Assembly: GCA_001464315.1 (NCBI GenBank)
Contig: LNFK01000010.1
Location: forward strand, 1-53,038
Direction: 5' to 3'
DNA: 53,038 nt
Origin: Sphingomonadales bacterium Ga0077559
GTDB taxonomy: Bacteria; Pseudomonadota; Alphaproteobacteria; Sphingomonadales; Sphingomonadaceae
In this document: positions 1 through 53,038 of the stretch, one piece after another
Layout of the letters: the number at the start of each line of letters is the position of its first letter
Position numbering within the stretch: the first letter of the stretch is position 1
Made by a program: the position numbers and the translations under genes
Notes under the pieces: model-generated
Databases searched by the model: none
Told to the model about the DNA's origin: nothing
Seen by the model: the letters and a program-made list of their open reading frames with translations, nothing else

Positions 1-684
1 CAGAATTTCGCGAGTATCGCGCCATACACTATCGAAGAAGCATATGAAGTTGCGGATGCAATCGAGCGAAACGACATGGATGCGCTTCAGGACGAGCTTG
101 GCGATTTGCTCCTTCAAGTTGTGTTTCACAGCCAAATGGCTTCCGAACAAGGCAGCTTCGACTTGCAGGAGGTCATCGAAGGCATATGCGACAAAATGGT
201 TCGTCGTCATCCTCATGTGTTTGGGGATACCGACGCCGATACGCCCAGTGCGGTCGTTGCCAACTGGGAGAGCATCAAAGCCGAGGAACGCAGCCAAAAG
301 CTCGACGATAGCGCAATGGCCGGAGTGGCGCTTGCGCTACCGGCATTGCTACGCGCGCAGAAAATCCAGAAGCGAGCCGCACGCACCGGCTTCGACTGGC
401 CGGACGTCGAAGGCGCCAAGGCCAAGATATTTGAAGAATTAAAGGAAGTTGAGGCAGCTTCCTCCCACGCAGAGCTAATTGATGAAATCGGTGATTTGTT
501 GTTTGCAGTTGTGAATCTTGCCCGTTTTCACGACGTCGATGCGGAATCGGCGCTTAAGCAAGCGAATGCCAAATTCGAACGCCGGTTTCGCGCGATGGAA
601 ACGCGCGCCGGCAATGGCTTCGCTGCGCTGTCCCTCGATGAAAAAGAGGATCAGTGGCAAGCGGTTAAGGCCATGGAACGCTAG
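1..684 (+). CDS. mazG: MazG nucleoside triphosphate pyrophosphohydrolase, 5' end cut by the window
   Basis: MazG hydrolyses (d)NTPs to monophosphates and pyrophosphate; it is a cytosolic house-cleaning enzyme that also affects alarmone pools. The reading frame is open from base 1 and already encodes the TIEEAYEVADAI helix typical of MazG, so the true start lies left of the window. The acidic motif repeats in two halves: EL.DLL.QVVFHS near the start and a second EI.DLLFAVVNLARF near the end. This two-domain form is the usual long MazG. The stop codon overlaps the stop of convergent hflX by a few bases. Identification is firm; only the N-terminus is missing. Confidence 0.93.
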   Translation, partial: QNFASIAPYTIEEAYEVADAIERNDMDALQDELGDLLLQVVFHSQMASEQGSFDLQEVIEGICDKMVRRHPHVFGDTDADTPSAVVANWESIKAEERSQKLDDSAMAGVALALPALLRAQKIQKRAARTGFDWPDVEGAKAKIFEELKEVEAASSHAELIDEIGDLLFAVVNLARFHDVDAESALKQANAKFERRFRAMETRAGNGFAALSLDEKEDQWQAVKAMER

Positions 685-1997
685 CCGCTAAACTGCTTGC
701 CGAATTGGCCCCACAACTGCCGGCTTAGCGATGCTTCCACTTCCAGAGTATTTTCCTGCTCGCTTTGCGTGAGAACTTTGCCGCGTGCATGCAACCACGC
801 GAGCGCTGCACCGTCATCCGAACGCAGCTTTACAACCCGCGTCTCATTGCCTTTGGCGATCAAGTCTGAAAGACGGAGTTTAAAGGCATCGACCCCCTCA
901 CCCGTTTCTGCCGACACCATCAGCACATTGTCGTTGCGCGATGCGATACCTGTAAGTTCACCCCGTCGTTCATCATTTAACAAATCGACCTTGTTCCAAA
1001 GTTCGAATATTTGCGTGCTATGCTCGGCATCTACGCCGCTGCCGATCCCCAAATCCCTTAATATCCCAAGGACATCGTCCCGTTGCGCATCGCTTTCCGG
1101 GTGCGAAACGTCGCGCACATGCACAACGATATCTGCTGAAATCACCTCTTCGAGGGTCGCACGAAAGGCTGCAATGAGCTGTGTTGGCAGATCGGAAACA
1201 AAGCCTACCGTGTCGGATAATATCGCCTTTTCAACGCCCGGCAGCGAAATTTCCCGCATCGTCGGATCGAGCGTTGCAAACAGCATATCTTCGGCCAAAA
1301 CTGCAGACTTTGTGAGTCTATTGAATAAGGTGGATTTGCCTGCGTTGGTATAGCCGACCAGTGCAATTACCGGCCAAGGCGCGCGTTTGCGGCGCGCGCG
1401 ATGGAGCGAGCGGGTTCGTTTCACGTCTTCAAGCTCGCGCCGTAGCTTGGCCATACGGTCGCGGATCATCCGTCTATCCGCTTCGATCTGTGTTTCACCC
1501 GGGCCGCCAAGAAAGCCGAAGCCCCCACGTTGCCGCTCAAGGTGGGTCCAGCTGCGCACCAGTCTGCCCGCCTGATAATCGAGATGCGCGAGTTCTACCT
1601 GCAACCGACCCTCAGCCGTTGCCGCACGCTCGCCGAAAATTTCGAGAATCAACCCGGTTCGGTCGATCGTTTTAACCCCGGTTTTCTCTTCCAGATTCCG
1701 CTGTTGAATCGCAGTCAGCGACGCGTCGACAATCAACAGGTCGATGTCCAGGTCGCGGCTCATTTCTGCGATCTCGTCTACCTGCCCTCCCCCGAGCAAT
1801 GTCGACGCACGCGGATTGCGTACGCGGTAATGCTTTTTGCGGACAACATTCACACCGATGGCAAGCGCCAGACCTTCAGCCTCGTCGAGACGCGCCTCGG
1901 GCCCTACGGCCGACCGGCCGGGCAAATCGGGATATACGACCAATGCACGTGCACCACGCGCAAACTCGTCGGTCTCGGTCCGTTCAAAAACGCTCAA
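681..1997 (-). CDS. hflX: GTPase HflX
   Basis: HflX is a ribosome-associated GTPase that splits or rescues stalled 70S ribosomes under stress. The 438-residue product has the HflX N-terminal domain (about 15-200, including GGGQVDE near 69-74 and the glycine-rich [11 protein letters not shown] loop near 158-168). The GTPase domain follows, with G1 GYTNAGKS at about 215-222, DTVGF at about 262-266 and NKVD near 334. Length is normal for the family. Its start overlaps the hfq stop (ATGA type), so it is probably translationally coupled to hfq, the same hfq-hflX order as in many proteobacteria. It converges on mazG with a four-base overlap. Confidence 0.96.
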
Positions 1998-2491
1998 ATA
2001 TCGGCCTCGTCGACGCCCTGGTTATATTCCGCGAGGTTCACCGGATGGGCGGGTTGGACGGTGGACACGGCATGCTTGTATACAAGCTGCGTCGTGCCAT
2101 CGCGTTCCAGCAAAAGCGAAAAAAGATCGTAAGCGACAATTGCGCCCTGCAACATAACCCCGTTGACGAGAAACGTCGTTACCGATTCGCGCTTGTCGCA
2201 CATCGCATGCAAAAAAACGTCCTGCAGCATTCCGGCCCTGTGGCTGGTCCGCGCCATCATTTCATCGAACAAAGCTTTGTCCGGCGATGTCGACGGCATA
2301 ATCGTCGAAATGCTGTGTTTGTAAACAAGTTGTGACATCCCATCGCGGCGCAACAACACCGAAAAATTGTCAAACCACGTAACAACCCCTTGTAACTTAA
2401 CGCCTTTTACCAAAAACATAGTCACAGGAGTTTTGGCTTTTCTGAGGGAGTTCAGAAAAAGGTCTTGAAGACCATTATTTTTTTCAGTCAT
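1994..2491 (-). CDS. hfq: RNA chaperone Hfq with two tandem Sm domains
   Basis: Hfq binds small RNAs and mRNAs and promotes their pairing. Ordinary Hfq has about 70-100 residues and one Sm domain. This 165-residue protein contains two: residues about 8-68 (LQDLFLNSL ... FDNFSVLL ... LVYKHSIST) and about 88-148 (LQDVFLHAM ... YDLFSLLL ... LVYKHAVST). Each copy has an Sm1-like stretch and the YKH RNA-binding motif. The copies have diverged, so this is an old duplication-fusion rather than a recent repeat. I recall double-Hfq proteins from Novosphingobium relatives. It lies between ntrX and hflX and overlaps hflX. A functional ring might be a trimer of tandem protomers (inference). Confidence 0.93.
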
Positions 2492-2616
2492 TGTCTTTAT
2501 CCGATTATCTTATTGTTCAAACCGAAACCGGCAGCTTCGCTTGCCGAAAAAAAGCTATGCCACAGTTTTGGTGCAATTTATTTACAACAACGAGACTCTT
2601 TTCGCAATTGCGAGAT

Positions 2617-4014
2617 TTACTCGTCTTCGTCGATCCCATCCGCACCGCTTTTGCGTACCGAAATGCCAAGCAGCTTGAGCTTGCGGTGCAACGCCGATCG
2701 CTCCATCCCTACGAATGTGGCGGTTTTGGAAATATTTCCCGAGAACCGCTTGATTTGTACGCGCAGATATTCGCGTTCGAACGCCTCGCGTGCTTCACGC
2801 AATGGGGCCCCCATCAACGACGTGACATTATGCTCCGAACCCTCATAGCTGTTGATGATTTCCGACGGCAGCATGTCGGCTTCAATTGTGTGAATGCGGT
2901 TGGACGGTGCCAAGATGATCGTACGCTCAATAATATTGCGCAACTGCCTGACATTGCCCGGCCATTCGCACGCCTGAAGCGCAGCCATGGCATCGTCGGA
3001 AATAGCCGGCGGCGCGAACCGGTGCTCAGCAGCAAATCGCGCTGCATAATGGTTAGCAAGGTCAGGAATATCTTCGCGTCGTCCGGCTAACGGCGGGATT
3101 TCGACCGGCACCACATTGAGGCGATAGAACAGATCTTCGCGAAAACGGCCATCAGCGATTTCTATCGCAAGATCACGCGCAGTTGCCGAGACGAAACGAA
3201 CGTCGACACGAATTTGTCGGTCACCGCCGACCCGCACGAAGCTTTGATCAGTCAGCACACGCAGAATTTTGCCCTGCGTGGTGCGAGGCATATCGGCGAC
3301 TTCATCGAGGAACAATGTTCCGCCATGCGCGCGTTCGAGCATGCCAGCTTGAACAAGTCTGCCGTCCTGTTCGATACCGAATAATTCCTCGTCGAAACGT
3401 TCAGGCGACAAACGAGCCGAGCTTACCGATATAAAGGGTGCTTCGGATCGAGGGCTCCAACCATGCAAAAGACGCGCTGCAACCTCTTTGCCGACACCTG
3501 CAGGCCCGGTGATCAGCATCCTACTGCCAGTACCGGCGACCTTTTTCAAAGTTGCTCTGACGGTGTTTATCGCTGCCGACGATCCGGTCAGTTCATCTGC
3601 CATTCCTACCCGCGCGCGCAGCGACGCATTCTCGGCACGCAACCTTTCGGTTTCAGTGGCTTTCGACACAAGGTGCAACAACTTGCTCGCCTGGAACGGC
3701 TTTTCGATAAAATCTACCGCCCCTTGCGAAATGGCGGCGACCGCTGTGTCGATATTGCCATGGCCTGAAAAAACGATAACCGGGATTTGCGGGTCGCGGA
3801 GTTTGATAGCCCTCAGCAGCTCAATGCCGTCCATCGACGATCCGCGCAGCCAAACGTCAAGAAGTATCAACGATGGCAAGCGCTCATCCAGCGCGGCCAA
3901 AGCTTCATCGGCAGTCGCGGCGGTTCGCGTGCCATAACCATCGTCATCCAGAACGCCCGAGACAAGATCCCGGATGTCCTGTTCATCGTCTACGATCAAT
4001 ATATCGAGCGCCAT
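2617..4014 (-). CDS. ntrX: Response regulator NtrX, AAA+ type without a canonical GAFTGA motif
   Basis: NtrX is the response regulator partner of NtrY and acts in nitrogen and redox control in alphaproteobacteria. Residues 1-120 form a receiver domain (acidic DDEQD near 9-13, phospho-acceptor Asp in LILLDVWL near 53). An AAA+ domain (about 140-370) has a Walker A-like GPAGVGKE and a GTLFLDEV segment, and a Fis-type helix-turn-helix ends the protein. Where a sigma-54 activator would have GAFTGA, the sequence after ELFG reads IEQDGRLVQAG, so the sigma-54 contact loop is absent. This is known for several alphaproteobacterial NtrX proteins and suggests it does not activate sigma-54 directly. The gene follows ntrY with a one-base gap. 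Confidence 0.95.
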   Translation of the reverse strand: MALDILIVDDEQDIRDLVSGVLDDDGYGTRTAATADEALAALDERLPSLILLDVWLRGSSMDGIELLRAIKLRDPQIPVIVFSGHGNIDTAVAAISQGAVDFIEKPFQASKLLHLVSKATETERLRAENASLRARVGMADELTGSSAAINTVRATLKKVAGTGSRMLITGPAGVGKEVAARLLHGWSPRSEAPFISVSSARLSPERFDEELFGIEQDGRLVQAGMLERAHGGTLFLDEVADMPRTTQGKILRVLTDQSFVRVGGDRQIRVDVRFVSATARDLAIEIADGRFREDLFYRLNVVPVEIPPLAGRREDIPDLANHYAARFAAEHRFAPPAISDDAMAALQACEWPGNVRQLRNIIERTIILAPSNRIHTIEADMLPSEIINSYEGSEHNVTSLMGAPLREAREAFEREYLRVQIKRFSGNISKTATFVGMERSALHRKLKLLGISVRKSGADGIDEDE

Positions 4015-4015
4015 A

Positions 4016-6280
4016 TTATGCGTCGTCCTTTATATGCAGTGCGTCGCTTGAAACGCGGACTGCGCCTGCGACTTTTTCAGCGACCATCTGGGGATTAAAT
4101 ATTAACGTCACAATTGCCCCGCCATCGGGGGCATCGGTCAGCACGATTTCGCCAAAATGTTCCTCGATAATCTTCTTTACAATCGCGAGGCCAAGGCCCG
4201 ACCCGGTTGCGCGGTTGGTGATATATGGTTCCATGATCCGGTCGCGATCGCTTGGCAAACCGACGCCGTTATCGCCAATCTCGACAGAAATGCGATTGTT
4301 CGCCTCATATAAAGTAACCGAGATTTTGCCTTGTGCATCATTCGACTTTTGGCGCTCTGCAATCGACTCTACGGCGTTTTTCAGGATGTTGGTAATTGCC
4401 TGCCCCAGTTGCCTTCGGTCCGAAATCAACACAGGTGATACAGCCGCGTGTTGGTACGCAAACACGATTTCTGGATGCGCCACTTCAAACATGAAAACTG
4501 CGTGCCCGACGATGTCGTTGAGGTTTTCACTTCGGAAAACCGGCTTGGGCATTCGGGCAAAAGAGGAAAACTCATCCACAATGTTTCTTAAGTCGCCGAC
4601 TTGCCTGACAATCGTGCTCGTCAGCTGTTCGAATATTGCATTGTCTTGTTCGATCTGTTTGCCAAAACGCCGCTGCAAGCGTTCCGCCGCGAGCTGAATT
4701 GGAGTGAGCGGGTTTTTGATTTCATGCGCGATGCGGCGCGCAACGTCAGACCATGCAGCGCGGCGTTGATCGGCCAATTGCTGGCTGATGTCTTCAAATG
4801 TTACCACTGTTCCCTGCTCGCGTTGCGAAGCTTTAACGGCAACTGTCAAAGGCTCGGGACCATCGCCGAGTTGGACGACACCACGCGACCGATCCCGCGC
4901 AAGTTCGGAAAGCACTGGCGCAACCGCGTCAAATCGCAAACCCACGATGCTATCGGCTTTACCCGAAAGCAATTTTTCAGCAGTTGAATTTGCAAGCTCG
5001 ATAATGCCATTCTCGTCGACCGAGACCACTCCTGCTGAAACAGATTCGAGTACGGTTTCGATGAAAACTCGGCGTTCCCCCAGTTGATGGTTTGTGGCGA
5101 GCAAGGCACCAGTCTGTCGCTCTAGTCGCTCGGTCATTCTGTTGAACGATTGGGAAAGAAATCCGATTTCATCAGCTCGATAATCATCTTCGCTGACCCG
5201 GGCCGACAAATCGCCATCAGCAATCTTTTGGGCGGCATCAACCAGGCTGTTTACCGGGCGAACAAGACGGTCGGCGACCCGCAATGCAATCCACTGCGTG
5301 ATGGCAATGATTAGCAGCGAACCGACGTATAAAGCGATATTGAACTGCAACTGCAGCGCGCGTGATCGGGCCACCATTTTGTCATAGTCTTGAAGCACTG
5401 TTTGCGCTTTTTCTCCAAGCGCAAATGAGGGGACCGATAATGTGCGGCTCGCATATAAATAGCTGCGAGGCGTGTCGAACAATACTGTGGCCACTTCAAT
5501 GCGGTCGGCGCGGCTGGTGACGACGAGCCCCTCGCCTGCATTGAGTTTTGCAAGGACATCGGGGGAAATCCAGTCCTGTTTGCGGTTTTCATTTTCGGTG
5601 GCGACCGCCTCGGTGCGCTGAACACCATCGACGCCGACTGAGACAATAGCTGACTCGCTTAACCTCCGACGAAAAACCTGTTCGAGATAATAGCTCAAAA
5701 ACGCCGGATCGTCGGGGTTGGTCTGTGACAACGCGTTACGGAAATCACCTGCCATGGTCTGCGTTTCGTCGCCAACGTCGCGTGCATTGACCTCATAATA
5801 GCCTTTGGCAAGTTCGCCTGCATTTTCGAGCATCCCGCGCGCCGAACCCGAAAACCAGAACTGGACCCCGCTCTGAAACAGCAGCGAGGCGAATATGACG
5901 AGCAACAATGTCGGAACGGCTGTGATCGCCGAAAAAATTGCGACCAGCCTGACGTGGAGCAATTGCTTGCTTTCGATACTATTGCGCTCTGCTCTCTTCA
6001 GCGCAACCCGGCGACCAAAAAGCACCAGCAATAATGTTACCGGTAAAAGATTTGCGACCAGCATCGCAGCTGAGGCAGCGGGAGAAAGCGGTTCAGATTG
6101 CGGGCCTTGATCGATGAGGATCAAAGCAGAGACAATAGTAACCAATACCAGTGTTATCGCGCTGCCGATTTCAAACAGTTTGATCGACTGACTATTTCCG
6201 AACGCGTCGATGAGTGACCGGGCAACACGTCCTGCTAGAGACTGCTTTTGATTATCGTCAGCCAGCGCCGTTGTTGCCAT
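4016..6280 (-). CDS. ntrY: Membrane sensor histidine kinase NtrY
   Basis: NtrY is the membrane-bound kinase that phosphorylates NtrX. Hydrophobic segments lie near the N-terminus (two close together, then a third just before a periplasmic loop) and another precedes a HAMP domain (RLVRPVNSLVDAAQKIADGDL). A PAS domain, the HisKA box RRIAHEIKNPLTPIQL and a HATPase domain (DNGVGLPSD, GSGLGLAIVKKI) follow. I chose the ATG at 6280 (754 residues, starting MATTALADD). The longer frame to 6319 would place a perfect GTGGCA-TT-TGCCAC palindrome (6290-6303) inside the coding region and adds an unlikely N-terminus. The start remains uncertain because neither candidate has a strong ribosome-binding site. 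Confidence 0.93.
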   Translation of the reverse strand: MATTALADDNQKQSLAGRVARSLIDAFGNSQSIKLFEIGSAITLVLVTIVSALILIDQGPQSEPLSPAASAAMLVANLLPVTLLLVLFGRRVALKRAERNSIESKQLLHVRLVAIFSAITAVPTLLLVIFASLLFQSGVQFWFSGSARGMLENAGELAKGYYEVNARDVGDETQTMAGDFRNALSQTNPDDPAFLSYYLEQVFRRRLSESAIVSVGVDGVQRTEAVATENENRKQDWISPDVLAKLNAGEGLVVTSRADRIEVATVLFDTPRSYLYASRTLSVPSFALGEKAQTVLQDYDKMVARSRALQLQFNIALYVGSLLIIAITQWIALRVADRLVRPVNSLVDAAQKIADGDLSARVSEDDYRADEIGFLSQSFNRMTERLERQTGALLATNHQLGERRVFIETVLESVSAGVVSVDENGIIELANSTAEKLLSGKADSIVGLRFDAVAPVLSELARDRSRGVVQLGDGPEPLTVAVKASQREQGTVVTFEDISQQLADQRRAAWSDVARRIAHEIKNPLTPIQLAAERLQRRFGKQIEQDNAIFEQLTSTIVRQVGDLRNIVDEFSSFARMPKPVFRSENLNDIVGHAVFMFEVAHPEIVFAYQHAAVSPVLISDRRQLGQAITNILKNAVESIAERQKSNDAQGKISVTLYEANNRISVEIGDNGVGLPSDRDRIMEPYITNRATGSGLGLAIVKKIIEEHFGEIVLTDAPDGGAIVTLIFNPQMVAEKVAGAVRVSSDALHIKDDA

Positions 6281-6289
6281 TTTGCCACT

Positions 6290-6303
6290 GTGGCATTTGC
6301 CAC
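6290..6303. promoter_or_regulatory. Palindrome upstream of ntrY
   Basis: A perfect inverted repeat, GTGGCA-TT-TGCCAC, sits in the ntrC-ntrY intergenic stretch, 10 bases upstream of the preferred ntrY start. A further GCCAC/GTGGC arm is adjacent, at 6284-6294. It could be an operator for independent control of ntrYX or a small mRNA hairpin. The GG/GC spacing does not match a sigma-54 promoter. Function is inferred from position only. Confidence 0.35.
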
Positions 6304-6373
6304 GTGACATGAAAAGCACAAAATTGTCGCATAATCATCACATTATCGCACCAGATATTCAGCCCAGCTTCTT

Positions 6374-7783
6374 TCAGGGCAATATCCCGTAATCTGTGAG
6401 CTTTTTACGCAACGTATTTCGGTTAATTCCCAGAAGTGCTGCGGCTCTTAATTGATTGCCTTTCACCTGCCGCATGACATTTTGCAGGAGGGGGATTTCG
6501 AATTGCGCGAGTGCCTTAGGATATAACTTTTCCCGCGAGCTTCCCCGCAACTTATGTTCGCGTAAAAACTGGCCAACCGCAGCCTCAAAGCTGGCTCCTT
6601 GCAATGGTGCTTCGCTGTCGGAAGTAGTTTCCACATTCTGAGCAACCGTCGCGTCGGTAATCGTGTCCTCGCGACAGATTAGAGCCAACCGGTAGATCAG
6701 ATTTCGCAGTTCCCGAATATTTCCGCGCCATGGCATGCCCATCAACATCGATACCGCGCTGTCATCGATTTTTCGCGTGGGCAGACCGTCTTTGGCCGCA
6801 AGCATCAGGAAATGTTGTGCCAGAAGCCTGATATCTTCGGTTCGGTCACGCAGCGGCGGCATATGAATTGGCACGACATTTAGCCGGTAAAACAGATCCT
6901 CGCGAAAACTGCCCCTGGCGATGAGCTCCTCAAGATTCTGGTTTGTTGCCGCCAGTATGCGCACGTCGAGCCGAATACTCGCCTTGCCACCAATACGGCT
7001 GATTACGCCGCTTTGCAGCGCGCGCAGTAGCCGCGTTTGCGCATGCGTCGGCATATCTCCAATCTCGTCGAGAAATAATGTGCCGCCTTGGGCTTGTTCA
7101 AATCGGCCAATCGCCTGCCCCACCGCGCCGGTGAACGAGCCTTTTTCGTGACCGAATAATTCAGCTTCGATAAGTTCACTTGGGATGGCCGCCATATTCA
7201 CGGCGACAAATGGTCCCGTTTTGCGATGCCCCAGACTGTGAATAGCTTCTGCGACCAGTTCTTTTCCTGTGCCGCTTTCGCCCGAAATCAGGACCGAAAG
7301 ATCGTTGCGCAGCAGACGAGCGACCATCCGGTACACATCCTGCATCGCTGCGCTGCGACCAATCATCGGGAGATTGGCTTCAGCGAGCATGTCGCCCGGA
7401 CCATCGGGTGCCGCGCGTTTTTTATCGATCCCCTGCTTTACCGCGAGCACGAGATCATTGAGATCGAACGGCTTCGGGAAATATTCGAATGCATTTATTT
7501 CGCTTGCCCGAACCGCCGTTTCCAGCGTGTTTTGCGCCGACATGATGATGACCGGCATATCTGGGACCGCAGCAATGACGTCCTTCAACGTGGCGAGACC
7601 GTCGCTGTCTTTCAAAACGACATCAGTCAGCATCAAGTCGAAATGCCCGTTCGCCAGCGCCACATCGCGCGCGCCGACGCTATCGCACAATTGGACATCG
7701 ATATCTTCCGCCGCCAACGCTGCACTGACGACCAGGCCAATCGATGCGTCGTCCTCTACGATGAGTACTTTTGGGTTGGTCAC
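6374..7783 (-). CDS. ntrC: Nitrogen regulator NtrC, sigma-54-dependent activator
   Basis: NtrC activates sigma-54 promoters for nitrogen assimilation when phosphorylated by NtrB. The 469 residues contain a receiver domain (EDDAS near 9-13, phospho-Asp in LMLTDVVLKD near 54) and an AAA+ domain with Walker A GESGTGKE. The sigma-54 contact loop reads GSFTGA, a conservative change from GAFTGA, and is followed by GTLFLDEIGDMP. A C-terminal Fis-type helix-turn-helix ends with AAALLGINRNTLRKKL. Its start overlaps the ntrB stop by four bases (ATGA), so the two genes are coupled. Unlike NtrX encoded next door, it retains the complete activator machinery. Confidence 0.96.
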   Translation of the reverse strand: MTNPKVLIVEDDASIGLVVSAALAAEDIDVQLCDSVGARDVALANGHFDLMLTDVVLKDSDGLATLKDVIAAVPDMPVIIMSAQNTLETAVRASEINAFEYFPKPFDLNDLVLAVKQGIDKKRAAPDGPGDMLAEANLPMIGRSAAMQDVYRMVARLLRNDLSVLISGESGTGKELVAEAIHSLGHRKTGPFVAVNMAAIPSELIEAELFGHEKGSFTGAVGQAIGRFEQAQGGTLFLDEIGDMPTHAQTRLLRALQSGVISRIGGKASIRLDVRILAATNQNLEELIARGSFREDLFYRLNVVPIHMPPLRDRTEDIRLLAQHFLMLAAKDGLPTRKIDDSAVSMLMGMPWRGNIRELRNLIYRLALICREDTITDATVAQNVETTSDSEAPLQGASFEAAVGQFLREHKLRGSSREKLYPKALAQFEIPLLQNVMRQVKGNQLRAAALLGINRNTLRKKLTDYGILP

Positions 7784-8871
7784 GCCTCGCCTTTCGTAGT
7801 CGCAACAGGCAAAAACAGGCGAAAAACTGTGCGCTGCTGGACAGTGTCGCGCTCGAACATGATTCTGCTGTTCATTTGCTGCACCAGTTTTCGAACAATG
7901 GCCAATCCAAGCCCCTGCCCGTCGCGCTTGGTGGTCACGAATGGTGAAAAAAGCTCGTCCTCGATATGCGCTGGCACACCCGGGCCATTATCAGAAATCG
8001 CGATTTCTACGGGCAGCTTGACTGTGCGCCGCTCGATATCGGTTTCACGTAATGCGCCGCTCATCACAAAACGAGTCGATATGCCGATCACCCCGTCCAG
8101 CCTGCCCTGCAAGGCGTCGACTGCATTCTGGAGAAGATTGATCAATATCTGCACCATCCCGTCCGCGTCGATCATAACTTCTGGCAACGAAGGGTCGTAG
8201 TTGATCGATAACTCCGGCATGGCGCGGTTGGCAGCGCGTAGCGAACGGATAGCCCGCTCGATCAGCAAATGGACATTGGCTGGCGCAAGCTCAGCAGGTT
8301 CAGACCGCCCCAGTTTCTGCATCTGATCCAAAAGCCTGGCAATACGGTCGACCTCATTCACGATTAATTCGGTTAGTGGTTGGCTCTTGGCGTCGACCCG
8401 TTTGGCCAGCAATTGCGCTGCGCCCTTTATACCCGCCAACGGGTTTTTGATTTCATGCCCGAGGATCGCGGGCGCACCCATCGCCTGTTGTTGACCGCTA
8501 TCTTTTTGTTCACCCAGATGTTCGCGCCCGCCGTGGCGCGGCGAGATTACGGCGATACGCCAGTTAATGTCATTGGGCAGAATCGATATGTTGATGTCGA
8601 CGGTAATGCTGCCATGCGCCGATTTTAATTCCATATCTTGCGCCGAGATGTCGTCCTCACGCGCGACCAGCGCAGCGTTCATCCGCTCGCTATCAAATAA
8701 CAGCACCGACGTGACCGGTTGGCCCTCAAGCTTACGCCGACTCCGCCCGAAAAATGCCTCGCTGGCGTCATTGGCATAGGCAATGCTGTTGTCCGGCGCG
8801 ATTAACAACACTGGTACCGGCACATTGGCCAATATGATGTTGCTATCCGGACGATGCAACACGTCGTCCAT
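7780..8871 (-). CDS. ntrB: Nitrogen regulation histidine kinase NtrB
   Basis: NtrB is the cytosolic kinase/phosphatase that sets NtrC phosphorylation in response to PII proteins. The 363-residue product has no membrane segments. It starts with a PAS domain (about 10-125), then the phospho-acceptor helix ILGHEIKNPLAGIKGAAQLL with His near 140, and a HATPase domain (N box LLQNAVDAL, G box DNGPGVP, then GQGLGLAIVRKL). It follows dusB with a two-base gap and overlaps ntrC, the dusB-ntrB-ntrC arrangement known from many alphaproteobacteria. Confidence 0.95.
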   Translation of the reverse strand: MDDVLHRPDSNIILANVPVPVLLIAPDNSIAYANDASEAFFGRSRRKLEGQPVTSVLLFDSERMNAALVAREDDISAQDMELKSAHGSITVDINISILPNDINWRIAVISPRHGGREHLGEQKDSGQQQAMGAPAILGHEIKNPLAGIKGAAQLLAKRVDAKSQPLTELIVNEVDRIARLLDQMQKLGRSEPAELAPANVHLLIERAIRSLRAANRAMPELSINYDPSLPEVMIDADGMVQILINLLQNAVDALQGRLDGVIGISTRFVMSGALRETDIERRTVKLPVEIAISDNGPGVPAHIEDELFSPFVTTKRDGQGLGLAIVRKLVQQMNSRIMFERDTVQQRTVFRLFLPVATTKGEA

Positions 8872-8873
8872 TT

Positions 8874-9869
8874 TCAGGCTGCCGAACGCGTCAGGAATGG
8901 TTCGTAAAATCTCGTCAGTTCATCGATAACGGTATTTGGGTCATCGATGCGGTTCACAAAATTGCGAAACTCCGCCGATCCGGTCAGCCCCTTGGTATAC
9001 CAGCCAATATGCTTGCGTGCCACGCGCGGTCCGACTTGGTTGCCATAAAGGTCCAGCATCGCGCGATAGTGCTCGATGATTAGATGATATTGTGCGTCGA
9101 GACTGGGGTCGGCGATTGTCTGACCAGTCTTGAACCAGTGCATCATCTGGCCAAGCAGCCAGGGTTTGCCGTAAGCGCCGCGGCCGATCATGACCCCGTC
9201 GGCCCCGCTTTGTATCAGCGCATTTGCCGCGTCTTGGATAGTGCAGATATCACCGTTGACGATGACTGGGATCGACACAGCTTCTTTGACCTTGCGTACA
9301 AACGACCAGTCAGCAGATCCTTTATACATTTGATTACGGGTGCGTCCGTGGACGGTCACCATCCTGGCGCCCAGATCCTCGGCAATCCGCGCAAGCTCAG
9401 GCGCATTCAGGCTGCCATGGTCCCACCCCATGCGCATTTTGACGGTAACAGGAACCGACACCGCGTTGACCGTCGATTCAATCAGGCTAGCGGCCAGCGG
9501 CAAATCGCGCATCAGGGCCGACCCTGCGTCGCCATTGACGACTTTCTTGACTGGACAGCCCATGTTGATGTCGATGATTGCCGCACCGCGGTCTTCATTA
9601 AGCTTTGCCGCCTCACCCATCTCATAAGGCGTGCATCCCGCAAGCTGCATCGAAACCGGCTCCTCAATCGCATCCCATTCGCATTTTTGCAGCGATTGAC
9701 GCGTTTCGCGGATCATCGCCTGGCTGGCGATCATTTCGGTGACATTTAAGCCTGAGCCAAAACGGCGGACAATTTTGCGGAACGGCATATCGGTAACGCC
9801 GGTCATAGGTGCCAAAATCACCGGGCACGCGATTTCAATCGGTCCAATCTGAATGGGTTTGAGCTGCAT
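8874..9869 (-). CDS. dusB: tRNA-dihydrouridine synthase DusB
   Basis: DusB is an FMN-dependent enzyme that reduces uridine to dihydrouridine in the tRNA D-loop. The 331 residues form the Dus TIM barrel. [12 protein letters not shown] lies near the N-terminus, [15 protein letters not shown] carries the catalytic cysteine, and [12 protein letters not shown] and [16 protein letters not shown] are phosphate- and FMN-binding loops. Length is normal. It is the first gene of the ntr operon, an association conserved from enterics (dusB-fis) to alphaproteobacteria (dusB-ntrBC). The promoter region is the 82-bp gap to divergent ispDF. Confidence 0.95.
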
Positions 9870-9879
9870 AATACTTTAC

Positions 9880-9896
9880 TGCCTAAAATTTAGGCA
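9880..9896. promoter_or_regulatory. 17-bp palindrome between dusB and ispDF
   Basis: A perfect inverted repeat, TGCCTAAA-A-TTTAGGCA, begins 11 bases upstream of the dusB start in the divergent dusB/ispDF intergenic region. A small hairpin (CAAGC-TTTCG-GCTTG, 9906-9920) follows it. Position and symmetry suggest a repressor or activator binding site acting on the dusB-ntr operon; the binding protein is unknown. Symmetry is seen directly; function is inferred. Confidence 0.4.
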
Positions 9897-9951
9897 GGCC
9901 GTTACAAGCTTTCGGCTTGGCGGGCAAGGGCGCTGTCGCTAGAGCGCCTGC

Positions 9952-11103
9952 ATGGCATCCCGTCCGCGTATCATGGCACTTATAGTAGCCGCCGGCTCCG
10001 GCAGTCGTGCGGGGAACGAGGTTCCCAAGCAATTTCGTTTTGTGCGCGGGGTACCGATGATCCGCCACAGCTATTCGGCGTTTGCCGCGCATCCCGACAT
10101 TGCGGGTGTGTATCTGGCAATAGGTGCAGGGCAGGAAGCGAAAACGACAGCGGCACTAGCAGACCTGCCCACGCCGCATATGGTCGATGGCGGAGCAACA
10201 CGGCGCGAAAGTGTCTACAACGGCCTGAAAGCTATCGCGGCAAGCAGCGGCGCCGACTTTGTGCTTATCCACGATGCCGCCCGCCCATTTTTATCGGCGC
10301 ATATAATAGATGGATTGATTGATGCCTTATTGTCGGCGCCCGGCGCCGTCCCAGCTTTGCCGATAGTTGACAGTCTGGCGCGCGGCGATGGAACCCTGTC
10401 CGAAACAATCGAACGCGAAAATTTGTGGCGGATACAAACGCCGCAAGCCTTTCACTTTGACGCGATTTATCACGCGCATCGAAACTGGTCCGGAGAAGAG
10501 CCAACCGATGATGCCCGAATGTTGATGGCGGAGGGACAAGAAGTTCGCATCATCCCGGGCGATGAAGCACTCGCCAAATTTACATTCGCAAGCGACTTTG
10601 CAGGATCAGATATGACACCGACTTTCCGCAGTGGCACCGGCTTTGATGTTCACCGTCTTGTTCCGGACGAAGAATTATGGCTGTGCGGAATCCGAATTCC
10701 CCATGAAATGGGCCTGTCCGGTCACAGCGATGCCGATGTCGCGATGCACGCGCTTACCGACGCAATACTGGGCGCTATGGCGCTGGGGGATATCGGTGAT
10801 CACTTCCCTCCTTCTGATGCGCAGTGGCGCGGCGCCTCATCTGACCGATTTCTCGGCCATGCGATCAAGCTTGCGCGAGAGAGAGGCTACGAACTAGGTA
10901 ATGCAGATATCACGATTATTTGCGAGGCTCCGAAAATTGGGCCACACAAAGATAATATGCGAGCTCGCCTAGCGGAAATATTGGCTGTTGATGTGTCGCA
11001 AATATCGGTAAAGGCGACGACGACCGAAGCGCTCGGCTTTACCGGACGCGGCGAAGGAATTGCTGCGCAGGCCGTTGCTACTTTTGAGAAAATCTCCCGA
11101 TGA
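9952..11103 (+). CDS. ispDF: Bifunctional IspD/IspF of the MEP isoprenoid pathway
   Basis: This fused enzyme makes CDP-ME from MEP (IspD part) and cyclises CDP-ME2P to MEcPP (IspF part). The 383-residue product has an IspD domain (about 7-220) with the nucleotide-binding ALIVAAGSGSR and a LIHDAARPF motif. The IspF domain (about 226-383) has GTGFDVHRL and GHSDADVAMHALTDAILGA, which supply the metal-binding Asp/His residues. Such fusions are common in alphaproteobacteria. The start at 9952 is preferred; an internal ATG at 9973 sits just before the VAAG loop and is less likely. The stop overlaps the next start as ATGA. Confidence 0.96.
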   Translation: MASRPRIMALIVAAGSGSRAGNEVPKQFRFVRGVPMIRHSYSAFAAHPDIAGVYLAIGAGQEAKTTAALADLPTPHMVDGGATRRESVYNGLKAIAASSGADFVLIHDAARPFLSAHIIDGLIDALLSAPGAVPALPIVDSLARGDGTLSETIERENLWRIQTPQAFHFDAIYHAHRNWSGEEPTDDARMLMAEGQEVRIIPGDEALAKFTFASDFAGSDMTPTFRSGTGFDVHRLVPDEELWLCGIRIPHEMGLSGHSDADVAMHALTDAILGAMALGDIGDHFPPSDAQWRGASSDRFLGHAIKLARERGYELGNADITIICEAPKIGPHKDNMRARLAEILAVDVSQISVKATTTEALGFTGRGEGIAAQAVATFEKISR

Positions 11104-11612
11104 AATCTATTCTACCCGCAAAAATTGCCAGACTAGCCGAACGCGTCGTTGCCGAAAATACGGCGGCAGGCCGAACCATAGCCATCGCGGAGAGTTGCAC
11201 CGGAGGACTCGTTTCGGCGGCAATCACTGAAGTTCCGGGCAGCAGCGCTGTTCTGGGGTCGGGCTATGTGACCTATAGCAACGACGCCAAAATGAAGATG
11301 TTGGGCGTCAACGAAGATATTATCGATACCTTTGGTGCGGTGTCGGTCGCTGTGGCTTGGGCAATGGCAGAAGGTGCGCTGAAAAAAAGCGGCGCAGATG
11401 TTGCTGTGGCCATTAGCGGTGTTGCCGGACCGGGCGGTGGATCCGAGCAGAAGCCTGTGGGAACCGTCGTTTTTGCGGTTGCCGAGAAGGGTAAAAATAG
11501 TGGCGAAATGATCGGCGATCGCAAGGAATTCGGATCGGACAAAAGCCGCGCTGATATCCGGATGATTGCAACGCTTTACGCGCTGGAGCTATTGCTCCCT
11601 CCCACCCCGTAA
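11100..11612 (+). CDS. pncC: Nicotinamide-nucleotide amidase (CinA C-terminal domain)
   Basis: PncC deamidates NMN to NaMN in pyridine-nucleotide salvage. The 170-residue protein consists only of the CinA C-terminal domain: AIAESCTGGLVSAAITEVPGSS (catalytic Ser/Thr region near 29-33), then GYVTYSNDAK and SGVAGPGGGSEQKPVGTV. The N-terminal molybdopterin-binding-like domain of full CinA is absent, as in stand-alone PncC/YgaD proteins. It overlaps ispDF by four bases and the convergent SRPBCC gene by about 37 bases at its 3' end. Confidence 0.92.
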   Translation: MKSILPAKIARLAERVVAENTAAGRTIAIAESCTGGLVSAAITEVPGSSAVLGSGYVTYSNDAKMKMLGVNEDIIDTFGAVSVAVAWAMAEGALKKSGADVAVAISGVAGPGGGSEQKPVGTVVFAVAEKGKNSGEMIGDRKEFGSDKSRADIRMIATLYALELLLPPTP

Positions 11613-12034
11613 AGGTCATCGGCGCGTTCGATGAATGCGTTGGTCATTTTGCGAAGCGCGGAATCAAAAAATTGCCCGGCTAAAGCCTCGAACACCCGGT
11701 TGCGAAACGAAAAGTCTACGGTAAAGTCGACAATCGAGCCTCCGCTGGCAATATCTTCAAATTTCCAGATATTATGCAAATGCTTCATCGGCCCGTCGAG
11801 GTAATCGACGATGATCGAAGATGTCGGCGTTTTGACTACCCGGCTGCTGAATGTTTCGCGCAATGATTTGAACCCGACGACCATATCGGCGAGCATTTCT
11901 GTTTCATCATCCTTGCGGATCCGGATCGCGCTCACCCATGGCAAAAACTCGGGATAGCGCGCGACATCAGCGACCAGACTATACATCTGTGACGCACTGT
12001 GCGGCAGGCTTCGACGTTCGTGATGATGCGGCAT
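11576..12034 (-). CDS. COQ10/RatA-type SRPBCC lipid-binding protein
   Basis: A 152-residue START-like (SRPBCC) protein with the family N-terminus: Y.LVADVARYPEFLPWV at about 18-35, then VGFKSLRETFSSRV and WKFEDIASGGSIVDFTVDFSF. Relatives are yeast Coq10, which binds ubiquinone, and E. coli RatA; in alphaproteobacteria it usually lies beside lipA, as here. A role in respiratory quinone function fits best; the ribosome-association role reported for RatA is less likely. Its last ~37 bases overlap the convergent pncC gene. Confidence 0.88.
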   Translation of the reverse strand: MPHHHERRSLPHSASQMYSLVADVARYPEFLPWVSAIRIRKDDETEMLADMVVGFKSLRETFSSRVVKTPTSSIIVDYLDGPMKHLHNIWKFEDIASGGSIVDFTVDFSFRNRVFEALAGQFFDSALRKMTNAFIERADDLYGVGGSNSSSA

Positions 12035-12056
12035 ACCCCTGCCCTATTCTGCCGAC

Positions 12057-12983
12057 CTAACTGGCCTTCGCCAGCTTGGCCGAACGGGCGTCGCGCATCT
12101 TGGCGAAATCATCGCCGGCGTGATAGCTCGAGCGCGTCAGCGGGCTTGAGGCAACCAGCAAAAAGCCTTTAGCACGGGCAATTGCCGCGAAAGCATCGAA
12201 AGCCTGCGGCGTAACAAAATCCATCACCTTCGTATGCTTTGGCGTTGGCTGCAAATACTGGCCCATTGTCAGGAAATCGATGTCGGCGCTGCGCATATCG
12301 TCCATAACCTGATGCACCTCCATCCGCTCTTCACCAAGGCCGAGCATTACCCCAGATTTGGTGAAAATCGACGGATCATGCCGCTTCACGGTTTCAAGCA
12401 ATCGCAGCGAGGCATAATAGCGGGCGCCGGGGCGAATGGTCGGGTATAGCCTTGGCACCGTTTCCAGATTGTGATTATAGACGTCGGGACGCGCGCTCAC
12501 TATTGCCTCGACCGCCGCTTCGGCCTTGTTGCGGAAATCGGGTGTCAGTATTTCGATGGTCGTGTTTGGTGTATTGCGCCGTAGCGCTTCGATAACCTTC
12601 ACGAATTGGCTGGCACCGCCGTCGGGCAGATCGTCACGATCCACAGATGTAATAACGATATGCTCGAGGCCCATTTTGGCGGCGGCAATTGCGACATGCT
12701 CGGGCTCAAGCGCATCGACCGCTTTGGGCATACCGGTCTTAACGTTGCAAAATGCACAGGCACGCGTGCAAACGTCGCCCAAGATCATCACCGTCGCGTG
12801 CTTTTTCGTCCAGCATTCGCCGATATTAGGGCAAGCTGCTTCTTCGCATACGGTATTAAGGTTTAGATCGCGCATCAGCTTGCGCGTTTCGTTAAAGCCA
12901 GCTCCACCGGGTGCCTTCACGCGAATCCAGTCGGGCTTGCGTTCCCGCGGCGCGCGGTCGGGCGGAGTCATCGGTGCGTTCAT
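12057..12983 (-). CDS. lipA: Lipoyl synthase LipA
   Basis: LipA is a radical-SAM enzyme that inserts two sulfurs into octanoyl-lipoyl domains. Both iron-sulfur motifs are present: the auxiliary [12 protein letters not shown] (CX4CX5C) and the radical-[11 protein letters not shown] (CX3CX2C). [14 protein letters not shown] and the C-terminal [11 protein letters not shown] (essential Arg-Ser region) are also intact. I chose the ATG at 12983 (308 residues, beginning MNAPMTPPD); the frame stays open upstream to 13055 but that extension is not typical. It lies just after the COQ10-like gene and is divergent from sbtA across about 84 bp. Confidence 0.95.
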
Positions 12984-13067
12984 GCAGCCCCGATAGCGGC
13001 GCGCTCCGCTCTTGCCAACTGCAACTTGCCTGCTATCGACTTGCGCAATATGCAAGGGAGCGGTGCA

Positions 13068-14021
13068 ATGATACTGGATACACTCACATCGCCGGTTATC
13101 TTGTTCTTCGTTTTGGGATTTCTCGCGGCGCTTCTGAAGTCCGATCTCAGTATTCCTGAAGCTTTTGCCAAAGCGATGTCGATCTATTTGATGGCAGCAA
13201 TAGGGCTTAAGGGTGGTGTCGCGGTTGCGTCCAGTGGTGTGACTTCTGACTTGATAGTTGCGGCAATAGCAGGGCTGGCGCTCAGCTTTCTTTTACCCGT
13301 GATCGCATTTGCATTACTTCGCCAATTTGGCGGATTATCAAAAATCGATGCTGGCGCTGTCGCAGCGCATTATGGCTCGGTCAGCGTTGTTACCTTTGTC
13401 ACAGCCACAGAAATATTGACCGGTCGCGGGCTTGGCCCGGCTGGTTATATGGTTGCTGTGCTGGCCTTGATGGAAACGCCTGCGATCATTAGCGGATTGA
13501 TGCTGGCAAAGCGCGGCGAGAAGCAGACGAACGCAAATGCTGGTACGCCTTGGCATGAGGTTTTGACCAATGCTTCGGTTATCCTGCTTGTCGGCAGCTT
13601 TGCCATCGGGGTCATCGCAGGCGCGGACGGATTTGCGCCGGTGAAGCCGTTGTTCGACACTGGCTTTCGCGGCGTATTGTGCCTGTTCCTGCTCGACATG
13701 GGCCTGATTGCCGCGCGGCGTCTGGTTCAATCGCGAAAGGTCACCTGGCGTTTGGTCGCGCTTGCTATAACCATCCCGATTTTGAACGGCGTTATCGGCA
13801 CCGTCACCGGAACGTTTATCGGCCTTGATATTGCGTCGGCTGCTGCGCTCGGCATATTGGCGGCAAGCGCATCTTATATTGCCGTTCCTGCTGCCATGCG
13901 GTTGGCGCTACCCGAGGCTGATCCCGGAATTTATCTGAGCATGTCGCTCGGCATTACTTTCCCGTTCAACATCATTTTCGGTATTTCCATTTTCGCCGCG
14001 CTCGCACAGATGTTAGGATAG
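13068..14021 (+). CDS. sbtA: SbtA-type sodium-dependent bicarbonate transporter
   Basis: SbtA is an inner-membrane Na+/HCO3- symporter. The product (317 residues from the ATG at 13068) is almost entirely hydrophobic, with about ten predicted membrane segments in two inverted halves. It includes [10 protein letters not shown] after the second helix and [18 protein letters not shown] in the middle, both typical of the SbtA (DUF897) family. The start is supported by AAGGGAGCGG five or so bases upstream; an in-frame ATG at 13026 is an extension lacking such a site. PII-like and carbonic-anhydrase genes follow immediately, which strongly supports a role in inorganic-carbon uptake. Confidence 0.9.
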
Positions 14022-14024
14022 ATC

Positions 14025-14336
14025 ATGATCCAGACCGTTATGCGCAAACGTATCGAAATTCTCGTCGATACTCCCCTGGCCCCCCGCATCGTCGCCCAAT
14101 TGAAGGCAGTCGACATTTCGGGATGGAGTCTGATTCATGTGGACTCGGGCGGCGGCCGTTCGGGCGAATGGCAACATGATGACGTTACCGGAGCTTCGGC
14201 AAAAACCATTTTACTTGTCATCGCATCCGAAGCAAAGACCGAAAAATTGGTCGAAGCGCTCGCGCCGGTACTCGATAGCTATCGGCTCCTCCTGACAATC
14301 AGCGACGTCCAAGTTGTCCGCGGAGAAAGATTTTAA
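14025..14336 (+). CDS. PII-like regulatory protein next to SbtA (SbtB-like)
   Basis: A 103-residue protein with the PII ferredoxin-like fold pattern: KRIEILVDTPLAPRIVAQLKAV, GWSLIHVDSGGGRSGEW (T-loop region), then KTILLVIASEAKTEKLVEAL and VQVVRGERF. The T-loop is short and lacks the Tyr uridylylation site of GlnB/GlnK. It starts three bases after the sbtA stop and overlaps the next gene by one base. In cyanobacteria SbtB binds adenyl nucleotides and blocks SbtA; the same job here is inference from operon position and fold. Confidence 0.8.
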   Translation: MIQTVMRKRIEILVDTPLAPRIVAQLKAVDISGWSLIHVDSGGGRSGEWQHDDVTGASAKTILLVIASEAKTEKLVEALAPVLDSYRLLLTISDVQVVRGERF

Positions 14337-14959
14337 TGCCAGAATTTACTGCATTGGTCGAAGGTTATCATCGGTTTCGCTCAGAATCATATTTGGAACA
14401 GAAAACACGTTATGACGAACTGGCCAGCGACGGCCAGGCACCTCCGATCATGGTTATATCCTGCTGCGACAGCCGCGTTGACCCGGCTACCGTGTTCGAT
14501 ACCGTACCCGGCCAGGTTTTCGCATTGCGTAATGTCGCCAACCTCGTGCCACCATATGAACTCGGCGGCGGTTTGCATGGTGTTTCCGCTGCGATCGAAT
14601 TCGGCGTACTTGGTTTGGAAGTCCGCCATATCGTCGTGCTCGGCCATGCGCAGTGCGGCGGTATCAAGGCATCTTTGTCGGGCAGCGATCTCGGAGTGAC
14701 TGGTCCGAGCTTCGTCGACAAATGGATGGGGTTGATTAGCGAGGCGCGAGACCATGTCCTTGCGACGGGCACCGATGATCCACAACATGAACTCGAGCTT
14801 GAAACTGTGAAGGTAAGCATCGCCAATTTGCGGAGCTTTCCGTTCATAGCCGAACGAGAAAAGGCTGGTGTGCTGAAACTCCACGGTGCCTATTTCGGGA
14901 TTGCTGAAGGCCGTCTCCATGTCTTGAATGAGGAAGCTGGCGTTTTCGAACCGCAATGA
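14336..14959 (+). CDS. Beta-class carbonic anhydrase
   Basis: Interconverts CO2 and bicarbonate in the cytosol. The 207-residue product carries all zinc-site residues of beta carbonic anhydrases: CCDSRVDP (Cys ligand plus Asp-Arg dyad) near 42-49 and VLGHAQCGG (His and Cys ligands) near 100-108. LRNVANLVPP is the conserved active-site loop. It is a single-domain enzyme of normal size with no signal peptide. It overlaps both neighbours by one to four bases, so transporter, regulator and carbonic anhydrase are likely made from one transcript. Confidence 0.94.
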   Translation: MPEFTALVEGYHRFRSESYLEQKTRYDELASDGQAPPIMVISCCDSRVDPATVFDTVPGQVFALRNVANLVPPYELGGGLHGVSAAIEFGVLGLEVRHIVVLGHAQCGGIKASLSGSDLGVTGPSFVDKWMGLISEARDHVLATGTDDPQHELELETVKVSIANLRSFPFIAEREKAGVLKLHGAYFGIAEGRLHVLNEEAGVFEPQ

Positions 14960-15585
14960 TCAGCCAAAATATCAACCCCGATTTTTACAACGATCTCGAC
15001 CTAAGCTTTACCAAAGCCTGGGATATGATCGAGCCCGGGGCGTCCAAAAGGTCGTCGCCCGCGCATACGCCTGTTGTGGGCACTGTGAACGATCACGGTG
15101 AGCCGCAATTGCGGGTGATGGTGCTTCGTGCGGCTGATCGCAATACGCGCCGTTTGCGGTTTCATACGGATATACGGTCAACAAAAATTCAGGAAGTCGA
15201 AAAGCTTAGTTCGGCATCGGTGTTGATGTACGATCCGGACATGAAATTGCAGCTTCGCCTTTCAGGCTGCCTATCGGTGGCGATTGAAGGCGATGACGTC
15301 AACGACGCTTGGCAGACCTCAACGACCTTTGCACGCCGATGCTACATGGCCGAAAACGCGCCCGGCTCGCTATCGGTCGAGGCAACATCGGGATTGCCCC
15401 TTTGGATTGAAGGGAAGCAACCTGATGAAGACCAACTGGGTGACGCGCGCGCCAACTTTGCGCTTTTGTGGTTTGAAGCCCGCTCGCTTGAATTACTCTA
15501 TCTAGCCAATGTCGGCCACCGCCGGGCTAAATGGGATTGGGACGATGCGGCTGCGATATGGTCAGGGCGTTGGCTTGTCCCCTGA
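14956..15585 (+). CDS. Pyridoxamine 5'-phosphate oxidase-like flavin protein
   Basis: A 209-residue split-barrel flavin-binding protein of the PNPOx-like group: PVVGTVNDHGEPQLRVMVLRAA, LRFHTDIRSTK, LMYDPDMKLQLRLSG and a C-terminal LLYLANVGHRRAKWDWDD. The last part resembles the family's R.KW/W..DG end, but true PdxH signatures are incomplete, so the substrate is unknown. It overlaps the carbonic-anhydrase gene as ATGA and so probably belongs to the bicarbonate operon. Its 3' end overlaps the convergent M14-like gene by 24 bases. Confidence 0.8.
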   Translation: MISQNINPDFYNDLDLSFTKAWDMIEPGASKRSSPAHTPVVGTVNDHGEPQLRVMVLRAADRNTRRLRFHTDIRSTKIQEVEKLSSASVLMYDPDMKLQLRLSGCLSVAIEGDDVNDAWQTSTTFARRCYMAENAPGSLSVEATSGLPLWIEGKQPDEDQLGDARANFALLWFEARSLELLYLANVGHRRAKWDWDDAAAIWSGRWLVP

Positions 15586-16515
15586 AGCCACACAGTTCTT
15601 CAAATAGGCCGCAACCATAATCTGGTGACGTGCCGCCGCGATTGCCAGATCTGCTTCGCTCCGGCTTTCCGCATTGAAATAGGCAATGTCGGGGCGATTG
15701 AGCGCGAGATAGTTCGACATTGAACCATCACTTTTCAAAACCCGTTCATGCCAAAAGTGGATGCCATCATTGGCTATCGCCTGCCCACATTTTGACTTTG
15801 TATCGTCAGGTTTGCCTTCTCGCGCCAAAAAGGCGGTGAGACCCAGCGTATCGGCATTCGCCATTTCCGCAGCGGGATTTACCGCGAAGGTGCCGCCATG
15901 TCGGGGATTAATCTCGCCGCGTTTAAAGGCGGCGATGTCATATATCGTGATTTCACCGCGACCGCCGTTGCCATCGCCCGAAAAACCCGGCGAGTTCGTA
16001 TGCAAGGCAATGACTGGCTGACTAGCTGCAGCGTGACTTAAAAACGCCGATGTAAAAAAGGGCGTTTTCGCGTCAAAGTTACGGTTCGGATCGCACGATG
16101 TGGTCGTTCCGCTGCGAACGCCGCAAATGCCGTTACCCGATTGACGTCGCGCGCTGCCCGGCCCGGAATTGACAGCAATTCCAACCCCGCCATGCGCCTT
16201 TACCGCTGCAATCATGGCATCGAACGCCGCGTTTTCGTCGTCATGCGGAACAATCCACAGCGGACCTTTCGGGCGTTCATTACTAACAAAACGGACCAGA
16301 TGCCAGTCGAAGCCATTTTCGCTAAAACGATACTCGCTGACATTTATACCATCGAAGAATTTAGGCTTTTCGATGTTCCGACGCACATCATCGTCGATAT
16401 CTTGCAATGCTTCGACCGGCATTTCTTTCCAAGGCGTTGGCTTTGTTGCTTGCACAGACCAAGCAAAAAACAAAGCCGCCAAACTAGCGCCAATAAACGA
16501 AATGCGTTGCTTCAT
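15562..16515 (-). CDS. Exported M14-like zinc peptidase family protein, function unknown
   Basis: The 317-residue product begins with a signal peptide (hydrophobic residues 5-20, likely cleavage after VQA). It carries an M14-carboxypeptidase-like metal pattern: HDDE (HxxE) near 91-94, DPNRNF near 147-152 and ALHTNSPG (third zinc His) near 175. An Asn-Ala-Glu-Ser stretch near the C-terminus might supply the catalytic Glu. It is therefore probably a periplasmic zinc peptidase or amidase, but I do not recognise a named family. It lies 7 bases downstream of ettA on the same strand. Cysteines near 135 and 143 could form a disulfide. Confidence 0.65.
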   Translation of the reverse strand: MKQRISFIGASLAALFFAWSVQATKPTPWKEMPVEALQDIDDDVRRNIEKPKFFDGINVSEYRFSENGFDWHLVRFVSNERPKGPLWIVPHDDENAAFDAMIAAVKAHGGVGIAVNSGPGSARRQSGNGICGVRSGTTTSCDPNRNFDAKTPFFTSAFLSHAAASQPVIALHTNSPGFSGDGNGGRGEITIYDIAAFKRGEINPRHGGTFAVNPAAEMANADTLGLTAFLAREGKPDDTKSKCGQAIANDGIHFWHERVLKSDGSMSNYLALNRPDIAYFNAESRSEADLAIAAARHQIMVAAYLKNCVASGDKPTP

Positions 16516-16522
16516 CTCCGCA

Positions 16523-18202
16523 TCAACGCGTCATCTTCTTATATGTTGCACGGTGCGGACGGGTTGCCTCATCACCCAAACGGGCAATCTTGTCTTCCTC
16601 ATAGGATTCGAAATTGCCCTCAAACCATTCGACATGGCTGTCGCCTTCGAACGCAAGAATATGCGTGGCGAGACGATCGAGGAAGAAGCGATCATGGCTG
16701 ATGACCACAGCGCATCCGGCAAAACTCTCCAGCGCCTCTTCAAGCGCCGACAATGTTTCGACGTCAAGATCGTTAGTCGGTTCGTCGAGCAGCAAGACGT
16801 TGCCGCCCTCTTTGAGCATCTTCGCCATATGTACGCGATTGCGTTCACCGCCGGATAATTGCCCGACCTTTTTCTGCTGGTCGGTACCCTTGAAATTGAA
16901 CGCGCCGACATAGGCGCGAGTCGGGGTTTCATGCTTGCCGAGCTTCATGAAATCGGCACCGCCTGAGATTTCCTCCCAGACATTTTTGTTAGGGTCCAAA
17001 TCATCGCGGCTCTGGTCAACGAAGCCCAGTTTTACCGTTTCGCCGATATCGACTTCACCCGAATCGGCTGTTTCCTGACCGGTAATCAGCTTGAACAAGG
17101 TAGATTTACCCGCACCGTTCGGGCCAATGACGCCGACAATGCCGCCTGGAGGGATCGAGAAGGACAGGTTCTCGAACAGAAGCTTGTCGCCATAGGCTTT
17201 CGAGACATTCTTGACCTCGATCACCTTGCTACCCAGCCGTTCGGGCGTCTGAATGACGATCTGTGCCTTGCCGGGCGTACGGTTTTCCTGAGCTTCGACC
17301 AACTGGTCGAAAGACTTAATACGCGCCTTCGATTTGGTTTGCCGCGCTTTGGGCGATTGCCTGATCCATTCAAGCTCGTCTTTGATCGCCTTTTGACGCC
17401 CGGAGTCCTCGCGTGACTCCTGCTCGAGCCGCTTGCCCTTCTTTTCCAGATAGGTCGAATAGTTGCCCTCATAGACAAAATAGCGACCGCGATCGAGTTC
17501 GAGGATCCAGCTCACCACATTGTCGAGGAAGTAGCGGTCATGGGTAACGAGAATGACGTTTCCCTTATAGTCGACCAGATGCTTTTCAAGCCATGCGACG
17601 CTTTCGGCATCCAAGTGGTTTGTAGGCTCGTCGAGCAGCAGAATGTCAGGCTTTTCAAGCAACAGCCGCGTAAGCGCAATCCGGCGCTTTTCGCCGCCCG
17701 AGAGATTGACCACGCTGGCATCGGCAGGCGGACAGCGAAGTGCGTCCATTGCCAGTTCAAGCTGGCTATCGAGGCTCCAGCCATCCACCGCGTCGATCTT
17801 TTCCTGCAATGTACCCATTTCTTCCATGAGCGCGTCGAAATCTGCGTCTTCGGGCGGATCGCCCATGATCATCGAGATTTCATTGAAACGGTCGACAAGG
17901 TCGGCGACTGGACGCACACCGTCCATGACATTTTCCCGCACTGTTTTGGTGGGGTCGAGCTCAGGCTCCTGCGCCAGATAGCCGACGCTGATATGCTCGC
18001 CCGGCCATGCTTCACCGGTAAATTCGGTGTCCATCCCCGCCATGATCTTCATCAACGTCGATTTACCCGTGCCGTTCGGACCAACAATGCCGATCTTGGC
18101 ATCAGGGTAGAATTGCAGGTTGATGTTGCTCAGCACCGGTTTGTTTGCGCCGGGGAAGGTCTTGGTCATTCCCTTCATCACGTAGCTATATTGGGCGGCC
18201 AT
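16523..18202 (-). CDS. ettA: ABC-F protein EttA, energy-dependent translational throttle
   Basis: EttA is a soluble ABC-F ATPase that binds the ribosomal E site and gates the first elongation steps according to ATP/ADP. The 559 residues hold two ABC cassettes: Walker A GPNGTGKST with signature LSGGEKRR, and GPNGAGKST with LSGGERNR. Both Walker B motifs (LLLDEPTNHLDA and LLLDEPTNDLDV) are intact. A long charged linker (about 240-320) includes the KARQTKSKARIK stretch. The N-terminus (QYSYVMKGMTKTFPG) is the standard EttA start. No membrane segments are present. Confidence 0.95.
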   Translation of the reverse strand: MAAQYSYVMKGMTKTFPGANKPVLSNINLQFYPDAKIGIVGPNGTGKSTLMKIMAGMDTEFTGEAWPGEHISVGYLAQEPELDPTKTVRENVMDGVRPVADLVDRFNEISMIMGDPPEDADFDALMEEMGTLQEKIDAVDGWSLDSQLELAMDALRCPPADASVVNLSGGEKRRIALTRLLLEKPDILLLDEPTNHLDAESVAWLEKHLVDYKGNVILVTHDRYFLDNVVSWILELDRGRYFVYEGNYSTYLEKKGKRLEQESREDSGRQKAIKDELEWIRQSPKARQTKSKARIKSFDQLVEAQENRTPGKAQIVIQTPERLGSKVIEVKNVSKAYGDKLLFENLSFSIPPGGIVGVIGPNGAGKSTLFKLITGQETADSGEVDIGETVKLGFVDQSRDDLDPNKNVWEEISGGADFMKLGKHETPTRAYVGAFNFKGTDQQKKVGQLSGGERNRVHMAKMLKEGGNVLLLDEPTNDLDVETLSALEEALESFAGCAVVISHDRFFLDRLATHILAFEGDSHVEWFEGNFESYEEDKIARLGDEATRPHRATYKKMTR

Positions 18203-18316
18203 GCGTCGGTTTCTCTTCTAAAAACGGGGATTGGGATTTGTCGCTTCCCTAGCGGCGGCGCCTTCCGCTCGCAAGCGGGATTGTCAGGGGCGGTGCTCGC
18301 CGATAGGGTAACCGGC

Positions 18317-19681
18317 ATGAACAAAAAATCATTGCTGCTGGCCGCCAGCCTTACCGTCGCCCTCCCCGCCCTTTCCGTTCCAGCTTTCGCCAAGGAGACA
18401 CTGATCGAGGCGGGAATGAAAGACGACATCGCTTGGGACATCGTCGAGGGCATGACCACCGAAGTAGGGCAGCGCCAGGGCGGTACCGAAGCCGAAGCGC
18501 GCGCACGTGGTTGGTCGGTGGCCAAACTCAAATCGCTTGGGCTCACAAATGCGCGCATCGAAGAGTTCCAGATGCCAACCTGGGTTCGCGGCGAAGAAAC
18601 CGGTTATGTGACCGCCCCCTTCCCGCACAAACTGCACATCAGCGCACTCGGCAACAGCGGCAGCACCGGTGACGCCGGTTTGGAGGCCGAAGTCGTCTAT
18701 TTCAAAACGATTGAAGCTTTGCGTGCCGCTCCCGATGGCAGCCTGACCGGCAAAATCGCCTTCGTCAGCCACGCGATGCAGCGTACCCAGGACGGCAGCA
18801 GCTATGGCGCGTTCGGCCCCGCCCGTTTTGTCGGCCCGAATATCGCCGCCAAGAAAGGCGCAGCGGCGATTGTCATCCGTTCGGCAGGCACCGACTATCA
18901 CCGCAACCCGCACACCGGGAACACCAACTTCGAAGCAGGCGTGATGCCGATCCCGGCAGGGGCGGTGTCGATACCAGACGCAGAGAATCTTGAGCGCATT
19001 TTTGAACGCGGCAAACCGGTAAAGATGAAGTTGGTGCTCACGCCGCAAAATATCGGAATGCAGACATCGGGCAATGTCATCGCCGACATCAAAGGCTCGA
19101 ACTCGAAACTGCCGATCATTGTCATCGCCTGCCACCTTGATAGCTGGGATTTAGCCACAGGCGCGATAGACGATGCGGCCGGATGCGGAATCATTACGGC
19201 CGCCGCTCTAAAGGTTGAAAAGCCGAAGCGAACGATACGGCTCTTATGGGCCGGCGCCGAAGAAGTCGGCATCTGGGGCGGCAAGGATTACGGTGAAAAG
19301 CACGCAAACGAAGCACATGCGCTCGCCATGGAATCAGACTTCGGCGCTGGCAAAATCTGGGCCGTTGATTTCACCCTACCAGCATCCGCAAAGCCATTGC
19401 GTGATAGCATTGTCTCAGCCCTCGCGCCGCTCGGTATCGTCCCGCGTCCAGGGCCTGCGGGTGGTGGCGCAGATATCGGGGCTATCATCGCCGCGCAAAA
19501 ACTTGGCATCATCGACTTGCAACAGGATGGAACCAAATATTTCGACTTGCATCACACTCCTGACGATACGCTTGACAAGATCGACAAGGCCGAACTTCGC
19601 CAGAACGTTGCGGCTTGGGCCGCTACGCTGTCGCTCGTTGCCAATTATGACGGCGAATTAAAACCCGAGCCAAAACCATGA
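18317..19681 (+). CDS. Exported M28-family metallopeptidase (carboxypeptidase Q-like) with PA domain
   Basis: A 454-residue zinc aminopeptidase/dipeptidase with a signal peptide (MNKKSLLLAAS ... VPAFA, cleavage near residue 24). A PA insertion follows (GPARFVGPNIAAKKGAAAIVIRS). The catalytic M28 domain shows the co-catalytic zinc ligands ACHLDSWD, AIDDAAG, AGAEEVG, ALAMESDFG and DLHHTPDD. The ATG at 18317 was chosen because it begins the signal peptide; the open frame extends far upstream without support. It probably hydrolyses peptides in the periplasm. The stop overlaps the following lipoprotein gene by four bases. Confidence 0.92.
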   Translation: MNKKSLLLAASLTVALPALSVPAFAKETLIEAGMKDDIAWDIVEGMTTEVGQRQGGTEAEARARGWSVAKLKSLGLTNARIEEFQMPTWVRGEETGYVTAPFPHKLHISALGNSGSTGDAGLEAEVVYFKTIEALRAAPDGSLTGKIAFVSHAMQRTQDGSSYGAFGPARFVGPNIAAKKGAAAIVIRSAGTDYHRNPHTGNTNFEAGVMPIPAGAVSIPDAENLERIFERGKPVKMKLVLTPQNIGMQTSGNVIADIKGSNSKLPIIVIACHLDSWDLATGAIDDAAGCGIITAAALKVEKPKRTIRLLWAGAEEVGIWGGKDYGEKHANEAHALAMESDFGAGKIWAVDFTLPASAKPLRDSIVSALAPLGIVPRPGPAGGGADIGAIIAAQKLGIIDLQQDGTKYFDLHHTPDDTLDKIDKAELRQNVAAWAATLSLVANYDGELKPEPKP

Positions 19682-19902
19682 GACGTCTTGCGCTGCTCGT
19701 GGCGCCCTGTTTTCTAGCGACGGCGTGTATTGAAGAACCCAGCCCCAAACAGGCTGAAAAAGCAGCTGAGATGATTGAGAAGGATTTGGTCAAAGAACGG
19801 CAGATGTCAATTGAGGAAGCCGCCGAAGAAGCAACCAAACTCATCGAAGCCGATGCAAAAGCGGAGATCGATGCCTTGGCAAACGAAGGCACCCAAAATT
19901 AA
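19678..19902 (+). CDS. Small lipoprotein with a charged helical body
   Basis: A 74-residue protein with a short lipoprotein signal (lipobox LATAC, Cys17) followed by a strongly charged Glu/Lys/Ala helix (about 24-70). Its ATG overlaps the M28 peptidase stop, so they are probably co-translated and may act together at the membrane. No known family was recognised. The coding call rests on the clear lipobox and the ATGA overlap. Confidence 0.65.
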   Translation: MRRLALLVAPCFLATACIEEPSPKQAEKAAEMIEKDLVKERQMSIEEAAEEATKLIEADAKAEIDALANEGTQN

Positions 19903-19992
19903 AACCGATTGGGCGGGTCTCGCCCTAGAAAGTTCGAAGGCAGTTTCGCTCGATACCACTCGTATTGCTAGGCGCCGAGCTAAGGGCCTTGC

Positions 19993-20916
19993 TTAAAACT
20001 GACCCTCGCGCGGCGCAGCAATTTCGATGACATGGCGAGCGATAGAAACCGTCACTGGAGTCTTCGCGCACACCTCACCGTCGATTGAAATTTTCAGATG
20101 TGGTCGCGTGTTCAGTTTCATGCTGGTTCCACGAAATTCACGCGTTGTCCCGTGGCGCGCCCGCAATTTGAGGATTGTCGCAAACCAGCTCCAGGCGAGC
20201 CCCCAAATGCTTCGGCCGGTGACCGCCTGTATGACTATTTCACCGCTATCGACACGTTGGCTTTCGATCAGTTCAACCCCGCCATGGTAACTGCCATTGG
20301 CGATCCGCGCCTCGGTCGCCCAAAACTTTTCTTTCCGCCCGTCGGCGCTCTCAATAATGATCTTGAATGGCCGGAACCGCAGTGAGCACCAAAATGCCCA
20401 CATTAAATATCCGACCTTGCCCAGATAGCGCTTCAATTTATGTGGTACGGTTTGTGCGATCATCGGTGACAGGCCGATCGCGGCTGCGTTAACGAAATAA
20501 TCGCCATCAATGCGTCCAAGGTCGATCCATTTACGTTCGCCATTTGCGATGACATCGATCGCGCTGTCGATGTCTTTTGGAATCCCTAGCGACCCTGCAA
20601 AGCTGTTCGCGGTGCCAAGCGGAAGAAATGCAAAAACAACATCGTGGCCGACGAAGAAATCAACATTAGACGATAACGATCCGTCACCACCACCAATGAT
20701 CACCATCGGAGCGCGAGCAATCGCGCTACGCACGGCTGGTTCGATGTCATCGGGATTGTCTATCGCGTGTGCTTCGACGAGGTCGACGCCCGCCGCTATC
20801 AATTTAGTTCTTACGTCTTCGAAAACATCGGCGCCACTGCGGCTCATCGCATTGACAATCAGCACCGCCTGCTTCGGCAGCACGCGTGTTCGAATTTTCT
20901 CCGCCGCAGAATTCAT
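19993..20916 (-). CDS. Diacylglycerol/lipid kinase family protein
   Basis: A 307-residue DAGK-catalytic-domain protein: VLIVNAMSRSG, then MVIIGGGDGSLSS (the GGGDGT-like nucleotide loop) and FLPLGTANSFAGSLGIP. A C-terminal YegS-like beta domain contains SYHGGVELIESQRVDSGE and KISIDGEV. It probably phosphorylates a membrane lipid such as diacylglycerol or a sphingoid base; the substrate cannot be read from sequence. The ATG at 20916 is preferred because it forms an ATGA overlap with the upstream metallophosphoesterase stop; the frame is open to 20958. Confidence 0.88.
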   Translation of the reverse strand: MNSAAEKIRTRVLPKQAVLIVNAMSRSGADVFEDVRTKLIAAGVDLVEAHAIDNPDDIEPAVRSAIARAPMVIIGGGDGSLSSNVDFFVGHDVVFAFLPLGTANSFAGSLGIPKDIDSAIDVIANGERKWIDLGRIDGDYFVNAAAIGLSPMIAQTVPHKLKRYLGKVGYLMWAFWCSLRFRPFKIIIESADGRKEKFWATEARIANGSYHGGVELIESQRVDSGEIVIQAVTGRSIWGLAWSWFATILKLRARHGTTREFRGTSMKLNTRPHLKISIDGEVCAKTPVTVSIARHVIEIAAPREGQF

Positions 20917-21767
20917 TTTTGAAGATCCCGTTGTTCGATAACGGTCTGTGCAGCCCAAATATTACCATCGTGCGTGAACCGTTCGTGGCTTCCGCGTTTA
21001 AATTGGGTCCCATCCCAAGCAATTACCTGCAGTTCAACCTCGTCAAAGCGGCGAGCGTGGATCCAGTTGAAGCTTTGCAGTTCATCGTTGCGCAGTCGGG
21101 TAGAAGTCGCGGTGCCGGCCTGCATTACGAGCACGTCACCTGCAGTTTCAACCATTTTCAGCGCAGCCTCGGCATATGTCCGGTGGAAGTGGCCCGCCAA
21201 TGCCAAATGTACGCCCGCCTCTGCCACAGCCTCGACTGCGTCGCGGTGCCGTCCAACCGCCTCGCTGAGTTCACCGCCCTCGCCAATCGGCATCGCGAAC
21301 AGCGGATGATGCGTTACAAGTATTCGAGTTTTGGCGGGCGCCACTGCGGCAAAGCGCTTTCCAACCATAGCAATCTGGTCACGATTGATCCGCCCGTCCT
21401 TGATCGTCATCGACCTGGCGGTGTTGATCCCCAGTACGGCGACGTCGTCATTTTCGAACCAAGGGCAGAGGTCGTCATCGATAAATCTCTTGTACCGGTC
21501 AAGAGGCGCAGCAAAGCGTCTGACCACGTCATACAGCGGTACATCATGATTGCCTGGAACCACCAACGTAGGAAAACCCGCAGCGCGGAGCCGACTTAAA
21601 TAGGCCGAAGCCTCACGGAATTGTTCGACCTTGGCGCGCTGTGTCAAATCACCGCTGATAATGACAAGATCGGGCTGTCTCTCGCGAAGCCAATCTTCTG
21701 TTGCGGCGACAATTTTTGGATCATGCGCGCCAAAGTGGATGTCAGAAAGATGCGCTATACGGGCCAC
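20913..21767 (-). CDS. Calcineurin-like metallophosphoesterase
   Basis: A 284-residue cytosolic phosphoesterase with all five metal motifs: DIHFGAHD, SGDLTQRA, GNHDVPL, THHPLF and GHFHR. Its domain layout matches the CpdA/class III cyclic-nucleotide or lipid phosphoesterase group. It overlaps the downstream lipid kinase gene by four bases, hinting at a shared lipid-phosphate theme, although the substrate is unknown. Confidence 0.9.
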   Translation of the reverse strand: MARIAHLSDIHFGAHDPKIVAATEDWLRERQPDLVIISGDLTQRAKVEQFREASAYLSRLRAAGFPTLVVPGNHDVPLYDVVRRFAAPLDRYKRFIDDDLCPWFENDDVAVLGINTARSMTIKDGRINRDQIAMVGKRFAAVAPAKTRILVTHHPLFAMPIGEGGELSEAVGRHRDAVEAVAEAGVHLALAGHFHRTYAEAALKMVETAGDVLVMQAGTATSTRLRNDELQSFNWIHARRFDEVELQVIAWDGTQFKRGSHERFTHDGNIWAAQTVIEQRDLQK

Positions 21768-21821
21768 TTGTCCTTTAACCTCCGACTTTGGAATTTGTTC
21801 ACCCGAAGAGCGGACGCGGGA

Positions 21822-22313
21822 TTAGAACGGCAGATAGCGCGCAAGCGCCGACCACGCGATAGCTTTTTGGCTGACTTTCAATGTGTAGGCGGCACTACTC
21901 GAAGGTAGCATTAAAATGTCGGTCGATAATCTGCTGAACGCATTTCCTGCCGACGCCGCCGCTTTTTTACCGTTGAAAGCAATGACCCGCAAACGCGGCA
22001 GCGTCGTGACGAAATCCCGCAGATCATTGATCTGAGCGTCGCGAATTTTCTGATCAAGGCTGCCTTGCCGATGAGCCGCTCCGATCACGTCCCACAAAGC
22101 AATTCCAGCCGACTGTAACGCAATAATACGTTGGGCATATTCCATCGAAACGAGGTCTTGCTGTATGGATGCGCTCAACAGCTTCCAGAACTGGTTTTGC
22201 GGGTGGGCGTAATACTGCCTGGCTGAAAGTGAAGCGTCGCCGGGTAAGCTGCCCAGTATCAGAATGCAGGCATCGCTGCGTGCAATCGGCGCCAATCCCG
22301 TTTTCAAACTCAA
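21822..22313 (-). CDS. Hypoxanthine-DNA glycosylase-like protein (uracil-DNA glycosylase superfamily, family 6)
   Basis: A 163-residue protein of the DNA-deoxyinosine glycosylase group, which removes deaminated adenine from DNA. Motif 1 is GSLPGDASLSARQYYAHPQN, with Asn rather than Asp in the active loop, and motif 2 is LPSSSAAYT. The middle stretch FNGKKAA is conserved in the family. It is the last clearly core gene; a tRNA-like att fragment begins about 190 bp downstream in window coordinates. Confidence 0.85.
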   Translation of the reverse strand: MSLKTGLAPIARSDACILILGSLPGDASLSARQYYAHPQNQFWKLLSASIQQDLVSMEYAQRIIALQSAGIALWDVIGAAHRQGSLDQKIRDAQINDLRDFVTTLPRLRVIAFNGKKAAASAGNAFSRLSTDILMLPSSSAAYTLKVSQKAIAWSALARYLPF

Positions 22314-22429
22314 TTTACCATCAGCGGCCAGGCGGCCATGACAAATTCGTTAGGTACAATTGCACTGAATTTCCAAAAAATCCACCAAAGCCGCATGACG
22401 GGTCAATCTGTCGCGGGCCAGTGATAAAG

Positions 22430-22738
22430 TTATGTCGGGAAGCCGGTTGTGACAAGGGTCACGTTCTTATCAAAGAAATTAGAGAAAATTACACTTCCAA
22501 AAAGTGGTCGGGGAGACAGGATTGCGGCTTCTTTCACAAATTTTTGTAATGAATTGAGAAGCTTAAAGACCGTTTTCGCGGTTACCTGCACCATTACCAG
22601 CAGTCGCTTTAGCGCATTTTGTACACGGCTTGTCGTGCTTCCAACTTCTCGGGCAATTTCACCGTGTTCCAGCCCGTCCCGAACATAACAAATGCATCGC
22701 AATTTGCAATCTCTTGATAGAAATGCTGTGCCATGCAA
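22430..22738 (-). CDS. Short LuxR-type helix-turn-helix protein whose C-terminus runs across attL
   Basis: The 102-residue frame contains a degenerate LuxR-family DNA-binding domain at about 7-60 (LSRDCKLRCICYVRDGLEHG, EIAREVGSTTSRVQNALKRL). From about residue 72 onward the codons fall in and beyond the tRNA-like att repeat (22505-22523). The last ~30 residues are therefore probably not original; the gene may be a truncated element gene fused to flanking DNA. It has no receiver or ligand domain. It is real as a domain, but functional status is doubtful. Confidence 0.5.
   Translation of the reverse strand: MHGTAFLSRDCKLRCICYVRDGLEHGEIAREVGSTTSRVQNALKRLLVMVQVTAKTVFKLLNSLQKFVKEAAILSPRPLFGSVIFSNFFDKNVTLVTTGFPT
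22505..22523 (-). repeat. Left attachment-site candidate (tRNA 3'-end fragment)
   Basis: The 19 bases TGGTCGGGGAGACAGGATT are, read on the minus strand, AATCCTGTCTCCCCGACCA. That is the 3' half of a T-arm, an acceptor strand, a discriminator A and CCA, as in tRNA-Pro. No tRNA body follows on either side. A copy with one mismatch occurs at 49666-49684 in the same orientation, beside an integrase. Interpreted as the far-end (attL) remnant of site-specific integration at a tRNA 3' end. Confidence 0.65.
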
Positions 22739-23027
22739 CTTTGGTGCCGCAACGTCAGCGAAGTTCTGCGTTTATAGTTGCCAAATCCTGAAGCTTGTTC
22801 ATCGGCTGAATGTAGGTCAGCTATCTGGAAATCGTCACCTAAAGCGGACGTTCTGGATACGACAACTTTTCCGACGTTCGCATGGAAAGCTGAAGCCACT
22901 AAAAGCCGACATGACATACAATTCGGATTTCTGTCACGAATCCAGTTCTGTTGCTTAACCTAAATTTCGTTTTTTGATCGTATACTCTGAGCCGAATGTA
23001 AATTCGACAGTTTCAGGAAGAAAAAAC

Positions 23028-24671
23028 ATGAACGAAAACAGTAAAGCTTTATCAGGCCTTTTAAAAAGTCTACTGATATGTCTTATACTGTTCACATTAT
23101 TCGGTATTTTTGAAGCAATTGCGCTTACAAAAATAAGGCTCTTGGTTTATTCCAAAAACTTATTGCAAATTTCGTTGCCTCTGACTTTTGTAATTGCTCT
23201 TACTGTTTTTTTTGAACGAGGTCGATTCAAAAAAGTTCATAACTCGGTAGATTTAACCACTTCGCCAATGGATGGCTTAGTTGATATTTGGCAACGCCAA
23301 GCTGAAGAAAGTGACAATCGACGTAAGGATGCATTCAAAGCACATAGCAACAGATTGGTGCCTCCGATTACCGACGTAGGCAAAGCGGATGTGAATGTAG
23401 CGTCAAATTCGGAGTTGGCGATACGGCACATTTTCCCGCCACTGCGACCTCAAGCTAGCCTCAGCTTTTTGGGAGGATCGCCCATCATCCCAGAAGATGG
23501 CAGTTTCGATTGGCCGATGGTGCACAACCGTGAAGGCATTCTTGAATGGCTAAACTTCATGGCGCAGATTGATTGTTCCCAAATTCCGGCGGGTCCAGCA
23601 CGTCATTTGCTGCCGGATAGTGGCTACATCTACTTCTTCGCGCCCATGTCGCTGAACTTTGGCGAAGATGCGCACCATTTTGTTGCTCGATATCTGCCGG
23701 GACCAATAAGCAAGAATTGGAGACCATGCCCAATTCCACATTCTTCCAAAATCTATGACAATTCAGAGCAAGGTAATTTGTTGCGCGGGTCGGAAGACAG
23801 TTATCCCCGCGTCGAGATCGATCTGGCTTGGCTAGAGGAACCGACCGATGCAGAGGTAGAGACGAGAAAAGACGAAGGACTGCCATATCAGGTCGCAGAG
23901 AAAATCCGAGCCGAGCGCAAAGCGTCATTTTTTGGCCCAAAGAAGGATGGCGTGCTTTATGATGGGAGTGATTCAAGTTGGCTGCTTGATGAAGACTTTC
24001 CTACAAACAAAGCAATGGCGCGGACACTGCGCGACCGAATGGAGCGTCATTGGCTTGAGCAACAGGAAAGTGCTCGTGGCCAGCTGGATTCGCTCGAAGG
24101 AACGTCCGAGAATGACCCCGCGTTTATATCGATGTTAACGCAAAAAGATGCGCTGGCCTTATACAAAGAACAGATACATAAAGCGTTTGATGGACTTGAT
24201 TGGAACGCAAGCAACGCCCTTCCTGGGCTCTCTAATGATGAAAAAGAGCGTGCGAAAGCATTTCTGAGTGAGCTCCTGAATACTGGTTTGCCCTGGGCCA
24301 GCGGAAGTCAGCGCAAAGGCGGTCAAGATAGGCAAATAATTCATAGATGGATGGCCCATGCAGCAATCATTGGCGCGCGAGCCGCGTTAGCAAATGGGCC
24401 TGGCCCTGATGTTGCTTCTATTCCACCTCCGATCATCGATGCATTGGCAGCGCGGCACGATGCTAGAGAGCATCGGCTGTTCGGTAATCCCACTATCATA
24501 CAAGATTTGGACGATATGCCGGAACGCTACATCTTGCTGCTCAAACTCGGCAATGACCGCGAAATGGATTGGCTGGTCGGCGAAATGGGGCCTTTGCAAT
24601 ATTGGATTACGCCAGAGGATTTGGCTGCGCGCCGTTTCGAGAATACGGTGCTAACCATCGAGGCCCACTAG
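23028..24671 (+). CDS. Membrane-anchored DUF1963 (YwqG-like) protein
   Basis: A 547-residue protein starting with two hydrophobic segments (about 10-33 and 38-62), then a cytoplasmic body. The body has DUF1963 features: LSFLGGSPIIPEDGSFDWP, GYIYFFAP, VEIDLAWLEEPTD and the C-terminal MDWLVGEMGPLQYWITPEDLAARRF. DUF1963 proteins are uncharacterised and common near polymorphic toxins and on islands. The ATG at 23028 has AGGAAG eight bases upstream; an upstream frame extension to 22974 is not needed. Base composition is visibly more AT-rich than the core genes to the left, in line with transfer. It stands alone on the plus strand. Confidence 0.8.
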   Translation: MNENSKALSGLLKSLLICLILFTLFGIFEAIALTKIRLLVYSKNLLQISLPLTFVIALTVFFERGRFKKVHNSVDLTTSPMDGLVDIWQRQAEESDNRRKDAFKAHSNRLVPPITDVGKADVNVASNSELAIRHIFPPLRPQASLSFLGGSPIIPEDGSFDWPMVHNREGILEWLNFMAQIDCSQIPAGPARHLLPDSGYIYFFAPMSLNFGEDAHHFVARYLPGPISKNWRPCPIPHSSKIYDNSEQGNLLRGSEDSYPRVEIDLAWLEEPTDAEVETRKDEGLPYQVAEKIRAERKASFFGPKKDGVLYDGSDSSWLLDEDFPTNKAMARTLRDRMERHWLEQQESARGQLDSLEGTSENDPAFISMLTQKDALALYKEQIHKAFDGLDWNASNALPGLSNDEKERAKAFLSELLNTGLPWASGSQRKGGQDRQIIHRWMAHAAIIGARAALANGPGPDVASIPPPIIDALAARHDAREHRLFGNPTIIQDLDDMPERYILLLKLGNDREMDWLVGEMGPLQYWITPEDLAARRFENTVLTIEAH

Positions 24672-24905
24672 CAAGGTTGCCGTTCATCCGCACGCGTTTC
24701 AACGTCCGTTTATGCACCGTAGCCACCGGAAACCGGACAGTCCAGACTCCAAAACATTCCAGCCGTCTGGACATCAATTAAAGACCTTTGTTAGCTGCCG
24801 TTGGTTCATAAGCTGAACGCATGCAAGGTTCCTGAATTCCTGGACCAATACGGAATTTACGAACACTACCCCACAAGTTCGCGGATAGGCACCCGTTTTA
24901 GTTCC

Positions 24906-27812
24906 TTAGAGTTCAAGCCCCCTACCCCGCCCCAAATCCAACCCATGACTAAACGCCAGCTCGCGGCCAAGCGAACGCCCGCTGGTAACGTCGATGCCCA
25001 ATTCGCTCTTGCGGTTAGCAAGGCGCGACTCCAACTGCGGATCGCGCTCTAGGCTCTTCGCCATCCCTGCCATCGAACTTCGCGCGGTCTTGTAAGCACT
25101 CATATCGCCGCGAGCATAGCTCTGCTGGCTCGACACTTCGAGCTGCTGCCAGCGCGTTACAAACCGGTTGGCGCGCTTGGGCAGCGTCTCACGCAGCTCC
25201 TGCTCATTCTTCATGGCCAGGATGGCTCGGCGCACATTGCCGCCCGCCGCTTCATGAGCAAGGGGTTGATCCTCCAGGTATGCCCGCTCGACATCGCGAG
25301 AGTAATTCGCGCCAAACGCGTTCAGTTCGTTGCGGGCAATGTTCAACTCTTTGCCCATCGGTGCATAACGACCGTCCTCAACGAGCTGGTTGATCGTTGT
25401 TCCATCTTCTTGCGCACGCAACAGGTCGCTGACCGCACGAGCATGACGTCTGAACGCGGCCTGCGCCCGAACCTGCCGGTCTGGTTCAGGTGCCCGTGCT
25501 TCGGGCAACCGCAGACCATCGAACAGGCCCCGCACTTTGTCGGGCACTTTGCGAATGACCTCGGCAACGCGTTCGCGGAACGTGATGCCACGCCGCTCGG
25601 CGAACCGCCGCGCCGGATCGGTCGCAGCGTCGCGATCATAGTCCGAAGCCATATCCTTACTGCGCTCTCGCGATAACGTGCGGGCAAGCCTGCCGTCGTC
25701 TGCAAAGTCGTCCCGACCATAATGGATCTGCACAGAGTCGCGGTGACGAGATAGCGCAACATAGCTACTGTGCTGGTCCATGCCGGGCGTCGCCAGCACG
25801 TGCGTCCGATCAACGGTTACCCCCTGCGACTTGTGGATGGTCGCGGCGTAACCGTGGTCGATATTCGCATAGCTCTTGGTGTCAAACGCGACGCTTCTGC
25901 CATCGTCGAGCAGCACCGCCATGCGTTGCGGGTTGACCGATTGCAACGTTCCAAGGCTGCCATTCTTGACCCCAAGCTCGCGCTCGTTGCGCAGGAGCAT
26001 CACCCGGTCGCCGGTGGCAAAGCTGCGCTCACCGCGCTCTACCTGCATCACAACGTCATTGCCAAGCTCGCCACTAGCACGCAAACGTTCGCGCGCAGCC
26101 AGATTGAGCTCACGTACTTCGTCGTTGGTATGGGTAAGCATGATGCGGCTATCGCCCGGCTTTGCGATGCGCTCGCGATCCCAGCTGTCGATAAGTTCGC
26201 TACGCGCCGCTTCGCGCGTATCGGCAGCATGCACCATGTCATGCTCGCGAAAAGCTTCAAGTGCTTCAGCAGTCCTGCCGGTCGCCAGATGCCGCGTTGC
26301 ATCGCGCTGCCAGTCGTCGTGCTGCCGCCTGATCTCGGTAATTTCCACGCTGCCGTGCTGTTCAGCAATCGAACGGAACGCTGCGCCTGCTTCGATGGCC
26401 TGCAACTGCTGTGGATCGCCGACCAAAACGACTTTCGCACCTGCGTCGCGGGCATGCGAGAGGACGCGCTCCATCTGGCGCGTCCCGACCATACCCGCTT
26501 CGTCGATGACCAGCACATCGCGCGAGGTCAGTAGATCGCGGCCTTGCTCCCAGCCATGTTCCATGCTCGCGATTGTGCGCGATGGGATGGATGATCCTGC
26601 CTCAAGATTTTCAGCGGCGATGCCGGACAGCGCAGCACCGCGAACTTCATATCCTGCCGCTTCCCACGCCTCGCGCGCAACGCCAAGCATTGCGGATTTG
26701 CCGGTCCCCGCATAGCCCACGACCACGCCAAGGTCGTTTCCAGACGTGGCATGATCGAACGCGGCGCGCTGCTCACCCGAAAGCGTCAGCTCGCGCGCTT
26801 CGGCTGATGCAAGAGCGCGCTCTTTCCCGCGCTCGCTGACCCTGTGCAGTTCCCGTTCCGAGAGTGAGGTCAAAGCGCGTTCCAATCGCGCCTCGACCTC
26901 GATCATGTCGCGCGACGTGAAGCGTTCGTTTCCGCGCCCGTCATGGCCCAACGCAACAAGATTAGGCGAAGACTGCACTGCGCTCAACGCCAGATCGAAC
27001 TGCTCCTTGCCGTCGCTGTGCCGATGCACGAACATGGCAATGTCGCGGTGCGTGAACGTGGATTGCTGCTTGGTGATGGAATCCAATGCAATATCCGGGT
27101 TGGCGATGACCCGTTCGCCATTCTCGCGTGCGATGGCGTGATGCTCGATCAGCCGGTCTGCATCCGGTCCTATGCGCTGTGCAGCAGCGCCGATCTTGCT
27201 CTGCGGCTCCAGACCGATGCCTTGCGCTTCTAATGACCGGTGGTCGACACGCGCGTCTATGTCCAGCTCGGCAAGGCGATCGTTTACATGATCGGCCCAG
27301 CGTTCGCGCCATTGGCAAACCAGCTCGCTTTTATTCCAGTCGCGGACCTTTGCGCCAAAGCCGTCTTCGTTCACCTCGCGCATCGTAAGCATCACGTGTG
27401 CGTGGGGTTTGGCCAGACCATCTGCGCCGATATCCCAGTGGACATTGAGATCGGCGATCATGCCCTTGTCCACGAACTCATCCTGCACAAAGTCGCGGGC
27501 AAGCTCGATGCCCTGTTGCTGGCTCAACTCACGCGGAATGGCGAACTCGACCTCGCGGCTAAGCTGCGCATCCTTGCGGAGTTCGGTTGCTTCGACCTCG
27601 TTCCACAGGATCGAACGGTCTCCCAGCCGTTCGGGTGCACCGTCTGGCAACATCACCTCGGAATGCACGACCCCTGCCTTGTTGGTGAAGTCGTGCGAGC
27701 GGTCGAGGCGCTGGTCGTGCAGCCGCGAGGCGGAGCGGTAGGCAGCCGAGGCAACCGCGCTCGATCCGACGCTGCGGGAAATGACTTTGGCCGAGAAGTG
27801 ATAGATCGCCAT
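24906..27812 (-). CDS. traA: Ti-type conjugative relaxase-helicase TraA (MobQ family)
   Basis: Nicks oriT, stays bound to the 5' end and unwinds the transferred strand. The N-terminal MobA/MobL relaxase has a catalytic Tyr25 (AAYRSASR) and the HUH metal site His125 (VHWDIG) with His137/His139 (KPHAHVM). From about residue 340 a RecD/TraI-like helicase follows, with Walker A GYAGTGKSAM, Walker B VIDEAGMVG, VGDPQQLQ and the late HGYAATIHKSQG motif. The C-terminal ~200 residues are helical. At 968 residues it is slightly shorter than Ti-plasmid TraA. It is divergent from traC/traD with the oriT-like sequence between, the same arrangement as in Ti plasmids. Confidence 0.93.
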   Translation of the reverse strand: MAIYHFSAKVISRSVGSSAVASAAYRSASRLHDQRLDRSHDFTNKAGVVHSEVMLPDGAPERLGDRSILWNEVEATELRKDAQLSREVEFAIPRELSQQQGIELARDFVQDEFVDKGMIADLNVHWDIGADGLAKPHAHVMLTMREVNEDGFGAKVRDWNKSELVCQWRERWADHVNDRLAELDIDARVDHRSLEAQGIGLEPQSKIGAAAQRIGPDADRLIEHHAIARENGERVIANPDIALDSITKQQSTFTHRDIAMFVHRHSDGKEQFDLALSAVQSSPNLVALGHDGRGNERFTSRDMIEVEARLERALTSLSERELHRVSERGKERALASAEARELTLSGEQRAAFDHATSGNDLGVVVGYAGTGKSAMLGVAREAWEAAGYEVRGAALSGIAAENLEAGSSIPSRTIASMEHGWEQGRDLLTSRDVLVIDEAGMVGTRQMERVLSHARDAGAKVVLVGDPQQLQAIEAGAAFRSIAEQHGSVEITEIRRQHDDWQRDATRHLATGRTAEALEAFREHDMVHAADTREAARSELIDSWDRERIAKPGDSRIMLTHTNDEVRELNLAARERLRASGELGNDVVMQVERGERSFATGDRVMLLRNERELGVKNGSLGTLQSVNPQRMAVLLDDGRSVAFDTKSYANIDHGYAATIHKSQGVTVDRTHVLATPGMDQHSSYVALSRHRDSVQIHYGRDDFADDGRLARTLSRERSKDMASDYDRDAATDPARRFAERRGITFRERVAEVIRKVPDKVRGLFDGLRLPEARAPEPDRQVRAQAAFRRHARAVSDLLRAQEDGTTINQLVEDGRYAPMGKELNIARNELNAFGANYSRDVERAYLEDQPLAHEAAGGNVRRAILAMKNEQELRETLPKRANRFVTRWQQLEVSSQQSYARGDMSAYKTARSSMAGMAKSLERDPQLESRLANRKSELGIDVTSGRSLGRELAFSHGLDLGRGRGLEL

Positions 27813-27841
27813 GACGGCAATCCATCTACATCACTCAAGCA

Positions 27842-27870
27842 ACGTCGGCACGACGTATAAGCGCGCCCTC
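27842..27870. other. Candidate origin of transfer (oriT) nick region
   Basis: A hairpin (ACGTCG-GCA-CGACGT, 27842-27856) runs directly into TATAAGCGCGCCCTC. From memory, the Ti-plasmid oriT contains CGACGTATAATTGCGCCCTT and RSF1010 has TAAGTGCGCCCTC at its nick site. The match CGACGTATAA-(2)-GCGCCCT and the location between divergent traA and traC make this a strong oriT candidate for the neighbouring relaxase. The exact nick position is not proven. Confidence 0.65.
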
Positions 27871-27983
27871 ACATGATAAAATCCTGTTCGGGACCGGTGC
27901 ATCCCAGCGCGTTCCGGCAACAATGCAGCAATCGCCAAGCGGCTGCATTATAATTTCAACATCACCTCAAGATGGAGACGAAC

Positions 27984-28289
27984 ATGCGCAAACCCCGTGA
28001 TTTTGATGCCGAGCTGAAAGCACTGACCAACAAGGCAGCAATGCTCAAGGCCCGCAAGGTGCAGCAGCTTGGCGAGCTAGTCATTGCGACAAATGCCGAC
28101 AACGTCGATCCCGAGACACTGGCCGGTGCTTTGCTCGACCTTGCCGAAACCAAAGACTCAGCAAAGCGCGAGAAGTGGCGTGCGCGTGGTGCCGGGTTTT
28201 TTCGCGAAGGGTCACGTGGCACGAGCAATCGACATGACGTCAACGCTGCGGGCGATCAGGCAAAACAAGACGGCGGTTCTGCGAGTTGA
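27984..28289 (+). CDS. traC: Conjugal transfer protein TraC-like
   Basis: A 101-residue charged helical protein (start at 27984, preceded by GGAGA at good spacing). The RKPRDFDAELKALTNKAAML pattern, followed by VQQLGELVIATNAD and ETLAGALLDLAE, matches the small TraC/TraD-family accessory proteins of sphingomonad mobile elements. These are thought to assist the relaxosome at oriT. Its C-terminal ~35 residues are polar and probably disordered. The next small gene, traD, begins 38 bases after its stop. Confidence 0.78.
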   Translation: MRKPRDFDAELKALTNKAAMLKARKVQQLGELVIATNADNVDPETLAGALLDLAETKDSAKREKWRARGAGFFREGSRGTSNRHDVNAAGDQAKQDGGSAS

Positions 28290-28326
28290 AGCCGTTAAGT
28301 GCCGCACCGATAAACGAGACTGGGTC

Positions 28327-28563
28327 ATGCACCGCCGGGAACGCACACGCCATCTGATCGAGCTGGGTGGCCTCGTACAGAAGGCTGGACTGGTCGAGCT
28401 AACCGATGATGACAGGCAAGTGTTGCTCGGCGCGTTCCTTGCTATTGCGGCAAAGCTGCAAGGCGAAGATCGCGAACAGGCGCTGGGGATATGGAAGCGA
28501 AAAGGGAAACGAGCGTTCGAGGCAGAGCGCAATTCCGAAGCGAATTCCGGCTTGGCTCTTTAA
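28327..28563 (+). CDS. traD: Conjugal transfer protein TraD-like
   Basis: A 78-residue protein with the TraD family core RRERTRHLIELGGLVQKAGL and LLGAFLAIAAKL, a relaxosome accessory. The frame is open upstream (an ATG at 28234 would overlap traC), but the family normally begins just before RxERTRHLIELGG, so 28327 is preferred. Its stop overlaps the stop of the convergent Nmad2-like gene by four bases. Confidence 0.75.
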   Translation: MHRRERTRHLIELGGLVQKAGLVELTDDDRQVLLGAFLAIAAKLQGEDREQALGIWKRKGKRAFEAERNSEANSGLAL

Positions 28564-29132
28564 CAGCTACGCGGCTTTTTGGGAACGCCATCGCGCGGCG
28601 GATAATGAACACCGGACGGCGCAAGACTCTCCAACCAATTTTGAAGTGCAGCGGCATCGCCTTCCTGCACTCCGCTAACGCGGTGGCCTCTCCCACCCGC
28701 TGCAAGATGCATAAGCTGTTCAGAGATCATTTGCGGTTCTTTGCCAAAATACCATGTAGCGCGAGGATTAAAGATCAGAACGGGCGCGCTAGTATCCTTG
28801 CTGAATTCCTTAGGGCCGGGATGGTAGTCGGGGCGCAGACGCTCAAATCCGCCGTCCGCAAGCTCCCGATAAATAGCATCCGCCCGTCCACCACGCCGCT
28901 TAAAACTATGCCGCTGTTCATATTCACCCACTCCGATGCTCTCGGCGATTTGTCCTGCCCAAACCACAAGGCCACGCGGAGCTGGGCTTGGCCGGAATCC
29001 TACCACCCAATCGCCGGGTTTCGCACTGGCACGGATTTGTGGTTTGCACGTTGCCAGCGATACCAGCCCGTTGTCGATGCAGGGCGCCATTCCGCTGTCG
29101 TGCTGCAATATGTATCGCAATATTCTGGTCAT
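28560..29132 (-). CDS. Nmad2-type nucleotide-modification-associated protein
   Basis: A 190-residue protein beginning MTRILRYILQHDSGMAPC, then LVSLATCKPQIRASAKPGDW and VVGFRPSPAPRGLVVWAGQI. This is the pattern of Nmad2 (nucleotide modification associated domain 2), which was predicted from gene neighbourhoods to act on modified DNA bases; its chemistry is unknown. The ATG at 29132 overlaps the stop of the upstream Nmad3-like gene (ATGA), so the longer frame to 29189 is rejected. The fixed pairing with Nmad3 suggests one complex or consecutive steps. No catalytic residues are established. Confidence 0.75.
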   Translation of the reverse strand: MTRILRYILQHDSGMAPCIDNGLVSLATCKPQIRASAKPGDWVVGFRPSPAPRGLVVWAGQIAESIGVGEYEQRHSFKRRGGRADAIYRELADGGFERLRPDYHPGPKEFSKDTSAPVLIFNPRATWYFGKEPQMISEQLMHLAAGGRGHRVSGVQEGDAAALQNWLESLAPSGVHYPPRDGVPKKPRSC

Positions 29133-29845
29133 GATCGGATTATCCGGATTGTCTGGTTCAGCCACTCGATGGCTGACGGAATCTCGCAAATGTCAGCGAC
29201 AAATTCCTGACCTCTTGCAACGATTTCAAGTCTGTCATCTCCCAACCAGCGCTCGGGCTTGCCGTGAAAGGAAAGGCCGACCTGCTTGAGCCAGTCAGGC
29301 ACGATCCAATGCCGCAGAGGTCCACTTGCTTGCGTCAAGCGCAACTGATCATGATCCCGGCTCGCCACTTCGCCAGCACCCTTGTAAATGGTGTTGTTGT
29401 CGTTCCATTCTCCAAGCGTATGCGGATGTGGGCGCGGCAATGAGCCAAGGTCGCCATCGGCAGGCGAAATCATTTCGTCAATTTGAAGATAACCGAAAAT
29501 GCGGTGGTGACGTTGACCTGTGCGCTCATCGGTGAACAGACCAAAAAACAGAAAAACGTCACCAATGCCGACGCCTTGGTTTCGCAGGTGCGATTGGGCT
29601 GCACCGGACTGACCGAATAGGCATTGGTCACCTATAAACATTGGGTCTTCGTGGCAAAGATGATCCCGCGCAATCTTCCCCCGCGTCACTTGCTCGACGA
29701 TTTCGCCTAATCCGAGATGGTCGTAAGTAGTAACCGAACGGCGACGAGTGGGAATAGGAAGACTGACCGGCCTCCCGCCGATTATCGGCGAAGCAGTTCC
29801 ACCAGAACCAGTGTCGAACCCTTTACGACTGAATATTATTCGCAC
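29129..29845 (-). CDS. Nmad3-type nucleotide-modification-associated protein
   Basis: A 238-residue protein starting with a GTG codon, then RIIFSRKGFDTGSGGTASP and GGRPVSLPIPT. Further on come GDVFLFFGLF, RIFGYLQIDE and WIVPDWL. This matches the Nmad3 family (nucleotide modification associated domain 3), a predicted partner of DNA-modification systems. The GTG at 29845 is preferred because GGAGGA lies just upstream and the family normally starts at RIIFSRKGFD; the frame is open to 29866. It is translationally coupled to the Nmad2-like gene. Molecular function is not known. Confidence 0.78.
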   Translation of the reverse strand: MRIIFSRKGFDTGSGGTASPIIGGRPVSLPIPTRRRSVTTYDHLGLGEIVEQVTRGKIARDHLCHEDPMFIGDQCLFGQSGAAQSHLRNQGVGIGDVFLFFGLFTDERTGQRHHRIFGYLQIDEMISPADGDLGSLPRPHPHTLGEWNDNNTIYKGAGEVASRDHDQLRLTQASGPLRHWIVPDWLKQVGLSFHGKPERWLGDDRLEIVARGQEFVADICEIPSAIEWLNQTIRIIRS

Positions 29846-30115
29846 CGTTTCCTCCGCGTCCGTCACCTTACGCCATGTATAACAACAGATACCATCTGGC
29901 CAGTTAAGGGAGCCGTATTTCCTAAAGCCGCACCATGATGTTCGTCCAGTTTGATCAATACAAAGTTTGCTAAGTCAGGCTTGCCGTTTTTCACTTTCAA
30001 TAGGCCTTGGCGTTCGCTGCTTTTCGAACCGACAATGCGATTTCCTGTCCATTGCAATCAAAGTTCATCGCGAGGACCGCGAAGAGGCGGCGACCGATGG
30101 CCGCCGCCCGCTGAA

Positions 30116-30451
30116 TCAGCCGCGCTCTTCGTCGGTCGGCTTGCCGTTCGCCTTGGCGAGAATGGCTAAACCATCGGCGAGCAAGTCCACCGTGTAACGG
30201 GTCTGACCATCGGCTTCGTAGTTCGACTGCCGCACGCGACCTGTCACGCGGACAAGATCGCCGGTATCGGCCTTCGCGAGGCGGTCGCGGATTTTGCCGA
30301 AAAGCGTGACGCGGTTCCAATGAGTGTCGGTCTTCCATTCGTCGCCGTCGCGGCGGTTGTAATTGGCGGCAACCGAAACGTGGGTGACATCCTTGGCCCG
30401 GTCGATTTTGCCGATCCGTCCGATGATATGAAATTCGGCGATGTTCTGCAT
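30116..30451 (-). CDS. ssb: Single-stranded DNA-binding protein, mobile-element type
   Basis: A 111-residue OB-fold protein: FHIIGRIGKIDRAKDVTHVSVAAN, THWNRVTLFGKI, DLVRVTGRVRQSNYE and YTVDLLADGLAIL. It lacks the acidic C-terminal tail (DDDIPF) that chromosomal SSB uses to recruit partners, as do many plasmid-borne SSBs. The ATG at 30451 has AGGAGA at correct spacing; the upstream frame extension is unsupported. It probably protects transferred single strands during conjugation. A 249-bp stretch downstream, up to the Nmad3 start, shows no gene. Confidence 0.88.
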   Translation of the reverse strand: MQNIAEFHIIGRIGKIDRAKDVTHVSVAANYNRRDGDEWKTDTHWNRVTLFGKIRDRLAKADTGDLVRVTGRVRQSNYEADGQTRYTVDLLADGLAILAKANGKPTDEERG

Positions 30452-30774
30452 GTGAGTTCTCCTGATTGCGTCAGGCGAAATGTCCTGACGGACATCGAAG
30501 GGCCGCGCGCTGCCCGCGCGCAAGCCAAAAGACGGAGGCTCCATTCATGGAAACCGTAGGCGCAAAGCGCCGGTTTTTTGCTTGCGCGCACAAGGGCGGT
30601 GCTGAGCGGCCAAACGTCCGTCGATCAAGGACATGCCGTTCGCAGTCAGTCGAGCAAGCCATCGACATCGGCTTTTCCCCATACGACTTTTGCAACTCGA
30701 CCGGACTGGGCTACCCTAGCATCTCACATCCTGACGCTGATTGACATTGTAGGCATATTTGACTACATCGACTC
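30452..30774. other. Intergenic stretch with hairpins between ssb and the toxin-antitoxin pair
   Basis: No gene was found in 323 bp. It holds a GTCAGG/CCTGAC hairpin near 30474-30493, a GCGCGC-rich inverted repeat near 30507-30525, and a terminator-like hairpin at 30552-30581 (GGCGC-AAA-GCGCC followed by GGTTTTTT on the plus strand). The terminator-like element has no obvious plus-strand gene to end; on the minus strand it would lie in the ssb leader. The toxin promoter is at the right end. Confidence 0.4.
30741..30769 (+). promoter_or_regulatory. Likely promoter and operator of the toxin-antitoxin pair
   Basis: A perfect -35 hexamer TTGACA (30741-30746) is followed after 17 bases by TACATC as a weak -10. 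An inverted repeat TGTAG-N10-CTACA (30748-30767) overlaps this stretch and would suit autorepression by the encoded antitoxin. The toxin ATG at 30775 is so close that the transcript may have almost no leader. Inferred from pattern and position. Confidence 0.4.
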
Positions 30775-31128
30775 ATGTCTCGCGCCACGCTACGCAATAT
30801 TTCTTGGATCAAGGCGGCGCGAAAGGACTTCGAGGCGTTTCCGGCGCGCGCAATCGACCGGGCGCTCGATGTACTGACCATCGTGGCAGATGGCGGGACA
30901 CCGGACGTTGCCAAACCGCTCGCAGGCTTGGGCGCTGGCGTCTGGGAACTTGCGATCAAGGAGCGCGGCGATGCGTATCGCGTCGTTTATGCGCTCCAGT
31001 TGGAAGACGATATCTGGGTGGTTCATGCTTTCCAGAAGAAATCGACCAAAGGAATTTCAACGCCGCGTCACGAAATCGACCTCGTGCGCGAGCGTATCAA
31101 ACGGTTGAAGGAGATGCTCGATGGCTGA
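30775..31128 (+). CDS. RelE/HigB-superfamily toxin (Gp49/DUF891-like)
   Basis: A 117-residue toxin of the phage Gp49-like group: RNISWIKAARKDFEAFP, LGAGVWELAIKERGDAYRVVYAL and WVVHAFQKKSTKGISTP. Relatives cleave mRNA in or near the ribosome. The residues KERGDAYRVVY and FQKK fit the basic RelE-type active face. Its last eight bases overlap the antitoxin gene, giving the toxin-first order typical of HigBA-like pairs. Likely stabilises the mobile element or acts in phage defence. Confidence 0.85.
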   Translation: MSRATLRNISWIKAARKDFEAFPARAIDRALDVLTIVADGGTPDVAKPLAGLGAGVWELAIKERGDAYRVVYALQLEDDIWVVHAFQKKSTKGISTPRHEIDLVRERIKRLKEMLDG

Positions 31129-31465
31129 CGAAAAGGACGATCTCGAACTGGTGCGCGGTTCCGGCAATGTCTTTGCCGATTTCGGCGCGCCCGACGCCAG
31201 CCTGCGGCAGTTTCGCGCCGTTCTCGCTGCCGAAATCGTCAAGACGCTGGATACCGAGCGGCTGACGGTGCGCGACGCCGAGGCGCGCACGGGCTTTGCG
31301 GCGGCGGACTTCTCCCGCATCCGCCAGGTCAAACTCGACCGCTTCACCATCGACCGGCTGATGCGCATACTTGACCGGCTAAATCAGGATGTGCGGGTCA
31401 AAATTTCTGTCGCGCCGCGTAGGCTGCGAACTGGTCGTACGGTTACATCAACTCTGGCTGGGTAA
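31121..31465 (+). CDS. XRE-type antitoxin of the HigA-like group
   Basis: A 114-residue DNA-binding protein with the helix-turn-helix found in antitoxins of Gp49-like toxins: LAAEIVKTLDTERLTVRDAEARTGFAAADFSRIRQ and RFTIDRLMRILDRLNQDVRVKIS. It should neutralise the toxin encoded just upstream and repress the shared promoter. The start overlaps the toxin gene by eight bases. Confidence 0.87.
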   Translation: MADEKDDLELVRGSGNVFADFGAPDASLRQFRAVLAAEIVKTLDTERLTVRDAEARTGFAAADFSRIRQVKLDRFTIDRLMRILDRLNQDVRVKISVAPRRLRTGRTVTSTLAG

Positions 31466-31473
31466 GCTACGAT

Positions 31474-32664
31474 ATGGGGCTGGTTAAGTCTTGGATGATC
31501 GAGATGGAGGAGCGCGGCTATGCTGAATCCGACGACCATATCTGCAAAGACTGCGTCGATGATGATGCCTTGGCGGATTGGATCACGAGAAACGCTATTG
31601 AGCCGGAGTGCAGCTTTTGTGGAGCAGAAGCTGACGGTGCAATTGCGGCAAGTTTTGAAGAGTTCACGGCGGTCATACTGACGGGCCTCGGATTCGATTG
31701 GAATGAACCGACCCACGAAGGAATAACGTATATTTCGGCAGAGGGTGGCTGGCAGGCCTCGCTTTCGACGACACATGAAGTGCTCTGGGATGCTGGATTT
31801 ACCGAAAATGAAGATGTTATCGAAGCACTGGTCGATATGATCGACTGCGAGGCTTGGGTCGAGCGTGAGTTCTATCGCGGGACGGACAGTCAGCGGCTCA
31901 CTTGGGGATGGGACAGTTTCAAAGCATTTACGAAGAACCACACACGCTTTTTCTTCCTACAAAGCCAAGAAGAAGACAGCTACGGTGAGGTCACCCCTGC
32001 CGAAATGCTGGGGTCGATTTCGGAAATGATCTTGTCGAAGTTGGCAGACCAAGGACTGCTCAGGATTATCAACCAAGAAACTGACCTTATTCGCATTCGG
32101 GTTGCTGACGAACATAAAAAACTGGCTTCAGAAATCGGGACTCCAAATCCCGAATTCGCTCTCCAATCAAATCGCATGAGTCCGGCGGGCATCCCGATGT
32201 TTTACGGTGCGTTTGACTTTCAGACCGCTCATGCTGAGACGTTCGATCCTGAGGCTCACGAAGGTAAATCATTGTCAGTCGGGACGTTCAGGTCGTTGCG
32301 CGATCTAACAGTGTTGGATTTGGCTAATCTACCGTCAATCCCGAGCGTGTTTGATCAAGAGCGGCACAGAACCATCCATTCGCTGCGTTTCCTGCACCAA
32401 TTTGCAAGAGACATTTCGCAGCCTATCGCCCGAGATGGGCATGAGCATATCGATTATGTCCCGACGCAGATCGTAACGGAGTATTTTCGACGGGTCTTTC
32501 GTCTCAAAGATGGAAACCCAATCGACGGCATCCTCTATCGCAGCGCAAAAAATGCGGATGGGCAAGCCTTCGTGCTATTTTGTGAAAATCACCAATGCGT
32601 CAGCCTAGACGATCAGCCCGTGCGTGACGAAATGGTCCGGCTGATAGCCGTAGCCCACATCTAA
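31474..32664 (+). CDS. HEPN/RES-type protein, likely NAD-targeting toxin
   Basis: A 396-residue protein. The N-terminal part has two CxxC pairs (ICKDC near 23-27 and CSFC near 46-50) like the HEPN/RES N-terminal domain. The C-terminal part has RES features: NRMSPAGIPMFYGAFD, then LVSVGTF-like SLSVGTF and IDGILYRSAKNADG. RES toxins degrade NAD+, with the conserved Arg-Glu-Ser set giving the name. The usual small Xre-like antitoxin is not next to it; the pair just upstream has its own toxin. It starts eight bases after that antitoxin gene, so it may share the promoter. The neighbouring minus-strand gene converges on it. Confidence 0.75.
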   Translation: MGLVKSWMIEMEERGYAESDDHICKDCVDDDALADWITRNAIEPECSFCGAEADGAIAASFEEFTAVILTGLGFDWNEPTHEGITYISAEGGWQASLSTTHEVLWDAGFTENEDVIEALVDMIDCEAWVEREFYRGTDSQRLTWGWDSFKAFTKNHTRFFFLQSQEEDSYGEVTPAEMLGSISEMILSKLADQGLLRIINQETDLIRIRVADEHKKLASEIGTPNPEFALQSNRMSPAGIPMFYGAFDFQTAHAETFDPEAHEGKSLSVGTFRSLRDLTVLDLANLPSIPSVFDQERHRTIHSLRFLHQFARDISQPIARDGHEHIDYVPTQIVTEYFRRVFRLKDGNPIDGILYRSAKNADGQAFVLFCENHQCVSLDDQPVRDEMVRLIAVAHI

Positions 32665-32674
32665 CGAATCGCTT

Positions 32675-32869
32675 TCAAAACATCTCCAGCTGGTCGCGCA
32701 TCGGGTCCCAAAACCCGATATCGAGCGGGCGTTGCGCCCACCTGGACTGCAACGGCTGATTGGCAAGCCAGCCAAGCCGTTCTCCCATGCTGACGGGCGC
32801 GACACCCGCCATCATGATCTGGTCAGGGTCGGCTGGTATAATCTGGGGCAAGGATTTGCGCTTGGCCAT
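32675..32869 (-). CDS. Small conserved-looking protein downstream of the DUF3768 gene
   Basis: A 64-residue basic protein (KRKSLPQIIPADPDQIMMAG, then GERLGWLANQPLQSRWAQR). I recognise the style from small genes next to DUF3768 on sphingomonad plasmids but have no function for it. The ATG at 32869 is preferred over 32878. It follows the DUF3768 gene by 13 bases on the same strand and converges on the HEPN/RES gene. Confidence 0.55.
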   Translation of the reverse strand: MAKRKSLPQIIPADPDQIMMAGVAPVSMGERLGWLANQPLQSRWAQRPLDIGFWDPMRDQLEMF

Positions 32870-32882
32870 CGTCTGCACCCGC

Positions 32883-33284
32883 TCAATATTCGTCGGACAG
32901 CATGATGGTCAAAACGCGCCGCGTGATCGCAGGGTTTGCCGCATCGTCACTGCCAAACTGCAAGTCGCGGTCGTAATAATCCAGCTTCCAAAACACCCGT
33001 TCGCGCTCGTCCTCACGCAATCGTGGGCGCTCAGTCGTCCACTGGACATCGCCAAGCTGGTAGATGCACCCGAAATCGCGTTCGCCGTGCGGGTCGTTAT
33101 CCTCGGTAAAGGCGTCGAAGGTCTCGATAAGTTCGCAGACACAAGACTGGTCGGCATCGGGCAGCGACCTGAACCCCACGGTAGCAACGACCGTGCAAGC
33201 AACGCCCATCGCTCTCCGCGCATAGTCGTTCAAACGCGCAATCCTCGCCGTGCGTTCGCGCGCATTTGCTAGCGCGGCGCTCAC
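32883..33284 (-). CDS. DUF3768 domain protein
   Basis: A 133-residue protein with a GTG start. The core FDAFTEDNDPHGERDFGCIYQLGD, RVFWKLDYYDRDLQFGSDDAA and RRVLTIMLSDEY is that of DUF3768, a small family frequent on alphaproteobacterial plasmids and conjugative islands; function unknown. Its GTG overlaps the stop of the upstream 62-residue gene (GTGA), so the two are coupled. Confidence 0.8.
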   Translation of the reverse strand: MSAALANARERTARIARLNDYARRAMGVACTVVATVGFRSLPDADQSCVCELIETFDAFTEDNDPHGERDFGCIYQLGDVQWTTERPRLREDERERVFWKLDYYDRDLQFGSDDAANPAITRRVLTIMLSDEY

Positions 33285-33469
33285 AGCACTTGTCCCTTAC
33301 GCGTTTCGCAAATGAGGACCAACGCCCCGAAATCCTCACGCTCACCAAGCTGCTCGGCAATCTTGCGAACACAGGCAATTGGCAAGCCATTGTCATTGGC
33401 TAACACACGCAAATAGTCGTCGCGGGTCTCAGCACCGCACTCACGATACATCAACTGCAAATCATACAT
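33281..33469 (-). CDS. Small acidic protein upstream of DUF3768
   Basis: A 62-residue protein (MYDLQLMYRECGAETRDDYL, then NGLPIACVRKIAEQLGERED). A strong AGGAGGCAGG ribosome-binding site sits just upstream of 33469, which fixes this start against a much longer open frame. Coupled to the DUF3768 gene by a four-base overlap. Family not recognised. Confidence 0.65.
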   Translation of the reverse strand: MYDLQLMYRECGAETRDDYLRVLANDNGLPIACVRKIAEQLGEREDFGALVLICETRKGQVL

Positions 33470-34016
33470 TTCCTGCCTCCTCTTGGACTGAAAGCCGCAC
33501 CGCCTGCGGCATGCGGCTCTGCCTTCCGGCGAGGATGGGAGGGGGAGGGAAAGCTGAATCGTTACCCTTGGCGCGGGCCAGCGGGCGAAGCCCGCCACAC
33601 GGGGGTGGCTATTCTGCTTTGGGAACGAGAGGGCAAAGCCCTTGGCGTTCCCACACAATCAAAGGAACGGAGGCGGTTAGCCTCCCCTAGCCGCCACGCG
33701 GCAGAACAACGACACCCTTGCACAAAACGATGCCAGCCGAACGCCCTGCGCCCGGACCTGTGGGCCAGCGGGCGTCCGGCCAGGAGAGTGGCAAGAGTGC
33801 CAGCGGGTCAGCCAAAAAACGCCGCACCCTCAGGAGTGCGAAGCGCGGGAAAGAGTGCTACCTTAGAAAATCCCGCTCATTTTCAGCGGGCCGTAGGAAC
33901 GCTATTGCGCCAGCGATCGTCACCGACAGGGCGAGACACCGAAGGCGGCTCGGTGAAGCGAATCCGCGCAGACGTGATCGCGGAATAGAGCGCGGTGCGG
34001 GCTTGCCCGCAGGCGT
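33470..34016. other. 547-bp noncoding stretch with a series of strong hairpins
   Basis: No convincing gene was found. Several near-perfect hairpins follow one another: GCCGCA/TGCGGC (33494-33510), GCGGGC-GAA-GCCCGC (33581-33595), a nested stem GGGAACG/CGTTCCC enclosing AGGGC-AAA-GCCCT (33621-33652), and GGAGGC-GGTTA-GCCTCC (33669-33685). They lie in the leader of the minus-strand DUF3768 operon. A role in long 5' leader control, protein binding or as a replication/transfer structure is possible but unproven. Further right the stretch is GC-rich without clear symmetry. Confidence 0.45.
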
Positions 34017-35066
34017 TCAAACAGCTCTAAGCTTTGGAGTTTGGCGTTCTGGCTGAGCAGTGTCGCCTACAAGGCCAAACAATAGGTTCTCTAGCTCTTC
34101 ATCAGGAAGCAACAATTGCTGTGCGATATGGCTCCGAGATTGCCCATCTTTCCAAAGGTCTGTGAGGATCATCTGCCAAACTGTTGATCTTTCTGGCGGA
34201 ATCCCATCCGGCTCCGATGTACGGTATTGACGATTGATCTGAATATACTGCCATTCAGTCATTAGGCCTAGTTTATTCAAGCGGTAAGCTAAAGCGACGG
34301 CTGCGACACCCCATCGCTTTTTGGCCTGAATAATCTGATCGACACTTGACACATATGGAATGACCGACATCAAGTCGGCTTGCGGCATAAGGAATGCGGA
34401 AGCAAAATTGTTTGCTTCAGTTTCGGCTTTCCGGCCTTGCGGACCGCCGTGCCGGTGAAGCACCAGATGTGCGAGTTCATGGGCGGCGTCGAAGCGGCTT
34501 CGTTCACTCGATTTATATGTATTTAGAAATATATATGGCTCATTGTTCCGCCAACATGAGAAGGCGTCAACATTCTTGGTATCTTCCGCTAGAGAGAAGA
34601 CACGAGCACCCTTAGACTCAAGCAGTTTGATCATGTTTCCAATTGGCTTCTCGCCAATTGCCCAATGCTGACGCAACATCCTCGCGGCTGCCACCGGATT
34701 ACGTTCATGGCCCAGATCAAGGATGTCAGTCTCGGGAAGCGTAAAACGCTCGCTTACCCAGTCCATAACCTCAAACGCCAATGATCCTGCCGCCAAGGCA
34801 GCATCTCGCTCACGCGCAGTCATACCGGTAAGGCTTCGAAAGCTGGCGGCACTCGGGTCTATAGGGTCAAAATCGTCCTGCTCAAAAAAAGCGCGCGCAT
34901 AACCGAGCGCCGAAACAAGCGCCTCAATCGTGCTTTCATCGGGAACTTGCTGTCGGTTCACAATTCTGGAAAGCGTCACAGGCGCAATTCCAGCTCTTTC
35001 CGCGAGAATCCTCGCAGTAAACCGGCGACGCTTCCGCGCCAGTTCTAGTCTCTCAATATTGAACAT
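34017..35066 (-). CDS. XRE regulator fused to an ImmA/IrrE metallopeptidase
   Basis: A 349-residue protein: an N-terminal XRE helix-turn-helix (about 5-62: LELARKRRRFTARILAERAG and VTLSRIVNRQQVPDE) and a central ImmA/IrrE zinc peptidase with HELAHLVLHRH (HExxH) near 191-201. ImmA/IrrE enzymes cleave repressors to switch on mobile or stress genes, and XRE fusions often act as regulators or antitoxin-like components of defence loci. It starts two bases after the stop of the unknown upstream gene, so both are one operon. The C-terminal ~100 residues are unassigned. Confidence 0.85.
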   Translation of the reverse strand: MFNIERLELARKRRRFTARILAERAGIAPVTLSRIVNRQQVPDESTIEALVSALGYARAFFEQDDFDPIDPSAASFRSLTGMTARERDAALAAGSLAFEVMDWVSERFTLPETDILDLGHERNPVAAARMLRQHWAIGEKPIGNMIKLLESKGARVFSLAEDTKNVDAFSCWRNNEPYIFLNTYKSSERSRFDAAHELAHLVLHRHGGPQGRKAETEANNFASAFLMPQADLMSVIPYVSSVDQIIQAKKRWGVAAVALAYRLNKLGLMTEWQYIQINRQYRTSEPDGIPPERSTVWQMILTDLWKDGQSRSHIAQQLLLPDEELENLLFGLVGDTAQPERQTPKLRAV

Positions 35067-35068
35067 GA

Positions 35069-35719
35069 CTATTGCTTGCGAACGACAACCGGCTCAAAAT
35101 CAACCGCATCGGAATCATCTCCGGTGCGCAGACGAATGTTCTCCCATTCGCCCTTCTTCACAATGAAAATGCGCTCAATGAAGTCTTTGAAATTTCCGCT
35201 ACTTACGCCCGACGGAAGCGACAATTCTGCACGAACATCATCGCCGACAACCGACACGCAGAAAAACCACATGCCGGTGTTAATCGGCCCGGTCGCAGCG
35301 GAACGAGGTGAAGCAGGCTCGATTTCCTCGGGTTTGAACAGCGAAAGTTGTGCCTCGTCAATGGCGCGTTCAGCGCCTGCACCTTTACCCGAAATCGCCA
35401 TCGGCGATTGATCCGAAGCAGCCAAATCGACGCTCTGGTAGGTGATGGTAAGGTCACGCTCGGGATGCCGGACAAGTTCGATGTTGTCTTTGCGGCAAAG
35501 ACTCCAGCCGCGAGTGCGAAAAAGGGCACGAACATTCCTCGTGCCGTGGATATAGGCGAATTGACCAGCAGCAGAAATGGGGTCATTGTCAACAGCGTCG
35601 GCCCGCGCGCCGACGACCTCTTTGACGATTTGGATGAGCTGATCGCGCGTCACGCCAAAGGTTTCGCTCAGGCGAGCGTCAACCGTCCACTCTTCATTGT
35701 AAATACGCGCCAAACCCAT
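35069..35719 (-). CDS. Unknown protein paired with the XRE-ImmA/IrrE gene
   Basis: A 216-residue protein from the ATG at 35719, which has GAGGGG at good spacing (the open frame runs to 35752). Visible features: GLARIYNEEWTVDARLSETF, VTRDQLIQIVKEVVGARADA, then GPINTGMWFFCVSVVGDD and DFIERIFIVKKGEWENIRLR. No family was recognised. It lies 92 bp downstream of the MmeI-like restriction gene, behind a large palindrome, and directly upstream of the XRE-ImmA/IrrE gene. It may be an effector or substrate of that peptidase. Confidence 0.6.
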   Translation of the reverse strand: MGLARIYNEEWTVDARLSETFGVTRDQLIQIVKEVVGARADAVDNDPISAAGQFAYIHGTRNVRALFRTRGWSLCRKDNIELVRHPERDLTITYQSVDLAASDQSPMAISGKGAGAERAIDEAQLSLFKPEEIEPASPRSAATGPINTGMWFFCVSVVGDDVRAELSLPSGVSSGNFKDFIERIFIVKKGEWENIRLRTGDDSDAVDFEPVVVRKQ

Positions 35720-35731
35720 GCGAACACCCCT

Positions 35732-35773
35732 CGATAATATTTTCGACCTCAAACGTGGTCGAAATTATTATCG
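35732..35773. promoter_or_regulatory. Long near-perfect palindrome, likely operator of the unknown-ImmA/IrrE operon
   Basis: Arms CGATAATATTTTCGACC (35732-35748) and GGTCGAAATTATTATCG (35757-35773) are complementary at 16 of 17 positions around an 8-base centre. It ends 12 bp upstream of the 35719 start. On the minus strand a TATTAT box lies inside it, so a bound protein would block transcription. The XRE domain encoded two genes downstream is the obvious candidate repressor. Symmetry seen; regulation inferred. Confidence 0.6.
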
Positions 35774-35811
35774 CCGTCAAGCAAATTCGTGCAACTGGCG
35801 GATTTCATTAA

Positions 35812-38800
35812 TCATGCCGCGTACCGGCCGTCTGCCAGTTTCCGTGCCTGACCAATGGCTGCCAGCGCATCCAGCACCGGGGTAACACCTTTTGCATTCG
35901 TACCTTGAATGGCACGGGCGATATCGCGAGGGTGCTGCGGAATTGGCGCTGCGGCGAGGATTGCGGCGACGGCGCTGACTTGTTCCGCCAACGTCTTGGG
36001 CCAGGAGATGATGGCTGCGGGTGCGGTAACCGGCGCATCGCCCAAGTCGAGCGTGGCGTTCACTTGCGGTGCCGTTGCACCTGGGGACTGGAAATCGGGG
36101 CGAAGCCAGCGGATCACGCCCTTTGCCTCTTCGGCGGCACGGGTCTTGTTCAGTGCAACCAAGCGAGTGAGAATGTCTTCATCGCTCAGGTCAGCGGACC
36201 AGCCATAGGCTTCGGCGACGGCGGTATCTATGGCCTCGTGATGCTGGCGGATCAGCGTCACCAATCCGCGATCATGGATGTCGCGCTCTTTGTCGGTCAA
36301 CGCGCGGCCTGCATTCAATGCTTCAAGCACATTGTAGAGGCCGGTTAGGGTCAGGTCGTCATGCGCGGCCAGCACCTGTTTGCGCAGGGCGTCGAGCGCT
36401 TCGGCCTCCGCGCGGATGCGTGCTGCTAGCGGTTCAGTCACGTCTGCCGGGAAGGGGAATTTATCGAAGCAGGTCGTGTGATTGTAAATTAGGTCATTTC
36501 CGACCCCCTGACGCCCACCTGTAGCAGCGGCCCACACTAAGTGAAGATGGCTACTTAAAACCCCCAAATCGTAACCGTCAGAGAGCGCAACGACACGCAG
36601 TTTTTGATCTGGCAGTATCTCTGCGTCGAGAAACGAGAAAACCCTGAATTTAGCTGTCTCTGTGGTTGCTATAAAACGAGGCAAGCCTGCGAATGCAATT
36701 CTCATATCAACTCGGGATTCGCCAAACCTCCACCAAAACTGACGGTGATTTGGTCGTTCTGCGCCGAGTCGATGCGGCCTGACCTCATCCCAGAGAAACT
36801 GGTAAGTGGCAGGGTAATTGGCCCTGAGCTTCGGCTCATCCAAAGCTCCAATGTCGATGATGTGGGATGGCTTGATGTTATCAGTTAGGTCGCTTCCGCC
36901 GAGATATTTCCGAATGAATGGGGTGCGGGCCAGCTCCTCAAAAAGTACCGCTTGTTCGATTGGATCGACCCGAAAGCCCATACCTACAGGAATAACTCCC
37001 ATGAACGATAAGCGGCGATTTGAAATCAAATCGGCGGCAACACTGGTGTCGGAACCAACACTTAGGTCAGCGTTAATCAGCCCACGAAAATCAGAAAACT
37101 CGATTTGTGCGTTACCATCCGATTGACGTCGTTCTGATACAACCGTCCTCAGCAGCCCAGATTTGGTTCCTACATCACCGACTGTCATGGCAACTCGGAC
37201 AGCCGCATTTGTTTCTTCGTCACGCCACGGATGGTCTGGTATTGCAAAAGCAAGCGACAGTGGTGGCTTAGCAGACTTATGTGAGTTCACGACCACACGA
37301 TTTGTGATCTGCTTTATACTATTGGTGGAGACGAGACCGAATCTCCTCACTTTCTCTTTGCGTGAAGCAATCGCCGCTTTCTCCCACCAATACATAACCA
37401 AATCGACATTGGCCGGTACAGCGGTGTATGCCGCGCGAACAGCGACAACATATCCATCGCCCAGCCTTTTTCGCATACGTTTGTTGCCAATGAACGGCGG
37501 ATTACCGACGATGAAATCGGTCTTGGGCCATTTCGCTGCCTTGGGTGCCACGTAATGTTCCACCTCGACGCGCGCATCCTCGTCTGGCACTTTTTTGCCC
37601 GTTACGGGATGCAGCTTCATCGTTTCGCCGTCCCAGCGGGTAAGTGGCTTGCCATGCTCGTCCCTCTCCAGCACTTTCTTGTCCCACGTGATCAGCGCAT
37701 CACGGTTTTCGATGGTCTTCACGTCGCGCAACACCGGCTCGGGCGGAACCTTGCCTTCACCATTCACTCGGAAATGCCATTGCAGATAACCGATCCAAAG
37801 CACCAACTGAGCAATCGCCGCAGCGCGCGGGTTTATCTCGATCCCCAGGAAATTCTCGGGCGTGATGGTGTGGCCGCTTAGCTCCGCCACTGTCTGCTTT
37901 TCGCCTTCGGGCGCGAGTTCGGCGAGCCGCCCGATAACTTCACCCTCCAGTTCCTTCATCCGGGCAAGCGCGACATAGAGGAAATTGCCGGTGCCACAGG
38001 CAGGATCAAGCACTTTGGTCTGCGCGAGCTGTGCGTGGAATTTTTCAATCACGGCGTGGGCTTCTTCGGCCTTACCCGCGTCGATCAACTGACCAGCGGC
38101 GGCCTGCACCCCGGCCCAGTCGGCGCGGAGCGGCTCCATGATCGTAGGCATCACCAGTCGCTCGACATAGGCGCGAGGGGTATAATGTGCGCCGAGCTTA
38201 GCCCGTTCCTTTCCGTCCAGCGCACGTTCAAGCAGCGTGCCGAAGATTGCGGGCTCGACATGGTTCCACTTGTGGGAAGCCGCCTCGATCAAAAGACTGA
38301 TTTCATCGGCATTGAGTGCAATCGCGGTGGTATCTTTGAACAGATAGCCATTGAAGCGCAGCACGGTTTCGCCCGCGCCGCCCAGCACACCGGCTAGGCC
38401 ACCTTTGTCCATCGCCTGCCACAATGACGACAGATTGGGCGCGAAATTCTCCGGGCGCTTCTGCATCCGTGTAAGGAAATCAGTGAAGCTGCCTTCGGGA
38501 ATAAGCTGCACATCCTCCGCAAACATTGTGAAAAGGCAGCGCATCAGGAAATCGGCGACGCGCGTGGGGTTCTGCTCACGCTTTTCGAGGCGTTTGGAAA
38601 GTTCTGCCAAATGCCCGGCGATCTCGCGGGTGACGCGGGCAGCTTCTTTCGAGGGATCGAGACTGAGCGGATCGGTCCAGATGGTCGCAAGGCGGATGCG
38701 GACCTCTTCATCGCGCAGGTCGTTGAGCGCGATGCGGAAGCGGGCGGCATCGGGGAATTGGGTATATTGCTTTCCTGTGCCGCTGAAATCGGCATAGACG

Positions 38801-39291
38801 TCGATGCAATGGCCGACATCGGTGACGAGCAGAAACGGCGGCCAACCGTGGTCAATCGGTAATGCCTTGGCATATCGTTCGGCCTGCCCACGCGCCTCAA
38901 CCATCGCTTTCGACCAAGCGGGTGTGCCGCGCTTAGCCGTGCCGCGCTTGAAGCGGGTGGCAGCGGTCTGGCCGAAAATATCGAGATCAGCCTCGCCCTG
39001 TTCTGCGGCCTTGCGGTCGGCATCGCTGCCTTGTTTTGCCTCTAGAACGAAGCAGTGGCGCTTGTAGGCGTCGATTCGCCCAAAACTTTCGGTGCCATCG
39101 GCTTCCGTCTGAAACACGCGGCGTTCGAATACATAATCGTTATACGCGTCGTCGATGCCGCTGCCCTTGGGTGGACCGACGCCGATTAGCGCACACAGGC
39201 CAGTAACAAACAGATGAGTATTGGCGAGTTCGGAACCACCTGTCAGCGCCCATTCGGCAATGAAGGATTCGATTTGAGCGTTATCTGACAC
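35812..39291 (-). CDS. MmeI-like single-chain (type IIL/IIG) restriction-modification enzyme
   Basis: A 1159-residue protein with a GTG start. The N-terminal domain has a PD-(D/E)xK-like nuclease site: Asp74 (GRIDAYK), Glu84 and Lys86 (VLEAKQ). From memory MmeI uses Asp70-Glu80-Lys82, the same spacing. A helical spacer follows, then an N6-adenine methyltransferase with motif I LDPACGTGNFL near 430 and motif IV VGNPPFIGNKRM near 604-615. A target-recognition domain and a C-terminal helical domain complete the usual MmeI-like order. One protein should both methylate one strand and cut DNA at a distance. DISARM methylase DrmMI is related, but no drmA/drmB genes are present. All key motifs are intact. 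Confidence 0.88.
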   Translation of the reverse strand: MSDNAQIESFIAEWALTGGSELANTHLFVTGLCALIGVGPPKGSGIDDAYNDYVFERRVFQTEADGTESFGRIDAYKRHCFVLEAKQGSDADRKAAEQGEADLDIFGQTAATRFKRGTAKRGTPAWSKAMVEARGQAERYAKALPIDHGWPPFLLVTDVGHCIDVYADFSGTGKQYTQFPDAARFRIALNDLRDEEVRIRLATIWTDPLSLDPSKEAARVTREIAGHLAELSKRLEKREQNPTRVADFLMRCLFTMFAEDVQLIPEGSFTDFLTRMQKRPENFAPNLSSLWQAMDKGGLAGVLGGAGETVLRFNGYLFKDTTAIALNADEISLLIEAASHKWNHVEPAIFGTLLERALDGKERAKLGAHYTPRAYVERLVMPTIMEPLRADWAGVQAAAGQLIDAGKAEEAHAVIEKFHAQLAQTKVLDPACGTGNFLYVALARMKELEGEVIGRLAELAPEGEKQTVAELSGHTITPENFLGIEINPRAAAIAQLVLWIGYLQWHFRVNGEGKVPPEPVLRDVKTIENRDALITWDKKVLERDEHGKPLTRWDGETMKLHPVTGKKVPDEDARVEVEHYVAPKAAKWPKTDFIVGNPPFIGNKRMRKRLGDGYVVAVRAAYTAVPANVDLVMYWWEKAAIASRKEKVRRFGLVSTNSIKQITNRVVVNSHKSAKPPLSLAFAIPDHPWRDEETNAAVRVAMTVGDVGTKSGLLRTVVSERRQSDGNAQIEFSDFRGLINADLSVGSDTSVAADLISNRRLSFMGVIPVGMGFRVDPIEQAVLFEELARTPFIRKYLGGSDLTDNIKPSHIIDIGALDEPKLRANYPATYQFLWDEVRPHRLGAERPNHRQFWWRFGESRVDMRIAFAGLPRFIATTETAKFRVFSFLDAEILPDQKLRVVALSDGYDLGVLSSHLHLVWAAATGGRQGVGNDLIYNHTTCFDKFPFPADVTEPLAARIRAEAEALDALRKQVLAAHDDLTLTGLYNVLEALNAGRALTDKERDIHDRGLVTLIRQHHEAIDTAVAEAYGWSADLSDEDILTRLVALNKTRAAEEAKGVIRWLRPDFQSPGATAPQVNATLDLGDAPVTAPAAIISWPKTLAEQVSAVAAILAAAPIPQHPRDIARAIQGTNAKGVTPVLDALAAIGQARKLADGRYAA

Positions 39292-39416
39292 AGGATGTCT
39301 TTAGCCGTCGATGGGCAATACTCGCAATCACCAAACGGCATGTTCATTTCATTCGGATTCCGCACCTTCATCAACTGCAAGCCATATCGCGCAAGGCACG
39401 TTTCGCCGCGGTGGAA

Positions 39417-39941
39417 TTAATTTAGCTTGGTCGCACTCATACCGGCTACCGCCACTCGACACTGCGCCAATGCGCGCATCATATGATATTCGACGCCTTG
39501 ATTGCTGATGCGAAATTTCTCTGCAATTTCGGTATAAGTCATCTGCCTTAGCCGGTGCATCAGGAAGATGCGTCGTGTTCGCTGCGGCATCTCGCGGAGC
39601 GATTGCCAATAGGCACGACGCAAATCCGCTGCTTCGATCTGCCACGTTTGTTCGGGTGCAACGGGCGCATCGCGCCCGTCGTCGAGGGGGAACATGACGT
39701 TTTGCTCCCGCATCCTTCGTCTCGACCGCTCAACCAGCAAATTTCGGGCCGTCCGAGTGAGATAGGCTGAAGGATTGTCGAGCCTCTCAAACGACCCGCT
39801 GCGAAGTACCCTTGTGAAAGCGTCCTGCACAAGATCGGGGGCAGCGTCCCAGCCAACCCTTTTGCCAAAAAAGCGAAGCAGTCGCCGATTTTCGGTACGA
39901 TAGAATGCATCGAACGATGCGACTTCACAGGGCGCGGTCAT
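39417..39941 (-). CDS. ECF sigma factor, FecI-like
   Basis: A 174-residue extracytoplasmic-function sigma factor. Region 2: FDAFYRTENRRLLRFFGKRV, DLVQDAFTRVL, YLTRTARNLLVER. Region 4: REMPQRTRRIFLMHRLRQ and YTEIAEKFRISNQGVEYHMM. It most resembles FecI-type sigma factors, which normally sit before a FecR anti-sigma gene and a TonB receptor; neither is seen. Instead its start overlaps the stop of a nucleotidyltransferase gene (ATGA), and the restriction gene follows 125 bp downstream on the same strand. Confidence 0.88.
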   Translation of the reverse strand: MTAPCEVASFDAFYRTENRRLLRFFGKRVGWDAAPDLVQDAFTRVLRSGSFERLDNPSAYLTRTARNLLVERSRRRMREQNVMFPLDDGRDAPVAPEQTWQIEAADLRRAYWQSLREMPQRTRRIFLMHRLRQMTYTEIAEKFRISNQGVEYHMMRALAQCRVAVAGMSATKLN

Positions 39942-40432
39942 GACCGTGGTTCCCGGCGGTCGCCCGGATGCAGCGGCGCATCCCGTGACGCGCGGTAAAG
40001 GGTAATACCAGCCTCGATCCGATCGAGGATGAAGGTATCGCGCTCGGCCTTTGAAATTCGGATGTCGGACTTGGAATAGATTTCCAGATTGACCGCGCAG
40101 CGGTCGCCAAGCTCACTGCCGACAATGTCGCGGGCGCGCTGCCAGCAGCGTTCATCAGTAAACAGTGGATGATCGACGACGACCCAGAACTCGTAATCGG
40201 AAAAGCCTAGGGTCTTTTTGTCTTCGTACCAAGATCTCCGGGCGTAAGGACCGATCAAAATGACCCGCGTTATCCTTCCCGGCTCGGGTGCCTGCACGTG
40301 ATCGGGTTCGAAAAAGGCCCGCAGTATACGCGTGATCCGTTCGACCTCGCGCTGTTTGCGGCGGATGAGATGGCCAACGCGCGCCATCACGACCTCGCGC
40401 GCGTAAACGTCGTTTGAATATGGGGTAGTCAT
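39938..40432 (-). CDS. Degenerate minimal nucleotidyltransferase
   Basis: A 164-residue MNT-like protein: KQREVERITRILRAFFE, RVILIGPYARRSWYED and FSDYEFWVVVDHP. The usual GS of the hGS-motif is GP here, while the DxE metal pair remains, so activity is uncertain. It is clearly paralogous to the first ~160 residues of the next gene upstream (KQRELERI ... GSHARGDW ... SDYDILII) but lacks the HEPN half. It overlaps the ECF sigma gene and probably is co-expressed with it. Confidence 0.78.
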   Translation of the reverse strand: MTTPYSNDVYAREVVMARVGHLIRRKQREVERITRILRAFFEPDHVQAPEPGRITRVILIGPYARRSWYEDKKTLGFSDYEFWVVVDHPLFTDERCWQRARDIVGSELGDRCAVNLEIYSKSDIRISKAERDTFILDRIEAGITLYRASRDAPLHPGDRREPRS

Positions 40433-40651
40433 TTATAGCTCGCACAACAGCGGACCGCGCATTCAAGCGCGGATGTGCAAGCGGTGTCCGCTGTGCGCCA
40501 CTATCGCGGCTTACAGCAACTGCCCGGCCTCAGCGGTCGGACCTACATGATGCTGGCAGGACATTCCTCGGAATGGCCGCCAGTCGTTCCATTCCGCTAG
40601 GGGATTATGCCAGAATCGGGGGGTCTGGGCAAGCTGCCCAACGCGCAGCTT

Positions 40652-41581
40652 CTAATTTTGTGCTGCGGCCTTTTCGAGTTCGGCGATCTTGTCGGTGCAG
40701 ACCTGATGGACGACGCGGGCCAATTCTTCGACGCGCCCGGCAAGCCAAGTTAACTCGTCCTCACTAATTTTGTAATGCTTCGAGTAGCGCGCTTTCGTAT
40801 AAGCCTCTTTCAGCTTCTGAAACATCGCACGTTCGCGGTGTGCATCTTCAGGCCAGATGCCATAGATGCGGCGATCGAGCCCCTCGGCCAGCGAGCGCAG
40901 GAAAGCGATGTTGTGATTGTACGGTGTGTAGAACGTCAAGGTCAGAAGCAGACCTTGATATAAGCGTTCGGTCGCCTGATGGAGATCGAAAGCCGCAAAT
41001 TTGTGCTGCTTGTCGGCCAAACTGCTGCGCGAACGTTCGAGAGAATACTCTGCCGCTGGCATGTATTCCTCAAAATATTCCTTTGCAGCCGTCAACGCCT
41101 GTGCCGGGGTTTTCGGTTTAGGCGTCGCAAGCTCGCTGTCGTCGACCTCATATAACGCGACGCCGTCCTTCGCGACCTCCATGAAAAAGACCCGGCCATG
41201 CGCCAGCCCATCATTCACCTCATGAAGAGAGTGGACGATGAAATTGACCGGCGTGTGCAGGGTCTTCTCTATGGTATAGGCACGGATCAGTCGTTCCTCT
41301 GCCTTGGCCCAATAGGCGGCACGGTCGGTCAGTTCCTTCTGGCTGACGATTATGAGAATGTCATAATCGGATTTGTACTGGTTTGCGGACAGGGGTGCAT
41401 CGACCCAGTCGCCGCGCGCGTGACTGCCAAACAGGATTATCTTGAGGATGCGCGCGCCCTTGCGGGGGCCGGTCGCATTTTCCGTAGCTCGGCGAAACTC
41501 ATCGAAAATAGCTTCAACAATGCGTTCTAGCTCGCGTTGCTTGCCGATTGGAAGATGATTGAGGTCGTTACGCATCTTCAT
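40652..41581 (-). CDS. Nucleotidyltransferase-HEPN fusion protein
   Basis: A 309-residue protein joining an MNT domain (ILFGSHARGDW near 50-60, KSDYDILII near 70-78) to a HEPN domain (about 165-300: AFDLHQATERLYQGLLLTLT, KAYTKARYSKHYKIS). In separate MNT/HEPN pairs the HEPN part is an RNase toxin and MNT AMPylates it. Here the HEPN lacks a clear RX4-6H motif (ARYSKH has a shorter spacing), so toxicity is doubtful. Its intact MNT motif contrasts with the degenerate paralogue 220 bp downstream. The 219-bp gap between the two shows no gene. Confidence 0.85.
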   Translation of the reverse strand: MKMRNDLNHLPIGKQRELERIVEAIFDEFRRATENATGPRKGARILKIILFGSHARGDWVDAPLSANQYKSDYDILIIVSQKELTDRAAYWAKAEERLIRAYTIEKTLHTPVNFIVHSLHEVNDGLAHGRVFFMEVAKDGVALYEVDDSELATPKPKTPAQALTAAKEYFEEYMPAAEYSLERSRSSLADKQHKFAAFDLHQATERLYQGLLLTLTFYTPYNHNIAFLRSLAEGLDRRIYGIWPEDAHRERAMFQKLKEAYTKARYSKHYKISEDELTWLAGRVEELARVVHQVCTDKIAELEKAAAQN

Positions 41582-41691
41582 GAATCTTCGGGAATATTGT
41601 CTATTTTGGCAAGCAGAATCGCTGAAAGTGAGATCGGTTTAATGACAGGATTCGATAAGTTTCGGTCAACAGAGAGCTTCGCTGTTACAAG

Positions 41692-41991
41692 CTAGGTAGC
41701 ACGTGGTTCACCGACATCGTAAACCCACAATTTGCGATCATAGATGCCGAGACCGGGCCAAGCCGCCCGCCACGTAGCAAGATGCGCAGCCGCAAAGTGC
41801 AGATCAAGCGCTGCCTGATCCACCCATAATTCTTTAACGTGGATCAAACCAAAATCGAACACGTCTTGGGCGTAACCGTACTCCATGCAGCCTTCCTCGC
41901 AGCGACTAGCAACTGCCATTCGCTCCATGATCGGTCGAGCCGCGTCGATATGGTGGACGGGCAGGCGAAAGGTTCCGACGATCAACAACAT
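41692..41991 (-). CDS. Antibiotic-biosynthesis-monooxygenase (ABM) family protein
   Basis: A 99-residue ABM-fold protein: MLLIVGTFRLPVHHIDAARP, SRCEEGCMEYGYAQDVFDFG and HVKELWVDQAALDLHFAAAH. Such small dimers are quinol monooxygenases or related cofactor-free enzymes; the substrate is unknown. Monocistronic, divergent from the 42152 gene. Confidence 0.85.
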   Translation of the reverse strand: MLLIVGTFRLPVHHIDAARPIMERMAVASRCEEGCMEYGYAQDVFDFGLIHVKELWVDQAALDLHFAAAHLATWRAAWPGLGIYDRKLWVYDVGEPRAT

Positions 41992-42151
41992 CGTTCGAAC
42001 CTAGAGTGGCAAGCTAGCCATGAAAAGGTCTTTCCGCTTCCGTCAGTTTTCGACAACTTTTCGGACGTTCACATCGTATCGCCATTCGCTCGAAAGCGCG
42101 CACCGCACGTGCTTAGCTCTATCGTCAAAAGCGCGGCTAAAATCTTAAGAA

Positions 42152-42943
42152 ATGTCCGATACGTGCGAACCGCCGCAATACAGGACGATAGCAGGAGTTG
42201 GACTGGCAAGTATGATCAACAAGAACCTAAAGCGCGTATTCGGCAGACGGCCGACGCCAAACGGTCAGCGGAACACCGCATACGGTGTGCAGGCCCCGCT
42301 TGCCGCCTATGGAGCGGATGTCGAACTCGACATGAATCAGGTGGCCGCCTACGCCAGTGCGATGGCCAAGCATCGCGGCTACCCCGAAGAAGCTGCCGCC
42401 ATGATCGCACGAAGGGTCGTGTTCCTAGAGCGAAGGGATTTGGCTGGCCTTGGCTCCCTGCATCGCGAATGCTTCCTCTTTGGTAATGAACCTTTTGTCA
42501 GTCGCTTCAAGATCCACCGGCCGGATGGAACCGAAGGCGGACACTGTCCATTCTACGCCGGTATTAATCTTGAAGCTTCGTTCGAAATGCTGACCACTGT
42601 TTCGCCCGAGGATCGCCGATGGGTTCCAGCTCCCAGCAACTCCCTTCTGCTTGTTCCAAAGCTCGCCGAATGGCTGCGCCCCACCGGACGTCGCGCATTG
42701 TTCTGGTGGGCAAAAGAAAAGGTGGTGCCCGGCTATATCGTCGTGGAAGGATTCCGCGTCCAGATGTATTCGAAAGTAGGATCGTCGGACGAATTTGCAA
42801 GCTTACAACGAGCTGAGCACATTGGCTTCAGTGACTGTCCAGACGATTTCGAACCTGCGCCGCAGCCCCGAAGCGGTTTCCGTGAGAAGATCACGGTTCA
42901 ACGTCGACATATCGATATGATGGAAGACTATCTGAGAAGCTAA
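42152..42943 (+). CDS. Unknown protein, first of a coupled pair
   Basis: A 263-residue protein (or 243 from an ATG at 42212 preceded by AGGAG at long spacing). Visible parts: ELDMNQVAAYASAMAKHRGY, EEAAAMIARRVVFLERRDL, and an FWWAKEKVVPGYIVVEGFRV segment with aromatic character. No family recognised, no signal or membrane helix. The next gene starts two bases after its stop, so the pair is likely an operon. Confidence 0.6.
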   Translation: MSDTCEPPQYRTIAGVGLASMINKNLKRVFGRRPTPNGQRNTAYGVQAPLAAYGADVELDMNQVAAYASAMAKHRGYPEEAAAMIARRVVFLERRDLAGLGSLHRECFLFGNEPFVSRFKIHRPDGTEGGHCPFYAGINLEASFEMLTTVSPEDRRWVPAPSNSLLLVPKLAEWLRPTGRRALFWWAKEKVVPGYIVVEGFRVQMYSKVGSSDEFASLQRAEHIGFSDCPDDFEPAPQPRSGFREKITVQRRHIDMMEDYLRS

Positions 42944-42945
42944 CA

Positions 42946-43263
42946 ATGACTATTCGCGAAGAAACCCTCCAAGCCATTGCTAATGATCCTGAAATCGTGC
43001 TCTTGCACGGAGCGACGTCTGCTGGAGACCGATCCATACTAGCTGCGCTGCTCGATGCTGACGGCGCTGTAGGCACGACGACAGAAGATAGCCCAAATGC
43101 AAGGTTTTGGCATCGCCTAAGCGAATATGGATGGATGGTCGAATTGGAAGCGCTGCTGCCGGAATCTCCATTTCCAATATCGAACTATGGCATCACGGAT
43201 CGAGGATATCGTGCGATTCCCGTTTTACTTGGCACGTTGGCACCGGCGGAGCATGAAATCTGA
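42946..43263 (+). CDS. Unknown small protein, second of a coupled pair
   Basis: A 105-residue acidic protein (REETLQAIANDPEIVLLHGA, then FWHRLSEYGWMVELEALLPE). The gap of two bases from the preceding gene indicates translational coupling. No known family. The GLLHGATSAGDRS-like stretch is not a convincing P-loop. Confidence 0.55.
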   Translation: MTIREETLQAIANDPEIVLLHGATSAGDRSILAALLDADGAVGTTTEDSPNARFWHRLSEYGWMVELEALLPESPFPISNYGITDRGYRAIPVLLGTLAPAEHEI

Positions 43264-43344
43264 CTTCCTATTGCGAGAGTTTAGCTGTTCGATCGATATC
43301 GCCTGCTTGAAGGTCGGCTTTTCGCTATCTTAAACATAGCGCGG

Positions 43345-43518
43345 TCATCGGCGGCGTCCAAGGGCATAATACAGAACGCCAAAGGTTACTGCCAGCGATA
43401 GGATAACCGACCAAATCGCTTCTGACAGGTTGGGCAGGAAGATCGCACGCAGAATTGCAATTAACAAACTGACGATCACAATGAGGATCACAAGGACAAA
43501 AAGACGCTTCGGTTTCAT
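43345..43518 (-). CDS. 57-residue two-helix membrane protein
   Basis: A short frame with ATG at 43518 and TGA at 43345. It encodes a basic start (MKPKR), a first hydrophobic helix LFVLVILIVIVSLLIAIL, a short loop and a second helix WSVILSLAVTFGVLYYALG ending in GRRR. Topology with positive charges at both ends fits a small inner-membrane hairpin. The ribosome-binding site is weak. Being short, it may be overlooked; coding is inferred from the clean two-helix pattern. Confidence 0.5.
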   Translation of the reverse strand: MKPKRLFVLVILIVIVSLLIAILRAIFLPNLSEAIWSVILSLAVTFGVLYYALGRRR

Positions 43519-43658
43519 CTTTTGCGCAACCAGTAAACTGCCACTCTATCTCTCCATACTTGAGAAGTGGACAGTTATTGGAACGACGTTAAAATTCTCC
43601 AAACTATTTTAAATTGCCTGCGTATGTGAAGATTACGAGCGCCGTTTTTTCGGTGGAA

Positions 43659-44318
43659 ATGCGCAGCGTTCCGGTTACCCTGAACGCTCTCAATGTCCAT
43701 TTACCACAAGATATTCGCCTAAGCGGTCGGGCAGCGAACGACGACACAGGCGACATTCACAGTATCTTCACAACATTCGTCCACGTGCTGCCAGAAATGG
43801 TCGAGCGCAAAGCAGCAAATTGGTTGGTCCCCTCTTTTTCCGTGGCAGCGACGGCGCTCGCGTTGATCCTTTTCGCTACCGGGTATCAGCCGAATTGGAT
43901 ATTTGTCGATTGGAACGGGACAAAAGCCCTGCCGTTTAACGTCACTAAAAAAATGGAAATTGCATCTCTTTGGTATCCGCTGAAGCGTTCATCGATGTCT
44001 CTTACCTGTAGTTCGGATGGTCTTCGACTGATGACGAAAGCGCGGTTGCTAGCCCCAGCAGGCGCACGTGCACAGATGAAAGCCCGTCAGCGCCCCTTCG
44101 CATATCCGTTACGTGCACAAGTAACGTTTGATTGGGTGCGGTTCAAAGATGGCGTGAAGATCCATTCATTTAAAACAAAGGCCTCGATTGTGGACTTTGG
44201 CGAGGCGGACACCATCGTGACCGCGCCATTATCTCGAAGGAACATAGAGATTTTGGTAGGTTGGTTTGAACGGGGGCACCGCAAAATGTCTCCATCGGGT
44301 TTGGTGATTCCGGAGTGA
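43659..44318 (+). CDS. Unknown protein with one central membrane segment
   Basis: About 219 residues from the ATG at 43659 (a TTG at 43614 would lengthen it). A single strong hydrophobic stretch, WLVPSFSVAATALALILFA, splits an N-terminal cytosolic part from a C-terminal part with basic patches. No family recognised; the start is uncertain. The 182 bp that follow hold no gene. Confidence 0.5.
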   Translation: MRSVPVTLNALNVHLPQDIRLSGRAANDDTGDIHSIFTTFVHVLPEMVERKAANWLVPSFSVAATALALILFATGYQPNWIFVDWNGTKALPFNVTKKMEIASLWYPLKRSSMSLTCSSDGLRLMTKARLLAPAGARAQMKARQRPFAYPLRAQVTFDWVRFKDGVKIHSFKTKASIVDFGEADTIVTAPLSRRNIEILVGWFERGHRKMSPSGLVIPE

Positions 44319-44503
44319 ATAACCTTGAGGCCCGCGTCGAGGCATCCGACGTGCTGGGATTTGTCGAACACTGTGGTGCCGTGCCCAAGTCTGACAATGT
44401 TCCTTAATCAAGCTACCTCCGCTTACCACCCAAATGTAGCTAAAGCCGCAAGTCAGCACACGACACCGTTGCGCACCCTTGCCGCTTCCTGCATTATGCC
44501 GTG

Positions 44504-44848
44504 ATGCGCACTATTTTCGCGACCACACTGTTATGCGCTGCTTGCTCATCTTCTCCGCAGATAACTGTCGAGAATCAGGCACGGATGATGGATGAGATTG
44601 AACGGCAAGTTCAACTGCCCCCAGGCGCGGATGAATTGCACAATTATGCCCGATACTACACCTTCGATGGCAAAAGGGTAATTGCCACCTTTGTGGCCAG
44701 CCGTGGCCTTGATCCGCTCAAGGGCCAGCGCCGCTGGCGCGCCGAACGGCTACCAACGGTAATGGACGGCGGCTGTGCGGTAGTAAATATCATCTACAAC
44801 CCGCGCGCGCGGAAAATTGAGAAAACTTACTGCAATGGCCTCGCCTAG
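44504..44848 (+). CDS. Small lipoprotein of unknown function
   Basis: A 114-residue protein with a lipoprotein signal (RTIFATTLLCAAC, lipobox LCAAC). The mature part has VENQARMMDEIERQVQLPPG and VMDGGCAVVNIIYNPRARK. A GTG at 44501 directly precedes the ATG. No family was recognised, but the lipobox and even codon use favour a real gene. Confidence 0.65.
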   Translation: MRTIFATTLLCAACSSSPQITVENQARMMDEIERQVQLPPGADELHNYARYYTFDGKRVIATFVASRGLDPLKGQRRWRAERLPTVMDGGCAVVNIIYNPRARKIEKTYCNGLA

Positions 44849-44903
44849 GGCGGCTTCCCACGCAGCGCCGGTCGTAGGGATCGTTTGCTGAAAGCCGCCA
44901 TTA

Positions 44904-45380
44904 TTAACCTCGGGGTAAAATTTCAACATCGTTGCAATCGCTCACCTTAAAAAGTGGCATGTTTCTTTGTTGTCTTTCTGGAAGGTCGATCGATATGTCC
45001 GCAATCCAATCCCCCGGTTCGCCGATTATTTCATTTTCAGTAAATCCATTTCCCCTCATGCTTGAATACCATTTAACGTATGACGGAGGCTTTACAACGT
45101 GACAACAAGAAGGGTGTTTGTTCAGGTACGTCCTGACAAACGCTTCGTCTGATAAAGGTTTTTTGTTCACTTTTGCCAGTTCCAAAAAATGGTTGGTTCC
45201 TAACATGCCAATTTCACCACTGTTTTCTCGATTTAAAACATATAAAAGTGCTGCCTCAATTTTCTCAACGTCAGAAAACCTTTTGTTTTGACTAGCGCAA
45301 TAATCTTCATACAACGGCGTGTTGTCGGCACACGCCGTGAGCAATGCGACGGATATGAGCACACTTATTTTGGGTTTCAT
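44904..45380 (-). CDS. Small lipoprotein of unknown function
   Basis: A 158-residue protein from the ATG at 45380. The signal ISVLISVALLTAC gives a lipobox (LTAC), followed by a cysteine- and charge-rich mature region (HPSCCHVV, GEPGDWIADISIDLPE). The open frame continues to 45524, but that extension would bury the signal peptide. AT-rich compared with neighbours. Function unknown. It lies just left of the insertion sequence. Confidence 0.65.
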   Translation of the reverse strand: MKPKISVLISVALLTACADNTPLYEDYCASQNKRFSDVEKIEAALLYVLNRENSGEIGMLGTNHFLELAKVNKKPLSDEAFVRTYLNKHPSCCHVVKPPSYVKWYSSMRGNGFTENEIIGEPGDWIADISIDLPERQQRNMPLFKVSDCNDVEILPRG

Positions 45381-45601
45381 ATTGTAACACCTTAAAGTTG
45401 TCTGTTTCTTGTGCCAAATATCTCTTAACAAAAAACGGTGTGACGTCAGCAACCAGCCTGAGGTTGTCACAGACTGTTTTAGTTGATCGTAAATCGCACG
45501 TAAGAGGCGCGAAGCCGGCTTCATTGAAAATTAATAAGCGCTGCAATTGGCTTCGAACATCTGAAAGCAGCCTGTCACCTTCCGAAAACAAAGCTGATGG
45601 G

Positions 45602-45612
45602 GTGGACGCCCC
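45602..45612. repeat. IS left inverted repeat
   Basis: GTGGACGCCCC, the exact reverse complement of 46953-46963. It lies about 57 bases before the transposase start. Confidence 0.8.
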
Positions 45613-45669
45613 CCGGCGGCATTTATGTGCCATAGTGGAGGTGTTGCAACACCATTGAAGGAGGCGTCC

Positions 45670-46704
45670 ATGTCACAGGTTATCACAATTGGTCTGGATA
45701 TTGCTAAGAACGTTTTTCACGCACACGGCGTTGATGCGCGCGGTGGAATGGTTTTCAGCCGCAAGCTGACCCGGAGCAAGCTGCTCGACTTTTTTGCGAC
45801 CCATGCTCGATGCGTGGTGGCACTTGAAGCGTGCGGCGGTGCGCATCACTGGGCGCGCGAACTGCAGTCGATGGGTTACGATGTCCGGCTGATCCCGCCG
45901 GCTTACGTCAAGCCGTTCGTCAAGCGTCACAAGAACGATGCGATCGATGCGGAGGCGATCTGCGAGGCAGCACAACGGCCTGGCATGCGCTTTGTTGCAG
46001 TGAAGAGCGAGGAGCAGCAGGCAGCGGGACTTGTGTTCCGCACGCGGGACCTGGTGGTGCGACAACGGACCCAACTCATCAATGCGATCCGCGGCCATCT
46101 CACAGAGTATGGCTGGGTGGCACCGCGCGGGACGGCGCACATGACGATGCTCGCCGATCTCCTCGACGATGAGGAGATGGCCTCGACCCTGCCGGCGGCG
46201 GCGCGACCCATGTTCAAGCTGATGGTCGATCTGCTGGCCGAACTGAACAAGCGAGTCGCCATGCTTGACCGCGAGATTGCGCAGCGTGCGAAGGAGGACG
46301 AGGCGGCACGACGGCTGATGACCATCCCCGGCATTGGGCCCATCGCTGCCACTGCTATCCTCGCGCTCGCCCCGCCGATCGGGACGTTTAACAAGGGGCG
46401 CGACTTTGCGGCCTGGCTCGGTCTTGCGCCTCGCCAGCACTCGACCGGTGGCAAACAGCGGCTTGGCAGTATCTCGAAGATGGGCGAGCGTACGATCAGA
46501 CGGCTGCTCATCATCGGTGGTAGCTCGATGGTGCGTCAGGCCTGTCGCTTTGGTGCGCCCTCCGGTTCGTGGCTTGAGCGGATGCTCGCGCGCAAGCCGC
46601 GCATGCTCGTCTCGGTGGCGCTCGCCAACAAGATGGCGCGGATGGTCTGGGCGTTACTGACCAAGAAAGAGGATTACAGAGCTCCGGCAGCGGTCACGGT
46701 GTAA
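45670..46704 (+). CDS. IS110-family transposase (DEDD recombinase)
   Basis: A 344-residue transposase that uses a RuvC-like DEDD domain plus a C-terminal serine domain. The N-terminal part shows the acidic residues in TIGLDIAKNVF, VVALEACGGAHH and NDAIDAEAICEAA. The C-terminal Tnp20 part begins with IPGIGPIAATAIL and includes WLGLAPRQHSTGGKQ and GGSSMVRQACR with candidate Ser. The ATG at 45670 has GGAGG just upstream. IS110 enzymes work with a structured bridge (seek) RNA encoded in their own noncoding end. Confidence 0.93.
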   Translation: MSQVITIGLDIAKNVFHAHGVDARGGMVFSRKLTRSKLLDFFATHARCVVALEACGGAHHWARELQSMGYDVRLIPPAYVKPFVKRHKNDAIDAEAICEAAQRPGMRFVAVKSEEQQAAGLVFRTRDLVVRQRTQLINAIRGHLTEYGWVAPRGTAHMTMLADLLDDEEMASTLPAAARPMFKLMVDLLAELNKRVAMLDREIAQRAKEDEAARRLMTIPGIGPIAATAILALAPPIGTFNKGRDFAAWLGLAPRQHSTGGKQRLGSISKMGERTIRRLLIIGGSSMVRQACRFGAPSGSWLERMLARKPRMLVSVALANKMARMVWALLTKKEDYRAPAAVTV

Positions 46705-46952
46705 AGCCAAGACAGCGGCCAGAGGCGTCGGGAACGTAGGCGGACCGAAGGAGGGTATGGCACAACAGTCGGCGAGACGGGGCTGGAAGAACCAGTGAAT
46801 GGCAGAGCGTTATCCAAGCGCGCAAAGCTGAAATGGATCCGGTCCGCGAACTCCCATACTGGCCCGCAGCTATGGCGCTGCTCATCGAGGCCGGACAGAT
46901 GACAGCATCCGACTACGTGCCAACATACCCTAATTTATCGCTTGCGTTCGAA
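46705..46952 (+). ncRNA. Candidate bridge/seek RNA region of the IS110-type element
   Basis: The 248-bp noncoding stretch between the transposase stop and the right inverted repeat is where IS1111-group elements encode their guide RNA. CAAAGCTGA at 46823-46831 is identical to the left flank just outside the element (45589-45597). ATGACA (46899-46904) is the reverse complement of TGTCAT in the right flank. These fit left- and right-target guides, the second weakly. RNA ends and fold were not determined. Confidence 0.5.
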
Positions 46953-46963
46953 GGGGCGTCCAC
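46953..46963. repeat. IS right inverted repeat
   Basis: GGGGCGTCCAC, matching the left repeat in inverse orientation at all 11 positions. Confidence 0.8.
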
Positions 46964-47092
46964 AGATGTCATTCGCATTTGCCAGCTCGAACCATCATTG
47001 GGCAGCAAAAATCCGACAAGTTCTTGGTCGCCAAGTCGCTAAAAACTAATCACTAATATCGCATTTTACCCCCGGAGGTGTAATGCCAGTGT

Positions 47093-47656
47093 ATGATTGA
47101 TATTGAGGAGCGCAGACGCTGGAACGGCAATGGGCACCTGTTACTCGTTGGCCCGGGTGCAGTAGGTAAATCTACGTTTGGAGCATACCTTGCGCCATTG
47201 CTACATCGCCGACTCGTCGATCTGGATCAGGAGTTTGGACATCGCTACGGGCAAATCGACGAGTTCATTAGGTTTGAAGGGTATCATCGCTACAAACTGG
47301 TAAATTCCGCGCTTGCGGAAGAGATCATCATCTCTTCTCGATGTGAAGTGATCATGGTCACCTCGTCTGGTTTTCTGACCCCGGACAACCCACGACCGGC
47401 GCTGGAATCCAATATGAGATTGTTGGCGGAATCATATTCCATATGCCTGCTGCCCTCACGCGATATGGAGCGAGCTGTCACTGTTATTGTAGACCGCCAA
47501 CTGCGACGTCCCTTCGCACGCGATAAAGCTGGAGAGGAAGAAGCAATCCGAGCCCGCTTCCCAGTCTATGTGACGCTGGGCGATATGGTCGTATTCTCTG
47601 AGGCGTCACCGACAGATGTTGCGCAGGCAATAGCCCACCGTTGCTTGCGAATATAA
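47093..47656 (+). CDS. P-loop kinase resembling shikimate kinase
   Basis: A 187-residue protein with Walker A GPGAVGKST near 19-27, then HRRLVDLDQEFGHRYGQIDE (the DxD-like substrate region of shikimate kinases) and a lid region DRQLRRPFARD. It may be a genuine shikimate kinase paralogue or a kinase of another small molecule. The start is 15 bases after the nearest GGAGG, while a 5-codon frame (47083-47100) begins at the ideal distance and overlaps it, suggesting coupled translation. It lies immediately right of the insertion sequence. Confidence 0.75.
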   Translation: MIDIEERRRWNGNGHLLLVGPGAVGKSTFGAYLAPLLHRRLVDLDQEFGHRYGQIDEFIRFEGYHRYKLVNSALAEEIIISSRCEVIMVTSSGFLTPDNPRPALESNMRLLAESYSICLLPSRDMERAVTVIVDRQLRRPFARDKAGEEEAIRARFPVYVTLGDMVVFSEASPTDVAQAIAHRCLRI

Positions 47657-48052
47657 GCTCTACGACCGCTTCCAGTTCACTTAATCTAAGAGTTGTATGT
47701 CCGTATCTCGCCCAGGACGAGACACCGTCAGATGCAAACGGCGGAAATGTCCGACTCGGACACTTACCTCGTCCTCTGCCTAATTCTTTAACGCCGTCGA
47801 ACTCGATAAAGATAGTCCAATGTTTAAGGACATGGCGATCGGCTAAGTTGCTTTCCCGCCATTGATCGCCACACACCACGATCTGTAGTCAATCACATTC
47901 TGTTCTACCTGTCCGTTGTCATTCGCCGCCTCTTGCCGCTTTGTATTCGCCTGCGCGCACTTACATCGAAAACGCACTTGCGGAACTAAACGACAGAGCC
48001 AATGCTAGGCTCATGGGGAACCAATGACTGTCAACAAATGGAAGCACGTCCC
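47657..48052. other. Gene-free stretch before alpA
   Basis: About 396 bp without a convincing gene. It has a GTCCGA-CT-CGGAC-type palindrome near 47741 and distant GGCGATC/GATCGCC arms near 47832-47869, neither clearly a terminator. The alpA promoter is presumably in the right part. Confidence 0.3.
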
Positions 48053-48268
48053 ATGTCTAACCTTGAAAGAATCATCCGCCTGAAAACTGTTCTGGATCGC
48101 ACCGGCCTGTCGCGCTCGACTGTCTACCGAAAGATAGCCGAGGGGACGTTCCCGCCGCAATTGCGGATTAGCAGCAATGGTGCTGGCTGGAGCGAGTCCG
48201 AAATCAACAGATGGGTTTCCAATCCCCCAGCCTATCGCCCAGCTTCGATTAATGACTTGCCAGCCTGA
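48053..48268 (+). CDS. AlpA-family transcriptional regulator
   Basis: A 71-residue MerR/AlpA-like DNA-binding protein: IIRLKTVLDRTGLSRSTVYR, KIAEGTFPPQLRIS and GWSESEINRWV. AlpA regulators control excision of P4-type islands. It overlaps the convergent integrase gene by 37 bases, and both belong to the right end of the element. Confidence 0.88.
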   Translation: MSNLERIIRLKTVLDRTGLSRSTVYRKIAEGTFPPQLRISSNGAGWSESEINRWVSNPPAYRPASINDLPA

Positions 48269-49494
48269 CGATCAGCGCCCGCCCCTTCCCTTTCGGCCCG
48301 CTCCAGAAAATCGGCCCACCACTGCATCATGATGCGTCGGTGGGCCAAATATCGTGCCGAGTTGTATGCGGCGCGAACGCCTCGCGCGACATGCGCAAGC
48401 TGCACCTCAATCCAGTCTGGCTCAAACTCACCAGACTCGTTGAGCACCGTGCTAGCGAGGCCCCGGAAGCCGTGGACAGTCGCCTTGCCGCGCAATCCCA
48501 TTCGATAGAGGATGTCTAGCATTCGGTTCTCGCTGATCACGCTGCTTTTGCTGGTGGCGACAGGGAAAAGGAACTTGCCCAGTCGTTCATTACCAGCGGT
48601 GCGAAACACGTTTGCCTCCTCGATCTCTTTGAGGAGCGCTACTGCCTGCCGCGACAACGGAACTAGATGCTCACTGCGCATCTTCATGCGGTCTGGCGTT
48701 ATGCGCCAAAGCGGCTGTCCGCCGTCAAGCCCCTCGATCTCACTCCATGTCGCGAAGCGGGTTTCCTGCGTCCTGACCATTGTGAGCATGGTCCAGCGCA
48801 GCGCCAAGTGGCTCATTAGAGTCCCTTCGTCCTGCGCCAGCTTGGCGAAGAACGCGGGCAGTTCACGCGCATCGACCTTGGCGCGGTGCTTGACGGGTGC
48901 GGGTCGCATCATGGCAGGTGCGATGTCGCGACTGGGATCACTACGGCACCGCTGCGTGGCGATTCCATAGCGAAAGACTTCACCGACGTGATTTCTGATT
49001 CGGTGCGCCATTTCGACAGAGCCACGCTGCTCAATCTTGCGCAATTCGGTCAGCAGCATCACAGGGTCAATGTCAGCAATCGGAACCGACCCAAGCTCGG
49101 GAAAAATATCTTGCTCTAATCGGGTGCGCGTAATCCGCGCGTATCTCTCCGACCAGATGCGCGAGCGGGTATGGAGCCATTCCCGAGCGACAATCTCGAA
49201 TGCGTCCTGCCCTTTTGCCGCCAGTGCCTTCTTCTCGGCCTTCCGTATACTGCTTGGATCGTGGCCTTCCAGCAAATGGCCCTTCGCCTCATCGCGCCAT
49301 TTGCGCGCGTCGGCAAGCTTCACGATGGGATATGGTCCGCCAGAAAGCAGCTTCTGCTTGCCAGCGAACCGATAGGACAGACGCCAATGCTTCTTGCCAT
49401 CTGGATTTACGAGGATGAACAAGCCTCCGCCATCGGCGTGCTTGGTCGGTTTGGGTCCAGCCTTGAGGCTGCGAATGGTGGCGTCGCTCAGCAT
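48232..49494 (-). CDS. P4-type tyrosine integrase (DUF4102 N-terminus)
   Basis: A 420-residue integrase that recombines at tRNA 3' ends. The N-terminal DUF4102 arm-binding domain reads LKAGPKPTKHADGGGLFI. The catalytic domain has Arg in MVRTQETRFATW, HGFRGLAST (His-x-x-Arg), VQLAHV and Tyr in the YNSARYL region. Its start codon lies within a palindrome that probably serves as an operator or arm site. It sits 170 bp from the right tRNA-like att fragment, as expected for its own attachment site. Confidence 0.93.
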   Translation of the reverse strand: MLSDATIRSLKAGPKPTKHADGGGLFILVNPDGKKHWRLSYRFAGKQKLLSGGPYPIVKLADARKWRDEAKGHLLEGHDPSSIRKAEKKALAAKGQDAFEIVAREWLHTRSRIWSERYARITRTRLEQDIFPELGSVPIADIDPVMLLTELRKIEQRGSVEMAHRIRNHVGEVFRYGIATQRCRSDPSRDIAPAMMRPAPVKHRAKVDARELPAFFAKLAQDEGTLMSHLALRWTMLTMVRTQETRFATWSEIEGLDGGQPLWRITPDRMKMRSEHLVPLSRQAVALLKEIEEANVFRTAGNERLGKFLFPVATSKSSVISENRMLDILYRMGLRGKATVHGFRGLASTVLNESGEFEPDWIEVQLAHVARGVRAAYNSARYLAHRRIMMQWWADFLERAEREGAGADRQAGKSLIEAGR

Positions 49495-49555
49495 GTTGGT
49501 AACTTACCACATTCGAGCTTGATAACCAAAAATCTTACCAACATTGTGTTGGTAA
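49494..49555. promoter_or_regulatory. Two palindromes with TGTTGGTAA half-sites at the integrase promoter
   Basis: An imperfect palindrome TGTTGGTAA-C-TTACCACA (49494-49511) overlaps the integrase start codon. A perfect one, TTACCAACA-TTG-TGTTGGTAA, lies at 49535-49555. The same half-site in four copies suggests operators for AlpA or the integrase, or integrase arm sites near the att site at 49666. Confidence 0.55.
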
Positions 49556-49665
49556 TCCGTGGGATTTGCTGAAATCGCTTGAGACGGTGTGACCGTTGTA
49601 ACTATCTCAACTCTAACGTTTTTTCGGACAACATGGGACAAAAAGACACAAGTTGAGAAAGATAA

Positions 49666-49684
49666 TGGTCGGGGTGACAGGATT
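49666..49684 (-). repeat. Right attachment-site candidate (tRNA 3'-end fragment)
   Basis: TGGTCGGGGTGACAGGATT; on the minus strand AATCCTGTCACCCCGACCA, the 3' end of a tRNA-Pro-like gene including CCA. It differs from the left copy (22505) at one base. No tRNA body follows to the right, so another element probably separates it from the intact gene. Confidence 0.65.
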
Positions 49685-49703
49685 CCAGCAAATAGCTGGA
49701 ATC
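49681..49703. repeat. Hairpin overlapping the right att fragment
   Basis: GATTCCAGC (49681-49689) and GCTGGAATC (49695-49703) form a perfect 9-bp inverted repeat with a 5-base loop. It shares four bases with the att fragment. It could act as a terminator-like structure or a recombinase accessory site. A GTGCACAGTT-like motif recurs (CTGCACAG at 49741, 49787 and 49790 region) before the next integrase, perhaps arm sites. Confidence 0.4.
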
Positions 49704-49809
49704 ACTTAAGAAAATAAGGCATATTCCCCTACACAGCACCTGCACAGTTATGGAACTCCGCGCGCTTTCGCTCCAAACCTGCACAGTTTCTGCACAGTGG
49801 AGTATCGGA

Positions 49810-51105
49810 ATGGCGTTCATCACCGACAAGGAGGTTCTAAAGTCCGGCCTGATCATTTTCAGGCGCGGCGATGTCGAACACCGCAATTTTTATTGCCGCA
49901 TCAAGCTCCCCAAAGAGGACCGCTACAAGACAATTTCGCTTCACACTTCGGACCGGGAGTCCGCCCGCGACCGGGCGTTCGATCAGGACGCCGACATCCG
50001 GTTTCGCGTGAAGCATGACGTTGCCGTGTTCAATCGTCCGTTTCGGCAGGTGGCGGCAGATTATCTCCAGACTCAGCAGCGCCGCGCCGATACTGGCGAA
50101 GTGTCCCATGACCGGGTGAAGAATCTAAGGAACGCCTTCAAGAAGGCGCTCGAAGATTATGTCGGCAGCACCCAGATCCACTTGATCGGTCAGGACAGTT
50201 GGGCGGCTTATCCGACGTGGCGGCGGGAAAACGGCAAGGGCCGTTTCCGCGAGCATATCAGCGATGCGACAATTCAGTTCGAGATGGGTGCGCTCAACGC
50301 GGTGATGAACTTTGCCATCACCAAGCGGCTTGTGCCTGCCAGCCACCGATTTGAAGGCAGGCCAAAACTCAAAACCATGCGCCGCGACGAGTTCACCATC
50401 GAGGAATATCGCAAGCTGCACAGCGTCGGACGCAAATGGATCAGGGCGGCGACGACACCCCAAGGCACTTGGTATCGCACCATGTGCTACAATTTCATGC
50501 TCATCATGTGCAACACGGGGATGCGTCCGCCCGAGGCAAAGAATTTGCGCTGGCGCGACATCACGCTCGCCAAGGATCGTGACGGTCGCGAGATCGTCGT
50601 GATGTTCGTCCAGGGCAAAGGAAAGTCGCGCAAGCTCGTGGCTCCCAAGAGCGTCGGCGAATATCTCGATCGGGTGCGCGAGCTGTCCAAGGCCACTGCG
50701 CCCGATGATTCCGTGTTCACGATCATCAACGGGAAGCCTGCTAAATATCTCTACAGCGACACGGTGCAGGCCTTGCTCGTGGAGGCTGACCTTCGCATGG
50801 GGCCGAACGGCATCCCCCGTTCGACCTATTGCTTCCGCCACACCTACGCCACCTTCCGGCTTAGCGAGGGCGTGGACGTCTATATTCTGTCCGAACAGAT
50901 GGGCACCTCGGTCAAGATGATCGAGAACCACTACGGCCATGTGAATACCATCAAGCACGCCGACCGCGTGTTGATGGGCATTGGCGGTTGGGAGGCCATG
51001 CACGCCGATATGGATGCCGAAGGCGACGTTGAAGAAGCCACCGCCAAGGCGCGAGAGGCCGCAAAATCGAAACAGTCGGTTCGCCCTGCCCACTTCAAAC
51101 GCTGA
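49810..51105 (+). CDS. Second tyrosine recombinase/integrase
   Basis: A 431-residue integrase unrelated in detail to the first. Visible: MAFITDKEVLKSGLIIFRRG at the start, catalytic Arg in NTGMRPPEAKNLRW, RHTYAT (second Arg), and the nucleophile in ENHYGHV. In the usual HxLRH box the first His is replaced by Tyr (TYCFRHTYA), a variant seen in some families. The ATG at 49810 is preferred over 49750 because the upstream part looks like arm-site DNA. It probably belongs to a second element extending right. Confidence 0.88.
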   Translation: MAFITDKEVLKSGLIIFRRGDVEHRNFYCRIKLPKEDRYKTISLHTSDRESARDRAFDQDADIRFRVKHDVAVFNRPFRQVAADYLQTQQRRADTGEVSHDRVKNLRNAFKKALEDYVGSTQIHLIGQDSWAAYPTWRRENGKGRFREHISDATIQFEMGALNAVMNFAITKRLVPASHRFEGRPKLKTMRRDEFTIEEYRKLHSVGRKWIRAATTPQGTWYRTMCYNFMLIMCNTGMRPPEAKNLRWRDITLAKDRDGREIVVMFVQGKGKSRKLVAPKSVGEYLDRVRELSKATAPDDSVFTIINGKPAKYLYSDTVQALLVEADLRMGPNGIPRSTYCFRHTYATFRLSEGVDVYILSEQMGTSVKMIENHYGHVNTIKHADRVLMGIGGWEAMHADMDAEGDVEEATAKAREAAKSKQSVRPAHFKR

Positions 51106-51409
51106 CTCCGCATCGCTGATGCCCTTTGGAGCCTTGCGTTTGCGCCGGTTTTCCGATGCGCCGCTGGCGCTCTTGATCGGGACACCGGCCAAGCGGGTGA
51201 AGGAAATAGGTGCGCCGAGCCTCAAGCGCCCCTTTGCCCGCGTCTTCACCGCACTTGTCGCCCCTTCGCCGCTGGCGAACTTAAAGGGGTGCAATGCAGT
51301 GTCTTTCCACTGGCAACCGAAAATCTTGGCCGCTGGTGATTGATGGGCTATCGCTTTATCAATCATATTCATGCTATATCGTGATTGATAGAAAGGCATC
51401 TTATCCATC
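51106..51409. promoter_or_regulatory. fic promoter region with repeated TGATTGAT half-sites
   Basis: This 304-bp gap has no gene. TGATTGAT occurs at 51337-51344, its complement ATCAATCA at 51358-51365, and TGATTGATA at 51382-51390, forming two overlapping inverted repeats (the second TATCAATCA-N16-TGATTGATA). They lie 20-70 bp upstream of the fic start, a suitable position for an operator bound by Fic's own C-terminal winged helix or another repressor. The left part is GC-rich with no notable structure. Confidence 0.45.
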
Positions 51410-52540
51410 ATGCGCTGGAATTGGCAGCTTCCCGACTGGCCTGATTTTCGCTTCGACGCGGATCGCATCCGTGCGTCCGAAGAGCAATTTCTGAAGGGTT
51501 CGGGCGTTGTTATCGGTGCACTGCACCACCTTGACGCCGATGCCCGCGATGGCCTGACCATCGAACTGATTTCACAAGAAGTGGTCGATAGCTCCGCCAT
51601 CGAGGGAGAAATCCTCGACCGCGCCAGCGTCCAGTCGTCACTCGCACGGCATCTGGGCTTTGCGACCGACCAGCGCCGCGCCAATGCGGCAGAGGCCGGG
51701 GCCGCTGAATTGATGGCCGATGTGTATCGCAACCATGCCGCGCCGCTTGACGACCGGAACCTGTTCGCGTGGCACGCAATGCTGATGAACGGACGGCGCG
51801 ATATTGCCGATGTCGGGCGCTACCGTAGCCACGAAGATGCGATGCAGATCGTGTCTGGCGCGCTTCACGCGCCGCGTGTGCATTTCGAGGCACCGCCGTC
51901 CGATACCGTTCCTGCGGAAATGTCACGCTTCATCGCATGGTTCAATGACAGCGCGCCGTCGTCGCCGAACCCACTTCCGGCGATTACCCGTGCTGCAATC
52001 TCGCACCTGTGGTTCGAGAGCATCCATCCCTTCGAGGATGGCAATGGCCGTATCGGGCGCGCGATTGCTGAAAAAGCGTTGGCACAAAACCTTGCGGCCC
52101 CGACGCTGACGGCTCTCGCGGAAACGATCCATCGTCACCGCAAAGCCTATTATGCTGCGCTCCAGCTTGGCAGCCAGAGCAACGATATTGATGCCTGGCT
52201 GACATGGTTTGCCGATATTGTCATCGAGGCGCAGGCGCGGACGATCACCCGCATCCGCTTCCTGATCGACAAGACGCGGCTGCTCGATCGCTTGCGCGGG
52301 CAAATCAACGAACGGCAGGAAAAGGCGTTGCTTCGCTTGTTCCGTGAAGGGCCGGACGGCTTTGCGGGTGGATTGAGTGCTGGCAATTACCGGACGATCA
52401 CCGATGCCAGTCTAGCCACCGCAACCCGTGATTTGAACGACCTAATTGATAAAGGTGCGCTGATCCGCACTGGCGAGCGGCGCTATGCGCGTTATCGCCT
52501 TGCGGTTGTAATGGTAGCCGATAAAAGCGCAAGTGAATGA
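51410..52540 (+). CDS. Fic-family AMP-transferase with intramolecular inhibitory motif
   Basis: A 376-residue Fic protein. The N-terminal DUF4172-like region holds the inhibitory helix motif S61-S-A-I-E65-G66 (SxxxEG), which blocks the ATP site until released. The Fic core has HPFEDGNGRIGRA with catalytic His206. A C-terminal winged-helix-like part follows (RQGFAGGLSAGNYRTITDAS-type region near 320-355). Fic enzymes transfer AMP to Tyr/Ser/Thr of target proteins; the target is unknown. Its stop overlaps the start of the SNF2 helicase (ATGA), so they are an operon. Confidence 0.92.
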   Translation: MRWNWQLPDWPDFRFDADRIRASEEQFLKGSGVVIGALHHLDADARDGLTIELISQEVVDSSAIEGEILDRASVQSSLARHLGFATDQRRANAAEAGAAELMADVYRNHAAPLDDRNLFAWHAMLMNGRRDIADVGRYRSHEDAMQIVSGALHAPRVHFEAPPSDTVPAEMSRFIAWFNDSAPSSPNPLPAITRAAISHLWFESIHPFEDGNGRIGRAIAEKALAQNLAAPTLTALAETIHRHRKAYYAALQLGSQSNDIDAWLTWFADIVIEAQARTITRIRFLIDKTRLLDRLRGQINERQEKALLRLFREGPDGFAGGLSAGNYRTITDASLATATRDLNDLIDKGALIRTGERRYARYRLAVVMVADKSASE

Positions 52541-53038
52541 CTGAAATAATTACAGATTATCACTCCAAATACTTGGCTAGTGACCTTGTGCGACGGAGAT
52601 CGTCCGATAGCAGTGAGAAGCTGGCAGTTGCTGTCGCGGGCGCGCAAGTTGATATGAATCCGCATCAAGTGGACGCGGCCCTTTTTGCATTTGCATCACC
52701 ACTGTCAAAGGGGTGGGCCGAGGGTAAGCGGCGCATTCTAATCATCGCGCCATCGAACCTTCGCAAACAGTGGCATCAGGAAATGAATGAGAAATTCTTC
52801 ATTCCATGCACCATCATCGAATCAAAACCTTACAACGCTGAGGTTAAAGCTGGCAATTTTCGGCCCTTCGACCGGACCGACAGCATCGTCATTTGCTCCT
52901 ATCAGTTTGCCCGCAACAAGGCCGCAGACGTTCACGCCACACCTTGGGATTTGGTTGTGATCGACGAAGCGCACCGGCTGCGCAATGTTTACAAGCCATC
53001 GAATGTTATCGCCAACACACTGAAGGGTGCACTTGCCG
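52537..53038 (+). CDS. SNF2-type helicase, Walker A segment missing, 3' end outside the window
   Basis: The first 167 residues of a SNF2/HepA-like ATPase of the sort found in restriction and defence loci. Segments NPHQVDAALFAFASPLSKG, GKRRILIIAPSNLRKQWHQE, VICSYQFAR and WDLVVIDEAHRLRNVYKPSN (motif II DEAH) are clear. Homologues, from memory, have about 21 residues after PLSKG containing DEVGLGKTIEAG (Walker A); here residue 59 Gly is followed at once by WAEGKRR (nt 52714), in frame. ATP binding should be lost unless compensated. It overlaps fic by four bases. The remainder lies to the right. Confidence 0.85.
   Translation, partial: MTEIITDYHSKYLASDLVRRRSSDSSEKLAVAVAGAQVDMNPHQVDAALFAFASPLSKGWAEGKRRILIIAPSNLRKQWHQEMNEKFFIPCTIIESKPYNAEVKAGNFRPFDRTDSIVICSYQFARNKAADVHATPWDLVVIDEAHRLRNVYKPSNVIANTLKGALA

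Follow-up and report, generated by a model that had tools for sequence, protein, structure and literature searches.

The 53,038-nt window analysed here, contig C10 of Sphingomonadales bacterium Ga0077559, very probably holds part of a tandem array in which two islands accreted at the 3' end of a tRNA-Pro(TGG) gene, element 1 followed by element 2. Element 1 measures 27,180 bp from repeat to repeat. The original prediction had described its ends as 19-bp direct repeats at 22505 and 49666, minus-strand copies of a tRNA-Pro 3' end with a single A/T difference; both repeats lie at these positions, differ solely at position 10 and match the end of an intact tRNA-Pro(TGG) gene on another contig of the genome (C11:292-368, minus strand), whose last 19 bp (C11:292-310) form a third copy. 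A tRNA-Met gene lies close to it (C11:439-515). As had also been proposed, neither window copy continues into a tRNA, ARAGORN and Rfam detecting no tRNA gene in the 53,038 nt, and the intact gene, foreseen beyond the window, is the one on C11. C10 and C11 are separate contigs with no join in the assembly; we infer both their adjacency and the order in which the elements arrived. With that proviso, the intact tRNA gene and the element-2 ends found in relatives bear out the tandem arrangement first suggested for this locus.

Pfam confirms the integrase and AlpA genes noted at the right-hand repeat (48235-49494 and 48002-48268), together with the integrase at 49810 (49810-51102) from which a second element had been predicted. 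The element-1 integrase has arm-binding, central and catalytic domains and occupies the tRNA-proximal end of its element; that of element 2 is tRNA-distal, so that transcription of the two genes diverges from the 49666 repeat that lies between them. Pairwise comparison of the two proteins revealed no meaningful similarity (best E 0.52). The earlier picture is refined in two respects: the integrases are dissimilar and opposite in polarity, and 2.6 kb of additional DNA without an evident origin lies to the left of 22505. The features of the locus are collected in the table.

Table. Features of the probable tandem array in the window, in order of position.
Feature	Coordinates	Strand	Remarks
att repeat, chromosome side of element 1 (tRNA-Pro 3' end)	22505..22523	-	exact match to intact tRNA end
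DUF1963 protein, cargo	22974..24671	+	
Ti-type TraA relaxase-helicase (MobA/MobL, RecD-like)	24906..27812	-	NCBIfam MobQ fits
oriT-like 27-mer where traA and the traD-like genes diverge	27842..27868	-	conserved sequence upstream of plasmid traA
TraD-like relaxosome protein	27972..28289	+	PF06412
Second TraD-like protein	28327..28563	+	PF06412
Nmad3-domain protein	29129..29866	-	
SSB-like protein	30116..30544	-	below NCBIfam cut-off, above Pfam's
HEPN/RES-NTD + RES domain protein, toxin-like	31474..32664	+	
RmrA-like antitoxin (HTH + ImmA/IrrE protease), RosmerTA	34017..35066	-	PADLOC
RmrT-like toxin, RosmerTA	35069..35752	-	PADLOC
Type IIG (MmeI-like) restriction-methyltransferase	35812..39291	-	PADLOC
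ECF-type sigma factor	39417..39941	-	NCBIfam
Nucleotidyltransferase + HEPN protein	40652..41581	-	nucleotidyltransferase match weak
IS110-family transposase inside island	45625..46704	+	Pfam
AlpA, candidate excision factor of element 1	48002..48268	+	Pfam
Tyrosine integrase, element 1, tRNA-proximal end	48232..49494	-	Pfam
Chimeric att between elements 1 and 2, A/T variant	49666..49684	-	variant base also in G036 element-2 end
Candidate arm-type sites of element 2, CTGCACAG-like, two pairs	49728..49798	+	putative role
Tyrosine integrase, element 2, tRNA-distal end	49810..51105	+	Pfam
Fic protein (DUF4172 + Fic), element 2 cargo	51410..52540	+	Pfam; PADLOC
SNF2-type helicase, element 2 cargo	52537..53038	+	Pfam; cut by contig end

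The twelve best plasmid matches listed for TraA are 62-64% identical to it, ten of them in Sphingobium or Sphingomonas. The oriT-like 27-mer, single-copy in the window, recurs upstream of traA in the four plasmids aligned (4 of the 12 matches listed): identical in one, with a one-base insertion in another, and with an insertion and one substitution in two. Domain searches of 28 element-1 ORFs found no type IV secretion system (T4SS) or coupling-protein (T4CP) domain. With a relaxase but no coupling protein or secretion system in these ORFs, element 1 is best interpreted as an integrative mobilizable element (IME) that encodes its own relaxase. By the definition adopted here, as worded in the available part of PMC5704250, an IME integrates by its own means, carries in its canonical class a relaxase and an oriT, and has no mating apparatus of its own; element 1 has an integrase gene, a relaxase with an oriT recognised by sequence conservation alone, and no such apparatus in the 28 ORFs scanned. 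The mobilizable character originally proposed is supported by the predicted relaxase and TraD-like genes and the oriT-like site, and element 1 would be expected to excise and transfer. Contig C23 of the same genome (7665 bases; L290) bears VirB2/3/4/6/8/10-like genes, a cluster that is a possible helper for it. A prophage was considered and rejected, the element-1 ORFs scanned containing no structural or packaging domain and the PHROGs matches among 10 proteins being the two integrases alone.

Element 1 might instead be a decayed, immobile island whose repeats record a past integration, a reading that would accommodate the IS110-family transposase inside it, the several ORFs that match no family and the T4CP and T4SS domains not found in the ORFs scanned. 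We regard it as rather unlikely: the reading frames of integrase, AlpA and relaxase are uninterrupted and span their domain models wholly or for the most part, the element has its oriT-like site, and the two cores differ by just one base.

The cargo of element 1 includes a putative RosmerTA pair, in which the gene for an RmrA-like protein, with its helix-turn-helix and ImmA protease, adjoins that of an RmrT-like toxin. PADLOC returned nothing for 5 of the 10 proteins scanned. A nucleotidyltransferase-HEPN gene comparable to that at 40652-41581 stands beside traD/traA on a Sphingomonas sanguinis plasmid (L293 855-1766).

A genome-contig scan for relatives of the element-1 integrase yielded 97 confirmed, 80 of which were kept. 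In 21 of the 80 a tRNA gene, of one of several kinds, is located no more than about 620 nt 5' to the integrase; the other 59 have none, in a scan that covered tRNA but not tmRNA genes. In two relatives the core is found unchanged within an intact tRNA-Pro(TGG): L077, a Sandarakinorhabdus sp. MAG (integrase 93% identical, 172 nt from the tRNA), and L078, a Novosphingobium sp. MAG (69% identical, 171 nt), compared with 171 nt between core and integrase in the window. At the DNA level L077 is 82% identical to element 1 over 1,619 positions; the homology includes the core and stops one base past it, where L077 continues into the intact tRNA-Pro. The best second core match in the L078 genome has two mismatches and is on another contig. 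The two inner ends of element 1 have no 10-mer in common.

Relatives of element 2 define the other side of the 49666 repeat. Within the order, 9 of 196 genomes, this one among them, have relatives of the element-2 integrase at E ≤ 1e-40. Contig C91 of G036, a genome of the same genus, presents the M28 peptidase gene that lies left of element 1 in the window, 1.7 kb further on a core with the same variant base, and beyond it DNA 97% identical to element 2 over 225 nt, up to the contig end; the 11 kb read beside this left end contained no element-1 match. G172, from another genus of the family, has the element-2 left end at 93% identity over 807 positions, with the usual base in its core, again on the peptidase side and about 2.4 kb from the peptidase homologue, and no element-1 match in the 8 kb read. 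Since G036 has the left end without element 1, 49666 is independently marked as a boundary, and these matches identify it as the tRNA-distal end of element 2. The predicted tRNA-proximal right end is most likely C11:1-291. DNA beside tRNA-Pro on contig C41 of G036 matches C11:200-264 (87% over 67 positions, E 3e-15, tRNA excluded), against a best E of 0.035 for 20 other same-genus tRNA-Pro flanks; C11:1-199 found no match in C41, and the C11 left end is identified by this short match of about 65 nt. A CACAG-type repeat pair occurs at both element-2 ends (49729/49740 and C11:216/227), the pair at C11:216-234 matching the candidate arm-type sites.

The position-10 variant base stands at the left end of element 2 in this genome and in G036, and the tRNA copies carry the other base, a distribution that suggests strand exchange within the first nine core bases; G172 is without the variant. 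Among the integrase relatives, L238 (89%) has a core one further base away from the 49666 copy, and L239-L242 (70-71%) have a different end, resembling the 3' end of another tRNA, which we take to be of the tRNA-Gly type. An inverted repeat, GATTCCAGC/GCTGGAATC, is present at 49681-49703, on the element-2 side, where it overlaps the chimeric core at its end. Contig C30 of G028 starts with a match to the last 24 SNF2 helicase residues seen (96%), and the two assemblies may thus be interrupted at almost the same point.

The insertion site was compared across 20 stretches beside tRNA-Pro, each from a different genome of the same genus, out of 36 such genomes searched. An M28 peptidase gene, which in the window ends at 19681, 2.8 kb before the first core, is present in 11 of them. 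In four (G008, G023, G013 and G009) it lies 275-380 bp from the tRNA-Pro 3' end, so that a nearly empty site does exist among relatives, as expected if the repeats mark an island junction. In seven it is 2.2-11.0 kb away, and it was not found in nine stretches as fetched, three of which end early at contig ends; the site is therefore variable for further reasons as well. The bases directly left of 22505 are those of the native tRNA-Pro downstream flank in G021, G018 and G015, which places the chromosome-side junction at 22505; the flanks of many other tRNA-Pro genes in the genus are unlike them. When 196 genomes of the order were searched with the left end of element 1 (22524-22973), its own genome alone matched, with one weak extra match there; the left boundary is accordingly placed by the repeat and by the flank of native type.

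The interval from the peptidase gene to the first repeat includes a 2.6-kb block (19875-22504) with DAGK-, metallophosphoesterase- and uracil-DNA-glycosylase (UDG)-like genes (Pfam). Its proteins gave no tblastn match at E ≤ 0.01 in the 20 same-genus stretches, L077 or L078, and its metallophosphoesterase was found at E ≤ 1e-30 in this genome alone (1/61). Because the block was not found in the relatives' stretches, the variable region may be wider than its start at 22505 implies, and an older insertion with no recognisable repeat is possible. A further relic tRNA-end copy was sought as its source; none exists in the window at up to 4 mismatches beyond the two known copies, and the 5-mismatch matches at 31781 and 7385 look like chance.

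The simplest history has element 1 arriving first and element 2 second, with the 3' end of tRNA-Pro(TGG) as an attB common to both. The element-1 integrase would have inserted its element at the tRNA, placing the integrase gene at the tRNA-proximal end, and the TraA relaxase would nick the oriT-like site for a co-resident type IV secretion system to carry element 1. Element 2, with its dissimilar integrase and opposite polarity, would later have entered the restored tRNA end, parting element 1 from the tRNA and leaving the intact gene on its far side and a chimeric repeat at 49666. Given contig adjacency, the locus has what defines tandem accretion: successive elements at one attB, with the intact target at one end.

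The block from the peptidase gene to the tRNA could alternatively be one composite island that arrived together rather than by two successive insertions. According to the available text of PMC5704250, whole-composite transfer is conceivable, and CIME-ICE tandems have been observed to transfer. We consider such an arrival improbable, because G036 and G172 carry the element-2 left end on the peptidase side with element 1 unmatched in the 11 and 8 kb read, and because L077 has an element-1 relative directly at the tRNA, without element 2.

The 19-mer core matches twice in the window at up to 3 mismatches, against a mean of 0.03 expected from 100 shuffles. Rather than being scattered outside tRNA sites, it has three copies at up to 1 mismatch in the whole genome (2,863,465 bases, 78 contigs), namely the window pair and the one that ends the intact tRNA gene; the reversed-pattern control gave 0 copies over the same 2,863,465 bases. 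A reading of the repeats as coincidence or as ordinary fragments of tRNA genes, with the region not a unit, which the frequency of the core in viral contigs might suggest, is hardly credible given these counts and an integrase-to-tRNA spacing kept in two relatives. In viral contigs the core occurs in 72 stretches at 73 sites, 39 inside ARAGORN-called tRNA-Pro genes and 34 outside. At least one copy, allowing 1 mismatch, is present in 41 of 45 same-genus genomes and at least two in 12 of 45; these are not island counts, since the additional copies may in part belong to other tRNA-Pro genes or to contig ends that are repeated.

An 11-kb viral contig, L008, has the same tRNA-Pro end near both of its own ends (216-234 and 10916-10934), and elements other than the two described here may use the tRNA-Pro site. 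G019 (L194, L281) contains a 53-bp copy of the tRNA-Pro end about 20.4 kb from the intact gene, probably a sign of another island at this site.

The two-step array makes a further outcome conceivable. The two integrases, dissimilar and opposite in polarity, have the same 19-bp tRNA-Pro core in common, so that the outermost repeats could recombine and release the whole array as one circle, with element 2, which shows no relaxase in the part seen, riding on the oriT and relaxase of element 1. We put this forward tentatively and think it doubtful; if true, the circle would be a composite with layered phage defences. The locus provides a clean tRNA hot-spot case, two elements with dissimilar integrases stacked at one 19-bp core and relatives that show parts of the array separately, and it supplies a testable relaxase-encoding IME in a Proteobacterium.

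The locus itself does not figure in the retrieved portions of the literature searched on tRNA-Pro tandem islands, IME accretion and sphingomonad IMEs, and several known systems resemble it in part. The IMEMl R88B-type IMEs of Mesorhizobium, in the excerpts of PMC8627217 consulted, are integrated elements with a Ti-type traACD locus and divergent genes around oriT, like element 1; as in our reading of element 1, they are mobilized rather than self-transferring, and tRNA sites are common among them. They occur in different bacteria, their relaxases are classed as MOBF whereas TraA of element 1 fits NCBIfam MobQ, and their putative RDF gene lies downstream of traA, the candidate in element 1 being AlpA beside the integrase; the same excerpts have the Mesorhizobium tRNA-Pro occupied by an ICE, here by an IME. 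Closer in host, pPDL2, an integrative mobilizable element of Sphingobium fuliginis, shares with element 1 a sphingomonad background, an integrase and oriT, and integration at a tRNA 3' end, but it is a plasmid that makes use of tRNA-Ser and of a RepB-like protein and, in the sections of PMC3516476 at hand, had no tra genes detected. Tn6031 of Sphingobacterium, compared through its table row in PMC5704250, is an IME with a tyrosine integrase at a tRNA-Pro 3' end, as here, although it is a Bacteroidetes element. For the cargo, the passages of PMC10440598 on the RosmerTA (RmrT/RmrA) phage defence describe an ImmA-protease antitoxin adjoining an RmrT-like toxin, as in element 1; the RosmerTA-like pair here is cargo beside a type IIG restriction enzyme and is predicted from its genes. 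Tandems formed through distantly related integrases of similar specificity are described in the consulted pages of the IME review (PMC5704250). A parallel given there, the IME_Sag2603_tRNAlys tandem of Streptococcus agalactiae, likewise places two elements side by side at one tRNA 3' end, their tyrosine integrases being very different and a chimeric att lying between them; its att sites are very different and its partner is a slightly decayed ICE, whereas the cores here differ by one base. The present locus appears to be a well-resolved case of a known arrangement, with element 1 carrying RosmerTA-like and type IIG genes.
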